DNA of 64,000 nt. Source: Siphonodentalium dalli (Eukaryota > Mollusca > Scaphopoda > Gadilida > Siphonodentaliidae). The notes beneath the pieces are model-generated. The model saw nothing but the letters and a program-made list of their open reading frames with translations. It was not told where the DNA came from and did no database searches. The first letter of the stretch is position 1. Every line of letters begins with the position of its first letter. A program made the position numbers and the translations under genes. The stretch covers positions 217,699,982 to 217,763,981 of the forward strand of contig CP136063.1 of NCBI GenBank assembly GCA_032622095.1, read 5' to 3'. This document shows positions 1 to 64,000 of the stretch, piece after piece.

Positions 1-1600
1 ATGATGCAACCAGTTGCGTTTATATTAACGGACACATTCCCCATCATTCCCCGTATCACGCTCAGTCCGCCAAGGGTGCAGTTTATCTCCCCTGCGTATA
101 TGTCCTATGCCTTGAACCATTCGCCATTAAAGTTCGCGCCTTTCAAATAATTATATGGTTACATGCACCCGGACGCTCCGAACATGTCAAAATTTGCCTC
201 TACCCCGATGATTCAACAGCCTTTTGTAAAGATGAAGAATCAGTTAAACGTTTTTTATCACTATAGCACAGCGCTTTGGCAGAGCTTCAGGGTCAAAAAT
301 TAATATCAATAAGACAAAAGGCATACAATTTGGTAAATTCCGTGTATCAGATGATCATGCATTCGGAATTTCATGACCTGACCTGCTGACGGACCCCAAA
401 AATTACTAGGCATTTATTTCGGAAAGAACATAACCTCAGACGATATTAAATTTATGGACTTCGCGCCGATCGAATGTCCTATCACGGGAAGACAACTGTA
501 TCAAAAGTTTTCGCTTGTAGCAAACTATCGGACAAATTTTAGAGTTACCTCGCTTTTATCATGACAGATTTCAAAGACAAATGTTTCGTTTCATTTTGGG
601 ATCTAAAATTGGACTTTTCAAACGCAAAGTTCTCTTTCAAGATTGTGTTGACGGAGGCTTAGTCGTAGTCAACATTGATCTTAAAATGAAAGCCTTTCGT
701 CTGAATCATATCCGACAAGTTATTTATTCCGCAGAAGTCAAGAAATGGTTATACTTTGCCAGATATTGGCTCGGACTGCAACTAAGACATTATAATCCGA
801 TTTTATTTTCGAATTCCGCTCCACGTACATTGACCCCGTGCCCATTTTACAAGTCCTGTTTACAACAGTTTACTGTTACGTTCCATAGCTTTTACAAATA
901 TTGATCACATTAATATGAAAACATGCGATTATTACAATTTACTTATAAATAAAGATAATGTCGTTCCTAAAGTGAAACTGCGCGCGTCTGGGAACTACTT
1001 CGTCACAGTTTTATGGAACCTTTAGGAAGACATGTATCATGGATCATTTCTCACAACACCATATTGAGTCAAAGTTTATTACGCTCTTTAAATATTTCCA
1101 GAACATATAATTGTACATTTTGCCACGAAGCTGAGGCAGTATGTCATCGCTTTTTACATGGCAAATTCTTAAAATTTATCAGAAACGCTCTTTATAAACT
1201 TTTAGTCAGATTAGTTGGCGGACCACTTCGCATAGAAGCCAGATTAATTTTATTCTCGGTGAGTCCAGCTATATATGCTAACAAATTCTTTATCGCTTGC
1301 ACATCTGTGGCCATATCTACATATTTTAGCCACATATAGGCAAGTAATCTGGTCAAACAGAAACAGAGTGTACAGCCATCGAAAACACATATCTAGAACA
1401 GACATGCATCGCATTTTCTTCATGCACGATATCAAATATAGAATAAAGTCAAAGATTCCCTTTATAAATGTTCCATGATCACTGATCATTATTTGCAAAA
1501 TTTGGCGATGAAAACAAATTGGAATATTTATTTTAAAATACTTTATATTAGTATATATTTCAGGTTGCATCGTGCGTGTGTGTTTGGATTGCTGTGTTGT
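1..1600 (+). pseudogene. LINE ORF2, 3' portion (decayed, truncated by window edge)
   Basis: Remains of a non-LTR retrotransposon polymerase running off the left edge. Around 60-95 the forward strand reads SVRQGCSLSPL, the conserved RT block before the catalytic aspartates. Around 195-225 it reads LYPDDSTAF, the catalytic YADD box with alanine replaced by proline. Further on, at 581-900, comes a stretch resembling the post-RT thumb/connector of L1/Tx1-type ORF2 (KVLFQDCVDGGLVVVNI, then WLYFARYWLGLQLR). At 1013-1340 a CxFCHEAE...H stretch corresponds to the cysteine/histidine motif near the ORF2 C-terminus. The order matches a LINE ORF2, but the blocks lie in different frames with stops, so it is a pseudogene. 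The L1/Tx1-like clade is inferred from the C-terminal pattern. The 3' end near 1600 is approximate; no poly-A or target duplication was seen. Confidence 0.75.
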
Positions 1601-3150
1601 GATGTCTCAATGTTTTAATGTCGTGATGCTGTCCCGTTATATTGTACGCGTATCCGTTTCGTCTTCCTTTGTAATATGTTTGCACGCGTCTTTCGTCTTC
1701 AACTGTATTGTGTTTTCTTAATACAGATCATGTCGACGATGATGAAACTATGGAGTCTGACAGGCCGGTTGCCACGTTTGTTTCCTAGTGAAACTTGGTC
1801 AGTCATATCCTCTGAAAACTGATGATCATAGAAACTGAGACGACATGAAAATAAAACAATAAAACAAAAATCATATAAGCCAGGGGCACGGGTTGGTCGC
1901 AACTGCTTCGATTTCGATGGAGTCGCGATTGGGCAGGCTCTATCTCGGTGTCGCCTCACTTCCATGCAGTGCCATATTTCTTGGAGACACGTTTACAGGT
2001 GAGAATGGCCTTTTTTGGAACCATCACTTCAAACCCGGTGTTCAATTTTAATGTAGAATGACGTAACTTGGGACGGCTCACTTTTGATTAAACTTTCGTG
2101 AACATTTGTAATATTTAAAATTTGTCCAAATTTTCACTAATAATCACTAATCATAAAAACATCACTTAAGAACCGATATTTCCTGGCGTTTACATTATAA
2201 GAAGGGCCTTTCCGTAACCACTCCCTCCCAATCCGATTTTATGTTGGATTCGAAATAAATTGATTCCGCCCACCTACCGATATAAAATAATCAAATTGTC
2301 AGGGGTGGAAGAGGAATTCTGCCAACTCTCAGTCCGTTAACTGAATTCTCGCTTGGTTCGTAGTTATGTGATTACCATTGATTCATTTGTAGGAATGTTT
2401 AGCTAATATAAGTTCAACAAACAGCCATACATATAAAGGCTTAATTGTTGGACTTGTATTAAGGGGGAGACGCACGTTTTGCATAAATCGAACAACAAAT
2501 GGGAAGAGACTTTCAAACAAAGAATTTCTCTGGATCTATCTGGCGAAAAATCTTGAATTTCATATATCATCATCATCATTGTATATTAAATGAGAGCAAT
2601 TATTAAGATACGATCAAACATGGATTTTACTACATTTGAGAGGTTGAAAATATTGTTTTCTTTTTTGCCCCTTTCGGTACAAAGAACTGCTAGAATAATT
2701 AATAATTTCACACAATACTCCAATCACAAAATAGCGCATTTGTCTTGGCTCTACGAGAATAGGCTTCATTAGTATCATACTGTTATAAGTTATATTTTTA
2801 ATTGCATAATATAACATCATACGGTCATATATACCCCCATATATTATATTAATGAAGAATAAAGCAGTCACAAATATTCCAGCCCAAAACAGATGTTGAT
2901 ATGCAGCGAGGTCCACTCGAGCAGGGAGATATCAACTATAATTATGCCACAGTGTCAAGACATATTCTGGTCAGCTTTAACTTGGTTATGGACCCATGAC
3001 CCAGGACTCATCTCAGTTCAATATTTCATTGATCAACAGGCATGACATGAACATTCTGAAATATAGAAAATGATTTATGGGTAGTTGCCTTACTATAATT
3101 GAATATAATCAGTAATTTCGTGAATCAAGAGAAATTAACTCTCGTAGCAT
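1601..3150. other. No gene recognised
   Basis: AT-rich sequence with only short reading frames of no recognisable family. A possible short ATG-led frame at 2590-2772 has no supporting motif or second copy in the window. Confidence 0.5.
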
Positions 3151-3152
3151 GA

Positions 3153-3506
3153 TCTTGAGATATATCATGGATACACGAATTGAACTTTTGAAAACAAATA
3201 TAATGTAAGTTCTTTGTATCGAAAACAGTGAAATTTTAAATATTTGTCATACCATAAGAGTAACGTAAATGAGGTTATAATATTCAATTGGCTGATGGTT
3301 CTTAAACAATGTGCCACAATAATCGTTTGTACCAAATTTCACAATGGAATTCCTGACAGATTTGAGAAAATTCATTTTGAAATACCAGGACATAACTAAG
3401 AATTATATTCCCGGAGTTATTATTTCGACTTTATAAGGTCAAAACTTCAAAAAGAGATCCCAGGTTTTGTACTAGTGGAATATACATATCTACGGGCGTT
3501 ATCCAG
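3153..3506 (+). repeat. Dispersed repeat family A, copy 1
   Basis: About 350 bases that recur in the same orientation at 10772-11131 with roughly 80 percent identity by eye. Both begin CTTGAGATATATCATGG and share ACCAAATTTCACAATG and TGAAATACCAGGA. No terminal repeats or coding capacity were seen, so the class is unknown. Confidence 0.75.
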
Positions 3507-4906
3507 AGTAGTGATTCGTGACATCATCCATGGAAACTTAGACTAAGTTGAGTATAGTGTGGAGAATGCACAAGTCAACTTCCTTATGTAATTAACCTGG
3601 CTTTATGTGGTAAAGGCAATATTAAAGTGGATTTGAATTCAGTTCCATGTATTATTTTAGGATTGACTTGTTTCCAGCTTTAAATTTTCCGGAATCTGAT
3701 AATAAAGAGGATTTTCAAATTTAAAGAGCGTTTCGCTTTTTGAAAAATAAATAAATGCTCATATGAGGACATTTTTCACCAGATTCATCTGAAATTTGGT
3801 ATACAAGTCTTAAATGACATTATCTTCCTAAAATATTCCACATATGGTGCACATATATCAAGATAATTGCTATTTTAAGATGTCAATAATTAACACTGAA
3901 CTCTATGGGGATAATCAGCATTGTTCTATACTTGATCACTGGTGGTCTTTTTCAACTATTTGTCGTGAAATTTGACACATATGATTAAAATGGTATTCTG
4001 CCTAACAATAGCATATAAAAAGTTACATAAATTTGAGCAAATGTGTTTAACCCTGAACCGATTGCATACCAGTTAGAACAATGGTAAATACCAGTACCAG
4101 TAACTTTCGCTGGTTTTTCAAATTGACAAGGAGTACAGTACATTTGTCCCGGGTTCTCAAAGAAATGCATACACATATTTCAGGTGCTGGAATGAGTTAT
4201 TGAATCCGTGATCGGCTGAATTCGAATTCACATTCTTGTTCATTAATGAACGGCCGATCATTAAGATAATTCGAACACTGAGAACTGGCAAAACATACAA
4301 CATATACAGTAGCTAGTGATACCACGTGTGTTGATTTCGATCCAAATCTAGGTGTTCAAATCCTCGAATGCTGGTCGGTCTTAGTAATCTTGGCATACAC
4401 AAAGACACAAGAAGTGGATTTGAATACACCCATCAAGCAAATACAAGAGCAAGTTCTTGAAATTAGTATTATTTTAAATAATAACAGCCCTGACAGAAAC
4501 TGGATTTAACTTTGGCTTGTGAATATGTGTGTACTACAATTAAATCAGTTCTAGAATTCAGATGTATTCAGGGTTCCAGGTTAAATTTGAGAATTTATAT
4601 GAAAAAAAAGATTATAAGCGCAATATAGCGCTTATAATTTTATATATATATAAATTAACATGTTGTATAAAGGAGTTGCAACACTACTCCATTGCTATAA
4701 TTCTGATCCATTTAGTTTACCAGAGGGACATTAATACTTACATGCATGTGTCGTTAAGTTTCAAATAACTAGACTGTTTCTTGCATTTATAAACCTAGTT
4801 TATATATGGCCCATATTAATTCCCGCATTTTTGTCTGCAAGACAAAGCCAAAGTGATAGAATAAAGTTAGATTATATATATATTTATTTTATATTTCTGT
4901 TGGGAG
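3507..4906. other. No gene recognised
   Basis: AT-rich intergenic sequence. It includes a short AAAGAGCGTTTCG match near 3725 that also occurs in the 7-kb foldback element (50.5 and 53.5 kb). Nothing else is supportable. Confidence 0.5.
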
Positions 4907-5215
4907 AAAAGGCTTGCATCTTTAAAGACACGGTTGGCCTTGGCGGTGGGTATCCTGTGAAAATATCTCCGCCCGTCAAAAACCGCCACAAACAGAAAGA
5001 ACATCAAAATGTAGATAGACTTTGACCGTATACAAATAAGAAATATCGCATAAACAGTATGTTATGGTCATATGTTTGACCATTGTTATGTAAACAAAAG
5101 CATAAAAAGTTACTTTTCTGGTGTTTGTTTATATTATGATGGTAAACATAAAGAGCGTTCTTTGTTGGTGAATACCTGATATGGAACTAATAAAGAGCGT
5201 TTATGCCATTTGTGT
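4907..5215 (+). repeat. Dispersed repeat family B, copy 1
   Basis: Recurs in inverted orientation at 19640-19945 at roughly 75 percent identity. Shared blocks include TTGGCGGTGGGTAT, GTTATGTAAACAAAAGCA and two copies of AATAAAGAGCGTT-like sequence. Short pieces of the same family lie near 39628-39690 and 62310. Class unknown; coding frames are not conserved between copies. Confidence 0.7.
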
Positions 5216-5320
5216 GTGATTAGCCAGTAGCATTGTGCTGTCTTCTGTAACACAATCAGGCTCTTGTTTAGGTAAAATATAGTATGTCTTTATGATAACA
5301 TGCTGTTTACGCGATGGTCA

Positions 5321-5355
5321 TCTATTATATATTTTGAAAGATCTGTGTATGTGTT

Positions 5356-5386
<31 letters not shown>

Positions 5387-6192
5387 TTGAAATCGATGGA
5401 CTCGAAAACGACTAAGCCAATTTCGATGAAATTTGGTATTTTAGGATATTTTCGGCCGGAGACGAACATAGGCATATTTATTTGTCCGTGCGAGGTCAAC
5501 TTTTCACGTGCGGAGGTCAAATCTATTTTTACGCCGTTTTTGCGCTAATATATTTCAGTTCGGTGCTCACAAATCGATTCGATATAGCGCGAATAATAAA
5601 TTGCCAGTCATATAATTTGCACGGTTAGAATCTGTGTGGCTTCATCTTTCCAACGATATATAATATGTATGTATCCGTTTTAGTTATCTGCCTCAATTAT
5701 TAGGTACAAGTGGTACGATGCTTTTATCAGGATAAAATCAATGCGTAATTTCTATGACGTCGTCAGAGGTCATAAAGTTAGATTACGTTAACTCTCACCC
5801 TGCCGATGCATTTGACTGTGTCGCGTTAACTCATCACCGGCCGAGGTATCCGCAAATGACATTGGGCTATATATCACGGTAACGGGTGTAGCTATCGACT
5901 TGAAATTTGGTATGTGAATGTATCTTGCCCCGGATACGAATTTTATCGGGTCGCCGAGCACGTGTGACGCCAGCTTCGCGCATGCGCAGACGAGATCTCG
6001 GAAACGGGTTGAGATATTGACTTTAAATTTGGTATGTGAATGTATCTTGCCCCGGATACGAATTTTATCGGGTCGCCGAGCACGTGCGACACCAGCTTCG
6101 CGCATGCGCAGACCAGATCTAGGAAACGGGTGGAGCAATCGACTTGAAATTTGGTTTTTTAATAGCCCGGACGAAGTCGGGTCACCTTCTAG
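5321..6192 (+). mobile_element. Non-autonomous Helitron-like element, tandem copy 1
   Basis: Starts with TC (TCTATTATATATTTTG) after an A and ends CTAG. A GC-rich hairpin (CCCGGAC, loop GAA, GTCGGG) ends 11 nt before the 3' end. These are the termini of Helitrons: 5' TC, 3' hairpin, CTRR, insertion between A and T. A (GT)n tract sits about 40 nt from the 5' end. Inside, at about 5896-6141, a unit of about 122 bp is duplicated in tandem. There is no Rep/helicase coding, so it would depend on an autonomous partner. Its last base abuts the first base of copy 2 with no spacer. Confidence 0.8.
5350..5388. repeat. (GT)n microsatellite in Helitron copy 1
   Basis: GT/TG tract just inside the 5' end. 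The equivalent tract in copy 2 is at 6216-6260, so it belongs to the element. Reading frames across it are low-complexity artefacts. Confidence 0.9.
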
Positions 6193-6223
6193 TCTATTAT
6201 ATATTTTGAAAGATCTGTGTGTT

Positions 6224-6263
<40 letters not shown>

Positions 6264-7066
6264 AAATCGATGGACTCAAAAACGACTAAGCCAATTTCGA
6301 TGAAATTTGGTATTTGGATGTGTTTTCGGCCGGAGACGAACATAGGCATATTTATTTGTCCGTGCGAGGTCAACTTTTCACGTGCGGAGGTCAAATCTGT
6401 TTTTACGCCGTTTTTGCGCTAATATATTTCAGTTCGGTGCTCACAAATCGATTCGATATAGCGCGAATAATAAATTGCCAGTCATATAATTTGCACGGTT
6501 AGAATCTGTGGCGTGTCCTCTTTCCAACGATATATAATATGTATGTATCCGTTTTAGTTATCTGCCTCAATTATTAGGTACAAGTGGTCCGATGCTTTTA
6601 TCGGGATAAAATCAATGCGTAATTTCTATGACGTCGTCAGAGGTCATAAAGTTAGATTACGTTAACTCTCACCCTGCCGATGCATTTGACTGTGTCGCGT
6701 TAACTCATCACCGGCCGAGGTATCCGCAAATGACATTGGGCTATATATCTCGGGAACGGGTGTAGCTATCGACTTGAAATTTGGTATGTGAATGTATCTT
6801 GCCCCGGATACGAATTTTATCGGGTCGCCGAGCACGTGCGACGCCAGCTTCGCGCATGCGCAGACGAGATCTCGGAAACGGGTTGAGATATTGACTTTAA
6901 ATTTAGTATGTGAATGTATCTTGCCCCGGATACGAATTTTATCGGGTCGCCGAGCACGTGCGACACCAGCTTCGCGCATGCGCAGACCAGATCTAGGAAA
7001 CGGGTGGAGCAATCGACTTGAAATTTGTTTTTTTAATAGCCCGGACGAAGTCGGGTCACCTTCTAG
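6193..7066 (+). mobile_element. Non-autonomous Helitron-like element, tandem copy 2
   Basis: Nearly identical to copy 1 (872 versus 874 bases) and joined directly to it. It begins TCTATTATATATTTTG and ends with the same hairpin and CTAG, followed by T at 7067. The flanks of the dimer are therefore A (5320) and T (7067), as expected for one Helitron target. It carries the same (GT)n tract and the same internal duplication (about 6770-7015). Confidence 0.8.
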
Positions 7067-7259
7067 TGGTATATATGAACGGAACTGTATGCGTTTTAAT
7101 GTTTTCTGTTTACGGTGTTTGGAACAAATATGAATATTTTCGACAATTAAGGCCGCACGTGCCTTTAAAAGTGCATTACAAATACTGACATAGTATGATA
7201 TGCTGATATGAATTTGGTCACTCAAAACATTCTTCCTCGTCCACGAACTTTGTACGTAT

Positions 7260-7496
7260 TACCACTTGATTTTTGAGTTATCCATCTTCATACGCAATTT
7301 TGTCCGAGAGCATCCGTTTGACCACGTGTTTCTGGGCCACATATTATTACACAACTCGAGAAATAACAAACTTCAGAAATCGATACATGATCACTCTGAG
7401 CTTTGATGGGTGTGTTCCTCGACTCGAATCAAATATTGCTTACCACAGAAGCCAAAGAAATAGTAATTTAGGAGCGTCTGATCGGATTGAGTACCT
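7260..7496 (+). mobile_element. TTAA-flanked MITE family C, 5'-truncated copy
   Basis: Matches the 3' half of the complete copy at 36204-36638. It shares GAGTTATCCATCTTCAT, CTCGACTCGAATCAAATATT and the terminus GGATTGAGTACCT followed by TTAA (7497-7500). The left half is missing. Confidence 0.75.
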
Positions 7497-7867
7497 TTAA
7501 ATTTCAAAATTTAGTTCTATACTTCTGGTGTGGAATCGCGGTGACGTTCATGCAGGGTAGCCACAGGGAAGGGCTGCTAAGTGCACCTCCACCCTTGAAC
7601 CAGATAATATTTCGAGTCCGGGAAACTATACATTTGCACCATTGGGTTGCAATTCTTCAGTGGTTACTCAAGATTTCGAACTGTTAGAAATCTCCAATCC
7701 AACAACTCCAACCGATCGAAACTTCTCAACTGATTGCCATTTAACTCCATAAGTTCAACTATACTGGGATCATCATGAACTTTAGCACCTTGGAAAGAAG
7801 ATTAGAGTGAATAATTTGGTGAGAATCGCCACTGTCACAACGTGTCTGTGGAAACCGATAATCCTTC

Positions 7868-8320
7868 AGGTTACACTGGTGTAAATACTATAGCCAGCTC
7901 CCCCTGCGGTTGCGGGAGGAGTATAGAGTTTCACAGTTAAAACACTCTGGGCTGTGATTGGTTGCATGAATTAAATGTAAACTGTTGACAAAAATTCAAG
8001 GAATCATTCTCCCACAAACTTCATTTGCCAAGAGGCCCATTCATTAAAGGTGAAGTCTGTTGTGGCTGTTTAGAAATTTTAAGTGTGATTGAAAAAATGA
8101 CAATATTTTTTTAGTGCGGAACTGACCCTAGTCATGAAAAAACGAAAATTTGAAGTGGATTCCCTGCTAGACGGTGTTGATTTTTTTATTGGGAAAGTTT
8201 CCACAGATGTCAAGCTCACATAATCCGAAGGCAGTTTGAACAGTTTCCATTTGACCTCTGATGCAGATCAACAAACGTTAACATTGAAGCCTATGGGAAA
8301 TATTTACACCAGTGTAACCT
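7868..8320. mobile_element. MITE with 20-bp TIRs
   Basis: AGGTTACACTGGTGTAAATA at 7868 is mirrored by TATTTACACCAGTGTAACCT ending at 8320. The 453-bp element has no coding capacity. The target duplication is too short or decayed to assign a superfamily. Confidence 0.7.
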
Positions 8321-8833
8321 TCATATCGACATTCATGCACTTCGCCTATTCTCAGGGACGTAACTCTAAAAACAGTTATTATTAATGACTAATACATGTA
8401 CTGACCTTACTATAAAGCTACTCTTGTTAAGAGGATAAACATAACGCATAAAAAGAAAGAACATATTGGCATTACACAAACATGTCACGAAGAGCCGTAG
8501 AAGACAGATGCGTTTAGTATGTGTAAACTATACAATCCTGTGTTGATTCTCATCCCTTGCTATCAACACCAGCCGTTGTTGGAAACAGAATGATATATAG
8601 CGAAATGAAGAATTATACTTGGAAGTTTAACTACCTCGCTTCAAGTAAGCGCTATTATTGTAAGAAATCTAAATATTTGACACCGAATTTTCGGTTTATA
8701 ATTTACTAACAGGTTCGCCGGTCACTTGCGGCATTCTCAGAAACATGACTAAGTGAGAGTATAAGAGCGTATATGAGCAAGGACACGGGCGCATGCGAAA
8801 TTGGACACGATTTGACCCGTCCAAAATACTCCC

Positions 8834-9843
8834 CGGACAAAAGTAGGGTAATGTGGGGCATAATGCGACACATTAGACCCCATCATGCCACTAAAATCGA
8901 TGGAAGGGCACACATTATTAGACTAAAAGTTAGATAAATATTACCACTATATATATTAATACTCGCACTTGCCTGGGAAGCACCAATTTCTTAACAGCAT
9001 TACTCCCCGTCGACGTACTCAATCTGGGTACAATGCGACACATTTGACATTACAACATCAGCATATATCGAACCTAATAAATGCAAGACGGTCTACGGTT
9101 TCTTTTCTTTTGTGGATTGAAAGAATGTATAAGCGTTATTTAAAGTCATAGCAGCAGACGAATGAGCCATTTTATTGATTTATATGGCGGGTAAAATAGC
9201 ACCATAAAGTATTGATTTCAGGAAAATGGCCGGGGTATAGGGTTAACAATAATTATTTATCTATGTCATGTTTTAATGTTTGGGAATGATCGAATATGTT
9301 TTTTTCTTTTTTTTCTTTTGAACTAAGGTTACGATAAGATTTATTTTTCCAGGTTTGATTTGCGATATGCCTAATCATATTTTTTTCTCGTACTGGTTGT
9401 ACCCGAGTGTCGCATTATGCCCCACAACCAGACAACCTGTCTCTCCCCCAAATATGAGTGAATGTGAATAACCGATGTACATAGAACTGATCAACTTACT
9501 ATATATCTCGTCTTACTTTACCAAAATACGCATGTAGCTTTGGTTGTAGTGGTAAGATGTTCCCGTTTTAACATGTACTTAAGACCTACCGGAAGTTATA
9601 AACCATTCAAAAAGGGGGTCACCAAATGTGGGTACCCCTACTCCGGCGTTTCGCATGTGAAATTAAACAGTCATAATGATGTCGGTCCAATTGGGATGTC
9701 CACTTCTATGATTGGTCTTACTAAAATAATAAATGTGCGATTCAACTTCAGTCATGGAAAAATCATATGGCCTGATAACGACTGTCTGTCGCATTATGCC
9801 CCGCGTCGCATTATGCCCCACATTACTCCGCCAGTTTTACCCG
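8834..9843. mobile_element. TIR element with repeated GCATTATGCCCC motif
   Basis: Left end has GTAATGTGGGGCATAATGCG (8850 onward). The right end carries its complement twice, in tandem, at 9788-9825. A further internal copy lies at 9409-9425 and a diverged one near 9030. The TIR seems to extend outward (GGACAAAAGT against its complement near 9840). About 1 kb, no recognisable transposase, so probably non-autonomous. Repeated subterminal copies of one motif are usual for transposase-binding sites; the superfamily is not assigned. Confidence 0.65.
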
Positions 9844-9869
9844 ATTTAACCTTGAATGGACTATTTTGA

Positions 9870-10771
9870 AGGTCAAGATCAGGTCCTGATCACGATTTGA
9901 TAAAGGCGAATTTTTGTATACATGTAATTGAAGATCAACTAAACTCCAACATTGTATAAATATCACGGACATTAACTAATACTGAAGTTATAAATCAGAA
10001 ACCAGCTGGGACGAACAGTCGGTAGACAGACATGCTGATTTTTGTATGAAACGACTGAGTTCTGGTTATCTTTTTTTTTTTTTTTGTTTAAAGTAACCCG
10101 GAGCTTTTACGGACCAGTCTTATCGGCTGAGCACCCGTCAGAGGTACACACCCTTACCACTGTGTAGGAACGGAAGTGAACGATGTATCGCGGTAATCGA
10201 ACATAAATAAAAGTCGCTCGCCTCAGCTTGACTACGGTACGTATATTTTCGTCTTTCCCGCCAATTGTGTCAAAATCCCAGCCCGGGTGCCAACCTGCCT
10301 CGATGAGGGGTATGTTTCGCTACATTTTCGTACTAATTTCGTTTCAGTACCGTGTCTAGTTCTCTCGTAAATCAAGTTTAAACCTCATATTTTCGTGCTA
10401 AAAACACGTCACGTTTGCGATCAAAAGCACATTTTTCAAACTATACCACGTCTTATTTTATAACAAAGACATGTTTTGGATGCCTTAATATCCCATTGAA
10501 AGCCACGCTTAGCGTTTGTCCCCGTTTCATGTGTTTTCCCGAAATACGAGCCCGATTTCAAAGCGTGGTGCTCCAACATAATTGAACGCACGGTAACATT
10601 TGACAAAAAAACATTGAACGCACGGTATTTTTTTTTTATTATTTGTATTGAACGCACGGTAAACATTCGATTACACCATGTAAAATGCCTTACACTTAAA
10701 CATTTTTGTATATTTGAGTGAAAACTGAATCTCTAGTATTAAAATAGATTATAGACCACCAATAACAAACA
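9870..10771. other. No gene recognised; T-run and a triplicated 15-mer
   Basis: Holds a poly-T run near 10071-10085 and three direct copies of ATTGAACGCACGGTA at 10581, 10613 and 10647, spaced 32 and 34 bases. No coding region is supportable. Confidence 0.6.
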
Positions 10772-11131
10772 CTTGAGATATATCATGGATATATGAACTG
10801 CACTTAAAAACAAATCTATTTTACATAAGTTCTTTTCCGGAAAAATAGCGCAATTTTAAATAGTTGTCATGCCATAAAAGTAATGGAAATTAGGTTATAA
10901 TATCAAATGTGTTGATTGTTCTTAAAAATTGTGCCACAATAATCGCTTGTACCAAATTTCACAATGAAATTCCTGACAGATTTGGAGAAATTCCATTTTG
11001 AAATACCAGGAAATAACTAAGAAATATATTCCCAGCGTTATTATTTCGACTTTATGATGTTCCCTGTCCAAACTTCAAAATGTTCCCAGGTTTTATATTG
11101 GTGGAATATGATCTCTACGGGCTTTATCGAA
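10772..11131 (+). repeat. Dispersed repeat family A, copy 2
   Basis: Second copy of the repeat at 3153-3506, same orientation, with scattered substitutions and small indels. Confidence 0.75.
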
Positions 11132-11371
11132 ATTGACGTTGACGAAATTAGTTCTACATATTATACACATGTACGCGGTTGCAGGGTGTTTTTCCCCCCG
11201 AAATTTGATCAGAAATGGCAATCACTTTGAAAATTTCTAAGTATGAATGGTGCCAATCGGGTTGAACATGTTTGGGTACAATCTGGACACTCACAGTCTT
11301 CAATTCTATGTCTCGGACTTGGAGCCTTGGAGTATGGCACAGGGGCCTGTAACGCGCTCCGCCCCCTTTTG

Positions 11372-11481
11372 CGCTGCCCATATACGCCGATTCTATATAA
11401 GCGCCTGCTTCACGTTAATGGTAGTATTATAGAGACAAAGGGAACTGTAGTTATTCACCTTTTTACCATCGCTCGGCAATC
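11372..11481 (+). repeat. Dispersed repeat family D, half copy
   Basis: Matches the left arm of the palindrome at 57140-57247: both have GCGCCTGCTTC.CGTTAATG and TTTTACCATCGCTCGG. Here the mirror arm is absent, so only half of the foldback remains. Confidence 0.65.
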
Positions 11482-11925
11482 GGACAACTTTAGCCCATTC
11501 ACACCAGTAATGTTAACGATATAGCCACGGGTGTATCGGCGAAGAATTCATCTTTCAATCAATACCACAAACTCCCATCAGAACCATTCATATACATAGC
11601 ATTTGATAACTTTTTAACCACCGAATATTGTCTCCGAAGAGCGTAAATTTCCAGTTTGATCCGACTCAGTAGCAAAGGCGGATATGTTTCTCTAAATTCA
11701 CCACCACACAGCTTACTATCATTAAAAATCGGTCAACCGATCAACTAAACATCTGGAGCTCAGTGATTTCTTGTCGGCTAATAATTTATTTACTCATACA
11801 AATCAACACATCGTCCGTAAACAATTTTTTAAGAGGCGAAATTTGTCGATAATTCTAATTTTGTTTTCAATATTTGTTTTTACGATTCACGCAGCTCCTG
11901 GTGAGAGATTGTGAGAGATCAGTGA
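11482..11925. other. No gene recognised
   Basis: AT-rich sequence without recognisable repeats or coding motifs. Confidence 0.5.
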
Positions 11926-12051
11926 GGGAGATAGAGCGACGGGTGGATAGTGTGAATGAGAGAGAGAGAGAGAGGGAGAGAGAGAGAGGGATTGAGAAAA
12001 CGTGAGATGGATAGAGAGAGAGCTGACGGGAGACACGGATAGAGAGTGAGA

Positions 12052-12104
<53 letters not shown>

Positions 12105-12175
12105 GCAGGTGGATAGTGAGAGAGAGGGATGGACAGATAGTGAGATGGATATATATAGAGCAGGAGGGAGAGAGA

Positions 12176-12207
<32 letters not shown>

Positions 12208-12390
12208 GGGGCAGGTGGATAGTGACAGAGAGATGGGGAGAGGGTGAGATGGATATAGAGAGCTGGAGGGAGGGATGGATGGAGGGAGTGAGCGTGAGAT
12301 GGACAGATGGAGCTGGAGGGAGGGAGGGAGGGAGGCAGGCGAGAGAGTGTGTGTGAGATCGGGATACATATACACACACACACACAGGAA
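11926..12390. repeat. GA-rich and GT microsatellite tract
   Basis: Long purine tract dominated by GAGA with interspersed GTGTGT and GGATAGTGAGAG phrases, ending in a CA run near 12373. The Ser/Leu/His-rich open frames on the minus strand here are low-complexity artefacts. Confidence 0.95.
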
Positions 12391-12497
12391 CATAGCTGTT
12401 GACACGTCTCTCGAAACCCTGGAGCACAATGTGAGCTTATCTCACACGGGTATATAAGATCCACGAAAAAACCTAAACATTCGAACCTAGCTTGTTT

Positions 12498-12535
12498 CCT
12501 GAAGAAGGTAATTCTACCGAAACGTTGAGGCAACT
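12498..12535 (+). ncRNA. Hammerhead-like motif at the 5' flank of the Penelope-like element
   Basis: CTGAAGA fits the hammerhead core CUGANGA. It is followed by a small stem (GGTA, ATTC, TACC) and GAAAC, then a second possible stem (GTTG/CAAC). Hammerhead ribozymes are known in the pseudo-LTRs of Penelope-like elements, and this motif sits 125 nt upstream of the element's first ORF. One extra A before stem II and a poor cleavage-site and stem-I fit suggest a decayed or non-functional copy. Resemblance is seen; ribozyme identity is inferred. Confidence 0.4.
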
Positions 12536-12658
12536 TGACAGTGCGCTCCTAAGTACTTTTTTAATTTTTATTTTATATCTTCGCGTTCCGTTCTTTGTGT
12601 ATTATATGTTACTAATCAATACCTTTATTCACAGCCAAAATTCAAGTCCTGGATCAAA

Positions 12659-13617
12659 ATGACTCAACCAAAACAACCTAAACGTGGAAAAACTAACCGC
12701 CCAGAGCGGCAAAAAGACCAGGCTTATTTAGACCATTCAAATCTAGTAAAGTTGCTGTACACAATTCTACAACTTTGGCACCATATTAATTTTGTACAGG
12801 ACCGTTTGGAGAAGAAGGTCCTTCCGAAAGGCTTTTCGGCCATCGTAGAGTCAGGGCGAAAGAAGACATTCCGACCAGTGCTCCCTTGTGAGGATGTCTT
12901 CAATTCGCTTAAAGCGGACGCTTTTGAGTGGGGTTTAAACTCCATGAAAACTTTGGTCAAGTATTATCGGAAAACGGAATCAGAAATTGAAGTCAAGGTT
13001 CTTTCGGCTCTTTCTTCTAAAACCCTTGACTTCGACCGAGCACGTGACACGGCATTAAAATGTGGACTGAAGAATTTTGGCACCAAATTAACTAATGAGA
13101 CAAAATCAAAGTTCTTGAGCATCTGTGGTAATCTTCAGTCCTCGATAGGTACACGAGCTGGCGTCCAAACTCATAAAAACAAACGTGGTCGGTCACCCTC
13201 CCCTCCCCCACTAATCGCTCGCCAGCTTCAATTTCAGGATAGTCCAGCCAGGGATCAGACAACATCGTCTGTGAGATCCACACCAAAACGCGTCAAAGCC
13301 ACACCACAGCCACAGCGACCTGCACCAAAACCACGGACGTCACGCATATCCACTACACCAAATACATCACTTCAAAATTCACCAGCCAAGAGAACAACAC
13401 CACCAAAGCACATCTCTTCCAGCCCTCCTTCGCCTGGTGGTTCCATTGCTTCGATGACATCGCCAGCGATTTCAACATCATCACCATCGTATGCCGAGGT
13501 ATTATCAACATCACATAAGGTATCCAAATTTTTTAAATTTCGTCAACCTGGCCCTAAGAAGGATTGGTCATTCCCTAAACAGATCAAAAACCCTGTTTTT
13601 ATTTTCGGCTCTTCTAA
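12659..13617 (+). pseudogene. Penelope-like element ORF1, N-terminal part (coiled/disordered region and SGNH block I)
   Basis: Opens at ATG 12659 (MTQPKQPKRG) and stays open for 319 codons before a MITE interrupts it at 13618. Residues about 1-170 are charged and mostly helical-looking with no family I recognise. Residues about 180-280 are rich in Pro, Ser and Thr with basic patches, probably disordered and nucleic-acid binding. The end reads PVFIFGSSN: a hydrophobic strand followed by G-S-S, the position of the catalytic serine block (usually GDS) of SGNH/GDSL hydrolases. The frame resumes past the MITE at 13951 and completes the domain. Because the RT ORF follows directly, this is taken as ORF1 of the same element. 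The role is unknown; an esterase-type activity or RNP assembly are possibilities. In-frame sequence up to the insertion is intact. Confidence 0.75.
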
Positions 13618-13946
13618 CCTCTTCGCTGCTAAATGACGTTATGACGTCGTGTGCTGGGCTGTTGACATTATTGCCATTTTCCAATGGGAAACTCTAATGG
13701 GAATACCAAAAGAACCATAAAACTGATTCAGTTGAAATGCTATTATCGTTCACAATCGTGGAACATCATACATTGTTTGAAACTTCGAAATACAGGTATT
13801 CCGATGCACCAATCTTTGATATCCAGTCATGTATAATGGCTTACTGCTAATGTGCTGAAGTAGGTCCGTAGTACCTACGGACCATATAGCACACGGCGTG
13901 CACTTTTACGTCCGTAATAGTTACGGACGTCATAGCAGCGAAGAGG
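13618..13946. mobile_element. MITE inserted in Penelope ORF1
   Basis: A 329-bp element with 14-bp TIRs (CCTCTTCGCTGCTA at the left, its complement at the right), flanked by CTAA at 13614-13617 and 13947-13950. Dropping it and one CTAA keeps the reading frame (Ser-Asn-Val-Ser across the junction), showing that it interrupted a formerly continuous ORF. A subterminal inverted motif ACGTCCGTAA/TTACGGACGT lies near the right end. Confidence 0.8.
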
Positions 13947-13950
13947 CTAA

Positions 13951-14444
13951 TGTGTCCCGGATCGATGTCGATCCTCCCAAACATGTTTGTATTGCTTCTT
14001 ACCCAGGTGGCAATTTAGGTCATTTCGGCAACATCGCCCACAAACTGAAGTCGAAGCCAGAAAAGTCACCTCGACACGTCATCATCAGCATTGGCATCAA
14101 TAACAGAGAGGACTGGAAGACAGACAACGACAAAGGCAAAACAGCAGGCACCACAGCTAAAGGCAGGGTAACTAACATGGTTTGTAATTTCCGAAAAGTT
14201 TTTCCTAATGCGACACTTTATTTTCAGGAAATAAATATCTCATCTAGTTTAGATTCTAGGGACCAGAAAGTTCTGCGTGCCATTAACAGCCAAGCTCGTC
14301 AGACACAGAACCTCAAGGTCATACAGGCAATACCCCCCCCCCCGCGACTTTCACGTGGAGAATGACAACATCCACTGGACATCACAGACGACGGCGAAAA
14401 TCTACCACGGCTGGACTAACATCTTTAAAGGTAATTTAAACTAA
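13951..14444 (+). pseudogene. Penelope-like element ORF1, C-terminal SGNH-hydrolase domain
   Basis: Continues ORF1 after the MITE. SYPGGNL (about 13999-14020) fits block II (Gly), VIISIGINNRED (about 14080-14115) fits block III (GxN), and DNIHW at 14364-14378 fits block V (DxxH). With GSS just before the MITE, all catalytic positions of an SGNH/GDSL hydrolase are represented. An 11-base C run at 14333-14343 shifts the frame by one; the DxxH block and the stop TAA at 14442-14444 lie in the shifted frame. A ten-C run would restore continuity, so this is either a homopolymer mutation or an assembly error. SGNH domains occur in ORF1 of some CR1-group LINEs and as cargo in rotifer Penelope-like Terminons. 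The RT here is clearly Penelope-type. Confidence 0.75.
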
Positions 14445-14448
14445 TCTC

Positions 14449-16687
14449 TCAGAAGGGCACCAGCCATGTGGAAAGAGTCAGTCTCGGCACCGAGATAGTC
14501 AATCTTGTACCCGACCTTTCCCTGAGCGCTGGTGAGAAATCATTACTTAGGTATGGTCTAACCTTTGTTCCAACCCCACCCGATCTCAAAGAAACACCAC
14601 ATGTGGTTGAGACGGAGGATGGAACATTGGTTTTACCAGACTCTATGTATGCCATGGAAATGAACGGCGGTCCAACAAGCATGCAATTTATGGAAGTAAC
14701 AGCTATGGCTGATTTCTTTCGCAATTCGACAGGTTTAAAAGATCAATTTAAAGAACCTTCGATGTGGACCCCACTGATCGCCAGATTGACAAATCAATTC
14801 CCGAGGTCGCTGGCTTAGTCAAAACCGACATTACAAATTTACCAAAATTTCACAACGAGGATAACCTCACTAAAGTTGAAAGAACTGCACTAAAAACCCT
14901 TCACAGCAATAAAAACATTGTAATAAAACCTTGTGACAAAGGCAGCTCGCTCGTCATCACGTCTAAAGAAAATTACATTCTAGAAGCGACGCGCCAATCA
15001 AGCAACACTAAATATTACAAACCATTGGATGAGCCAATTTGGAAATCCAATGTTTTAAAATTCAATCTCATTCTCAAAAGCTTGCTGGACCAGGACGTTT
15101 TAAAGAAAAAAACATGTTCAGTATCTAATTGCAAAACCTGAATCCAATAATAGGACATTTTATTTGCTACCTAAAATACATAAACATTTGAGCTGTTGGA
15201 CTAATCCATACACACCACCCGGACGCCCCACCATAAGTGACGTAGCGTCGGAATCGTACCACATTTCGGAGTGTATTGATTTCTATTTGAAACCAATTGC
15301 TACCCGCCATCCGGGCTATCTAAAAGACACGGAGGACTTCCTCATTAAATTGACGAAAATTGAAGTCCCATCTTCTTCTTACCTAATTAGTCTCGACGTG
15401 GAATCTATGTATACAAATATTGGAATCGAAGCCGGATTAAAGTCATAGACCTGGAGATGAAATACTTCAATTATTAGAACTTTCTCTTAAAGGGAATGAC
15501 TTTGAATTTAATCGACGATATTATTTACAGGTCTCCGGCTGCAGTATGGGAAAGAAGTTTAGTCCTAATTTTGCCTAAATTTGTGTTGCAGAATGGGAGA
15601 AAGGCGCCCTAGCCAAATCTGATAAACAACCATTAGCCTATTATAGATTCTTGGATGACATATTTGTCATTTGGACTCATGGTCTGGATGAGTTTAGGGT
15701 GTTCCTGGACATCTTGAACAGTCATGATGAATCAATAAAACTCAAAGAATCAATATCGTAAGCCAGCATTGATTTCCTTGATTTAACAATATTTAAGGGC
15801 CCACAATTTACATCGTGCAACATTTTAGATACAAAACTTTTTACGAAACCAACGGACTATCACCAGCTTCTTCATCGTAAATCTTTTCATCCGCCAAAAC
15901 TTTTCAATGGATTGATTAAATCTCAAATCATTCGATACCACCGGAACTGCACGAACAGAAGTGACCTAAATCAAGCTTGTTCAGTGCTGTTCCAGGCTTT
16001 ACGACCGCGCGGCTACTCTAGTAGATTACTGTGCCAAGTAAAGTCCGAAACTCTCAGAGAATTGGAATCGTTACGCCATGACCCAACATCGACTGAGCCA
16101 ACAAGGATACGGCACAATCGGCCGGTGTTGGGTAATGGTAATGGTAAACTCATAATATTATTCACTCCAATTATTACCCTGAACATCCTAGATAGCCATG
16201 TGTCACATGTACGGTGCTGTCTGCGAATGTGACACAGGACTGTCGCAACAACCTCACTATTTTTTGTTACAAACTCTTAAACTTGTCCAAAAAAAATTAT
16301 AGTAAAGTATTGTTCAAAATTTAACCCAGCCTTGATTAAAATTATCACATAAAATATTAGTAGGCACCAACCGGCCATCCAAATACCAAATAGTCTGTGT
16401 CAAATTATATACACGCTATCATATATTCATATTGCACTTATCATTCAGGGGCAACAGGAAGACGGCCATCTAGGTCATGCTGCTCCTGTGCAATAATACA
16501 ATTTTGTTCACTACTTTGTCAATGTATCGTATATTATTGTGCAAATAAAGATCTATCTATGGTTCAGCCTAATTTTGTCACAAAAAACGATGTTACATCA
16601 ACACAATGGGATATCTCAAACTAGTAACACTTTCACCAGCGAACAAACACGCATATCGTATCAAATGCATTATATAGCGAGCTTTAA
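14449..16687 (+). pseudogene. Penelope-like element ORF2: reverse transcriptase
   Basis: Penelope-type RT beginning a few bases after the ORF1 stop. In order: LSAGEKSLLRYGLTFVPTP (N-terminal PLE motif, about 14520-14580), NIVIKPCDKGSSLVI (about 14917-14960), LLPKIHKHL (about 15160-15186), PPGRPTISD (about 15216-15242), LISLDVESMYTNI (about 15387-15422) and YYRFLDDIFVIW (catalytic aspartates at 15654-15659). After these come FLDLTIF and the KLFTKPTDYHQLLH box (about 15775-15875). All are hallmarks of the Penelope family, which is related to telomerase. Frameshifts near 14760 and 15105 and several stops (for example 15446, 15578, 15760) make it non-functional. The linker at 16130-16680 is more decayed but still ends in frame with the endonuclease, interrupted by a MITE at 16688. 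Confidence 0.88.
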
Positions 16688-17167
16688 AGGTACTCAACCC
16701 GATAAAACTCCTCTCAATTACTATTTCAATGGCTTCGGGGGTCAAAAATATTTGATTCGAGTCGAGGAAGTCACCCATCAAAGCTCAGATTTGTTAGATA
16801 TCGATTTTAGAAATCTATTATGTTTCATTATCGGGAATTCTTTCTGGCCCAGAAGATAGTAAAAAATTCGTTATTATTACCCACTTGATTATAGAGTTAT
16901 CCATCCTTGTCTGTTTGAATAGAATTTTGGCGTAAAATCTCGAGCATGTTACCAAATTGACGGCAGTTATAAGTACTCATCTCGAGAACATAAGAATTTT
17001 CAAAAATCAATATCTAATGACTCTGAGCTTTGTTTGATGGGTTCCTCGACTCGAATCAAATATTTTTTACCCCCAAAGCCAAAGAAATAGTAATATAGGA
17101 CCCTCTGATCGGATTGTTGTTGTTGGAATCTGTTGAGATGGGGACCCTTTTTACGGGTTGAGTACCT
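16688..17167. mobile_element. TTAA-flanked MITE family C inserted in Penelope ORF2
   Basis: A 480-bp element with termini AGGTACTCAACCCG and CGGGTTGAGTACCT, flanked by TTAA at 16684-16687 and 17168-17171. Long subterminal arms (about 16735-16845 and 16980-17110) are also inverted copies of each other. It sits between the linker and the GIY-YIG domain; the host frame reads straight across the TTAA (Ser-Phe-Asn-Cys). TTAA targets are typical of piggyBac- and Kolobok-type transposases. Other copies: 7260, 36204, 56638. Confidence 0.88.
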
Positions 17168-17576
17168 TTAATTGTGATTCTAAAAATGTAATTTACTTAA
17201 TCACATGCAAAAGATGCCGTAAACAATATGTTGGACAAACAAAAACCTCTCTCAAAGTTAGAATGTCTAATCATCTTTCCAGTATTCGCAAAAAACTCGA
17301 CATGCCAAATTTCCGATCATTTCAACTCATCTAATCATGACATTAAATCCCATTTCAGCTTTCAGCCAATAGCACAGACACCAATTCTAGCCGACGAAGA
17401 CCAAACCGATTCAATACGCCTAGAAAGCGAAAATCATTGGATGGGCGTACTTAAAACATATCTTCCGTTCGGACTTAACATTGACTACAAAGGTGTTTCT
17501 CGAAATTTCTTGTGCTTTCCTCTGATCTACAATCATAGAAATGTTGATCATTATATTATAAGATTCCCTTCATTAA
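17168..17576 (+). pseudogene. Penelope-like element ORF2: GIY-YIG endonuclease domain
   Basis: Reads NVIYLITCKRC then KQYVGQT, the GIY...YIG core in its PLE form (VIY...YVG), with the two-cysteine CxxC-like insertion seen in Penelope elements. Then come an Arg in KVRMSNH, a His-rich ISDHFNSSNHDIKSHF block, and RLESENHWMGVLKTYLP with the conserved Glu and the typical ENxWI..LKT..P.GLN ending (about 17420-17480). This endonuclease makes the target nick for reverse transcription. The frame changes about 17225 and again near 17300. The C-terminal tail is cut by the Harbinger-like MITE at 17577 and seems to resume at 18569 (RRIKPITPGYK in frame). The RT plus GIY-YIG arrangement marks an endonuclease-positive PLE. 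Confidence 0.85.
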
Positions 17577-18565
17577 GGCTGCATTTACACTGATATAGAA
17601 CTGTATACAGATATGTATGAAGTCACGTGTCGCGCATAACTGTGATCACAATATGATTACTAATAGTGAACGCGCGCTGATCGGTACTCTGGTAATTGAC
17701 AATTCACTACGAGTCGTTTCAGTTTAGGCCAGACATAAAAATGGACCAACTATCAGCAGACAACAGCGATTTGGTATGTGATCATCAGATGATTTCAGGT
17801 GATCATCTATATATCTATAGGTCTCCTGTTTGACACCATCTGGGCGTTGGCCATTTTGGATCTGTATGGAATGGGTATCCACCATACAACACACTTTCTT
17901 TGACCAAATGTAGTAAAAATTCCAACTGATGACAATTCCAATGGCAATGTTGACCAAATGTAGGGACAATATTTTTTTCTTAAATTAACTAGCAGTTTTT
18001 GACTGGCCACGGGGAGGGACCAGGACACAATATTTCCAAGTGTTGGAAATTTCCAACCTGACACCCGCTCCCATAAGGTTGGGAAACTTCCAGCTGATGG
18101 CCATTCCAGTCCAAAATTTTGATAAACAGTAGGAAATTATGCAAATATTGGTCCGAAAACAATACCCCCCCCCCCCCAAATATAATGTTTGAAAATCAAA
18201 CTACAAGATCATTTTCAACCTATTGTTGGTTTGGAAATTACAACTAATGTTGTGTCAGGTATGAAATTTCCAACTGTTGAAAATTTTGACCAAAGTTGCC
18301 ACGTCCCTGTCCGTGTTCAATATTCGAAATACACGGGTTGAAATGACAACGAACGCTAAAACACATTCGCCAAGCCCGAGTAACAATTAATCAAAACAGA
18401 TTTGCCTGTCACAATGCTTCGGCGTTGACCGTGAAGTGTAGCGGACACGATTTTTGCTCACACGAACTAATACCGTTTTCTTTCTGTGTGCATTTCTATA
18501 TCAACCCGTTTACACTAGTCTGCGTGTAGATCTGTGTACAGTTCTATAGCAATGTAAATGCACCC
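17577..18565. mobile_element. Harbinger-like MITE family E, copy 1
   Basis: About 989 bp with TIRs GGCTGCATTTACACTG and its diverged complement ending ATGCACCC, flanked by TAA at 17574-17576 and 18566-18568. A 3-bp TWA duplication with GG-starting TIRs is typical of PIF/Harbinger. It lies in the 3' end of the Penelope ORF2. Copy 2 at 25854-27666 shares GTCACGTGTCGC, GAACGCGCGCT, AACTATCAGCAGAC and ACGGACACGATTTTTGCTC-like blocks. The interior (about 17780-18300) has repeated TTCCAACTGATG phrases not found in copy 2, suggesting another small insertion. No transposase. Confidence 0.8.
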
Positions 18566-18568
18566 TAA

Positions 18569-18947
18569 GACGAATAAAACCGATCACTCCTGGTTATAAA
18601 CATATGTATTGCTTTAAATAATGTGTAGTTTGTTTGAAGTGGATAGTATTAGACACAAGCAGGGGCATTTTGCTGATCATGATTGTCGTTTCTATTAAGG
18701 AGGCCCCATTCATGAATATTCCAAAACATATCACTTTCAAACAATCAAATTGAAGGGATAAATCATTATTCTTTATATCCTTTATGCAATAAATAATTAT
18801 TATAACAACAACACGTATACCCTCACAATATGAAAGATATGTTCGAATTAAGCAAATAAGTGGTTTAAAAAAATAAAAACAACCATTTTGTTCATGTAGA
18901 TCGATAGACAGTTTGACAGGAAATAACACACTGCATTATCTAATCTA
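18569..18947. other. Probable Penelope 3' tail, then unrecognised sequence
   Basis: The first 45 bases continue the Penelope C-terminal frame in a basic tail before a stop near 18614. The rest is AT-rich with no recognised feature and no second pseudo-LTR or hammerhead-like motif. Confidence 0.45.
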
Positions 18948-19232
18948 GGGTATGTGCTCAGTGTACCATATGCAATGATGACTGTCCGCGAGAAAATAAA
19001 TAAAACATTTTTAATTGCATATTTTAGTTTTTTTGGCAGCCATTTGCAGAACTACTTTTTATCTGATAAAGGACCAAAAACAACACAAAACAACCTAAAT
19101 ATTATTCAACCACATTTTCAATAATAATAAATACACAATACTGATTCACTTTTTAGAAGGTATGTAGTGCTATGTGTGAGTTTTCCCTTAAAAAATAGTC
19201 ATGATTTCAGATGGTAGACTGAGCGCATACCC
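18948..19232. mobile_element. TA-flanked MITE
   Basis: 285 bp with TIRs of about 35 bp (GGGTATGTGCTCAGTGTACC against the complement of GACTGAGCGCATACCC) between TA dinucleotides at 18946 and 19233. TA targets suggest Tc1/mariner ancestry. AT-rich core, no ORF. Confidence 0.75.
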
Positions 19233-19639
19233 TATAATTGTGTTCATAGTCTAGGAATGCAGTGTGAAACCTACATGAAAACATGGGGTCATTTTGTTTT
19301 TTTTAAACTCTTTTTTTTATATCTGTTTGACATGTTCATTCTTATACAATATGCTGGATGTGGTCCTCAGATAGCATAGATTTCTTCATTTGGTGTACTA
19401 GCTTAACAATTAAAGGCACGGGCGGCGTTCGTTGCAGAACTATTTATATTTGTTCAAATCGCCATCAACAAAAGGAACAGCAAAATATATACAGTTCCGT
19501 TCATATTCCAAACATAATCAGCGCGTAAATAGTATATTGTCGTCAAGACGTACGACGGTGTACGTAAACAAGAGAATGCTCATGTTACAGAAGTTGTGCT
19601 TCTGTTTACACAACACAGCTCAATTATATTGGTTATACA

Positions 19640-19945
19640 CACAACAATGATATAAACGCTCTTTATTGTTTCCATATCGGGAAAACAGTAACAAATAACG
19701 CTCTTTATGTTTACCATATTCGGATCTAAACAAAAGCCAGGAAACGTAACGTTTTTTGCTTTTGTTTACATAACAAAGGGGGGAATTGACAATAACATAC
19801 TGTTTGTGCCATATTTCTGATTGGCATAAGAACAAAGTCTGTCTGTATCTTACTATTCCTTCTGTTTATGTCGGTTTTTGACGGAGGTGGATATTTCAAC
19901 AGCATACCCACCGCCAACGCCGCCGGTATCTTTAAGTAGTGTTCT
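19640..19945 (-). repeat. Dispersed repeat family B, copy 2 (inverted)
   Basis: Reverse-complement relative of 4907-5215, including ACGCTCTTTATTGTTTCC, TTTTGTTTACATAACAAA and the end ACCCACCGCCAACG. Confidence 0.7.
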
Positions 19946-21703
19946 GTGTATGTCCATCTATACTTTCAACCCCCTGATATAGCTCTGGCGCGGAAATACC
20001 TTAAATATTTAAGATAAAAATCTGTTCGAGACCATATCGATAATTTAGTTTTCCAAATTACCAATTAATATGGTTGCAGCATTGAGGATGTTGTGTAGGA
20101 TAACCAAACTCCATACCCTCTGATAGTATTAATCGCCTGTACGCGATCGGTCCATTTCAACAGGCGAGAACAGTGATTAGTTAGAAGCCATTATCAAACT
20201 ATAACTGCTGTCAAGAAATTTCAGGCCAGTAATAAACATGTCTTCTTTCATGGATGCCAAAATGAATAAATCATGTTTGATATTTGTTGCTGCGTTTTGT
20301 GATTTATAATTCATTTCGAAAAGTGGTATGAGTCCGTCGATTTTAACCTTGATTTGTTTCTCGAAAGAGGATCATCCAAAATAAAAATAACATATGCAGA
20401 ATTTGAAGCTCTTTGGGACGATACCGGTTTGTTGAGATTATTCGGATAATCTGAGAGCGAGCTCTTGTGATAACGTTCAATTGGGATTTCCATGCAAATA
20501 TCCATTACGGGGCCAAAAAGTTAATGCAGGTACAGCGTTGAAATTAAAAAGAGTGACACCCCCATTGTTCACCTAGAATTTACAGAACAGTATACGTTTC
20601 TCAAGCCAAACGTTAAACAAGTTCCTAACTGTCCATGATTGGGGGGGGGGGGGTGGTTCGCGAATGCTTCGACCAACGAAGGGATTTAGCTGGTTTAAAC
20701 ATATTTATTGTAACTCAGTTTACAAGGGATTGGATGACAGGTTATAACATCTTAAGGTGGCTCCTCTCCCGACAATATTTACACAAATGTTTAAACAAGA
20801 TGAATAACAGATATAATGTACATGTGATAATAAGAATATTGATGATGATGTATGCTGATTGATGTTATACCGGTCCTGAGGTCCTCTCCTGTAGATATCA
20901 TGCCATGCCGTGTCGTAAGTAGTTTACGAGTGTTCTTCGTTAAAGTGATGTGAAACGTAAATTGAACCTCACAATTGAGTTCCCTGCGTCATTCTGTGGG
21001 AAGAGTGAATAAAATAACTCAGATGCACGAAATCCCCCATCCTGAAGTCAGTTTGTACACATTATACGGCCATTCGGCTAACTATTTATATTCATCAATC
21101 GTCCCGATTAATCTCACCATAATAACACGAAAATACAAACCGATGCGTTGTCTTGTGCAGTCACGGAAATGCCCGAGCACTTCCGACTCGATTGGGATTG
21201 AATCGGGTTTCGTTCTCAGAAATGGCTTCTAGGGAGGATGACCGTTCGCTGGAATAGCGTCATGCACATCAGAATATTAAAGCGAAAAACAAATTGACAT
21301 CGCAATCGGTAGTCAATTCGACAGGGAAGGAATAGAAAGGGAATTGTTGCGTGAAATCACAAACGGAAGAACATTGGCCGAGTTAGTGGCAAAGATTATA
21401 ATCGAACAGTGATCGAGAGGTAATAATTCCAAAATGTTACTATTTATAGAAAATTGTAAGCGCATTGACCGAATTTTTACATCAATCTGGCCGCAAGCAC
21501 AGTACCGTGCAGAAAGAGTTGTCTTACTTTTGTAACTCAAAACTGTTTAATTGCATTATACTTGTACAATAGTACAAATAATTGGTATTCAATATGCCAG
21601 TACAGAACATTTGTTAGCTCATTGGCCATGAAATGTTTTTAATGGCAAATTCTGTTGTCAAGCTTTAGTAAGCACTATTCATTCTGATGGATGATAACTA
21701 TAA
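19946..21703. other. No gene recognised; one 13-G run
   Basis: AT-rich sequence with short frames only. A G run at about 20641-20653 is the only notable local feature. Confidence 0.5.
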
Positions 21704-23890
21704 TGGAAAGCCTTTTTCACATGTATTAGCTAATTGCACATTAGCGTAAGTGAATTACAATTAAGCGTAATGTATTACACTCAGGTGTAATGCACACATA
21801 TAAAGCGTACTTCACTTACGCTTAACCGTATGATGTAGATAAAGCATTACTCCTATGAGTAATAGAATTATGACTAGTGTGCTTAAGCGTAATTGATTAA
21901 AGTGTGCTTAAGCGTAATTGATTTACGCTTAAGCTCACTGGTCATTTATTTTCATTGATAGATTAATTACACTTAATCATAAATGAATTATGCTTAAGCG
22001 ATTATACGAGAAGCCGTTTTCACATTTATTCTGATTCTGCTTAATCGCAAATCATTTACGCTTAAGTGTAAATCATTTGCACTTAAGAGCAAATCATTTA
22101 TACTTAAATACAAATCATATGCGCTTTAGCGGAAATAGTATGGGAGGCCCTTTTCACATTTATTATTTATTTGCGCTTAAGCGCAAATATTTGTGCTTAA
22201 GCATAAATCATTAAGCGCAAATATTTGTGCTTAAGCGTAAATCATTTGCGCTTAAGCACAAATATGTGTCTATCAATTTATTTGCGCTTAAGCGCAAATA
22301 CCTAACACTCCATTACATCCCTCTGATGTGAATGATTGAGTCCATCTCATATTATATTAGCATGGGCCCATAGTAATAACCCCATACAGACTCGAAATTG
22401 AAGAAAAAACATATTTCCATATGCATATCAGCATCTCTGTCCCTGGTGTCCCAAGATTTGGTGCCTCACTCCCAGAGCTCATGTATATTTTATTATCTCC
22501 TGCACAGATATATACCATTTCCATGGCCATAAATAGGGAATTAGGGGTTACTGGGGTTTGTTTGCTTCCCTCATATGGTGTACTCATTGACTTGAAGTTG
22601 GGGAAAAACCCCTATTTTCATAATATCAGCATCCCTGTCCCCAAGAATTTGTGTCGCCATCCCAGAGATATAGTATATTTTATAAAAGAGACATATCCTA
22701 CACAGATCTATATCATTTCCATGGTCATAAAACAGATCTTGGGGTTTCTGGGGGATTGTTTCCCTCATAATGGTGGGGCTATATCAACTTTAGTGATGTG
22801 TTTAGGCCTGTGCCATGTAAAATTAATTCAGGGGGGATCATTGCATATTGATTTTTATTTGGGCTTAAGTGCAAATGATTTGCGCTTAAGCGCAAATATG
22901 ATCTATTTGCTTAATTGCAAATGATAGAGGTTATTTGCGCTTAAGCGTAAATAAATAATAAATGTGAAAAGGGCCTCCCATATAATAGATCACATTTATG
23001 GCAATTTTATGCTAAAGCGCAAATATATTATTAGACACATATTTTTTGCGCTTGAGCGCAATTGATTTACACTAATAAATAATATATTTGAAAAGGCTGT
23101 CTCCCATGCGATTTCCTCTAAACTCAAATTTACTCTGGCAATAAGACATCAATCAAACATCGGTTTAGACTCCCCCATATACTATGAGATGGACTCAATT
23201 ATTCAGACAGAGGAAATCAGTTGGAGTTAGGTATTTGCTTAAGCATTATTCATATTAATTATGCTTAAGTGTAAATGAGTTTCGCGCTTAAGCGTAAATG
23301 AAGTACCCTTAAACGTAATTCATATACACTCTCATTGAACTCCCCTCAAGCTGAAATGGATGCAACCGCATTACTAATGCCAGTAACCTACATCAGGTTA
23401 TACCAATATACATGAGGTATATGGGGAGCCAAATTAACATTTAATAAATAATAGAGCTTAAGCGATATAATTGAGCTTAAGCGATATAATAAGGGAAGAT
23501 ATAATTGCGATTAAGTTCAATAAGGAAATATCTAATTGCGCTTAGCACAATAAGGAATATCTTATTGCACTTAAGCACAAAAAGGAATATCGTATTGCAC
23601 TTAAGCGCAATAAGGAATCTCTAAGCGCAATAAGGAATCTTCTTATTGCACTTAAGCGCGATAAGAAATATTCTTATTGCACTTAAGTGTAATTAGAGAT
23701 TCCTTGATTGGGGGGGGGGGGGCTTTAGCTCAATTATTTATTAAATGTTAATTTGGCTTCCTCCCATAGAGGTGAGATAGCTGATGAACCCAATTACACT
23801 CAAGCGTAATTCAAATGTATTACGCTGATCGTAAGTTAATTATGCTTAAGCATAAATAATTTATGCTTAAGTGTAATTAGCTACTATAAA
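21704..23890. repeat. Field of CTTAAG-centred palindromes with nested inverted arms
   Basis: At least 25 occurrences of CTTAAG in about 2.2 kb, mostly in palindromic phrases such as ATTTGCGCTTAAGCGCAAAT or TTACGCTTAAGCGTAA. Larger mirrored arms frame parts of it: GGGAGGCCCTTTTCACAT at 22142 against ATGTGAAAAGGGCCTCCC at 22964-22981; CCAAATTAACATTTAATAAA near 23428 against TTTATTAAATGTTAATTTGG near 23737; and TCCATCTCATA near 22341 against TATGAGATGGA near 23183. Each seems a separate foldback, partly nested. No coding frame. Confidence 0.85.
22418..22795 (+). repeat. Diverged tandem duplication (about 200 bp) inside the palindrome field
   Basis: Two direct copies, about 22418-22600 and 22618-22795. 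They share ATCAGCATC.CTGTCCC, CAGAG.T, ACACAGAT.TATA.CATTTCCATGG and TTTCCCTCATA. They occupy the core between the GGGAGGCCC arms. No recognised family. Confidence 0.65.
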
Positions 23891-24830
23891 GTGAATCTGG
23901 GATAAGGGGAGTACTCTAAATTGTTCTTTCGACCAGCTGTTTCTACCAATTAAAAAAAATTCTCATTTATTTTGAAACTAATGAAAGACAATGGTATCTT
24001 TTTTTACTAGTAATATTCATTATAAACTTGTACAAATCTGAAAACAAACAAAATTTTAATATTTAAGAAATTTAGAGTTCCCTCTCTTACAGCAGCAACC
24101 ACTATGCCAGGAAGACCAATCGATCTAGTTCAGGCCGATTGGGCTATTATAATTTATAGATCGATCGGTGGTTCATGCACTCTCTGCGTTTGAAATATTG
24201 CTAATAATTTCCATTTACATAAGTCAATAATGCCATTGCAGATAACTTCATCTTAAATTCGACCAAATGTGTTGACGTTTGATAAGAAGGGCAGGAATTC
24301 CCCGATTTGTTTATTTTCAATCGATGAGAAGCATGACGACCTGGATCAGCTGATCGGTTCGGAGGTGTGCCAATCGTATTTTGCATGCTGTGAATACCCA
24401 TTCACGCCTAAATTTGCAAACAATCCATTTATAACATATACACAGTGTGTACACTTTGTTAGTTGCCAATTAATTCTCGACATTTCAATTAGAAAACATG
24501 AGATATCGATGCAAAAATCAAGACATAATCACATTATCTAGTTTGTGTTTTGTTGAATCTACTTTCGGTTATCGACATGTCGGCTATTGTTTTGGCTGTT
24601 CTCTTAACCGTGCGTGCCAGCCGATCGTCGTTTTTCGGGCGGTTCCGATTTCTTCCGAATATAATTCCATGACCTCCACGCGATGATTCGCGCCGAAAAT
24701 GTGGTTGTATCTGAGAAGATTTCTTACTCTGACCGCAGTTTTCAACAATTTAATACGGGGCGAATACCGCATCAATAATATGCAACGTTGGGGTTTTATT
24801 TCTAGTTTTTTATGACCTTTCTTATGGTAT
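23891..24830. other. No gene recognised
   Basis: AT-rich sequence. Short frames at 24269-24541 and 24498-24686 show no family motif. Confidence 0.5.
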
Positions 24831-25250
24831 ATCGGATACAGGTCTGTCTGACATGAAATATATACCCACCGGGAGTGAAGCTAATGACTTTAAGTGAAAC
24901 GTTTGCTTTCTGATATATATTTTTGTATACAATGTAAAAGAGTAGCTGGTTTCGATGCTGTGGAATGTTTGGGGCGCCTCTGGGGAAGTGGTTTACGTCT
25001 ACTATTGTGAAAGGATACTCATCTAGTCTATCATATAATTTAGTTCTTTGCGGTCGGAACAATGGACATTCGAAAAAGAAGTGAAAGGCATCCTCGATCT
25101 CTGTGCCGCAATTACACACTGGGCTTTCGGCTATAAAGTTATCATACATATCTAAGCGAAGTTCACTGCAACCGTTGCGAATTTTAGAATGGATTATATT
25201 TTCTTTCCGACTCCCAGTTTGAAAATAAGGAGGTGGTTTTAGGGTCAAAT
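24831..25250 (-). pseudogene. LINE reverse-transcriptase C-terminal tail
   Basis: The minus strand reads PPPYFQTGSRKENIIHSKIR, then NGCSELRLDMY and a cysteine motif CNCGTEIEDAFHFFFECPLF. The pattern RxxNIIHSrlRxGCSxLxxDLY...CxCGxxEDxxHFFxxCPLY is the terminal domain of many CR1/Jockey-group LINEs in marine invertebrates. Only this tail is present; upstream sequence (25260-25660) does not continue an RT. It is a 5'-truncated copy, usual for target-primed reverse transcription. A related C-terminal motif ends the LINE at 45.5 kb. Confidence 0.75.
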
Positions 25251-25853
25251 CTATTTAGTTGAATGTATCAGCCGGGATTATCTGGGAAAAAATGCACAAT
25301 ATTATGTTTTACTTAAATATTCCATAATTGTACCAAGGTTCAGGGTGCTACATGCCCCCCACGGGTCGAGGGAATATGCAATGGTCAGTCCGGTAGCTTT
25401 CCGGGATAATATATCCGCCATGTTGGGGATCATAACTCTTGCGTTGTGGAAATCCCTGTGGCCATCATTGTATAAAGATAAATAGAAGACTGACAATGAT
25501 TTAAACAGATCGTCCACCCTTTGGGTTTTCGCACGAACAATTATTTTAAGCGGTCTGACGACTTCGTCCGAGTCAACAGCTCTGTGCACGTCCAGAGCTT
25601 GACTTACTGTGGTCAAACATAGCTGCAATGACTGGGTTGTCAGCGGACACATATTACATGTTTGTATGATCCATGTAAAACGCCAAATACACGATATTTA
25701 CAGATATTACACGCATATGTGTATCCACCCTAATTAGTCTATTCCTGATATATATAAGGTAGAAAAAAAGAGCGTGTGTTTACAAAATGAGAACAGTTGA
25801 AAAGTGGTAGTGACAACAGGTAACGATGGAAGGTGTTTTTTCCGAATATCTGA
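25251..25853. other. Unrecognised 116-residue minus-strand frame and flank
   Basis: An open frame at 25302-25652 (-) has no motif I recognise, and its frame differs from the adjoining LINE tail. The remainder is AT-rich. Probably non-coding. Confidence 0.4.
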
Positions 25854-26732
25854 GGGTGTGTTTACATTGGTGTAGATCTGTACACAGATCTGTGCGAGTC
25901 ACGTGTCGCAGATTATACTGTGATCACACTATGCTTACTGATTGTGAACGCGCGCTCATCAGTACTTTGGTAATTGCCAATTCACTATTAGTGGTGTCAG
26001 TTTAGGCCAGGCAAAAAAAAAAATGAATCAACTATCAGCAGACCAAAGCAGTTTATTCTTACACCAGTTTGTAATGGTTCGAAGAAAGAATGAAATTCGC
26101 ACGAGAACAAATAACAGGAATACACAATAAACAACAGTGTACACACATAGAAATAGTGCTACTTCATCTACGACCCCTATCACAGAAATGTGCGGAATTT
26201 CCCAATATAATCACAACTTCGTGAGCATATATAGTACATAAAATGACCTAGATTATATGCTGCGCTTGTCAACGTCGGTGATAGCGGTCTTGTTATGCTC
26301 TGCTTTTGCGGTCGCCCCGTTGTTCACTGAGTGTACTAAGGTATTACCAAACTACAAGAAGAACAAATATTAATAAGATATACTGTATATAGTAAAATCT
26401 TTACTTTAAGTACTTTGTCACCACACGCACCAGCACACAGGTTCTCGATTACACAGTGTGAAATACATGGGTTGAAATGACAAAGAAAGATTAAGCACGT
26501 TCGCCAAGCCCGAGTAACAATTAATCAAATCAGATTTGCCTGTCGCAATGCGGTGTCAGACTGATTCTCCGAAGAACTATTACTACGAAGGCCCACAACT
26601 CTGAAGACCCGATTCTCCGACGGCCCACAACTCCGAAGACCCGATTCTCCGACGGCCCATAACTCCGAAGATCCGATTCTCCGAAGATTTTGTTTTATCG
26701 GGGTATTATCGTTTACTAAATAGTGTACAGTC

Positions 26733-26923
26733 CAGTGGCGAAGCCAAGGGGTCCCAAAATTCCTACTGCCCCCATTAAACCTCTACTTGCTATTTCAGAC
26801 AATATGGGCCCCTACCAAAACATATCCAATGTCATGTAAACGCCCGGAAATCGTTCATGGGGCATCAAAATATTCAAACTTTTCCTGCTGCCCCACCTAA
26901 ATGGGAATCCTGGCCCGCCACTG
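26733..26923. mobile_element. hAT-like short element in the foldback core
   Basis: CAGTGGCGAAGCCAAGGGG at the left and CCTGGCCCGCCACTG at the right resemble CAGTGGCGGAGCCAGGG-type hAT termini. No clear 8-bp duplication. Confidence 0.5.
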
Positions 26924-27116
26924 ACTATACACCAGATACTAGCTATAACGTTACGTTGGCCCATGAGATGCCAGAGTAAAATGTACAGGGGTGAACGGGG
27001 AAGAACTTGTCCTTTTTCATATAAAAAATGAACTTGATTGCATCAAATCACCCCAATGCAGTCGGACATTCTTGCATCGTTTCGTTATAATATACCCGGT
27101 GCACACCAGTGGCGGC

Positions 27117-27204
27117 GCCAGGGTTCCCATTTAGGGGTGCACATGACATTTGACATGTTTTTTTGGGGGCGGTCTTCCCTAGGGCCCCATTGACACCGCC
27201 ACTG
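27117..27204. mobile_element. hAT-like remnant with CAGTGGCGGCGCCAGGG terminus
   Basis: 88 bp from CAGTGGCGGCGCCAGGG to ACCGCCACTG, again hAT-like in its ends. Together with 26733 it fills the loop of the foldback. Confidence 0.45.
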
Positions 27205-27239
27205 GACTGTACACTATTTAATAAGCGATAAAACATGAT

Positions 27240-27508
27240 CTTCGGAGAATCGGCCCTTCGGAGAATCGGCCCTTCGGAGTTATAGACATTAGGAGTTATG
27301 GGCGTTCGGAGTTATAGGCGTTCGGAGTTATGGGCTTTCGGAGTTATAGGCCTTCGGAGTTATGGGCTTTCGGAGTTATGTGTCTTCGGAGTTATGCGAT
27401 TTCGGAGAATCGGGACTTCGGAGTTATGGGCTTTCGGAGAATCGGGGCGTCGGAGAATCGGACCTTCGGAGAATCGGACCTTCGGAGTTATGGGTCTTCG
27501 GAGAATCG
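27240..27508 (+). repeat. 17-18-bp minisatellite (TTCGGAGTTATGGGCT type)
   Basis: About 15 units alternating between endings GAGTTATGGGC and GAGAATCGGNC. A cousin, TTCGGAATAGCGAACC, forms a short array at 54720-54835 in a different element. Confidence 0.9.
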
Positions 27509-27650
27509 CTACGTAACCCGCAATGCTTCGGTGTTGACCGTGACTTATAACGGACACGATTTTTGCTCACACGAACGAATACCGTTTTCTTTCTATGTGT
27601 ATTAACCCGTTTACACTGATATGCGTGTATAACTGTATACAGATATACAG

Positions 27651-28695
27651 CAATGTAAATACACACTGAAGCAGGTATATCAATGTAAATACAAACTGAA
27701 GCAGGTATATCAATGTAAATACACACTGAAGCAGGTATATCAATGTAAATACACACTGAAGCAGGTATATCAATGTAAATACACACTGAATCAGGTATAT
27801 CAATGTAAATACACACTGAAGCAGGTATATCAATGTAAATACACACTGAAGCAGGTATATCAATGTAAATACACACTGAAGCAGGTATATCAATGTAAAT
27901 ACACACTGAAGCAGGTATATCAATGTAAATACACACTGAAGCAGGTATATCAATGTAAATACACACTGAAGCAGGTATATCAATGTAAATACACACTGAA
28001 GCAGGTATATCAATGTAAATACACACTGAAGCAGGTATATCAATGTAAATACACACTGAAGCAGGTATATCAATGTAAATACACACTGAAGCAGGTATAT
28101 CAATGTAAATACACACTGAAGCAGGTATATCAATGTAAATACACACTGAAGCAGGTATATCAATGTAAATACACACTGAAGCAGGTATATCAATGTAAAT
28201 ACACACTGAAGCAGGTATATCAATGTAAATACACACTGAAGCAGGTATATCAATGTAAATACACACTGAAGCAGGTATATCAATGTAAATACACACTGAA
28301 GCAGGTATATCAATGTAAATACACACTGAAGCAGGTATATCAATGTAAATACACACTGAATCAGGTATATCAATGTAAATACACACTGAAGCAGGTATAT
28401 CAATGTAAATACACACTGAAGCAGGTATATCAATGTAAATACACACTGAAGCAGGTATATCAATGTAAATACACACTGAAGCAGGTATATCAATGTAAAT
28501 ACACACTGAAGCAGGTATATCAATGTAAATACACACTGAAGCAGGTATATCAATGTAAATACACACTGAAGCAGGTATATCAATGTAAATACACACTGAA
28601 GCAGGAATATCAGTGTAAATACACACTGAAGCAGGTATATCAATGTAAATACACACTGAAGCAGGTATATCAATGTAAATACACACTGAAGCATA
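27651..28695. repeat. 30-bp satellite array, about 35 copies
   Basis: Unit CAATGTAAATACACACTG plus AAGCAGGTATAT, repeated head to tail with almost no variation (single-base variants near 27691, 27790, 28360, 28604). The first unit overlaps the 3' end of the Harbinger-like MITE. Because 30 is divisible by 3, long open frames of up to 420 codons run through it on the minus strand (CIYIDIPASV repeated); these are artefacts. Confidence 0.97.
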
Positions 28696-28784
28696 TCTGT
28701 CAGCCTATCTTATATCTCCTGCAGAATCACAAAGACAGAATCTGGAAGCTCTGTTTAACCCTTTACCCAACAGAAGGGCCCTGT

Positions 28785-28853
28785 GCCAATGCATTCTCTT
28801 ATATATGCGAGTCGACCATAGGTCGCCTCGCATATATAAGAGAATGCATTGGC
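28785..28853. repeat. 69-nt hairpin module (1 of 13)
   Basis: Starts GCCAATGCATTCTC and ends with its complement. Stem: 27 perfect pairs, one T/C mismatch, 5 more pairs, loop ATA. The central part reads GTCGACCATAGGTCGCC. Confidence 0.95.
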
Positions 28854-28931
28854 TTAACACATTAAAAATTATAAAATTGTTAAAGAATGTAAGAAAAAAT
28901 GGTAAAAAGTGTTAAAAAAAAGTTTGTTTAG

Positions 28932-29000
28932 GCCAATGCATTCTCTTATATATGCGAGGCGACCTATGGTCGACTCGCATATATAAGAGAATGCATTGGC
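28932..29000. repeat. 69-nt hairpin module (2 of 13)
   Basis: Reverse complement of the hairpin at 28785, followed by ACAGGG, which mirrors CCCTGT before the first hairpin. The pair is therefore itself an inverted repeat. Confidence 0.95.
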
Positions 29001-29153
29001 ACAGGGCATAACTGTAACCATCACAATGTGGTCAATGAAACGGTTCCAATGATATCCATATTTGTATGGTGTTATTGAGACAGACCGAAGATATTTTAGG
29101 CTGTTGAAGCTTTATTTGGGCGTTTTTGGCCGGTTTGTTGGGTAAAGGGTTAA

Positions 29154-30193
29154 GTTGAATATTTTAGGCAGAACTGTTTGAAATCTTTTGGTCTCGATAG
29201 TTTAAATTCCCAACCAATATTTAGAGTAATTATTTTTCGACAAAGATTATTGTAGAATTTAATGGTTATCAATTGAAATTCAGACTCAATGTGCAACATT
29301 CTCAATCTGTTGTTTATAACTACTATTTAATTTTTTTTGATGGGGAGGGGAGTTGGGGAGGGTGTTGTCGCCGTCTTGTTTGCGTGGACAATAGAAATCT
29401 ATCTGATTCATGAATGAGTTATTATCAGCCTGCCCTGGTGTGTGAATTCATAACTGTATACACTCTTATGACAATGTGTAGGTTTTCTATACAAAATGTG
29501 GAGCCCTGATACACAACCATTATTAAAATTTCATCTTAAAGACTTAAACATATTTGTGTAGTATATGTGTAGTTTCATATTTGTACACAAATTGTGTAAC
29601 AAGTTTTACACATAAATGTGTAAATTTGTACACATTTATACACAACTGTGTGCATAAAATCTACACATATCCCTTACACATTTTGTGTAGGTTCCTACAC
29701 ACAAAGTTCGTAGACAGTAAGTTCAGTAGTCCGACCTGTGAGTTTAGTATTAAAGATATATGCAGATTTATATGTTAAATATTTCATGGCGTGGTATGTA
29801 GTATTTTGTTCTGTACTGTGTGATGTTTTGTTTAAAATGAACAAACCAGGGTCGTGGCGTGATTGCATAATATTAGTATTATTACAAGAATCATAACAAG
29901 AGTCTAAAGGCAGTAATGAAAGTTGTAACAAATAAATCCTCATACCATACATAACATACATACATACATACCTACATACATAATAAAAGGTTCCGGCATT
30001 GACAATCGACATTATTGCGCTGAACTCTGACGTCACTGCGCGTGCCGATAATACACGCGTGTCTTTCTAGAATATATGAGGCCGGGTGTAGGTGCAAATT
30101 CTGTGATAAATATATTTGTATATTTTACAATGTTATACAAAGCATACCCAATGCATATACCAGTTAAGATGGAACCATTGCAGTACTTATTAA
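29154..30193. other. No gene; TGTGTA-rich zone and CATA microsatellite
   Basis: 29540-29710 is crowded with TGTGTA and TACACA phrases, giving many short potential stems. A (CATA)n tract lies at about 29943-29983. No coding region is supportable. Confidence 0.7.
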
Positions 30194-30219
30194 CCCTTTA
30201 CCCAACAGAAGGGCCCTGT

Positions 30220-30288
30220 GCCAATGCATTCTCTTATATATGCGAGTCGACCATAGGTCGCCTCGCATATATAAGAGAATGCATTGGC
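30220..30288. repeat. 69-nt hairpin module (3 of 13)
   Basis: Identical by eye to the hairpin at 28785. Confidence 0.95.
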
Positions 30289-30357
30289 TTAACACATTAA
30301 AAATTATAAAATTGTTAAAGAATGTAAGAAAAAATGGTAAAAAAAGATTTTTTTTAG

Positions 30358-30427
30358 GCCAATGCATTCTCTTATATATGCGAGGCGACCTATGGTCGAC
30401 TCGCATATATAAAGAGAATGCATTGGC
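30358..30427. repeat. 70-nt hairpin module (4 of 13)
   Basis: As at 28932, with one inserted A (ATATAAAGAG) bulging the stem. Confidence 0.95.
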
Positions 30428-30764
30428 ACAGGGCATAATTGTAACTATCACAATGTGGTCAAGGAGCCGGTTCCAATGATATCCATATTTGTATGGTTCT
30501 ATTGAGACAGACCGAAGATATTTTAGGCTGTTGAAGCTTTATTTGGCCGGTTTTGGCCGTTTTGTTGGGTAAAGGGTTAACTGCATGGGGGTTTATTTTA
30601 TTGGAACAAGATTAGAGAAATATAGCTATGATAACACTCACTGTCGTTTCACAACTATTATTATTGGGCAAACTTTATTTTCCAAAAATAATTCGTATGA
30701 TCATTGTATTGTTTTAAACTCCCCCATGTAAGATAACCTATTCAATAAAGTAATTAAAACGGTA

Positions 30765-30835
30765 TATAACTTTATAACTATATAACTATATAACTATATA
30801 ACTATATAACTATATAACTATATAACTATATAACT
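30765..30835. repeat. 8-bp microsatellite (ATATAACT)n
   Basis: About nine head-to-tail units, uninterrupted. Confidence 0.95.
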
Positions 30836-31059
30836 TTTTGTGAAGTAATGCATTACTATGAATTATATGTAATGCAAAAAAGGACCAATTACAAATCACA
30901 TTTAAATACTTCAGAACAAGAGCATCGCTATGGTGTGGCAAAATACGCCCTTGAGCCATTTCGAATTGTACTACCGCAAAATAAAATAATAATACGAGCT
31001 CACAAAGAATATCCGATATACCTTAAATTTCAATGCCAAAATGCGGTCAAATTCAGTCG

Positions 31060-31625
31060 AAAAATGGCCGTAACTCCAGGGGGGGGGGGGGGGGGGGGGG
31101 TCGGAAATTTTTTTCAGGCACGTATGGCATTTTTTCCCTTTCGATCATTTTTTGTACCCACCCACCCCCACCGCCAAATTATTTTCCGTTTTCGGCAGTT
31201 TTTTCCGACCATTTTTTGACACCCACCCCCCTTTTAACACTAAAACAGAGATTTGCGGGTGGAAATTCACTGTAAACAGCTGTATATGAATTTCTGTGCA
31301 TACTATTTATCATGGATGTTAACATTGACATGTAAATAGGAATGAGTCATTTTGAAGTCATTCGGGCAAAAAAACATGGCTGCCAGCGGCCATCTTGGAT
31401 TTCAAAATTTGCAACAAAATACAACACGATAACTGCCTGCAGTCAGTTTGCAGTTAGAATTACATTATTTCTCTCATTCAAAGTGGGTTTGAAGCCCAAC
31501 TCATTGCCAAAACACTAAAAAACAAGCAGGATTTTTTTTTTTAGTTGCGGAAAAAATTGCTTGTTGGTGGCTTTGACCACCCACCCACCCCGGCATACGT
31601 GCCGGAATTTCCCCCCCCCCCCTGG
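31060..31625. repeat. Foldback with G-run and C-run ends
   Basis: Left end has CCAGG then about 20 G, then CAGGCACGTATGGC. The right end has GGCATACGTGCCGG, then a C run (about 31610-31622) and TGG. The arms are diverged but mirrored. Several CACCCACCCCC runs lie inside. Poly-G/C tracts may be assembly-sensitive. Confidence 0.55.
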
Positions 31626-32105
31626 TAACTCATGTTAAAAATAATTGAACAGAACATATATTCGATCTTGGCCTGTAGTTTTAGCTGGGAAACACACATG
31701 CTAGCTTTTGTTCAGATAAAATAATCCAAACTGGAGTTAGCGGTCGGAAACTGAAATGTTATGAAATCGGTCAAATTCTAAGTTGAAAAAGGGCCCTAAC
31801 TCATGTGAAAATAATTGGACGGAACCCATATTCGAAATTGGTCTCTATCTTTAGCTGGAAATACACATACCAAATTTGGTTCCGATAATCAAATAATTAA
31901 AACTGGAGTTATCGATCGGAAACCATAAATGTCAACAGATTGTCAAATTCTAAGTCGAAAAAGGGCCGTAACTCATGTAAAAATAATTGGACCCATATTT
32001 GAACTTGGCCTGTATCTTTAGCTGGGAAATACACACACCAAGATTGATTCAGATCAAATAATCCAAACTGGAGTTATCGATCAGAAACCAAACATGTTAA
32101 CGGAC
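31622..32105 (+). repeat. Tandem repeat, three copies of about 171 bp
   Basis: Units begin at TAACTCATGT (31626, 31798, 31969) and share AACTGGAGTTA and AAAAGGGCC.TAACTC. The array ends in CGGACGGACGGACAG strings at 32102-32155. Such AAGGGCC.TAACTC repeats are common in mollusc genomes from general knowledge. Confidence 0.8.
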
Positions 32106-32339
32106 GGACGGACAGCCGGGCGCCCATACAAACAGCCATATACGGACGGACGGACAGACATACTGATGTCATAATACGACATTTTTCAAAAGGGTGTATA
32201 AAAAGTAATGCTTTGTAATGCATTCCATTAGACATTACCATTACCCCAATGCCTGTTAGTCGTAATTAATTTGGTAGAACGCCCCTCGCCGATGGCAATA
32301 ACGGTCTCGCAGAATCCCTGGCAATTTACTACATATATA

Positions 32340-32547
32340 CAGTAATGCCCTAAGTAATCGACTGCTTAAACACAGCAGAATTATGGATAACTTTTCAGGA
32401 TTTAGTCGGAAATATGGCTTGTTGCCATTCATCGGAAAGCTCCCCCGCTTTCCGATGAATGGCAACAAGCCATATTTCCGACTAAATCCTGAAAAGTTAT
32501 CCATAATTCTGCTGTGTTTAAGCAGTCGATTACTTAGGGCGTTACTG
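32340..32547. mobile_element. Full-length palindromic MITE family F, copy 1
   Basis: 208 bp that folds into one near-perfect hairpin of about 100 bp arms: CAGTAATGCCC ... GGGCGTTACTG, flanked by TA (32338 and 32548). TA target suggests Tc1/mariner ancestry. The loop is CTCCCCCG, so the arms are almost the whole element. A diverged copy is at 38781-38955. Confidence 0.85.
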
Positions 32548-33176
32548 TAACTGAAATTCGATCTCGCCGAGTAAAACAATGAATTTGCGGGTTCTTCAAT
32601 CAATTCTTTGGCATATTTGATAAGAAACCTCGTGTTGTTTATGAGAACTGCACGCATTAATCGGCTATGGACATGGCATGGGGTCTGGTTCTCGCTGATA
32701 ACATCCATGCAGCTGTACAAATTTGAAATAAATTCATTGTTCAAACAATTGTTTGTATTCTGAGCCAAACAAAGGATTTATTGACTAAACAGAAGACAAA
32801 CGAAACAATACGAAGACTATTATCTCATGATTAATTAATTATCAATAACTGTAATTAAAAGCTACGTCAATAATGTCTGTGCGTTTAACAAATTGTATGT
32901 AGTACATTGGATTATTCTCGACAGTGATATTTTGATCCATTCCAATTCATTGTATACATATATGAAAAATGCCATAATTGGTTCCCCAATCACGCCATAG
33001 TTATTAGAGAACAGATTTTGCTCAAGATGAGACACATCGTATATACAACGAATTAAAGCTTGAATCAATTCGTGCACGAATATTGACATTTTCTGTTTAC
33101 TGAGGACCAGGGTGACTGGTGCGTCATTTCTACAGCCCCACTCAGAGACACGTCGTGTTGGCTAGTAGCTATGGCT
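32548..33176. other. Unrecognised minus-strand frames
   Basis: An open frame of about 60 residues (minus strand, 32560-32768) reads MAQNTNNCLNNEF and then a charged stretch ending at the MITE. No family is recognised and coding status is doubtful. Confidence 0.35.
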
Positions 33177-33754
33177 ACGGACACACGTACCACAGGGGCA
33201 CCGGCATAGTAGGTATGGCAATTTATTATGGTGGAGTTTGGTGACAATTGGTCGTCATAATTCTGTGCCATGGCTAGCCATGCATGTTACCCACTGAATT
33301 TCCGCACAATGAGTCGATTGGACCAATTAACCCATTGCGTTTCACCAAGTTTGATCTCTACTCATTACGTTTTGCTACAGTGTATTCTCTACGATATATT
33401 AATTGCATGCGTATTAAGACAGTTCCATAACTGCGTGTTGTATTTTACGACGTTTAGATCTACGCATAATTCCGCTAACATTATCACGTGGGCCGATGAA
33501 GCAGTGTCGGAACTGTTGGAGGAAATGCAGCTGAGAGAAAGTGCATGTCTGGAATAAAACAAAGCGAACAATACAAGGACCAAATAAGAACAAGGATGAT
33601 TATAGCGAACTGTGGAATACTCATTTTGCGAGTATGCAGCGGGGCGACATGGCTAGCTATGGCATATTAATTATGACGACAAATTGTCACCAAACTCCAC
33701 CATAATAAATTGTCACCCCTACTACGCCATCGCTACTGTCGTACGTGTGTCAGC
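33177..33754. repeat. Foldback with arms of about 105 bp
   Basis: Left arm 33177-33280 and right arm 33647-33754 are reverse complements at roughly 85 percent (TTTATTATGGTGGAGTTTGG against CCAAACTCCACCATAATAAA; CCATGGCTAGCCATG near the inner ends). The loop of about 365 bp has no recognised content. Confidence 0.75.
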
Positions 33755-35593
33755 AACCAATGTATGAATGGGACGGTCTCAACATCTTTCAAGCGGGAGA
33801 TTATGCTACGTTTCGTTTAATTGTGACATTGTATTCTTACGTATCAATCAAGAAAGCACATGTGCACGCGATTAATTCAGAGTGAAGACATCATCATTGG
33901 TGATATACTCGAGGGTGTCTATTTACGATGTTTGGTTCTATTATGACATCACATACAGCGAATCCGCTAATTGTGGGTCAGTATTCTACAATGAACACAC
34001 ACTGCCTGATATAATATTACGTCAGAGTAAACGGAAGAGCGACTGGACATTCGGAAACTAGATGGGTGAGACCGAATGACCAGTCGCGAGTCCATTAACT
34101 GACTTAAAACACAGGTTTGGAATATATACCGATGAAATATCCTGATAAATCTCGACAAATACGTGAGACCGTTTAATGTATACAAAATATAGTCCTCGAC
34201 TGAGAACAAAGCCACGCACATTAACACGAATCGTGTGAATGTATTTCCATCGACATCCATCGAATACACACCCCACGAAAACTCTAAATGTGTTGTCCTA
34301 CGAGATATCCCATCGCTATAGCTCAATTTGACACGGCCAGCTTAGCCTTTCTACAATATCCTAAAACATTAAAGCTTCTCAAATCATCGGCATAGCCAAT
34401 AGAACTTTCACGAACTTGGACATTCCAACTACAGCTTTTACCGAACTCGGGGTCGCAGTACAACTTTAACGCGTACCAAAATAACCGGAAAAACCAATTA
34501 TCTATTTATAAAATCCACATGGGTCCACAGATTTCTAAAATTTGCCCAACAGTATACACCGGTGGCGTTAACTACAACATTTGTTTTGGCTGTAAATAAA
34601 ACGTACTATATAGGCGTAATATATACTGTCGACGCAACTATCTGTATTTTGGGCACGAATGCATTTTGGGATAGTTTTGACTCGCGAATTATCAAAGTAA
34701 TATCCTTTTGCAAGGAAGAATAACAGTAACTCTATTATGATGTGATGTGGTATGTTTTAATGTGTTAGATACAACTGGTATGTAAATTAACATGCTGACT
34801 TTTCTGACAATAAATTGTATTACGTGGGGTTTATAAGCACTAAGCAAATGTTTGTTATTGTTAGAAGTGAACTATTGCTCGATTGTGGGAATTCGTTGTG
34901 CATGTTGTGGGAGACATGACCGTTCCAGATTACGCGAAAATCGACTTGTGGTATAAAGTGCCCATTTGGAGAAATAGAAGGTCGATCTATAACAAAGGAG
35001 CTGGGTTTTATAATTTATCATTTCCTTCCAGAATCAACGGACAATGACCACGATGGGCACACCGCTTCACATGCTTATAGATTATATTAATTCACCCATA
35101 TGTTTGTTTTCACAGAGTTGTATATTATATATATATTAATTTATCATTTCCTTCCATAATCCACGAAACCGATGGGTAGGTCGTGTATATAGACAGGTTG
35201 TGGTTCGGATTCATGTGATAACGATAACTGAATTACTGCACACATAAAATCAAATCGCCGCGGGAATACAACATTTCTTCCATCGAGATCATTCTGACAA
35301 CATGAAACAATTTGGTCGGCAAAAAACTTACCATAACAATAGGTGACTTTGGGATGTCACGTGATATACATGTATAGGGCACAGGTTATTACAAGGTACA
35401 AGGTACATCTGAATTACGCTCTTTGAACCTAAATCGACTTACCAGATGTAGGCCCTTTATAATGTGTTTTCACAGTGGCCCGCGCCATAAAACTGAATAA
35501 TGCATATAAGTCCAATATGGGTTTATTTCAGAATAAAATAAGTCAGATATTAATTAACCTTTGTGAATATTTAGGTCCAATGTGAACCTATAT
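33755..35593. other. No gene recognised
   Basis: AT-rich. A 119-residue minus-strand frame (33967-34326) shows no motif. A short direct repeat, AATTTATCATTTCCTTCC, occurs at about 35011 and 35137. Confidence 0.5.
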
Positions 35594-35644
35594 GTGACCC
35601 GCCATATCAAATCCAGTCGTAAGTCGGGATTTTTTTTACCCTGT

Positions 35645-35713
35645 GCCAATGCATTCTCTTATATGTGCGAGTCGAACATAGGTCGCCTCGCATATATAAG
35701 AGAATGCATTGGC
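35645..35713. repeat. 69-nt hairpin module (5 of 13)
   Basis: As at 28785 with two substitutions (TATGTGCG and TCGAACATA). Confidence 0.95.
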
Positions 35714-35930
35714 CTAACAATTTTTTATCATTTTTTTTAAATAAATGTTTCTTACAATTTTTAGGACACAAAATAAAAAACATCCATTACCCTGCAGGGA
35801 GCCCCACACATATATAGAAGCATATAGAAGAGTGTCGTCTGCTCATGTTTGTCTGGGGCTCTGTATGGGTGAAATTATAAAATTGTTAAAGAATACAAGA
35901 AAAAATATTAAAATTGTAAAAAATTGTCAG

Positions 35931-35999
35931 GCCAATGCATTCTCTTATATATGCGAGGCGACCTATGGTCGACTCGCATATATAAGAGAATGCATTGGC
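35931..35999. repeat. 69-nt hairpin module (6 of 13)
   Basis: Identical by eye to the hairpin at 28932. Confidence 0.95.
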
Positions 36000-36203
36000 A
36001 CAGGGTAAAAAAAATCCCGACTTACGACTGGATTTGATATGGCGGGTCACATTTGCACGAGGATATGTTACACTATTCTTTGGGCTGTGTGAAAGACCCC
36101 CAAATTCATCACTACAACACAACAGCTTCTTACTATGCAGCGCAAACAACTGGAACAACACGACAGACATATGCATCGAAACAGCAGATGTGAATGATTT
36201 TAA

Positions 36204-36638
36204 AGGTACTCAATCCGATTCGATGTTCCTCATATCATCAGATTCCAACAACAACAATTTTTGAAATGTCGTTTCAGTTATCAGAATCGATTAATTGTCC
36301 AAAAATTATGCTGGCCACAGTCAATCATTGTATAAAATTGCCCAAAACCTGTTATTTATCAACATTTTCGTCAACGAAATTTTGCCCGTTTGTCAAATAT
36401 CTGACACAAAAAACCCACTTGATTTTAGAGTTATCCATCTTCATCTGCAATTTGGTCAGCTAAATTTCTCTCGTTGACTGTTTACTGGGTCACATAAAAA
36501 TTAAATTATAGATTTCAAACATCGATATCTGATCACTCTGAGCTTTGATGTGTTGGTTCCTCGACTCGAATCAAATATTTTCTACCCCCGAAGCCAAGGA
36601 AATAGTAATTTGAAAGCGTTAAATCGGATTGAGTACCT
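36204..36638. mobile_element. TTAA-flanked MITE family C, complete copy
   Basis: 435 bp with TIRs AGGTACTCAATCCGAT and its complement, TTAA at 36200-36203 and 36639-36642. Reference copy for the family (others at 7260, 16688, 56638). No ORF of a transposase. Confidence 0.88.
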
Positions 36639-36642
36639 TTAA

Positions 36643-37002
36643 ATATAAGCCGAACGACACTTGAGGGGAAGACCCAACACATTTAATTAAATAAATAACG
36701 AAAATAAAATATGTATGTATGTATTGTTAAATGTGCGGCACATATATAAGCATGTCGCCAGATGCCACACATAGTGAAAAATGTACTTGGAACTAAAGAA
36801 GAGGTCAGTCAGTACACGCCTGTATGCTTTCTTCCAGGGAAGATCACAATCATCACATGTAAGTAAAAGTTAGTAAATCAAAGGTTAATTACGTCTTATA
36901 TAGGCTTATATATAAGCCCGCGTGCCTGTTGTCTGGCCCTTTGCAATTTATTTTATTTGCAATAAACCTATTTACAAAAAATCACACGTATATAGCCTAT
37001 AT
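36643..37002. other. No gene recognised
   Basis: AT-rich spacer between two MITEs, with a short TATGTATGTATG run near 36710. Confidence 0.5.
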
Positions 37003-37053
37003 GTGACCCGCCATATCAAATCCAGTCGTAAGTCGGGATTTTTTTTACCATGT

Positions 37054-37124
37054 GCCAATGCATTCTCTTATATATGCGAGTCGACCATAGGTCGCCTCGC
37101 ATATATATAAGAGAATGCATTGGC
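37054..37124. repeat. 71-nt hairpin module (7 of 13)
   Basis: As at 28785 with one extra AT step (CATATATATAAG). Confidence 0.95.
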
Positions 37125-37327
37125 CTAACAATTTTTTACAATTTTAATAACTTGTTCTTGTATTCTTTAACAATTTTATAATTTCACCCATACAGAGCCC
37201 CAGACAAACATGAGCAGACGACACTCTTCTATATGCTTCTAAATATGTGTGGGGCTCCCTGCAGGGTAATGGATGATTTTATGTCCTAAGAAACATTTAT
37301 TTAAAAAAAAAAAAAATTTTTTTTTAG

Positions 37328-37396
37328 GCCAATGCATTCTCTTATATATGCGAGGCGACCTATGGTCGACTCGCAAATATAAGAGAATGCATTGGC
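37328..37396. repeat. 69-nt hairpin module (8 of 13)
   Basis: As at 28932 with one substitution (CGCAAATATAAG). Confidence 0.95.
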
Positions 37397-37447
37397 ACAG
37401 GGTAACAACAAATCCGACTTACGACTGGATTTGATATGGCGGGTCAC

Positions 37448-37847
37448 ATATAGCCTATTTTAACCTGCCAATCACCTGTACTAATATACAGGAATATAAT
37501 TCCAAGATGCAACGCCATGCTATTTAGCAGGAAGGTTTCTTGAGTATAGAGGTGCATTCCTACACACCACCGATATTACGACGGGCGGAGTATATAACAC
37601 TTGTAAGGCGGTAAAAATCAATGCCCCCAGTACTGAGAACAATGTTGTCACCGGTTGTGTGGAGGAGGTCCTTCTTCTCCCGTACTCGGTACGGCTCGGG
37701 AACCATCTCATAACTCCTAATACGCCGAATCGATGGTAACAGTGTGGTGTCGTTAGTCGGAGTGTGTGCAGTTTCGAAGTTTATTTCTAATTCGAAAGGA
37801 AGCTAGTAGCTGCTGTTACATATCGCCAAGTGGTGAGTTTTTATTAA
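37448..37847. other. No gene recognised
   Basis: Spacer of mixed composition; the frame at 37520-37711 (-) shows no motif. Confidence 0.5.
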
Positions 37848-38313
37848 CCCTTTGAGTGCCAGGTCCGATTTTTGTATCAAGCCATATACCCTGTGCCAAT
37901 GCATTCTCTTATATATGCGAGTCGACCATAGGTCGCCTCGCATATATAAGATAATGCATTGGCCTAACAATTTTTCATACTTTGTTATTATGTTTTACAA
38001 TTTTTTACAATTTTATTAATTTTTTCTTATTCTTTATCATACTTATTTTGTAGGTTTAGTGCCAGGGAATCTTACGTTTTTCATGGGCATCAAAATTATT
38101 ACTATGAATACTTGGTGATAGTTTTGAGTTATAACATGCTTATAAGGTTTTATCCAGTTTGTTTTTAAATTCGCTATAGCATGCTTAAGCATACCCAAAC
38201 AAAATTCGACCAAAAAAAAATAAATCTTAAAACAAAAAAAACCATTATTTTTTAATTTAACTCTACAGACCGTAAATTAGGGCCGATAAGATCGGCCCCC
38301 GCCACTGAAAGGG
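37848..38313. mobile_element. Hairpin MITE type 3, copy 1 (CCCTTTGAGTGCCAGG end)
   Basis: 466 bp with TTAA at 37844-37847 and 38314-38317. Left end CCCTTTGAGTGCCAGG; right end CGCCACTGAAAGGG with GGGCCGATAAGATCGGCCC beside it. One hairpin only (37895-37963), preceded by CCCTGT. The A/T core and TTTTGTAGGTTTAG match the inverted relative at 60381-60617. It carries about 250 extra bases beyond that point. Confidence 0.82.
37895..37963. repeat. 69-nt hairpin module (9 of 13)
   Basis: As at 28785 with one substitution (AAGATAATGC). Confidence 0.95.
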
Positions 38314-38317
38314 TTAA

Positions 38318-38780
38318 AGAATCATAATGTATATCTTTCGTGAAACGCATACTCTTCAAAAGTTCATTTATACATAATCTCCGATATTATAGTTAAGAAT
38401 ATACTTTTCGTTTTTTTAATTTAAAAAAAAAAATATTTATTGACACTTAGTCTATATAAATGAACATATTCAGACATTTAATATACAGCATGATGATAAT
38501 AACAACAATAACATCCTGGTGTTTGTGGGGGGGGGGGGGGGACTCTGGCACGAAAATAGCACACGCCTTACACACATTGAAATCTAATAGATATCTCATA
38601 TTTTTTTTTTAACACAGACTATGTGTGGAATATCACCAGAAATGATTTATAATATGTTTTAAATATACATGTAATTTATAGTTTCTGACATAAAAAAAAT
38701 TGCCTCTATCAGTGCCCGGAATTTATATAGCGTTAATTCGACAATCATCAGCAAGTGAAAACGAATAAAATCACAAACTA
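38318..38780. other. No gene; one G run
   Basis: AT-rich with several A and T runs and a G run at about 38527-38540. Confidence 0.55.
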
Positions 38781-38955
38781 CAGTAATGCCCAAAGTAATT
38801 GACCACTTAACCACAGCAGAATTATGGGTATTTTTCAGGATTTAGTCGGCTATTGCTTTCCGATGAATGGCAACAAGCCATATTTCCGACTAAATCCTGA
38901 AAATTTACCCATAATTCTGCGGTGGTTAAGTGGTCAATTACTTTGGGCATTACTG
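38781..38955. mobile_element. Palindromic MITE family F, copy 2
   Basis: 175-bp relative of 32340-32547: CAGTAATGCCC and GGGCATTACTG ends, flanking TA, and the shared GCAGAATTATG and AGGATTTAGTCGG blocks. The left arm has lost about 35 bases, so the hairpin is asymmetric. Confidence 0.85.
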
Positions 38956-39082
38956 TAGTTATTTGTGTATATATTTTTGGAGTTCGCCTGAGCACAGGCT
39001 TGTATATGCTACTCCTATTCATGCATGTTACAACTCTATTCTGAAATGACTAAATAATAAATGACGAATACTTTAAATTTAT

Positions 39083-39108
39083 TAACCCTTGGCACTGAAA
39101 GGGTTAAA
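39083..39108. mobile_element. Shell of hairpin MITE type 3 (ends only)
   Basis: TTAACCCTTGGCACTGAAAG followed by GGTTAA: a left-like and a right-like tip of the type 3 element joined with no interior, still between two TTAA. Either an internal deletion or an abortive product. Confidence 0.55.
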
Positions 39109-40340
39109 GATGGTGTTTCTCTTCCCTGAACATTCTGTATATTTTTGGGTTAAACAAATAATACTTATGGGTCCGAGAGAAAATTCAACAAAAACTGGGA
39201 CAGACAATATTGCTATTTTTAGAACATTACACTCTTCAGTTGTGATATGTGTTTGTCTTTCGAATGCAAATTCATCTTTTTTTCAAGTGAAGTATATGTG
39301 TAACAGCGGATTATTTTGTGTTTGTTTTGTGGGCATACTGATGCAAACATGCCTCCAACATTTGTTGTTGTTGTTGGAAGTGTTGCCGGGAAGAGATAGA
39401 ACATCTTTAACTGATTCAACTTCCACACAGTTCCGGCCCTGATACAAGCCACCCACATTGCAGTATACATTTGTGTCTTATGTATGTTGTGTTGCGTCTT
39501 ATGTATACTGTGTAAAACCTATATCGGCCTCTGTCTCCCTCTCTATCTTTATTTTTCTTCAACTCCCAGAATTCCCGTATACCACGAGCAGAGTTATTGA
39601 AGTCAGATAAATGTATCATCATCAGATGCGAACGCTCTTTATTGTTACCATATTCGGAAAAGGCAAGCAATGGACGCGCTTTATTGCTCCATGATATAAG
39701 GACGCTAGGTTAAATTGGGATATGTTAAAGACACGTATGCCATTCGCGATTGGCATTGCTGTCAACTGAGCGTTCACAGTACACACAATCATAGTCTACA
39801 GTATTAAATAGCGGCTATGTTGGGACTCTATAGATCATAGTATAAAAAATATACCTCGTCTGTGCAATTAATTGTCTTCAGCAGATATCAACTGCATAAT
39901 TATGCTGATCTATTCGTTCCACGGTATTCAGTAATGATATACAAAGGTCCAATAATAACCTTACACCATATAGCGGATGTATCTTTAATTGAAAATCAAA
40001 AACAATAATTATGCAAATTAGCAATTGTTACGAAACTGTAGGGTTTACATAATAAGTGCTAATAGGAAACTATTAGAGAGCTGTGCGTGGAATCTCTGCA
40101 CGTTGATTACTACGTTCTGTGTTTGCTGCTCTTTGCTAAGCGGGCAACAACTTTCGAAATGTTAACCTCGAGGTAGACAAGTGATTTGCAGTCCGCCACG
40201 TGACGCACCCTCAGAATATAAGTGGATGTAATGTAATAATTAGGATAACAATGAATATTGTTTCCCTCGACGTAATTCTCATATCATAATTATGTTTTAT
40301 TTCGCTAGCACCATATGGGCATTTCGTGCAATTCATATAT
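39109..40340. other. No gene; fragment of repeat family B
   Basis: 39628-39690 resembles repeat family B (ACGCTCTTTATTGTTACCATATTCGG). The rest is AT-rich without recognised features. Confidence 0.5.
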
Positions 40341-40389
40341 GTGACCCGCCATATCAAATTTAGTCGTAAGTCGGGATTTTTTACCCTAT

Positions 40390-40458
40390 GCCAATGCATT
40401 CTCTTATATATGCGAGTGGACCATAGGTCGCATCGCATATATAAGAGAATGCATTAGC
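40390..40458. repeat. 69-nt hairpin module (10 of 13)
   Basis: As at 28785 with three substitutions (GTGGACC, GCATCGC, CATTAGC) that are not mutually compensating. Confidence 0.93.
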
Positions 40459-40676
40459 CTAACAATTTTTTTTAATTTAAAAAAAATAAATGTTTCTTAC
40501 AATTTTTAGGACATAAAATAAAAAACATCTATTACCCTGCATGGAGCCCCACACATATATAGAAGCATATAGAAGAGTGTCGTCTGCTCATGTTTGTCTG
40601 GGGCTCTGTATGGGTGAAATTATAAAATTGTTAAAGAATACAAGAAAAAATTATTAAAATTGTAAAAAATTGTTAG

Positions 40677-40745
40677 GCCAATGCATTCTCTTATATATGC
40701 GAGGCGACCTATGGTCGACTCGCATATATAAGAGAATGCATTGGC
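40677..40745. repeat. 69-nt hairpin module (11 of 13)
   Basis: Identical by eye to the hairpin at 28932. Confidence 0.95.
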
Positions 40746-40784
40746 ACAGGGTAAAAAACGACTGGATTTGATATGGCGGGTCAC

Positions 40785-41260
40785 ATATAGGCTTTGTCGA
40801 GACGACATGAGTCCCAGCGTGGCAGGATAACACATCGAGTTATATCCTACGACGATGACACCATATATCAGAGGGCTTATATTGTCGTGTGTGATGATGC
40901 TTTCATTTTATAATATTTACATACAAAGTGTGATTATCACTAAATCCAGCATTCCGATTGGTCGGCGCCCACGTGATTATTTGCAGTTATTTCTCGGTGA
41001 ACGCGCAAGAGCTCATAACTGCAGCCCCATAATTACATCACCGCGTCATAGTTTTCGGAAAGAATAACGCGTAATGTTTTGGGCGCATTTGGACTCGCGC
41101 AGGATTGACTTAATAAGTCATCTGGTTTCAATATAAAGAAAGTGTTCCTGTTAACTTTTGCCAAGGGTGCTATGTGATATTTTGGGCTGGTTTTGTCACG
41201 ATACACTTTTCGATTTAAATACATTTACAAAAGCGGCTTTTTCGCTAAATGTATATAAAT
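40785..41260. other. No gene recognised
   Basis: Mixed-composition spacer with no repeat partner in the window. Confidence 0.5.
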
Positions 41261-41400
41261 ATAAGGATTAACTGTCATGTGGACTGCTTTTATGGAGATG
41301 TAACCGTGAGGTAAGTGGTCATAACTTGTATATAAAACCCGACCACTTACCTCACGGTTACATCTCCATAAAAACAGTACACATGACAGTTAATCCTTAT
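41261..41400. repeat. 140-bp hairpin with about 60-bp arms
   Basis: ATAAGGATTAACTGTCATGT at the left and its complement at the right; inner stem ends GTAAGTGGTC / GACCACTTAC around a 20-nt loop. No second copy was found and no target duplication is clear. Confidence 0.85.
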
Positions 41401-41593
41401 GTAGTGGTTGCATGACAGACGCAAACGTATTTTATGTTCAGATACAGACGGGGTTTGCTCAATTTTTTGTTGATATAAATAAGAAATTAATTTGGCCGTC
41501 ACAGAGCAACCGTAAACCGAAATATAACACTCTAAGAGGCGTGAACATATAATACGACATCCATTAATCTTATCGGTTATTTTCACTCTACTT

Positions 41594-42660
41594 GTGATGT
41601 GCGGTACGGTCCATCCCAATCCATGCCCAACACAAATCGACTGTACAAGGAATGTCAGTCGAAACAACAGATCAAATAGCCACGATCGGGGCACCGAGAC
41701 ATTATACCACCAAAACATCCGAAGTATTAGAACTAAACTCGACAAAGTAAAAGTTCTTATCAGTGAATATGATGTTCTATGTTTCACCGAAACACATCTT
41801 GATGTCACATCTATCACCTATCTGAAAATTTACAAATAGATGGCTTAAGAACCCCCATCCGAGAAGATCGTGATCAACATGGCGGTGGAATATGCATCTA
41901 CTTTGCAGAACACTTATATATATAAAATACTCCCGTCGGGAAGGACTAGAATTTGATTCGTCGATGTGGTTCGACATCCAGCCGGCAACATGTCATATCA
42001 TCTTGGCATTATCATACCGGCCCGATGCTTTTTGTTTTTGTGCTGCAAACTACTGGAACGTTTCGATAACGCGATTCACGAAGCTGTGGAAATTACACCA
42101 AAATATGGTCATACTTGGTGACTTTAACTCTAATATTTTGGACCCCAATTCTAAACAAAGCAAAATTATCGATTATTTCTTCAACATAAATGTAATTAAA
42201 ACTCCAACAAGAGTTACCGGACTAGACTCTCAGACTGTGTTTGATCCAATTATTATATGTGGAGATCTAAGTGTCCGTGATGTAGATATTACAGATTATG
42301 AAGTATCACATCACTATGGTGTCTATGCGGTTCTGTCTTACGACAACTCTGCCACCTCATCCTTCCAAAGAACTGTTTGGAATTACACACAAACACGCCT
42401 ACTTCAGAAGGGCTACCTCCTTAATGAATGATATAAATTGGGATAGTCTCCTCCGACAAACGGCGGACGTTGACCTATATAGCTAGCTGTAACAGTATTA
42501 TATGGCAAATTCCTCGAAATTATGCACGAAACCATCCCAACTTCGACTGTCACTATTCGAACTAAAGACAAAATCTGGTTCAACTCAGAAATTCGTCGCG
42601 AGCTATATACGGAAACGCGATAGATTCAAATATATTGCACTCAAACGTATAGTATCGATC
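41594..42660 (+). pseudogene. LINE endonuclease domain (EEP type) and linker
   Basis: Forward strand reads QNIRSIRTKLDKVK and YDVLCFTETHLD (about 41700-41805), the N-terminal blocks of the apurinic-like endonuclease of CR1/Jockey LINEs. Later come MVILGDFNSNILDP (about 42106-42148), the Asp-Asn catalytic block, and TPTRVTG...FDPIIICGDL (about 42200-42262) and a decayed SxH end (YEVSHHYGVYAVLS). A trailing KDKIWFNSEIRRELY (about 42564-42608) is the pre-RT linker. Frame changes near 41840 and a stop after 42430 show it is dead. It stops before any RT and faces the LINE at 45.5-47.6 kb, whose 5' part is missing; whether they are one family is unproven. Confidence 0.75.
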
Positions 42661-44040
42661 TAACTCTCACTTTATGGCATGCATGTAATGCCGATAACCC
42701 CTTAAACTATTCTCACATAAACAAAATAATTCCATATAAAACTATTTTATATTCATCTGACAATCGCCATACCCTTCCAACATGCATACTCCCACATAAC
42801 CCAAATAATTCCATATGAAACTACCTTATCTTGAAACACCCATCGAACCGGCCCATCCTTTGAGTAGACTATAGTACACGCGATAAAACGTCAACAATTT
42901 AAAACATGAAGCCCCCATCTACTTGAAACAATCTGAAATGTTATAAAATCACTCTCACAGGATGGACCTTGTCATTAGCCAATCGGAAACGACTCCCAAA
43001 AGCTTAAAGCTTGTTGTCGAATCCCTTTCATATCATCACTATTAATCTTTGTCTTGTTTTTTTGAAATATACGAATAATATGGAATAAATACTGTTTACA
43101 CCAAAATGCGTGTCGTAGATACTGTCAATTTTTCTGGTGGATTGAATTACAATAGAGATAAACGTACATGTATCCCGTTTCGTTGGATATTCTAGCATGA
43201 AAACCGTTTGTGAACTCGCCGGAAAACCCCAATACCCCAATACCCAACGAAACAGATTACGTTTATATCCTAATTCGATCACCACGAGATTTGGACCGGT
43301 AACAAGACGACGTCATGTTTACGAGTTTTTATTTTCACCACCCCCCCCACCCCCCACGTTCTCGGTATGTTCTTGTCTGTTATGTGTTCGACTCGTCGCT
43401 CGCAATGTGCGTCTTGATGGCAAACTGTTCGCGAAAGTACCAGAACGCGGACTTGAATACACCCAATATGTCTTCGAGCGAACTGTTAGCACTTTGTTTA
43501 GTTTAATTCGTTCTTGTCGCGTTTCTGGTACGAAACGGTTCATTAATATTAATGCCAGCCATTGAATACATAGTGTTGTACACCACAAGGCAATACAAGA
43601 AAATACATTCCGGAAAAATTCGCGGTGAAGCGATTACGTATAGGTGATTAACGATCTGCTCCGGTGGTGCTCAGATAATTACCAGTCTTTCAACAGACAT
43701 AAAATGAAAATAAAGGTAAAGTTATATTCATGGATTAAACTTATCAGGCACAAAATATGTGGAATAAAGGCTCATATTCACCAGTCGAGTTTATATATAG
43801 TCCAGGTGGTTTGTGTCGGGCGACAGTAGTAGTTCATTATGCGAAATGAGTACATTACCGGCGACCATGCGTGTCGCTACATCGCGACAAGTGAGAACCG
43901 TGGATACTGTGGCAAGCTATGAAATAAACCACTGGTTTATGAACTAAACCCGACTGGTGAATGTCACCCCATAAATGTTTATTTGGGAGCAACAATTAGC
44001 TATAACTAATGTATTTAATCTTTAAAGATGAATACACAAA
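42661..44040. other. No gene recognised; small inverted pair
   Basis: ATTCACCAGTCGAGTTTA (about 43777) and TAAACCCGACTGGTGAAT (about 43945) form an inverted pair that could bound a MITE of about 190 bp. A C run lies near 43339-43353. The 122-residue frame at 43197-43565 shows no recognised motif. Confidence 0.45.
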
Positions 44041-44124
44041 ACTGTATTGTTTTGGGTTAATTGGGTTAAACTGGATTGTTTGGGTTAATTGGTTTTAAAC
44101 AGTATTGTTTGGGTTAATTGGGTT
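44041..44124. repeat. Short tandem repeat, three units of about 29 bp
   Basis: Units contain ATTGTTTGGGTTAATTGG. Confidence 0.8.
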
Positions 44125-44980
44125 ATAATTTAATTATAAGCTTTCAGTTTACAAGCTATTGGAATCTTGTGTTCGGCTGATTAGCCAAGTTTAATAAATT
44201 CCAATAATTTGAATCACTATCGATCTGTCACAGCGCACTGAGGATTTAACTCCCTGCGAAACGGCAAGTGCGTGTCATAGTTTTGTGACACCCGCAATCG
44301 TACTTTCCTCTACTTGTAAATAGTGTAACTACGTGTCGATTGTTTGGTCAATAAGCACTGTAAAATATAATAACGGTAAACCAACCGTAGCATACCACCA
44401 TCTTAGTTGTCGGTACCATACCGTTTGTAACACGTTATAACGTTGATACTTTCGTGCCGTTTGTATAGCATAATAGCATTGTGAAATCGTTAAACAAGTA
44501 GTCCTAATTACCGTATAATACGGTGTTACGACAAAGCAACGGAGGCAACTTAGTTGCCGGTACCGTAGCATATACCGTTGGTCAAACGGTATGCCGGAAG
44601 GATAGAGCGAGAGGCGCCGACTCGAGTTCTATTCTTTCGCGATGGCACAAGTGCTGTATCGACAAACACATTAAGACACTCGTGTCGTTCTGTGTTAATT
44701 AGTGTAAACATATTTTTATTTCCAAATCCAACATAACATAATATACAGATGATACAAATATGCATAAATAGAAGAGATAATGTATGGAAATGAGGATCAG
44801 GCAACAAGCCCGATGGCTTATATGAAGTCTTCTCCTCTTTGGCGACATGCCCCTTCCCCAATAAGTGAGGGAGGTAGGGGTATCGATCAGACGGGAAAGG
44901 ATAGAAATAATGTTTTTTAAAGGAGAAGTAACTAAGTTTGAGTTGGGGATGGAAACAGCGGGAAGATATTGTTAGGGGTA
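44125..44980. other. No gene; weak inverted repeat at 44375-44590
   Basis: CATACCACCATCTTAGTTG / CAACTTAGTTGCCGGTACC-like phrases and ACCGTTTG / CAAACGGT mirror one another across about 200 bp. Otherwise unrecognised. Confidence 0.4.
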
Positions 44981-45098
<118 letters not shown>

Positions 45099-45479
45099 GA
45101 GTAAGTAAGTAGAGGGGGACAGAGTTTCAATAATTGAGTTGTTGCGTGATAAAAATGATGCTCGTAGTAAATTGCATGCGTCAGGCTCCATGGGAGGGGG
45201 TTTATCGCAATGGCCAATTCATATTTCAATGGGGTTCACTGTGAATATCGCTGCATTCTTCATGTGGAATTATTTCACGTATATACAGAATAGTGACAAG
45301 TAAGTAACTTACAAAATAATCGTTATCGGAAGACATTTAGTACTACATATATAATGGGGAACATCGTGCTGCCGCATAACGCGGCCGGAATCCAAAGCAA
45401 TTTGTTACCCATACAGATCATGGAAATCTTTTTGTTCTCATAATATATGTCTGTACTGTATTAAATATTTGTTTGTTTT

Positions 45480-47660
45480 CGCGAACACTAAGCTCCCTTG
45501 ACCCCCGCATTAGTGTATTCTCAGATAGGGCAACATTGGGTATGGAGTCATATAGTTATCTTCTGGGCTCTTGATAAAATGTACATTCAAAGAGATAGTG
45601 GTAAGTTTTCTCAAAATTCCCCACATAAACAGAAGGTGAAAATGTTTACATGGTTATCTGTCAGGTCACCACTCAGGTGGCTGCAGTTCAATCTTAACCG
45701 GGTATGGAGTATATGAGATTTACGACATTTACTATGATAAAAATAGGCAGGTGGACGTATATTGTCACTGTTCAGTTCCTTTTTGAAGTATTCGATTGTA
45801 CTGCTGCTCTTTGTAGTTTCTGACAGTTTGTTCCATTCGGTAATTGCAGATGGTAAGAAAGAATCCATATAATAGTCATAATTAATATTCGAGGGTAGTC
45901 CTATATGTTCAAATCTGAAGTTATATCTGGAATTATTTGCCTGAATTGGTCGTACATGATTTCTTAAAATCGATGGAGCAGTTCCACGTATCATTTAAAA
46001 AAATTGGCATAGCTTGTGTTTTCTACGACGTGAAGAGATGAGTTCCCAGCCAGTTGCTGACAAAAGGCACGCATTACTGGTACTGATGGTTGCACCTGTT
46101 ACTATTCGGGCCATTTCGTACTGTACCTTTTCAATGTCGTCACTAAGATAATCAGGGCAGTTATCCCACACAGGGGAGGCATATTCCAGTATTGGTCGGA
46201 TAAATGTGTAATGTATTTTTTCAAGCGTTATTCTGCATAGCCTGTATCTATCTTTACGTACTAAATTCACTCGACCCCATGCTTTATCAAGAATATATCT
46301 GATAGTGGATACCCCATGAGCCCATGTTATCGAAAGTAAGTCCAGATGTTTATGGCTGTCAACCTCGACAATTGTCGCGGCTCCCATGGTCAGATGAGGG
46401 TGATATATTGATGTTTCTTTCTTGGAGATTAAAAGAGCTTCCGTTTTCAGGGGATTGAATTTTACAAGCCATTCTGATGCCCAACACATGAGAGTTTCGA
46501 GGTCATCATTAATTAGTTTTGCGGCCATAGTAGGGTCTTCAATGGTGAGAAATAGAGAGGTATCATCAGCAAATAGTCGAATGTTACACCGTATGTTTTC
46601 GGTTATATCATTAATATAAATTAAAAACAGAAGTGGACCTAATACTGAGCCTTGTGGGACACCTGCTGTTACATCTTGTAATTCCGAGTGTGTGCCGTCT
46701 ATGACAACCTGTTGTTGCCTACATTCGAGATACGATTTCATTAAGTTATACAAGTTTCCACTTATACCCATTTTCGTTAGTTTGTTCAAGAGGCCACGGT
46801 GTCAGACTTTATCGAACGCTTTACTTATGTCGCAGAATATACACCGGACCTCTTTTCCGTCGTCTAGTGATCGACATATATTGTCATATATTTCGGTAAG
46901 TTGGAAAACTGTTGAATCATTGCGCATGAAACCAGCTTGCTAAAATGATAGGAGTTTGTTTTCATCAAGAAATTCCCATAGATATTTATAAATACATTTT
47001 TCATAGACCTTTGAGACGCAGCTTAGTAGGGAGATAGGTCGGTAATTTGATATAATACTGGGATCACCGCTCTTGAAAATAGGTGTAACATGGGAACGCT
47101 TCCACTGGGGTGGGTAGTAGCTGTTTTCGGTAAATATTCTAAAATAGAATTCAAGAGGTTCACAGAGCGAGGAGGCACAACTTTTCAAAACTCTCGGACT
47201 TATTTCGTCGGGCCCACTTGACTTAGATATTTTTAGACTTTTTAACGCTTCGTAAATGTCAGGGGCTGTGATTTTTATATCGCTTATTGTGGATATGGAG
47301 TTATCCGGATCGAGCACCGGTAGGCGTTTCCCGATGTCATCAACTGATGAAATATTACAAAAATACGAATTGAAAGCACTTGCTTTTTCAGTTGGTGAGA
47401 TCAGGAAGTCGCCGTTTATGTTCAAGGGGGGTATTGATCGATCACTGGTTGCAAATACTATTTTTTGGAGGGTTTTCCACCAAGAGGACTGGTCATTTGA
47501 TGGGCTATTCAATGTATTTTCGTTCCATGGTGTCGTAATCACGTTTGCTTTTTCTAATAGCCGATGTAGTTTCATTACGCTTAGATCGAAAGTTTGCCCA
47601 TGTTTGTGGTGTGTTTTGCTTTTTAGCTATTCTGTGTTAATTACATGGCACCCATCATAG
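45480..47660 (-). pseudogene. LINE reverse transcriptase (CR1/Jockey type), near complete
   Basis: The minus strand reads, in order: SSGPDEISPRVLK and HVTPIFKSGDPSIISNYRPI (RT blocks 1-2, 47.0-47.25 kb), ISKAFDKV, AGVPQGSVLGPLLFLIYIND (about 46605-46665), LFADDTSLF (catalytic aspartates, 46562-46573), YASPVWDNCPDYL and the C-terminal HILHTRLRLNCSHL...CLCGEF (about 45610-45690). From 47575 to 45611 one frame is kept and is broken only by three stops: TAG 46940-46942 (replacing Gln), TGA 46802-46804 (replacing Trp) and TAA 45995-45997. The cysteine motif continues in another frame to about 45480. The 5' side changes frame near 47510; the endonuclease is not present here. Few lesions suggest a fairly young dead copy, truncated at its 5' end. 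Confidence 0.88.
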
Positions 47661-47862
47661 CATCCGAGAATAAAAAAACACAGACTTATAAGTTTTATGC
47701 AGTCACATACATGTCTCTTGTTTTGTCATGTGTGCGATGGTGCTTTTATTTTATAGTTCCGGTTTCATGGTTGAGGCGAACGTCATTAACGTCAACTGGA
47801 TGTGTATGGAATACGTGGGGTATACGGATTTGTAAATATGGCACAGCTGGAATATTGTCATT
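47661..47862. other. No gene recognised
   Basis: Short spacer between the LINE and a minisatellite. Confidence 0.5.
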
Positions 47863-48004
47863 GTGTTGGTGTAGCTGTGCCGCGAACATGCCATGGTGTT
47901 GGAGGAGCTGTTTAGCGAACATGTCATTGCGTTAGTGTAGTTGTGCCGCGAACATGCCATGGTGTTGGTGGAGCTGTGCCGCGAACATGACATCACGGTG
48001 TTGG
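47863..48004 (+). repeat. 33-bp minisatellite, about four units
   Basis: Units of the form TGTTGGTGTAGCTGTGCC plus GCGAACATGCCATGG, with substitutions. It lies just before the assembly gap, so the real array may be longer. Confidence 0.9.
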
Positions 48005-48071
48005 TATCGTTGTTCTAATAGTCGAGTTAAGATACACACATGTGGGTCTTGATAATGGGAGCTCCGTGGTC

Positions 48072-48171
48072 NNNNNNNNNNNNNNNNNNNNNNNNNNNNN
48101 NNNNNNNNNNNNNNNNNNNNNNNNNNNNNNNNNNNNNNNNNNNNNNNNNNNNNNNNNNNNNNNNNNNNNNN
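48072..48171. other. Assembly gap (100 N)
   Basis: Exactly 100 undetermined bases, the usual scaffold-join placeholder of unknown true length. Confidence 1.
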
Positions 48172-48285
48172 AATGAATAAACACATGTTTTGTTCACTGA
48201 ATTTGTTGGTCAAAATCTTTAATAATATATCATCAAAGAACATAATCACTATTAACAATTTCTGGACAACCCGCCCTTATTTATC

Positions 48286-48329
48286 GGGACAACCCGCCCC
48301 GAAAACAGCAGAGGGGCGGGTTGTCTCGG
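48286..48329. repeat. Short GC-rich hairpin
   Basis: GACAACCCGCCCC and GGGGCGGGTTGTC separated by about 13 bases; a further half copy (CAACCCGCCC) lies just upstream at 48268. Confidence 0.7.
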
Positions 48330-48805
48330 GGGCGGGTAATCCCGTTCCCATTAAAATATGTATTAATCCAAATAGTCTAATTTGTTGGACTAGATCAGTG
48401 CTCTGTGAACGATTCCAGAACCAAAAAAATATTTTCAGTAAAAAGTTCAGGACCAAATTTTCTTTAAATTTAAAATATTCACATAATAGCAAAGAAAAAA
48501 CTGTTCGTCGATTCAATTATCATTGACTGCGATACGTGTGACGATTTTGCTCGCGGACATTCGGATCAATTTCCCTCGAAAATAGGCAACATGGTACACA
48601 CACAAACAAAGAATACCATTTCTTACAAAACAAATTAAATACATTTACCTTCAAAATAACATACGTTTATCGCATTATCTGTCGGGCATGACCATCATTC
48701 GATCTATAATTTTCTAGACACGAAAATTTCAATTTAAATTTGCGAAATGTTCTATTTTCTTAAATAACTTTTTCGTCAATTTCCGGGTAATTTCGGATAA
48801 TTCCG
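48330..48805. other. No gene recognised
   Basis: AT-rich flank ending in TAATTCCG, the target duplication of the next element. Confidence 0.5.
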
Positions 48806-49696
48806 GGGACACACTATAAAGTGTATGCCGAGGCCGAGGTCGGCTCAAAATAAAAGGTGTAAACGGGGTGTTATGTGGCGTTTGGTCCGTTGTTTCTCAA
48901 TGGATATTAATGAAATTTGGTGTATATGTCCGGACTGGGACATGGAATACAATAACGTTTTAATTGTTTTTAAATTAAAAAATTTGTTGATTTTATTCAA
49001 CTTTTTCGTTCTGAAACACACTATAAAGTGTAAACGGCCGGCTCCAATTAAAAGGTGTAAGCGGACTTGATGTCGCATTATCTTCTTTGTTTATAAATGG
49101 ATATGACTGAAATTTAGTACGTATGTCCGGGTTATGGCATGGAATACTTTGACGTTTGAATCGTTTTTAAAATCACAAATTTGTTGATTTTATTCAATTT
49201 TTCGTTCTTTCGTTGTGTAAAGTGTAAGCGGTCGGCTCCAATTAAAAGGTGTAAGCGGCTTATGTGCTTAGCGTTATAGGTAATCGGATTAACTAATTGG
49301 CGACTCTAGAGCAATTCTCAGATAACAGGGACCAATACGGGTTTTACTTGTCGCACACCACTTTCAACATAAAAACTACCATTTTCGTGTTCAAAAATGT
49401 TCCTCTCCGGTTGAAACGAACCAGTTGTGATTTATTTTAAACAATGTGGATACAACGCCATGATAATTTTGACACCCTGTAGCGATATATACCCCATATC
49501 CAACCAAAAGAGCCTGTCGCAAGCTCGGTTGGAATAATTTATTTAATCCTACAACTCATAAAAATGGCTACATTGGACTTGTATTGGGTTTGTCGACGTA
49601 TCTGTAGTCGTGACAATGTTAGAACGTAGTTGGTGGCATAAATTTAGCAGGAACGGTATATTTTACACCACGATATGTTGTTGTCGCAAATCGTCG

Positions 49697-50086
49697 CGAC
49701 AGATACGTTACCAAGTCAAAAGTTGCGCCTTGTCAATAAGTAAAATGTGTATCAGGTTTGCAAGTTGTGTCCATACATCCGTCCCATGGATGTCTTTGAG
49801 TATGTAATATCGAAAACTTGCTCGACAATTTGTGCAAGAAATGCTAGCGATACATAGCCTCGGCCCACGGAGTGGTACGTTACTTTTCGACAGATACGTT
49901 ACCAACATTTAGTGCCATATCTCAATAAACGTCTTAAACCCTGCCGATTGGTATTTTCTATCATATAACAGGTTCGGCTGGGATCATTTAACAATATAGT
50001 TTGGAAGCTTTTAGTATTCACCAATAGCCACAGCTGCTAAAAACGTTTCGATTCGACAGATACGTTACCGCGACAGATACGTTACA
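49697..50086 (+). promoter_or_regulatory. Cluster of CGACAGATACGTTACC motifs
   Basis: Direct copies at 49697-49712, 49888-49903, 50054-50069 and (last base changed) 50071-50086. Partners in the right half: 53932-53947 (+) and 54308-54323 (-). An imperfect minus copy lies near 49597. Repeated 16-mers in the subterminal part of a transposon are plausible transposase-binding sites; this function is inferred. Confidence 0.6.
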
Positions 50087-50335
50087 CCGATTATGCAATC
50101 GTGTTCGTAAGCCGAAGAAAACATCAATATGACTGTTAGGATTGTTTTAATTGACACAGTTAAATGTTCTATTGTTAGTATTATAGGTCCTTAGGGTATA
50201 TAATGCCACAGAAATATACAATTAGGCCTACGTGGTCTTTAAAAATTGCGTAGGCCCTGAGGGGGGGGGGGGGGGGGGGGGGGGGGTTGGGGGTGGGGGT
50301 CGGACAAAATTTTTCAGACACTTGTTCGTAGGCCC

Positions 50336-51360
50336 AATAGAGTTAGTGGAGTAGATTAAGTCAAATTTTCAAGGCAATTGTTCAAATTGTGACTAAAGCA
50401 TGAAACTTTGCACACATGTATATATTCACATACTTATTTATATTAGATATGGCGCCACGCTGAAATTTCACTTTAACCCCCCTTTTAATGGGTTTTCCTT
50501 ATTTAAAGAGCGTTTCGTGATTATATAATTTATTAAATGTTCAGTAAGTATGACTCTGACAGATATAATGCCACATTTTTAGGGTAAAATTGGAACTCCC
50601 CGTCCAAGATGGCCATCAAAATGGCAGCTGAAAGAGTAAATTTGACGTTTTTTCACTAAATATCTTCTAGATCAGGTTTTGCTTTATGGAACTGGTTCGG
50701 AAATGTGACTTTATTTGGTATTGTGCGTGTTAAGTTATCATTAGAGCAATGAAATATACCATTAGTGTGATCCTAGTCCCTTCCAATCCCCCCAATAATT
50801 CGATTATAGAGAACTCGGTATGAAATTTCACGAAAAATCACCGTTAGGATTCTGGTCATATTTTAACAAGAAATTGACAGAACTGTGCGAACTAAACGAG
50901 GCATACAATTACTTATGAATATTTGAACTCAATGGAACAAAAATTGTCACTTTGTCTGAAAATGGCTGCCAAAATGGCAGCCAAAACCTGGAAAATGGTA
51001 AATATTTCCCCATCATGCCATGTAATCGCTTACAAGTTGTGATTGGCGAATACAATTGGCTATGCTGTCTTATGTTAACATTTCTGTTGCACATTGGTTA
51101 AGTGTTACTAATGCAACCACTGACATTACGAGAATTATTGGATTTTTTATCACAAGTTTGACACAAATCAATATCGGCAAAAAATTACTATTCTGGTTTG
51201 GACATTTATTCAAGTAAATGGAACTATCTTTGGTATAAAAGATGTTTATTGTTCTTGATATGTCTTAATAAATGCGTCACACTAATGCGTTTTTATACAA
51301 AATTACTCAAGATGGCTTCCAAAATGGCAACCACATTTGATAAAAAAAAGAAGTATTTTT
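50336..51360 (+). repeat. Inner left arm of the 7-kb foldback
   Basis: Reverse complement of 52605-53606. Conserved blocks include GCCACGCTGAAATTTCAC, AAAGAGCGTTTCGTG, GGAACTCCCCGT and CAAAATGGCAGC. A G run of about 26 bases lies just outside at 50261-50286. Confidence 0.85.
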
Positions 51361-51539
51361 TACATATATCCAGAGCAGTATTCTCTGTTCCAAAGAGTTA
51401 GCAAAAAAATTGTAACACTTAGTGATTAACCATGTTTCTTAATCTACTGACTACTACATGTTTCATTCTCGTTGTCCCTGTACCTTCTGGGGCATGACAA
51501 ATTCATTTTAAATGATGCACTGTAATATGGAATTTTGCT

Positions 51540-52240
51540 ACTATATAGGTATACAAGGGGTGACCGTATGGTCATGTGTGAGGTGAATAGCTATACAAGG
51601 ACTATTTGTATGGTTATTGAAGTGGGTTCATGTGTATACTGATAGTAGCAGTATATTCATCTGTGTGTTGTTTATGTATATACAGAGTGACTGTATGGTC
51701 ATGTGTGGGATATACATGGGATATACATGAGTGACTATTGTCAATGAAGGGTGTATATTTATACATATGATGGCTGTATGATCACGTTTGGGACTGTAGG
51801 TGTATGAATAAATAGGCAGTGATTTTATATATGCTTATGTGCAATGTGTATAGGTGTACATGGAATGACAGTACGGTAATGATTGTTGAAGTGTATATGC
51901 ATACCTGGAGTATACATGGAGTGTCCTTGTGGTCGTGGTTGTATATGTGATGTATAATCATCTCTGCCGTGGCTGTATTATCATTGGTGGGTGTATATGT
52001 ATACAGAGAATAGCTGTATGATCATGAATGGGGTGATTGAGTATACATCGAGTGGCTGAATTGTCATGGGCGATGTATATATGTAAATCTGGAGTGTACG
52101 AATGGTCGTGCGTGATATTGGTATATTCATTGGTGAGATGTATATGTATACATGGATTGACCTTATGGTCATGAGTGGGGTGTATATGTATATCTTGAGT
52201 GGGTATATGGTCATGAGCATATAATAATAAGCATATGTTA
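51540..52240. repeat. Degenerate minisatellite in the foldback loop
   Basis: Loose units of about 30-36 bp built from TGTATATGTATAC and TATGGTCATG phrases, too diverged to count exactly. They make up most of the loop between the inner arms. Confidence 0.7.
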
Positions 52241-52604
52241 ATCGATTGGGATGTAATTTCAGAGAGTTCTTCATCTTGGTGGCCTTTTATATGCACAATG
52301 GAGGAATCTGTTTTCCTGACATTAGTAAATCAATCTTGATGCCAAGGACTCAGAATTTGATGTTATTAAGCAGTTTTTTACTCATCTCTTTGTTTGACTT
52401 TCTAAAAAGTCATCTGGTCCACCCGCCAGTGTTTTAAGTTGGCTATTTCTCTGTCATTCTAGAGTAATAGGTATTGAGACACCTATCCTGATAGACGTGT
52501 TACCTGGTCTGACATCCACTTACCTATAATGATTGCACATGTTATTGGGCCTGAGTAGCCACATAATTATGCCAGTTCAGTTTCAGAGTTCTGCTCATTT
52601 GAAA

Positions 52605-53606
52605 ATATCAAATTTTCTACCAAATTTCGTGGATATTTTGAAAGCCAGCTTGAGTATATTTTTCTAAAAACACTTCAGTGTTACGCATTTAAGACGGATC
52701 AAAACAATAAACACGAAAGATAGTTCCATTTTACTTGAAAAAATGGTGCAAACCTGAAAAGTTTTTGTTTTCCCCGATTTCGAGAGAAAATTTCAATAAT
52801 TTTGGTAATGTAATAGTAATACTTATCCAAGATGCATCATAAATGTTAGTATTCAATGTATATATGACAGAACAGCCTATTTTATTCATCATCCACAACA
52901 TTCAAGCGATTGCGTGGCACGACGGGACAATATTTACCATTTTCCATATTTTAGCCGTCATTTGACAGCCATTGTTAGCCAAAGTGACAATTTTGGTTCC
53001 ATTGAGTTGAAATTTTCATAAGTAATAGTAAGCCTCACTTATTTTGCACAGTTCTGCTCATTTCTTGTTGAAATATGACTAGAATCCCAATGGCGATTTT
53101 TTGTGAAATTTCATACCGCGTTCTGTAAAATCAAATTATTGAGGGATCGGAAGGGGCTGGCCGCTGGGATCCAACGAATGTCATATTTCATTGCTCCAGT
53201 GACCAATTAACATGAACAATACAAAATAAAGTTACATTTCCGAACCAGTTCAATTCAGAAGAAACTGGTCTGAAAGATATCAGTGAAAAAACGTCAAATG
53301 TTCCACTTACGGCTGCCATTTTGACAGTCATCTTGAACGGGGAGTTCCAATTTCGCCCTAAAAATGTGCCATTATATCGCGCTGAGTCATTCTTACTGTA
53401 TATGCCTAATTTCAAGCGCAGATTCCATGGTAAGATTAATTGTGACATTTATTAAATTATATTACCACGAAACGCTCTTTAAATTTAAAAGAGGGGTTAA
53501 AGTGAAATTTCAGCGTGGCTCCATATCTAATATCAATTGGTATGTCAAAATTTCATGCTTTAGTCACGATGTGAACAATTCTTTTACTAATCTACTCCAT
53601 TAGGTC
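52605..53606 (-). repeat. Inner right arm of the 7-kb foldback
   Basis: Mirror of 50336-51360 with small indels. The outer edge matches TAATGGAGTAGATTAGT against AGTGGAGTAGATTAAGT in the left arm. Confidence 0.85.
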
Positions 53607-54719
53607 GGTGTCCCGCGGACGGACCTTTTTAAATACCGGTATTTAGAAATATTTATTATGTTGTTCAATACAGGCCTATAACTATTTGGATACCTACTAT
53701 TAAGTCGATAATCAGACTTTTTACAAACTATTCAATATTCAATATATCAGTGAAGATTTAAATATAGAGTGCATGCATGTATATAATATATTGATCTATC
53801 TGTTTGCTTTTGCATCCAATACAAGCTATTTTGTTACAAATATGTACCAAAGGAAGCAAACATACTGTAGCATATTCATGTAGTACAATGCCAGTTTTGA
53901 AACTGAGAAAATATAATTTTCTGTTATATAGCGACAGATACGTTACCTAAAACTTGGCCGATGTACCAACGCATATCTTGGGAAAAAATAAAGCTATTTC
54001 AGATAATTTTGGTTCCTTGTAAACCCCAGTGTGTGGAATCACATGTACATTGAAACATTTGTCCACGACGCTCATAATAATGTAGGACACACGAACTGTG
54101 TGTTATGTTTTCCTGAAATGTTGAAAATAAGTCACGATTCGCGTAGAATTCGTGTATATATGATCCATAAATAAAAAGTATTCCATACCAGATATGATTT
54201 TTCAGTCAATATATGCAACTTGTGGACTGATATGAGCATTACATCTTATTGTGCATAGCATAAATCCTCTTAGATAGAAAAACCGATGTTATCTAGAATG
54301 ATGCTGTGGTAACGTATCTGTCGCACACTGAAAATGCGGGTACCATCTTCATGGAGTCATATTTTATAGGAATATATCATCGATATGTTAACCACTTCTG
54401 TTAAATGTACAATGGATACCCAACTTCACAAATAAATAATGTTGACAACTGTTTACGAAAATTAATTTTTCGATTTTATTTTGTTGCTTTGGTCCCGGTT
54501 ACCTGAGAATGGCCCTCTAGACTATTGTGTTTTGGGTCATTTGAGGTTTTGGCGAAATAATAATTTAAATACATTTATTTTAAATGATAACTTTATTTAA
54601 TCATAATGCATTATAATAAACACATCTGAATATTAATGTCACAAGTATGACTGACATAGTCTTCGTGATAAAGAACCCTCTCAATACTTGAATATATAAT
54701 TAACCTTTAAAAAAAATAA

Positions 54720-54835
54720 TCTTCGGAATAGCGAACCTTCGGAATAGAGAACCTTCGGAATAGCGAACCTTCGGAGTAGTGAACCTTCGGAATAGTGAAC
54801 CTTCGGAATAGCGAACCTTCGGAATAGAGACATGT
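54720..54835 (+). repeat. Minisatellite TTCGGAATAGCGAACC
   Basis: About seven units of 16-17 bp, a clear cousin of the TTCGGAGTTATGGGC array at 27240-27508. Confidence 0.9.
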
Positions 54836-54853
54836 TCCCTGTTCAAGACTAAG

Positions 54854-55316
54854 ATGGCATTTTTTGGCAGCAGCTATATCAGACGACTACGTGATTTCGA
54901 CCACATTATGACGCCTGTCAAAAAACGTTCTTTTGTAAAGGTGGAACAAAAACAACGCTCTCAATCACCACAACCAAACTGAAACAACTAGAAAGATGGA
55001 ATCATGACGTCGTTTTCATACAGTTAGGCGGCAACGATATATGCGAAGGATCAAAACCAGCAGCCATCGCAAAGAGGCTGATCAAAATAATCAAACGTCT
55101 CAACAACGGCAAAAGGGAGATATGGTTTGGGGAAATTCTCCGTCGAGGAAATTTTGAAAAAGCTGGCAGTATATCAATGGGGGACTTCGAAGAGCAGAGA
55201 ACGAAGATTACATCTCTACCAGCCTGAGAACAAAGATCAGAATATATCGGAATCGTCCGATATAAAAGGAGAATTGAACGTATTCTGAGAGGTGCCATCC
55301 AGCACCGAACATGAAA
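54854..55316 (+). pseudogene. SGNH-hydrolase-like fragment
   Basis: Starts ATG at 54854 reading MAFFGSSYIRRLRDF, with GSS after a short hydrophobic start as in SGNH block I. After one frameshift (near 54940) it reads HDVVFIQLGGNDI, which is block III (GGND) on a buried strand, then an Ala/Lys helix and IWFGEIL. A stop falls near 55227; the continuation in another frame has no visible DxxH block. It resembles the SGNH domain of Penelope ORF1 at 13.6-14.4 kb only in the family blocks, not closely in sequence. The parent element is unknown; it may have been captured by the nested element. Coding loss is certain; family assignment is moderately sure. Confidence 0.6.
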
Positions 55317-55955
55317 CTGTATGCCGCATGTTTGTTTTATTCTGTGAATTTAATGTCTTTATATTATTTTATGCGTTGTGATTAAATTTATTTTTATCAT
55401 GTATTTCACTTTCTAAATTATTATTTCCCCCAAAAACCTCAAATGATACAAAACACCCCAGACTAATAGACTAGAGTCGTCAGTTAGTTAATCCGATTAC
55501 CTATACCGCTAGGCACATAAGCCGCTTACACCTTTTAATTGGAGTCGGTCGTTTACACTTTATAGTGTGTTTCAGAACGAAAAAGTTGAATAAAATCAAC
55601 AAATTTGTTAATTTAAAAACAATTCAAACGTCAAAGTATTCCATGTCCCATGGTGCAGTCCGGACATATACACCAAATTTCATTAATATCCATTGAGAAA
55701 CAACGGACCAAACGCCACATAACACCCCGTTTACACCTTTTATTTGGAGCCGGCCTCGGCCTCGACATGCACTTTATAGTGTGTCCCTAATTCCGCCACC
55801 GAAACAAGAAACCACAGTGAATTTGTCCGGCTATTTGTTCGGGGCGAAAGTTGACATTTAGCAATCGTCACCCTCGTTGAATCGGCTTACGAGTGACGAC
55901 AATCTCACACGACTTCACCGTCGAGTACTTGTTGGGTTGAAGTTTGTTATAATGT

Positions 55956-56475
55956 TCACGCTGGGGAATCACGTGGTTTCGAAGTTGGTGAGTACCACGC
56001 ATTCAAAATGTGCAAACGCACAAAAACATGATATGCCTACATGGGGAACTGACACAAAACATAGCATGTTGACTGTTACGACGCATATGCTAGTTTATTT
56101 TTAAAACAAGTTGATACCTTATTTGTCCGGAAATACTCAGTTGTTTTCTATAACAATCTGGCCAAAGTTGCCAGTCGGAGGTTCGTGCAACACACCAGTC
56201 CATACAGAGTCCATGCATCTAGGAAAATCCTCCGATCGACTGACAACTTTGGTAAGACTGTTGGAGCAAACAGCTGTGAGTTTGGACACAAATGAGGTAG
56301 GCTACCGTATCAGCTTGTTTGAAAAATAATAAAAACATATGCTCGTAGCTGCCAAAATACTATGTAATAATACCCTTTCCATATTTCCACATTTCTGGTC
56401 GAGTTTTCGAACACTTCGGCCATTTTGAATGCGTGGTACTCATCAACTCGAAACCACGTGATTCCCCACCGTGGT
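55956..56475. mobile_element. Foldback MITE with 10-bp target duplication
   Basis: Flanked by GTTATAATGT at 55946-55955 and 56476-56485. Arms: TGGGGAATCACGTGGTTTCG ... GTACCACGCATTCAAAATG at the left, the complement at the right. A second inner pair is CCAAAGTTGCCAGTCGG / CGACTGACAACTTTGG (56161; 56234). 9-10-bp duplications suggest a MULE-like transposase. Confidence 0.75.
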
Positions 56476-56637
56476 GTTATAATGTGATAATTAATGGTTA
56501 TGTGACTTTACCACCCAGCGGAGATAACCACGCCTCGCATATATTGCCGGACTTGAGTATAGCGGGTTAGACAACACAACTGATATGACTGACCGCAAGG
56601 AACGACGTGTTTCAACTTTGGTGGACTTCGATGGTCC

Positions 56638-57028
56638 CCATATCACCAGATTCCAACAACAACAACATTTTTTGAAATGCCGCTTCAGTTGTCAGAATCG
56701 ATTAATTGCCCAAACAACAATGCTAACCACATTCAACTATAGCATTAAATTGACAAAAACCTGTTATTTATCAACTAATTGTTCAACGATATTTTGCCGG
56801 TTTGTCAAGTATCTGACACAAAGAGCCACTTGATTTTAGAGTTATCCATCTTCATCCGCTATTTGGTCTTCTCGTCCACTGTTTACTGGGCCACTTAGAA
56901 TTAAAATAAAAGATTTCAAACATCGATATCTGATCATCCTGAGCTTTGATGGGTGGGTTACTCGACTCGAATCAAATATTGTTTTACCCCAATCCCCCCC
57001 CCCCCCACCGAATCCAAGGAAATAGTAG
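56638..57028 (+). mobile_element. TTAA-flanked MITE family C, copy without tips
   Basis: Aligns along most of 36204-36638 (CAGATTCCAACAACAACAA, AGAGTTATCCATCTTCATC, CTCGACTCGAATCAAATATT) but lacks the AGGTACTC tips. A C run of about 13 bases is inserted near 56995. Confidence 0.75.
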
Positions 57029-57166
57029 GGAATAGCCAGGTACGAGACTAGATGCGTATATTGACTAATTCTGGGAACAAGCGTGTGAAATGAACGTCCG
57101 TGGTATAACAGGGGTCGACCTGCAATAGTCACGCACTCCGCTGCCCGCCCCTATACACCGACGCTA

Positions 57167-57319
57167 TATACGCGCCTGCTTCGCGTTAATGATACTATAA
57201 TAAGGACAGGGGAAACTATACAAATCCCCCGTTTTACCATCGCTCGGTAAACGGGGGATTTGTATATATAGTTTCCCTTGTCTGTTTTAGGCCTATATAA
57301 CGTGAAGCAGGAGCGTATA
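57167..57319. repeat. Palindrome, repeat family D complete copy
   Basis: Arms 57167-57236 and 57248-57319: CCTGCTTC.CGTTA, GGAAACTATA and ACAAATCCCCCGTTTTACC mirror each other around CATCGCTCGG. The left arm recurs singly at 11372-11481. Confidence 0.8.
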
Positions 57320-57559
57320 AGTAGTACGTGCCACTCGTTGGGTCCAATCGTAAAATTGGGCATAAGTGTATTTTGAGTATGTTAGTACTATAGTACTATA
57401 TATTTGAGAATCGTTGATAAAAATGGGCGTAAGTATATTTACGATATTTGAGCTTCACATGTGTGAAGTTGTAATCTCGTGCGTGTCTGCAAATAATCTT
57501 AACATAGAGCAGAGCGTCATGTATATTGTTGGTTCATCGTGTGAAGTTGCTTTGTAATC

Positions 57560-57805
57560 TCGGCCGACACATCAACTAAATAATCTCAGCTTAAGACGGC
57601 TAAATTATGTGTTTAAAGGTTCAGACAGGCATACATCTTACCCAAATCTCGATCGACTATTAAATGTCTGCAACCGAATAATCTCAGCGGCTTAACCAAA
57701 TTATGTGCTTAAAGGTTCAGACAGGCATACATCTTACTGAAAATATTCACGGCCGATTATTGTGAAGGAATGGCGGACACATCAACTAAATAATCTCAGC
57801 TGTTT
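57560..57805 (+). repeat. Tandem repeat of about 105 bp
   Basis: AAAGGTTCAGACAGGCATACATCTTAC occurs at about 57615 and 57711, and CACATCAACTAAATAATCTCAGCT at 57566 and 57778. Two and a half units. Confidence 0.75.
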
Positions 57806-57991
57806 ATCGCGTTAATGCTAATACGTCACATAATCTTATCACACGTACATATTAGCAGCTTATCGAACTATGCATACATACGCTCAAATAATATGTACAA
57901 GTGGGTATACATGCAATACTTGAAGTTACTTTGATGTTATTGTTATTTTGAACTAACTGAAAACATGATGATGCAAGAAATTTTCAATTTG

Positions 57992-58610
57992 TTATATGCT
58001 TATCACTGTACCAATTGATTGTTTGTAATCAACGACAAAATGACCAACACGCCGAGAATGATTCATACCATGCTGATGATAAACACTGGAATGTATGCAT
58101 TCATACTGATTGTGACAATGGCCAAAGAGAATCATTATTCTTCTTCTCTTATAGTTTAGTTTTATCGATATCACTGAATATATGCTTGAAGATTGACCAC
58201 TGGTTCAAATTTAACGGAATACCTATAATCGTCGGAGTGTTATTCACAACTCGCCTAATGTCTGTATAAATGTGTCCTTGATTATTACATACTGTAACAG
58301 TAATGTTTGATCGTATTGTCCACTTTTTCACGAAAACACACGGGTGTTGTTCGTAATCATTGGGGTGTGACATATTAGTATGAAGTAATTCATGGTCAAC
58401 TGACTCACGTGGTATCTTCTTTGGAACTAAAATAAATGGTAGTGACACAGTGATTACCATAATAGTAATTCCTATCCATTTAATGAGATTCATATGTAGA
58501 CGACCACGTTCTGTTTGAAACGTATTCGTCAAGGTACCTGTTCTATTATCCATGATTGTAATTGTTCTCGTGTACAGCTTACTCTTATTAATTTTGATAT
58601 CTGGCGACAT
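57992..58610 (-). pseudogene. Unrecognised family G protein with a PC4-like region, copy 1
   Basis: Minus-strand frame from 58610 (153 codons), then a shift near 58150 into a frame reading GHCHNQYECIHSSVYHQHG to 57992. A short basic N-terminus precedes one hydrophobic segment (WIGITIMVITVSLPFILV, about residues 45-63). A later stretch reads FVKKWTIRSNITVTVCNNQG, then DIRR.....PTIIGIPLNLNQW. The spacing V-V..G...-DIR...-P...GI.L...QW resembles the single-stranded-DNA-binding PC4/p15 fold, but a membrane segment in front would be odd for a nuclear coactivator, so this is only a suggestion. The GHC.YECIHSSV motif recurs at 62182. No neighbours share an operon-like link; this is eukaryotic. The frameshift points to a pseudogene, unless an intron removes it. 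Confidence 0.45.
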
Positions 58611-59691
58611 CCGACTCTAAAATCCACGAATTAAATTTGTCTGACCATGAATGCCAATGCACCATGATAGTTATCGATGTCAATAATGCGTTTCGTTGAG
58701 ATCTTGATTGAGTTGATGACAATATTCTGACAAAATTCTTTTCGATCTATAAAATGCTGCTTTTTATTATCGACATGATCACTTGCTCACCTCTTGCTCA
58801 GTTGCTCTTTTTTCCTTGCTCACTTGCTCTTTTTTCAAGGAGCGCAAGTAACTCTGGAAGATAAGAAGGAGATATTTGCAGAGCGATGTGAACAGATAGA
58901 CCGAGACACGACATCAACAATAAGCTCAAAATGGAAAAACCGGGAGATAATTTCCAAGCTCATAAAACTATGGGATGAAGAAAAGTTTCATATTCGGACA
59001 AAAATCAACATCAATGCGAGAAAAAACTGAAGTGGTTGAAAAGCCAAAGCCAAACTACTACAGGCATTAACAGAAGCACGGGCATTGATGCTAACATCAT
59101 AGAAATTATGAAATTCTAATGATGCTTGTATCATTTTGCTGGCCACTAAAATACATGTCGCTTGAGCCATATACGGTACTATATGGAGATAGGAATGCAG
59201 TGGGTCTAATCACCACCGTGATGACCATTGATTAATGAGACCTTTACACGAACTTGCATCACGCTTTAAGAAGCTTCTGTTTATATATATTTTTTTACGC
59301 ATACACAAGCAATCGATATCACTCTATGAATAGCGGTTAAAAATAGCAAGCATTGGAGATATAAATATCGATGACTGGCCTTTAAATCTTCGTAACGCAT
59401 GGTTTAAAGAGGTTTGGTGAATGCAATCCAGCGCAGAAATTGCACGAGATAAAATACATATATATGCGAACTATATATATGTGTGTTCATTTCAACGAAC
59501 TTCTCCACTTGATAGCGCCGGTTTGTCGAGTTAGTTAAAACCCGAGAATCGGTTGTATATGGAGAACTGTTCAGTGAATTCATTATACCTTTCAGTTTTG
59601 GAATCACCATGTTCGAGTATTTACAAATCAGATGAGGATAATTCCAACATTCGTCGTGGCACGTCGATAATTACAAACATCACGCAACACA
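58611..59691. other. Upstream region of the HD gene
   Basis: Contains a short CACTTGCTC / TTGCTCTTTTTTC repeat (58780-58840) related to the minisatellite at 63.3 kb, an unrecognised 78-codon frame (58794-59030) and AT-rich sequence with TATATATA near 59458-59490. The gene's promoter probably lies here but no element can be assigned. Confidence 0.45.
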
Positions 59692-59918
59692 ATGTCGCAG
59701 GCTTTAAAGAATTTGTGGAACAATGCCAACGAACATTTCGGCGTTTCGGAGAAGAACATAGATTTTTGGTGGCAGAAAATATGTGAAAGATACGCTGAGC
59801 CACAGAGATTTTATCACACACTGGACCATGTCAGCGATATGTGCATGCAATACACACAGCATTGTTTTGGCTTGGTAAAGCAACAGCCTCATGTCATTTG
59901 TGCAATATTCTTTCACGA
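59692..59918 (+). CDS. HD-superfamily phosphohydrolase-like protein, exon 1
   Basis: The clearest host gene in the window. ATG at 59692 has A at -3. Residues 26-46 read WWQKICERYAEPQRFYHTLDH, a match to the start of a conserved metal-dependent HD-domain family (COG4339 type: W..I..RY.EP.R.YH.L.H). Residues 66-75 read PHVICAIFFH. The exon ends after GA, at donor GTGAGT (59919); the first base of exon 2 completes Asp76, giving the HD pair. His42, His46 and His75-Asp76 are candidate metal ligands. The substrate is not known; bacterial relatives are annotated only as predicted phosphohydrolases of about 200 residues. Cytosolic location is likely, as no signal peptide is visible. The natural-looking N-terminus argues against a missing upstream coding exon. 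Confidence 0.85.
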
Positions 59919-60380
59919 GTGAGTTGTTTTGCAATGGAAGACTTGAACTCACACAGGTCTATATATATATATGGTCAGGGGCAACCATATAGTCCATATG
60001 ATGCATGACGTGGCTACAGGGTCACCATTGATTGGGACCCACATTTCAAAGTTGCGAATTCGATTTTCGATTCATTTGCGCCATCTTGGGTTGCAATTTT
60101 ACAATAGGTACCTCGTGCAGGCTTTCAAACTGTTGAAATTTCCAACCTCATATGGCCATTTCAGTCAACACATTAACTCATTTTCATTATAATTACCATG
60201 CTTTCTCAAACCACCTATTGTCACATCCTGGATGTAAATTCACATTTTTAGTCAATTAGTTGCAATGGAATTGATTTCCACCGCAAGTGGCTTTAAATGT
60301 TAGTTTTACTATATCAGTTGTGGAATACACTGGAATTAGCTAACATATGTCAATTAGACCTGCAGATAAGAGAGGTTTAA

Positions 60381-60617
60381 CCCTTTGAGTGCCAGGGGCC
60401 GATCTCATCGGCCCTAAACCTACAAAATAAGTCTGTTAAAGAATATAAGAATAAATTATTAAAATTGTAAAAAATAAAAAAAAAAAAAAAAAAAATTGTT
60501 AGGCCAATGCATTCTCTTATATATGCGAGGCGACCTATGGTCGACTTGCATATATAAGAGAATGCATTGGCACAGGGTATATGGGTTGATACAAAAATCG
60601 ACCTGGCACTCAAAGGG
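60381..60617. mobile_element. Hairpin MITE type 3, copy 2 (inverted, in the HD gene intron)
   Basis: 237 bp, TTAA at 60377-60380 and 60618-60621. Ends CCCTTTGAGTGCCAGG and CCTGGCACTCAAAGGG, a perfect 16-bp TIR. One hairpin at 60503-60571, followed by ACAGGGTATATGGGTTG, which mirrors the left side of the copy at 37848. An A run separates it from AAAATTGTAAAA. Confidence 0.88.
60503..60571. repeat. 69-nt hairpin module (12 of 13), intronic
   Basis: As at 28932 with one substitution (CGACTTGCATA). It would be present in the primary transcript of the HD gene. Confidence 0.95.
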
Positions 60618-61393
60618 TTAACAATGATACTGAATTTCCAACTGCACCCCCATTCTGAGAGAAATGAGCTCTTGGTGAGAGAATACTCAGAATAATTAAA
60701 CTGGAAACACACATACTGACAATGATGTAGCATAGGGGTGTTTAGGTGTGTCTCGCTGCTAGCTATAGCAAATAAAATATTTTTAAGTTGGAAAATCAAC
60801 TGTCTATTTTAACTCAAACACTTCTAAGTTGAACATCCCAGCCATTAGTTGAAATAATGGCTCTATTGATTAAAATTTAATGCAAATTTATTGATTTCCA
60901 AGTAAAATAAATCCAATATTAATACAAATTCTTAGTATGAACTTCTGACTTGGGAGACCAAAATGGAATTTTCTTATCAAACAGATGGTTGGGAATTGAA
61001 TATTTCTTAATATGGTTGAAACATTTTGAATACAGGACAAGAAGATTCAAGTTAATTAGCGGGGAGTAAAAGAATTTCCCAAAATGGGAAATTTGGCTGA
61101 CAAGGAGGGGGATTCATGTAGCAGCGTAGTTAACTTGTCACCTGTAGGTGGGGGTAATCAATTCACACCTCCTCACCTAGGAGTTTTAATATGGAGTTTA
61201 GGATGATTTAGTTAGGATTCATACTTTTGGCCTCCAATGTTATCAATTAAAGTGAATTATATGTTCAAACCTATATTGTTGTTATTCTGAAAGAGTTACT
61301 AATTTTGACCGTTGAAACCAGGATCGTTCCTTAATGTGAATTTTGGCCTTCAATATATATTCACTATTTTGTTGTATTTTTACTCATTTTCAG

Positions 61394-61481
61394 TGTCATC
61401 TATGACCCAAAGGCTGGAAATAATGAGGAAGCTAGTGCAGATCTCTTCCTACAATATGTAAAGGAATGTTGGGAAGCAAAG
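61394..61481 (+). CDS. HD-superfamily phosphohydrolase-like protein, exon 2
   Basis: 88 bases after the acceptor CAG. With exon 1 this gives 315 nt, exactly 105 codons, so the exon ends in phase 0 at AAG before donor GTATTA. It reads DVIYDPKAGNNEEASADLF and then LQYVKECWEAK. The family pattern here is FHD.VYdP....NE..SA, so Asp76, Tyr79 and the Asn-Glu pair are all kept. The protein would still lack its C-terminal half (about 90-110 residues), including the second Asp normally needed in HD sites. I found no matching third exon in the remaining 2.5 kb; it should lie past the right edge unless the gene is truncated. Confidence 0.85.
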
Positions 61482-61688
61482 GTATTAAAATTCTCCAACC
61501 ATAGCTCTATTAACTACATGTATGGGCATGTGAAGGTCCTTAGGTATTGATTGAAAGCCATTGAAGCACCTGGATATGAAAATTTGGTGGAATTATCAAA
61601 GTAAGAGTTGATTGAGTAATTTTCGATGTCAGTAAAAATATTAATCCTTCCATGACTGGAACTTCCTGAAATATTGCAAAAATCCTGT

Positions 61689-61738
61689 GCCAATGCATTC
61701 TCATATGGAGCCTCGCATATATAAGAGAAAACATTGGC
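61689..61738. repeat. Shortened hairpin module (13 of 13)
   Basis: GCCAATGCATTCTC, then ATATGGAGCCTCGC, then the right arm with two changes (GAGAAAACATTGGCC). The left stem has lost about 20 bases. Preceded by CCTGT but with no recognisable MITE ends; inside the presumed second intron of the HD gene. Confidence 0.85.
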
Positions 61739-61769
61739 CAAACAATATTAGAAGAATAGATGTCTCCTT

Positions 61770-61873
61770 ACCGTCACATCTAAAAATAGAATCTTTGGGG
61801 TCTAAAATTGGTTGTGGGTGTCTCGTTCGCGTCACATCTAAAAATAGAATCTTTGGGGTCTAAAATTGGTTGT
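61770..61873 (+). repeat. Tandem duplication, 58-bp period
   Basis: CGTCACATCTAAAAATAGAA with TCTTTGGGGTCTAAAATTGG occurs twice, identical by eye. Confidence 0.9.
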
Positions 61874-61879
61874 ACTAAA

Positions 61880-62060
61880 ATATTCCCAAAATATCAAAAC
61901 CCAAAAAAAAATTCAAAACTTCCAAAAATTATTTTTTCCAAAAAATTTCAAAATCCCAAAACTTCCAAAAAATATTAAAACCCCAAAATTTCAAAAAAGA
62001 AAAAAAATTCAAAACCCTCAAAATTATGTCTCCAAAAAAAGTTTAAATAAAAAATTTATA
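61880..62060. repeat. A-rich low-complexity tract (CCAAAAATT type)
   Basis: Irregular CCAAAAA/TTCAAAA phrases; Lys/Asn-rich frames here are artefacts. Confidence 0.8.
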
Positions 62061-62181
62061 ACGAGTTTTCGGTTTCTGATAATCTCGATATTAAAAAAAT
62101 GTCGAATGTTAAATTATTTGCGTGTAATATCTTTCGTTATTTTTTTTTGTTCAACCAATGTTTCAATGTATTTATTAATCG

Positions 62182-62574
62182 ATGTTTAGAAATAGCTTTA
62201 TTGGACATTGTGACCATCGATATGAATGCATACATTCCAGTGTTTTATCGGACGCAGTTCATATAATTGTCATACCTGAAAATAGACACTATTACTTTTA
62301 CATAAATAATAAAGAGCGTTTATTCTTTACACTCTCTCTATCCCATATGACAGGTGTGTATTATCGTGAATTATTGGAAGTATTGAGACTAACGGTCGAA
62401 AATTGTAATGTGAAATTACAACCCTCCAGAATGAATTGTCATATTCGCTGTACACGCAATCACACACGCGACATTGGTGGTAACAATGTGTCTTTCACAC
62501 CTTTGCTTTACCAAATGAATTATATTATTTCCCCGTTCACAGTTATATGCTATTCAGAAAACATATCGATTTAA
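62182..62574 (+). pseudogene. Unrecognised family G protein, copy 2 (C-terminal part)
   Basis: A 130-codon frame reading IGHCDHRYECIHSSV near its start, the same motif as GHCHNQYECIHSSV at the end of the minus-strand gene at 57992-58610. After it comes a longer C-terminal region not seen in copy 1: VYYRELLEVLRLTVENCNVK, then CHIRCTRNH and a Tyr/Ile-rich end. Six cysteines in 130 residues are notable. There is no signal peptide and no PC4-like stretch; upstream sequence is low-complexity. It may be a 5'-truncated duplicate or the last exon of a relative. The function is not known. The open frame over 390 bases in AT-rich DNA supports recent coding. Confidence 0.4.
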
Positions 62575-63284
62575 TGTCTGAACAAACGGGTTAGTATCAA
62601 TTAAGGTTGATAAACTGTGTCATTCACACGATAATTAGTTAGCCAAAAACATGCATACGTCCAGGACACTCAATTATAGAAATTGCTTTGATGACATTGT
62701 TATAACAACATTACGTAATAACCACTTACCGCCCCCACATTCATACTTACGCTTTGGACATTTTATCAGTTTATCACGTGATCACTAAATGTGGCAATCG
62801 GGTATCCACCGATGCCTGCAATATATTATTTATAATAATTGGACTCATTGATCTCACGTGAATAATACTCTTAGTTGTTCCAATACAATAGTTATCAAAT
62901 TCGATCACCAATAGATTTGACTGTGGAATGTAATGACCTTTAACTTATTTATCGATCTAAAGGGACACTCATTATGAATGAATGTTAACAATACAAGCGC
63001 ACGAATGAAGAGCGTTGAACATATACAAAATTACTACACGAATGAATTGAACCTTGAAATTTATATTTCACATCTTACCAACAACAGTTACAGACATAAT
63101 CATAGTATTATACTGTCTTGCATGTACACACGCTATGACATCATTAAAGGCGGACAATCCACTCACGGTGTGACAACAGATACGGACATAGGCATAGTGT
63201 TATACAGTCTTCTATGTACCCACGCTATGACACCATTAACGTACATTGGATGTTAGGTCTATGACTCTTGAGTATGCACCAATC
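62575..63284. repeat. Unrecognised sequence with a short tandem duplication at 63100-63240
   Basis: CATAGTATTATACTGTCTTG... ACACGCTATGACATCATTAA recurs 92 bases later as CATAGTGTTATACAGTC ... CCACGCTATGACACCATTAA. A 92-codon frame spans both copies; coding status unknown. Confidence 0.5.
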
Positions 63285-63724
63285 AATGAGCAAATGAGCA
63301 AAAAAATGAGCAAATGAGCAAACAAATGAGCACATGAGCAAGAAAATGAGCAAATGAGCAAGAAAATGAGCAAATGAGCAAGAAAATGAGTAAATGAGCA
63401 ATAAAAATGAGCAAATGAGCAAAAAAATGAGCAAATGAGCAAGAAAATGAGCAAATGAGCAATAAAATGAGCAAATGAGCAAGAAAATGAGCAATAAAAA
63501 TGAGCAAATGAGCAAAAAAATGAGCAAATGAGCAAGAAAATGAGCAAATGAGCATAAAAATGAGCAAATGAGCAAAAAAATGAGCAAATGAGCAAGAAAA
63601 TGAGCAAATGAGCAAGAAAATGAGCAAATGAGCAATAAAAATGAGCAAATGAGCAAATAAATGAGCAAATGAGCAAAAAAATGAGCAAATGAGCAATAAA
63701 AATGAGCAAATGAGCAAAAAAATG
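63285..63724. repeat. Minisatellite, unit ATGAGCAAATGAGCAARAAA
   Basis: About 21 units of 20-21 bp with A-run length variation. Long minus-strand frames (SCSFAHFLAHLLIFLL) are artefacts. Confidence 0.97.
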
Positions 63725-64000
63725 GGCATACCTGTATGTAGGCCTATCAGTGGATGAATAGTCTGCCGGAGAAGTACTGTGTAGACAGGTCTTGACGGTA
63801 AGAGAGTCAGACGAGAAGTGAAGGCTTGGCTATTAAAACATAGTAATGCGATAGCGAACATCAAACGAGTCTGCGCACACATATCTGTCAAAAGGATACA
63901 ATAGCAGTCATTGGTCAATTTATCCCCGGTGTCAGCTCAGTACCCAATCGGGACGAAGCCGAAGGTCAACTCATTTTTTTTTTGCTCATTATAGTACGTC
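63725..64000. other. No gene recognised
   Basis: Sequence to the window edge with no recognised feature; one T run at about 63974-63982. Confidence 0.5.

Follow-up and report, generated by a model that had tools for sequence, protein, structure and literature searches.

A hairpin-core-hairpin unit shared by MITE families with unrelated ends in the genome of the scaphopod Siphonodentalium dalli

The usual classification of MITEs goes by their ends and assumes that one family follows one transposase. The TIRs of piggyBac elements are described as ~14 bp long with TTAA, many bee elements starting with CAC (PMC10140906). Two of the families described here, A and C, are like piggyBac-type MITEs in being short and TTAA-flanked, with TIRs of 14-16 nt that start CCCTT, and the ends of family D look alike; unlike those MITEs, they hold inside their ends a near-perfect hairpin of 69 nt that is common also to the non-TTAA family B. 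AgaP2-P12MITE of Anopheles gambiae is reported as a composite MITE with ends from two P element subfamilies, for which ectopic gap repair and en-bloc transposition were proposed, as were ectopic templates for the origin of P-element MITEs (PMC1562414). As far as that account goes, it too is a MITE whose parts stem from two sources, whereas here a single core lies under ends of four sets and two kinds. Highly conserved domains are described as common to SINEs, and the MER6 MITE as carrying the V domain (PMC6887750), again one internal module under different mobility parts, although the module here consists of paired palindromes in DNA transposons and, once inserted, decays as its surroundings do. 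Repetitive hairpin and double-hairpin elements are likewise short repeated hairpins, sometimes paired, but by the accounts consulted are mostly mitochondrial or plastid, whereas ours lie in TTAA- or TA-flanked MITEs on chromosome-size contigs. Spy transposons, reported to make no target duplication and to prefer AAATTT (PMC4482050), resemble our inner hairpin unit in its want of a consistent target duplication and differ in that the flanks here are GGG/CAT, AAAA/TCTT or TTA/TAA. Literature searches on nested, chimeric or end-swapped MITEs yielded nothing useful.

We searched the window, the whole 64-kb stretch of DNA analysed, with GCCAATGCATTCTC at up to 2 mismatches, using shuffled sequence as a control. 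The query gave 27 matches, against a mean of 0.46 and a maximum of 3 in the shuffles, and 26 of these are the paired arms of 13 hairpins, the remaining match (24465) being isolated. A reading of the sequence alone (the sequence-only reading) had reported 13 hairpins of 69 nt; all 13 are in place, but only 12 are full-length (69-71 nt), the one at 61689 being a decayed 50-mer. That last copy had been described as a stray; it proves to carry the left end of another family, the fourth (D). The 12 full hairpins are distributed over seven complete elements, whose ends are of three kinds, as had been proposed (A at 28759 and 30194; B at 35593, 37002 and 40340; C at 37848 and 60381), with two hairpins per element in A and B and one in C. 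As the flanks differ within each family, the seven elements are separate insertions. The features are as follows.

28755-29153, + strand: element A1, with TTAA, TIR CCCTTTACCCAACA, a long right arm and TTAA; hairpins 28785-28853 and 28932-29000, core 28854-28931
30190-30580, + strand: element A2, built as A1; hairpins 30220-30288 and 30358-30427
35593-36051, + strand: element B1, with a 46-nt TIR (TGTGACCCGCC...) and a core of 217 nt; hairpins 35645-35713 and 35931-35999
37002-37448, - strand: element B2, whose core is inverted with respect to that of B1; hairpins 37054-37124 and 37328-37396
37844-38317, + strand: element C1, with TTAA, TIR CCCTTTGAGTGCCAGG, a single hairpin (37895-37963) and TTAA; its right end has a palindrome of its own (38280-38298)
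40340-40785, + strand: element B3; hairpins 40390-40458 and 40677-40745
60377-60621, - strand: element C2, with a single hairpin (60503-60571), an interior shorter than that of C1 and its own palindrome (60396-60414)
61641-61738, + strand: left end of a decayed D element; 61641-61688 is 90% identical to the D left-end query, followed by the 50-nt decayed hairpin (61689-61738)

DNA folding of one full hairpin copy gave -36.3 kcal/mol (z -14.8). On the outer side, CCCTGT/ACAGGG adjoins all 13 hairpins with at most 1 change, so that the continuation of the mirror noted earlier is confirmed. The asymmetric centre of the hairpin points in the same direction in all 12 full window copies, and flip-flop termini of the parvovirus kind were rejected on this uniform orientation. 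Pfam searches of ten window ORFs gave nothing above cut-off except one reverse transcriptase, and exact searches of viral-contig and genome-contig collections gave 0 matches.

In the 2.23-Gb genome, the 33-nt half hairpin has 123,016 exact copies, against 0 for its reversed control; the A left end together with the hairpin start has 38,839 exact matches and the B arm 18,051. The ends of A, C and D all begin with TTAACCCTT, those of D reading CCCTTYCATGAC..., whereas B ends are TGTGACCC. Among exact-ended copies in the fetched loci, TTAA lies on both sides in 28/30 of A and 8/8 of C, and in 27/29 A copies with distinct flanks; the sole D copy that passed a strict two-end search is flanked by ATAA/TTAA, the TTAA of D otherwise being read from several blast matches that begin at TTAA. 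Among 11 distinct B copies, 8 show a 2-bp flanking repeat (TA 5, TT 2, AA 1), where 4.0 would be expected. Judged by such ends and flanks, A, C and D seem piggyBac-like, and B, with its 2-bp and mostly TA flank, is presumably a TA-type element, with Tc1/mariner-type MITEs as the candidate class. Genes for piggyBac transposases are abundant in the genome (649 first-look candidates); around 6 transposase domains from among these candidates, A, C or D ends were absent within ~1.4 kb on each side, and Pfam returned 0 matches on an open frame at another locus (L119). The hairpin as an internal binding repeat of piggyBac was dropped as a candidate, since C has its own palindrome beside the TIR.

How alike the hairpins are depends on what is compared. 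Between families, the hairpin with its CCCTGT differs at 0/75 positions for A vs B1 and B3 and at 1/75 for A vs B2, against 16-18 of 61-65 and 18-20 of 62-65 aligned core positions, respectively; the same hairpin consensus is present in A, B and C while the cores have diverged. Within families, 22 A copies (A1, A2 and the 20 best matches to a hairpin-rich query) gave 8/3036 differences in hairpins vs 106/3554 in outer arms, but this apparent 11-fold conservation was an ascertainment bias and vanished in 47 A/B/C hairpins not picked by identity, in which post-insertion differences were 70/3225 vs 39/1901 in the arms (p 0.84). Some partly rearranged hairpins remained among the 47, and without those having more than 3 differences the figures were 37/2896 vs 28/1713 (p 0.37). 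Omitted from the 148 collected hairpins were 12 unclassified, 8 rearranged or truncated, the identity-chosen ones and D; excluded beforehand were L001, L003, L042, L047, L065, L066, L068, L069 and L079, which their flanks marked as duplicates, and L081-L092, which are piggyBac loci. In D, divergence is higher than the about 2% of A/B/C, at 52/610 and 31/403 for hairpins and 31/370 and 24/263 for arms. The hairpin is thus not specially conserved and decays neutrally, like the arms, after insertion. The earlier statement that the hairpins are far more alike than the ends is borne out between families (A vs B) and fails within them for copies unselected by similarity.

Of the explanations weighed, decay of one family into ends that merely look different is refuted: A, C and D do share the start of their ends, but arms match the consensus of their family at 94-100% in A, B and C and at 91-92% in D, the ends of different families are by eye unlike past the first bases, B is without TTAA, and four sets of ends occur with two kinds of flank. 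A transposon nested repeatedly, as the sequence-only reading offered, would make CCCTGT-hairpin-core-hairpin-ACAGGG a TA-targeting element that entered A, B and C hosts independently. This would account for the sharp CCCTGT boundary, identical in every family, for the inner flanks T8A and TA8 of B, which are those expected from a TA duplication in the centre of a T8A8 palindrome, and for the TA that also flanks the inner unit of C; in the non-family contexts L024, L058, L049 and L060, and in 4/12 fetched SSTA sites, a set selected for TA, TA precedes CCCTGT (or CCATGT) and the sequence farther out is dissimilar. We nevertheless regard it as unlikely. The unit is surrounded by neither TA nor a direct repeat in A (GGG / CAT) and D (AAAA / TCTT), copies outside the families (among them L024, L049, L058, L060, L107, L108, L112 and L117) are few, and the unit has no consistent target duplication of its own; the empty B palindrome has 0 exact matches in the genome, for which the idea that B arose by insertion into a palindromic host was rejected. 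SSTA sites number 48 vs 35 SSVA sites (SSVA by count only), and 8/12 fetched SSTA sites are slightly changed B or C copies, so that TA is not clearly preferred and the module as a TA transposon was rejected as well. A hairpin lies within 450 nt inward at 54/56 family ends (264 kb), the other two being decayed D-right ends beside decayed hairpin sequence, and there is no intact hairpin-free host among the 56, a search made with ends like those of the hairpin families, which a hairpin-free family with other ends would escape.

Continual exchange and homogenisation of hairpins across families, through conversion or through switching of templates at the palindrome, would explain identical hairpins beside diverged cores, and some loci speak for it: L022:8740-10000 is a tandem repeat whose ~520-nt unit has a B arm attached to a hairpin and core of D type, and rearranged hairpins occur at L054 and L064. 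It is very unlikely all the same, as hairpins diverge about as much as arms both in A/B/C and in D, D hairpins have not been homogenised with those of the other families, and no two copies have in common any of the 10 substitutions counted in the 12 full hairpins of the window with their hexamers. The 50 fully classified hairpin pairs joined A-L to A-R (34), B to B (11) or D-L to D-R (5), with no mixed pair; 4 more pairs had an unclassified end. Equally improbable is a hairpin kept for the function of a transcript or DNA fold, for instance as the precursor of a small RNA or as a cruciform to which a protein binds. Besides the stable fold, 22 hairpins picked by hand show two-sided changes at pairs 5/65, 24/46, 30/40 and 31/39, 24 two-sided cells vs 11.7 in shuffles, a covariation score of 0.130 vs 0.078 (0/500 shuffles as high) and a T.C mismatch at 28/42 retained in 21/22. 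However, the covariation signal is mostly one split between D and A/B/C, pairs changed on both sides number 4 vs 5.1 in shuffles and further pair types 19 vs 19.0, the 8 substitutions within the window hairpins are all uncompensated, post-insertion decay looks neutral, and palindromes can also remain symmetric through hairpin-templated repair. Rfam gave 0 matches at gathering score over the whole window; over 28700-30600, its 55 matches up to E 1 were all far below their gathering scores.

On balance we lean towards a single old lineage of the hairpin-core-hairpin build that had its ends replaced on a few occasions, and each replacement would have founded a large MITE family. A non-autonomous lineage of hairpin, A/T-rich core and hairpin, bounded by CCCTGT/ACAGGG, would have outlasted several end changes. 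Family D, with TTAA and CCCTTYCATGAC... ends, would be the oldest form seen, and A and C (with other TTAA/CCCTTT ends) and B (TGTGACCC ends) would derive from such stock. L045 and L076, which combine D ends with a hairpin of the younger, A/B/C type and, by core-unit matches, a core made up of irregular repeat units of 30-40 nt, look like an intermediate; the direction from D to A/B/C is suggested by divergence and by these two loci. Each end set would depend on a transposase of its own acting in trans, a piggyBac-like one for A, C and D and a TA-type one for B, and each founder would have been amplified, A and B to at least 10,000 ends apiece. The replacement itself was perhaps a rare repair or template-switch event during gap repair after excision.

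It speaks against this reading that in every family the unrelated ends join the unit at one and the same base (CCCTGT), more precisely than random repair would predict, and that no autonomous partner came to light around the 6 piggyBac domains.

What persists from the sequence-only reading is its central observation, the same hairpin and core motif in MITEs with unrelated ends, now of four sets with two kinds of flank. Its module exchange by conversion or template switching is not supported as a frequent process, mixed end pairs being rare in our samples and substitutions unshared between window hairpins, and neither is its repeated nesting, hairpin-free ends being rare as well; a few rare past end replacements fit best.

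It is possible, though short of probable, that the cassette repeatedly took the ends of different superfamilies (piggyBac-like TTAA and TA-type) and so survived the death of one transposase. If this is true, the lineage continues under another transposase, reaching well over 100,000 hairpin copies, and the exact CCCTGT joint would point to the palindrome itself as the place where new ends join. In this one genome, a core that seems to be of single descent lies under at least four end sets, with two kinds of flank and a very high copy number. The survival of MITE lineages beyond their transposase thereby becomes testable, by dating the end changes, finding the donors of the ends and establishing the role of the palindrome in joining them, and the core of a jumping DNA may be able to switch the enzyme system that moves it.

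The hairpin has the form GCCAATGCATTCTCTTATATATGCGAGTCGACC-ATA-GGTCGCCTCGC...GAATGCATTGGC, and the 13 recurrences claimed for the window by the sequence-only reading were recovered, 12 of them complete. Folded as DNA, one hairpin plus its flanks reaches -36.3 kcal/mol versus -6.9 for shuffles. The 12 full hairpins are distributed over seven complete elements of families A, B and C, the flanks of which are unlike among copies of each family, while the copy at 61689, previously taken for a stray, bears the left end of a further family, D.

Elements of the window and two further palindromes
A1, A2: two hairpins each, TTAA on both sides
B1-B3: two hairpins each, 46-nt outer TIR leading into CCCTGT, then the hairpin
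C1, C2: one hairpin each, TTAA on both sides
32338-32549: palindromic element starting CAGTAATGCCC, 103-nt arms, 99% complementary
38776-38960: palindromic element starting CAGTAATGCCC, 60-nt arms, 95% complementary, directly after TA

Six of the seven elements lie inside 11.6 kb (p 0.005 under uniform placement), and the asymmetric centre points in the same direction in all 12 full hairpins. The last two palindromes may represent a hairpin-free MITE family of the TA type. An inverted repeat at 22139-22189 and 22932-22982 has an inner end that is itself palindromic (TATTTGCGCTTAAGCGCAAATA), with related palindromes repeated inside.

In the assembly (2.23 Gb in nine contigs; window at C3:217699982-217763981), the exact 33-nt half hairpin gave 61,607 + 61,409 matches and its reversed control none; the A left end with the hairpin start gave 38,839 exact matches and a 26-nt B arm 18,051. 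Hairpins of all ages numbered 29 in 16 spread 10-kb samples (present in eight), i.e., about one per 5.5 kb. We fetched the 20 best matches to A; 20 stretches of 10 kb picked regardless of content, four of which adjoin the window; 53 loci around the exact half hairpins that head the match list for contig C1, tandem arrays being mostly skipped; 12 of the 48 sites at which two G/C and TA precede CCCTGT (SSTA); and two stretches at B arms. Without seven duplicates, the first 40 half-hairpin loci left 33, in which 29 chosen hairpins belonged to A, B, C or D; the other four were L044, on reading a rearranged A copy, L049, L058 and L060. The remaining 13 were A, B or C by eye; three of these, L093-L095 from one array, were C with other sequence beyond.

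Near 0.73-0.93 Mb of contig C1, half hairpins return at even intervals of about 14.56 kb and about 11.2 kb, and these elements thus seem to be part of large tandem arrays. In four pairs of loci (L058/L069, L059/L068, L060/L066, L061/L065), lying at 1.7-1.8 Mb and at 3.5-3.7 Mb on this contig, the same elements and flanks recur in opposite orientation, reflecting either a large inverted duplication or an assembly artefact. Just left of A1 (window about 27.6-28.7 kb) lies a tandem array with matches spaced 30 bp; A1 and this flank recur on contig C9 (L001) at 98% over 1012 bases, as either a segmental duplication or an assembly duplicate.

Among the fetched loci, TTAA bordered 28 of 30 exact-ended A copies at both ends (27 of 29 with distinct flanks) and likewise 8/8 exact-ended C copies, whereas B ends showed a 2-bp repeat in 8 of 11 distinct copies (TA 5, TT 2, AA 1) against 4.0 expected from re-paired flanks. 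Thus, one module is borne by two kinds of ends. A 282-nt B element (L118) with TA on both flanks has lost most of its left hairpin and part of its core by internal deletion. At window 39082-39107, TTAACCCTTGGCACTGAAAGGGTTAA, 18 bp flanked by two TTAA, is perhaps a C-like end remnant or an excision trace. Genome-wide, the piggyBac domain PF13843 gave 649 first-look candidates; scores were obtained for 116, and most of the best have open frames. The surroundings of six such domains, about 1.4 kb to either side, lacked A, C and D ends; in two of these neighbourhoods (C1:161101192, C5:214834034) a candidate TTAACC... end, then a small palindrome, was seen by eye.

Family D, new here, has a left end TTAACCCTTCCATGACTGGAGC...AAAACCCTGT followed by the hairpin and a right end TTAACCCTTTCATGACGGGAGC...AAGAYCCTGT, again followed by the hairpin. 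Its copies diverge by about 8.5% from their consensus, compared with about 2% in A/B/C. The loop region reads TCTCCC-ATA-GGGAG in most D hairpins versus TCGACC-ATA-GGTCG in A/B/C, and D-right hairpins are mostly GCCAGTGC...GCACTGGC. In 22 hand-picked hairpins, D and A/B/C differ by both-sided changes of the pairs 30/40, 31/39 and 5/65 (24/46 in two rows), and a T.C mismatch at 28/42 is retained in 21; the four pairs changed on both sides are not above shuffles (5.1). Two loci, L045 and L076, pair D ends with a hairpin of the A/B/C type, and irregular tandem units make up their core. Allowing up to five mismatches, a 23-nt core-unit string matched seven times in the L045 core and four times in that of L076, and once each in the cores of A1, B3 and C2 (0, 2 and 4 mismatches). 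Neither a classic D core nor a shuffled control gave a match, and the full 200 kb of the sample, elements counted in, gave 15. A divergent A copy (L036:190-700), perhaps an older A form, has a 245-nt core with three repeat-unit matches and extra sequence.

The proposal that the hairpin unit is a repeatedly nested transposon was not supported. A hairpin lies within 450 nt inward of 54 of 56 family ends in the window and 200 kb, as searched with ends of hairpin-bearing families only, and the other two are D-right ends beside decayed hairpin sequence. An empty B palindrome has no exact match in the genome, and no direct repeat surrounds the CCCTGT...ACAGGG unit in A (GGG/CAT) or D (AAAA/TCTT). 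The B flanks, T8A/TA8, are compatible with a TA duplication but are also just mirror-symmetric. Eight of the 12 fetched SSTA sites were slightly altered B or C copies, one of which (L116) has a B-like left arm and a right side without a B arm; four (L107, L108, L112, L117) have unlike sequence directly outside. Given these few unlike contexts, and 48 SSTA sites against 35 with two G/C and AA, CA or GA (SSVA), there are a small number of module copies outside the families, and no preference for TA can be claimed.

Nor was frequent exchange of hairpins between families supported. The fetched loci, minus nine duplicates, held 34 A-L/A-R pairs of left and right ends (about half from the best matches to A), 11 B/B and five D-L/D-R, with no mixed pair among those classified; of four pairs with an unclassified end, L021 reads as D, L036 as A, and L024 and L058 as a B core with other outer sequence. 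The full window hairpins carry eight substitutions and their adjoining hexamers two; no substitution recurs in a second copy, and the eight are all uncompensated on the opposite arm. Joining at a hairpin was observed once, at L022:8740-10000, where tandemly repeated units of about 520 nt link a B arm to a D hairpin and core, which suggests recombination at the palindrome. Similar GC-rich sequence containing GCCGCC repeats interrupts two B-end hairpins (L080, L119) close to the loop (GAGTCGAC); inside the L119 element, an open frame runs for 71 codons to the end of the fetched stretch and has no Pfam match.

That hairpins are far more alike than the element ends is true between families: hairpin plus CCCTGT differs at 0/75 positions between A and B1 or B3 and at 1/75 between A and B2, compared with 16-20 of 61-65 aligned positions in the core beside the hairpin, an A/T-rich alignment that is uncertain and worst for element C1. 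Within families it fails against the arms. In copies not selected by identity, hairpin divergence equals arm divergence: 70/3225 v 39/1901 for A/B/C pooled (37/2896 v 28/1713 without partly rearranged copies, p 0.37), 52/610 v 31/370 for D-L and 31/403 v 24/263 for D-R, so that the hairpin is no more conserved than the arms. A stronger contrast (8/3036 v 106/3554) was withdrawn because its copies had been taken in order of resemblance to a hairpin-rich query.

Open-licence PubMed Central text, searched mostly at the level of listings, yielded no element described with such a build. Mosaic elements have known precedents, such as a composite MITE of Anopheles gambiae (PMC1562414) and SINE domains/MER6 (PMC6887750). 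Altogether, the facts fit a hairpin-core-hairpin lineage whose outer ends would have been swapped on a few occasions, each swap being followed by amplification. We infer a step joining new ends to the module, and D would be the first form in this order, as suggested by the relative ages of the families and by the D-ended loci L045 and L076.
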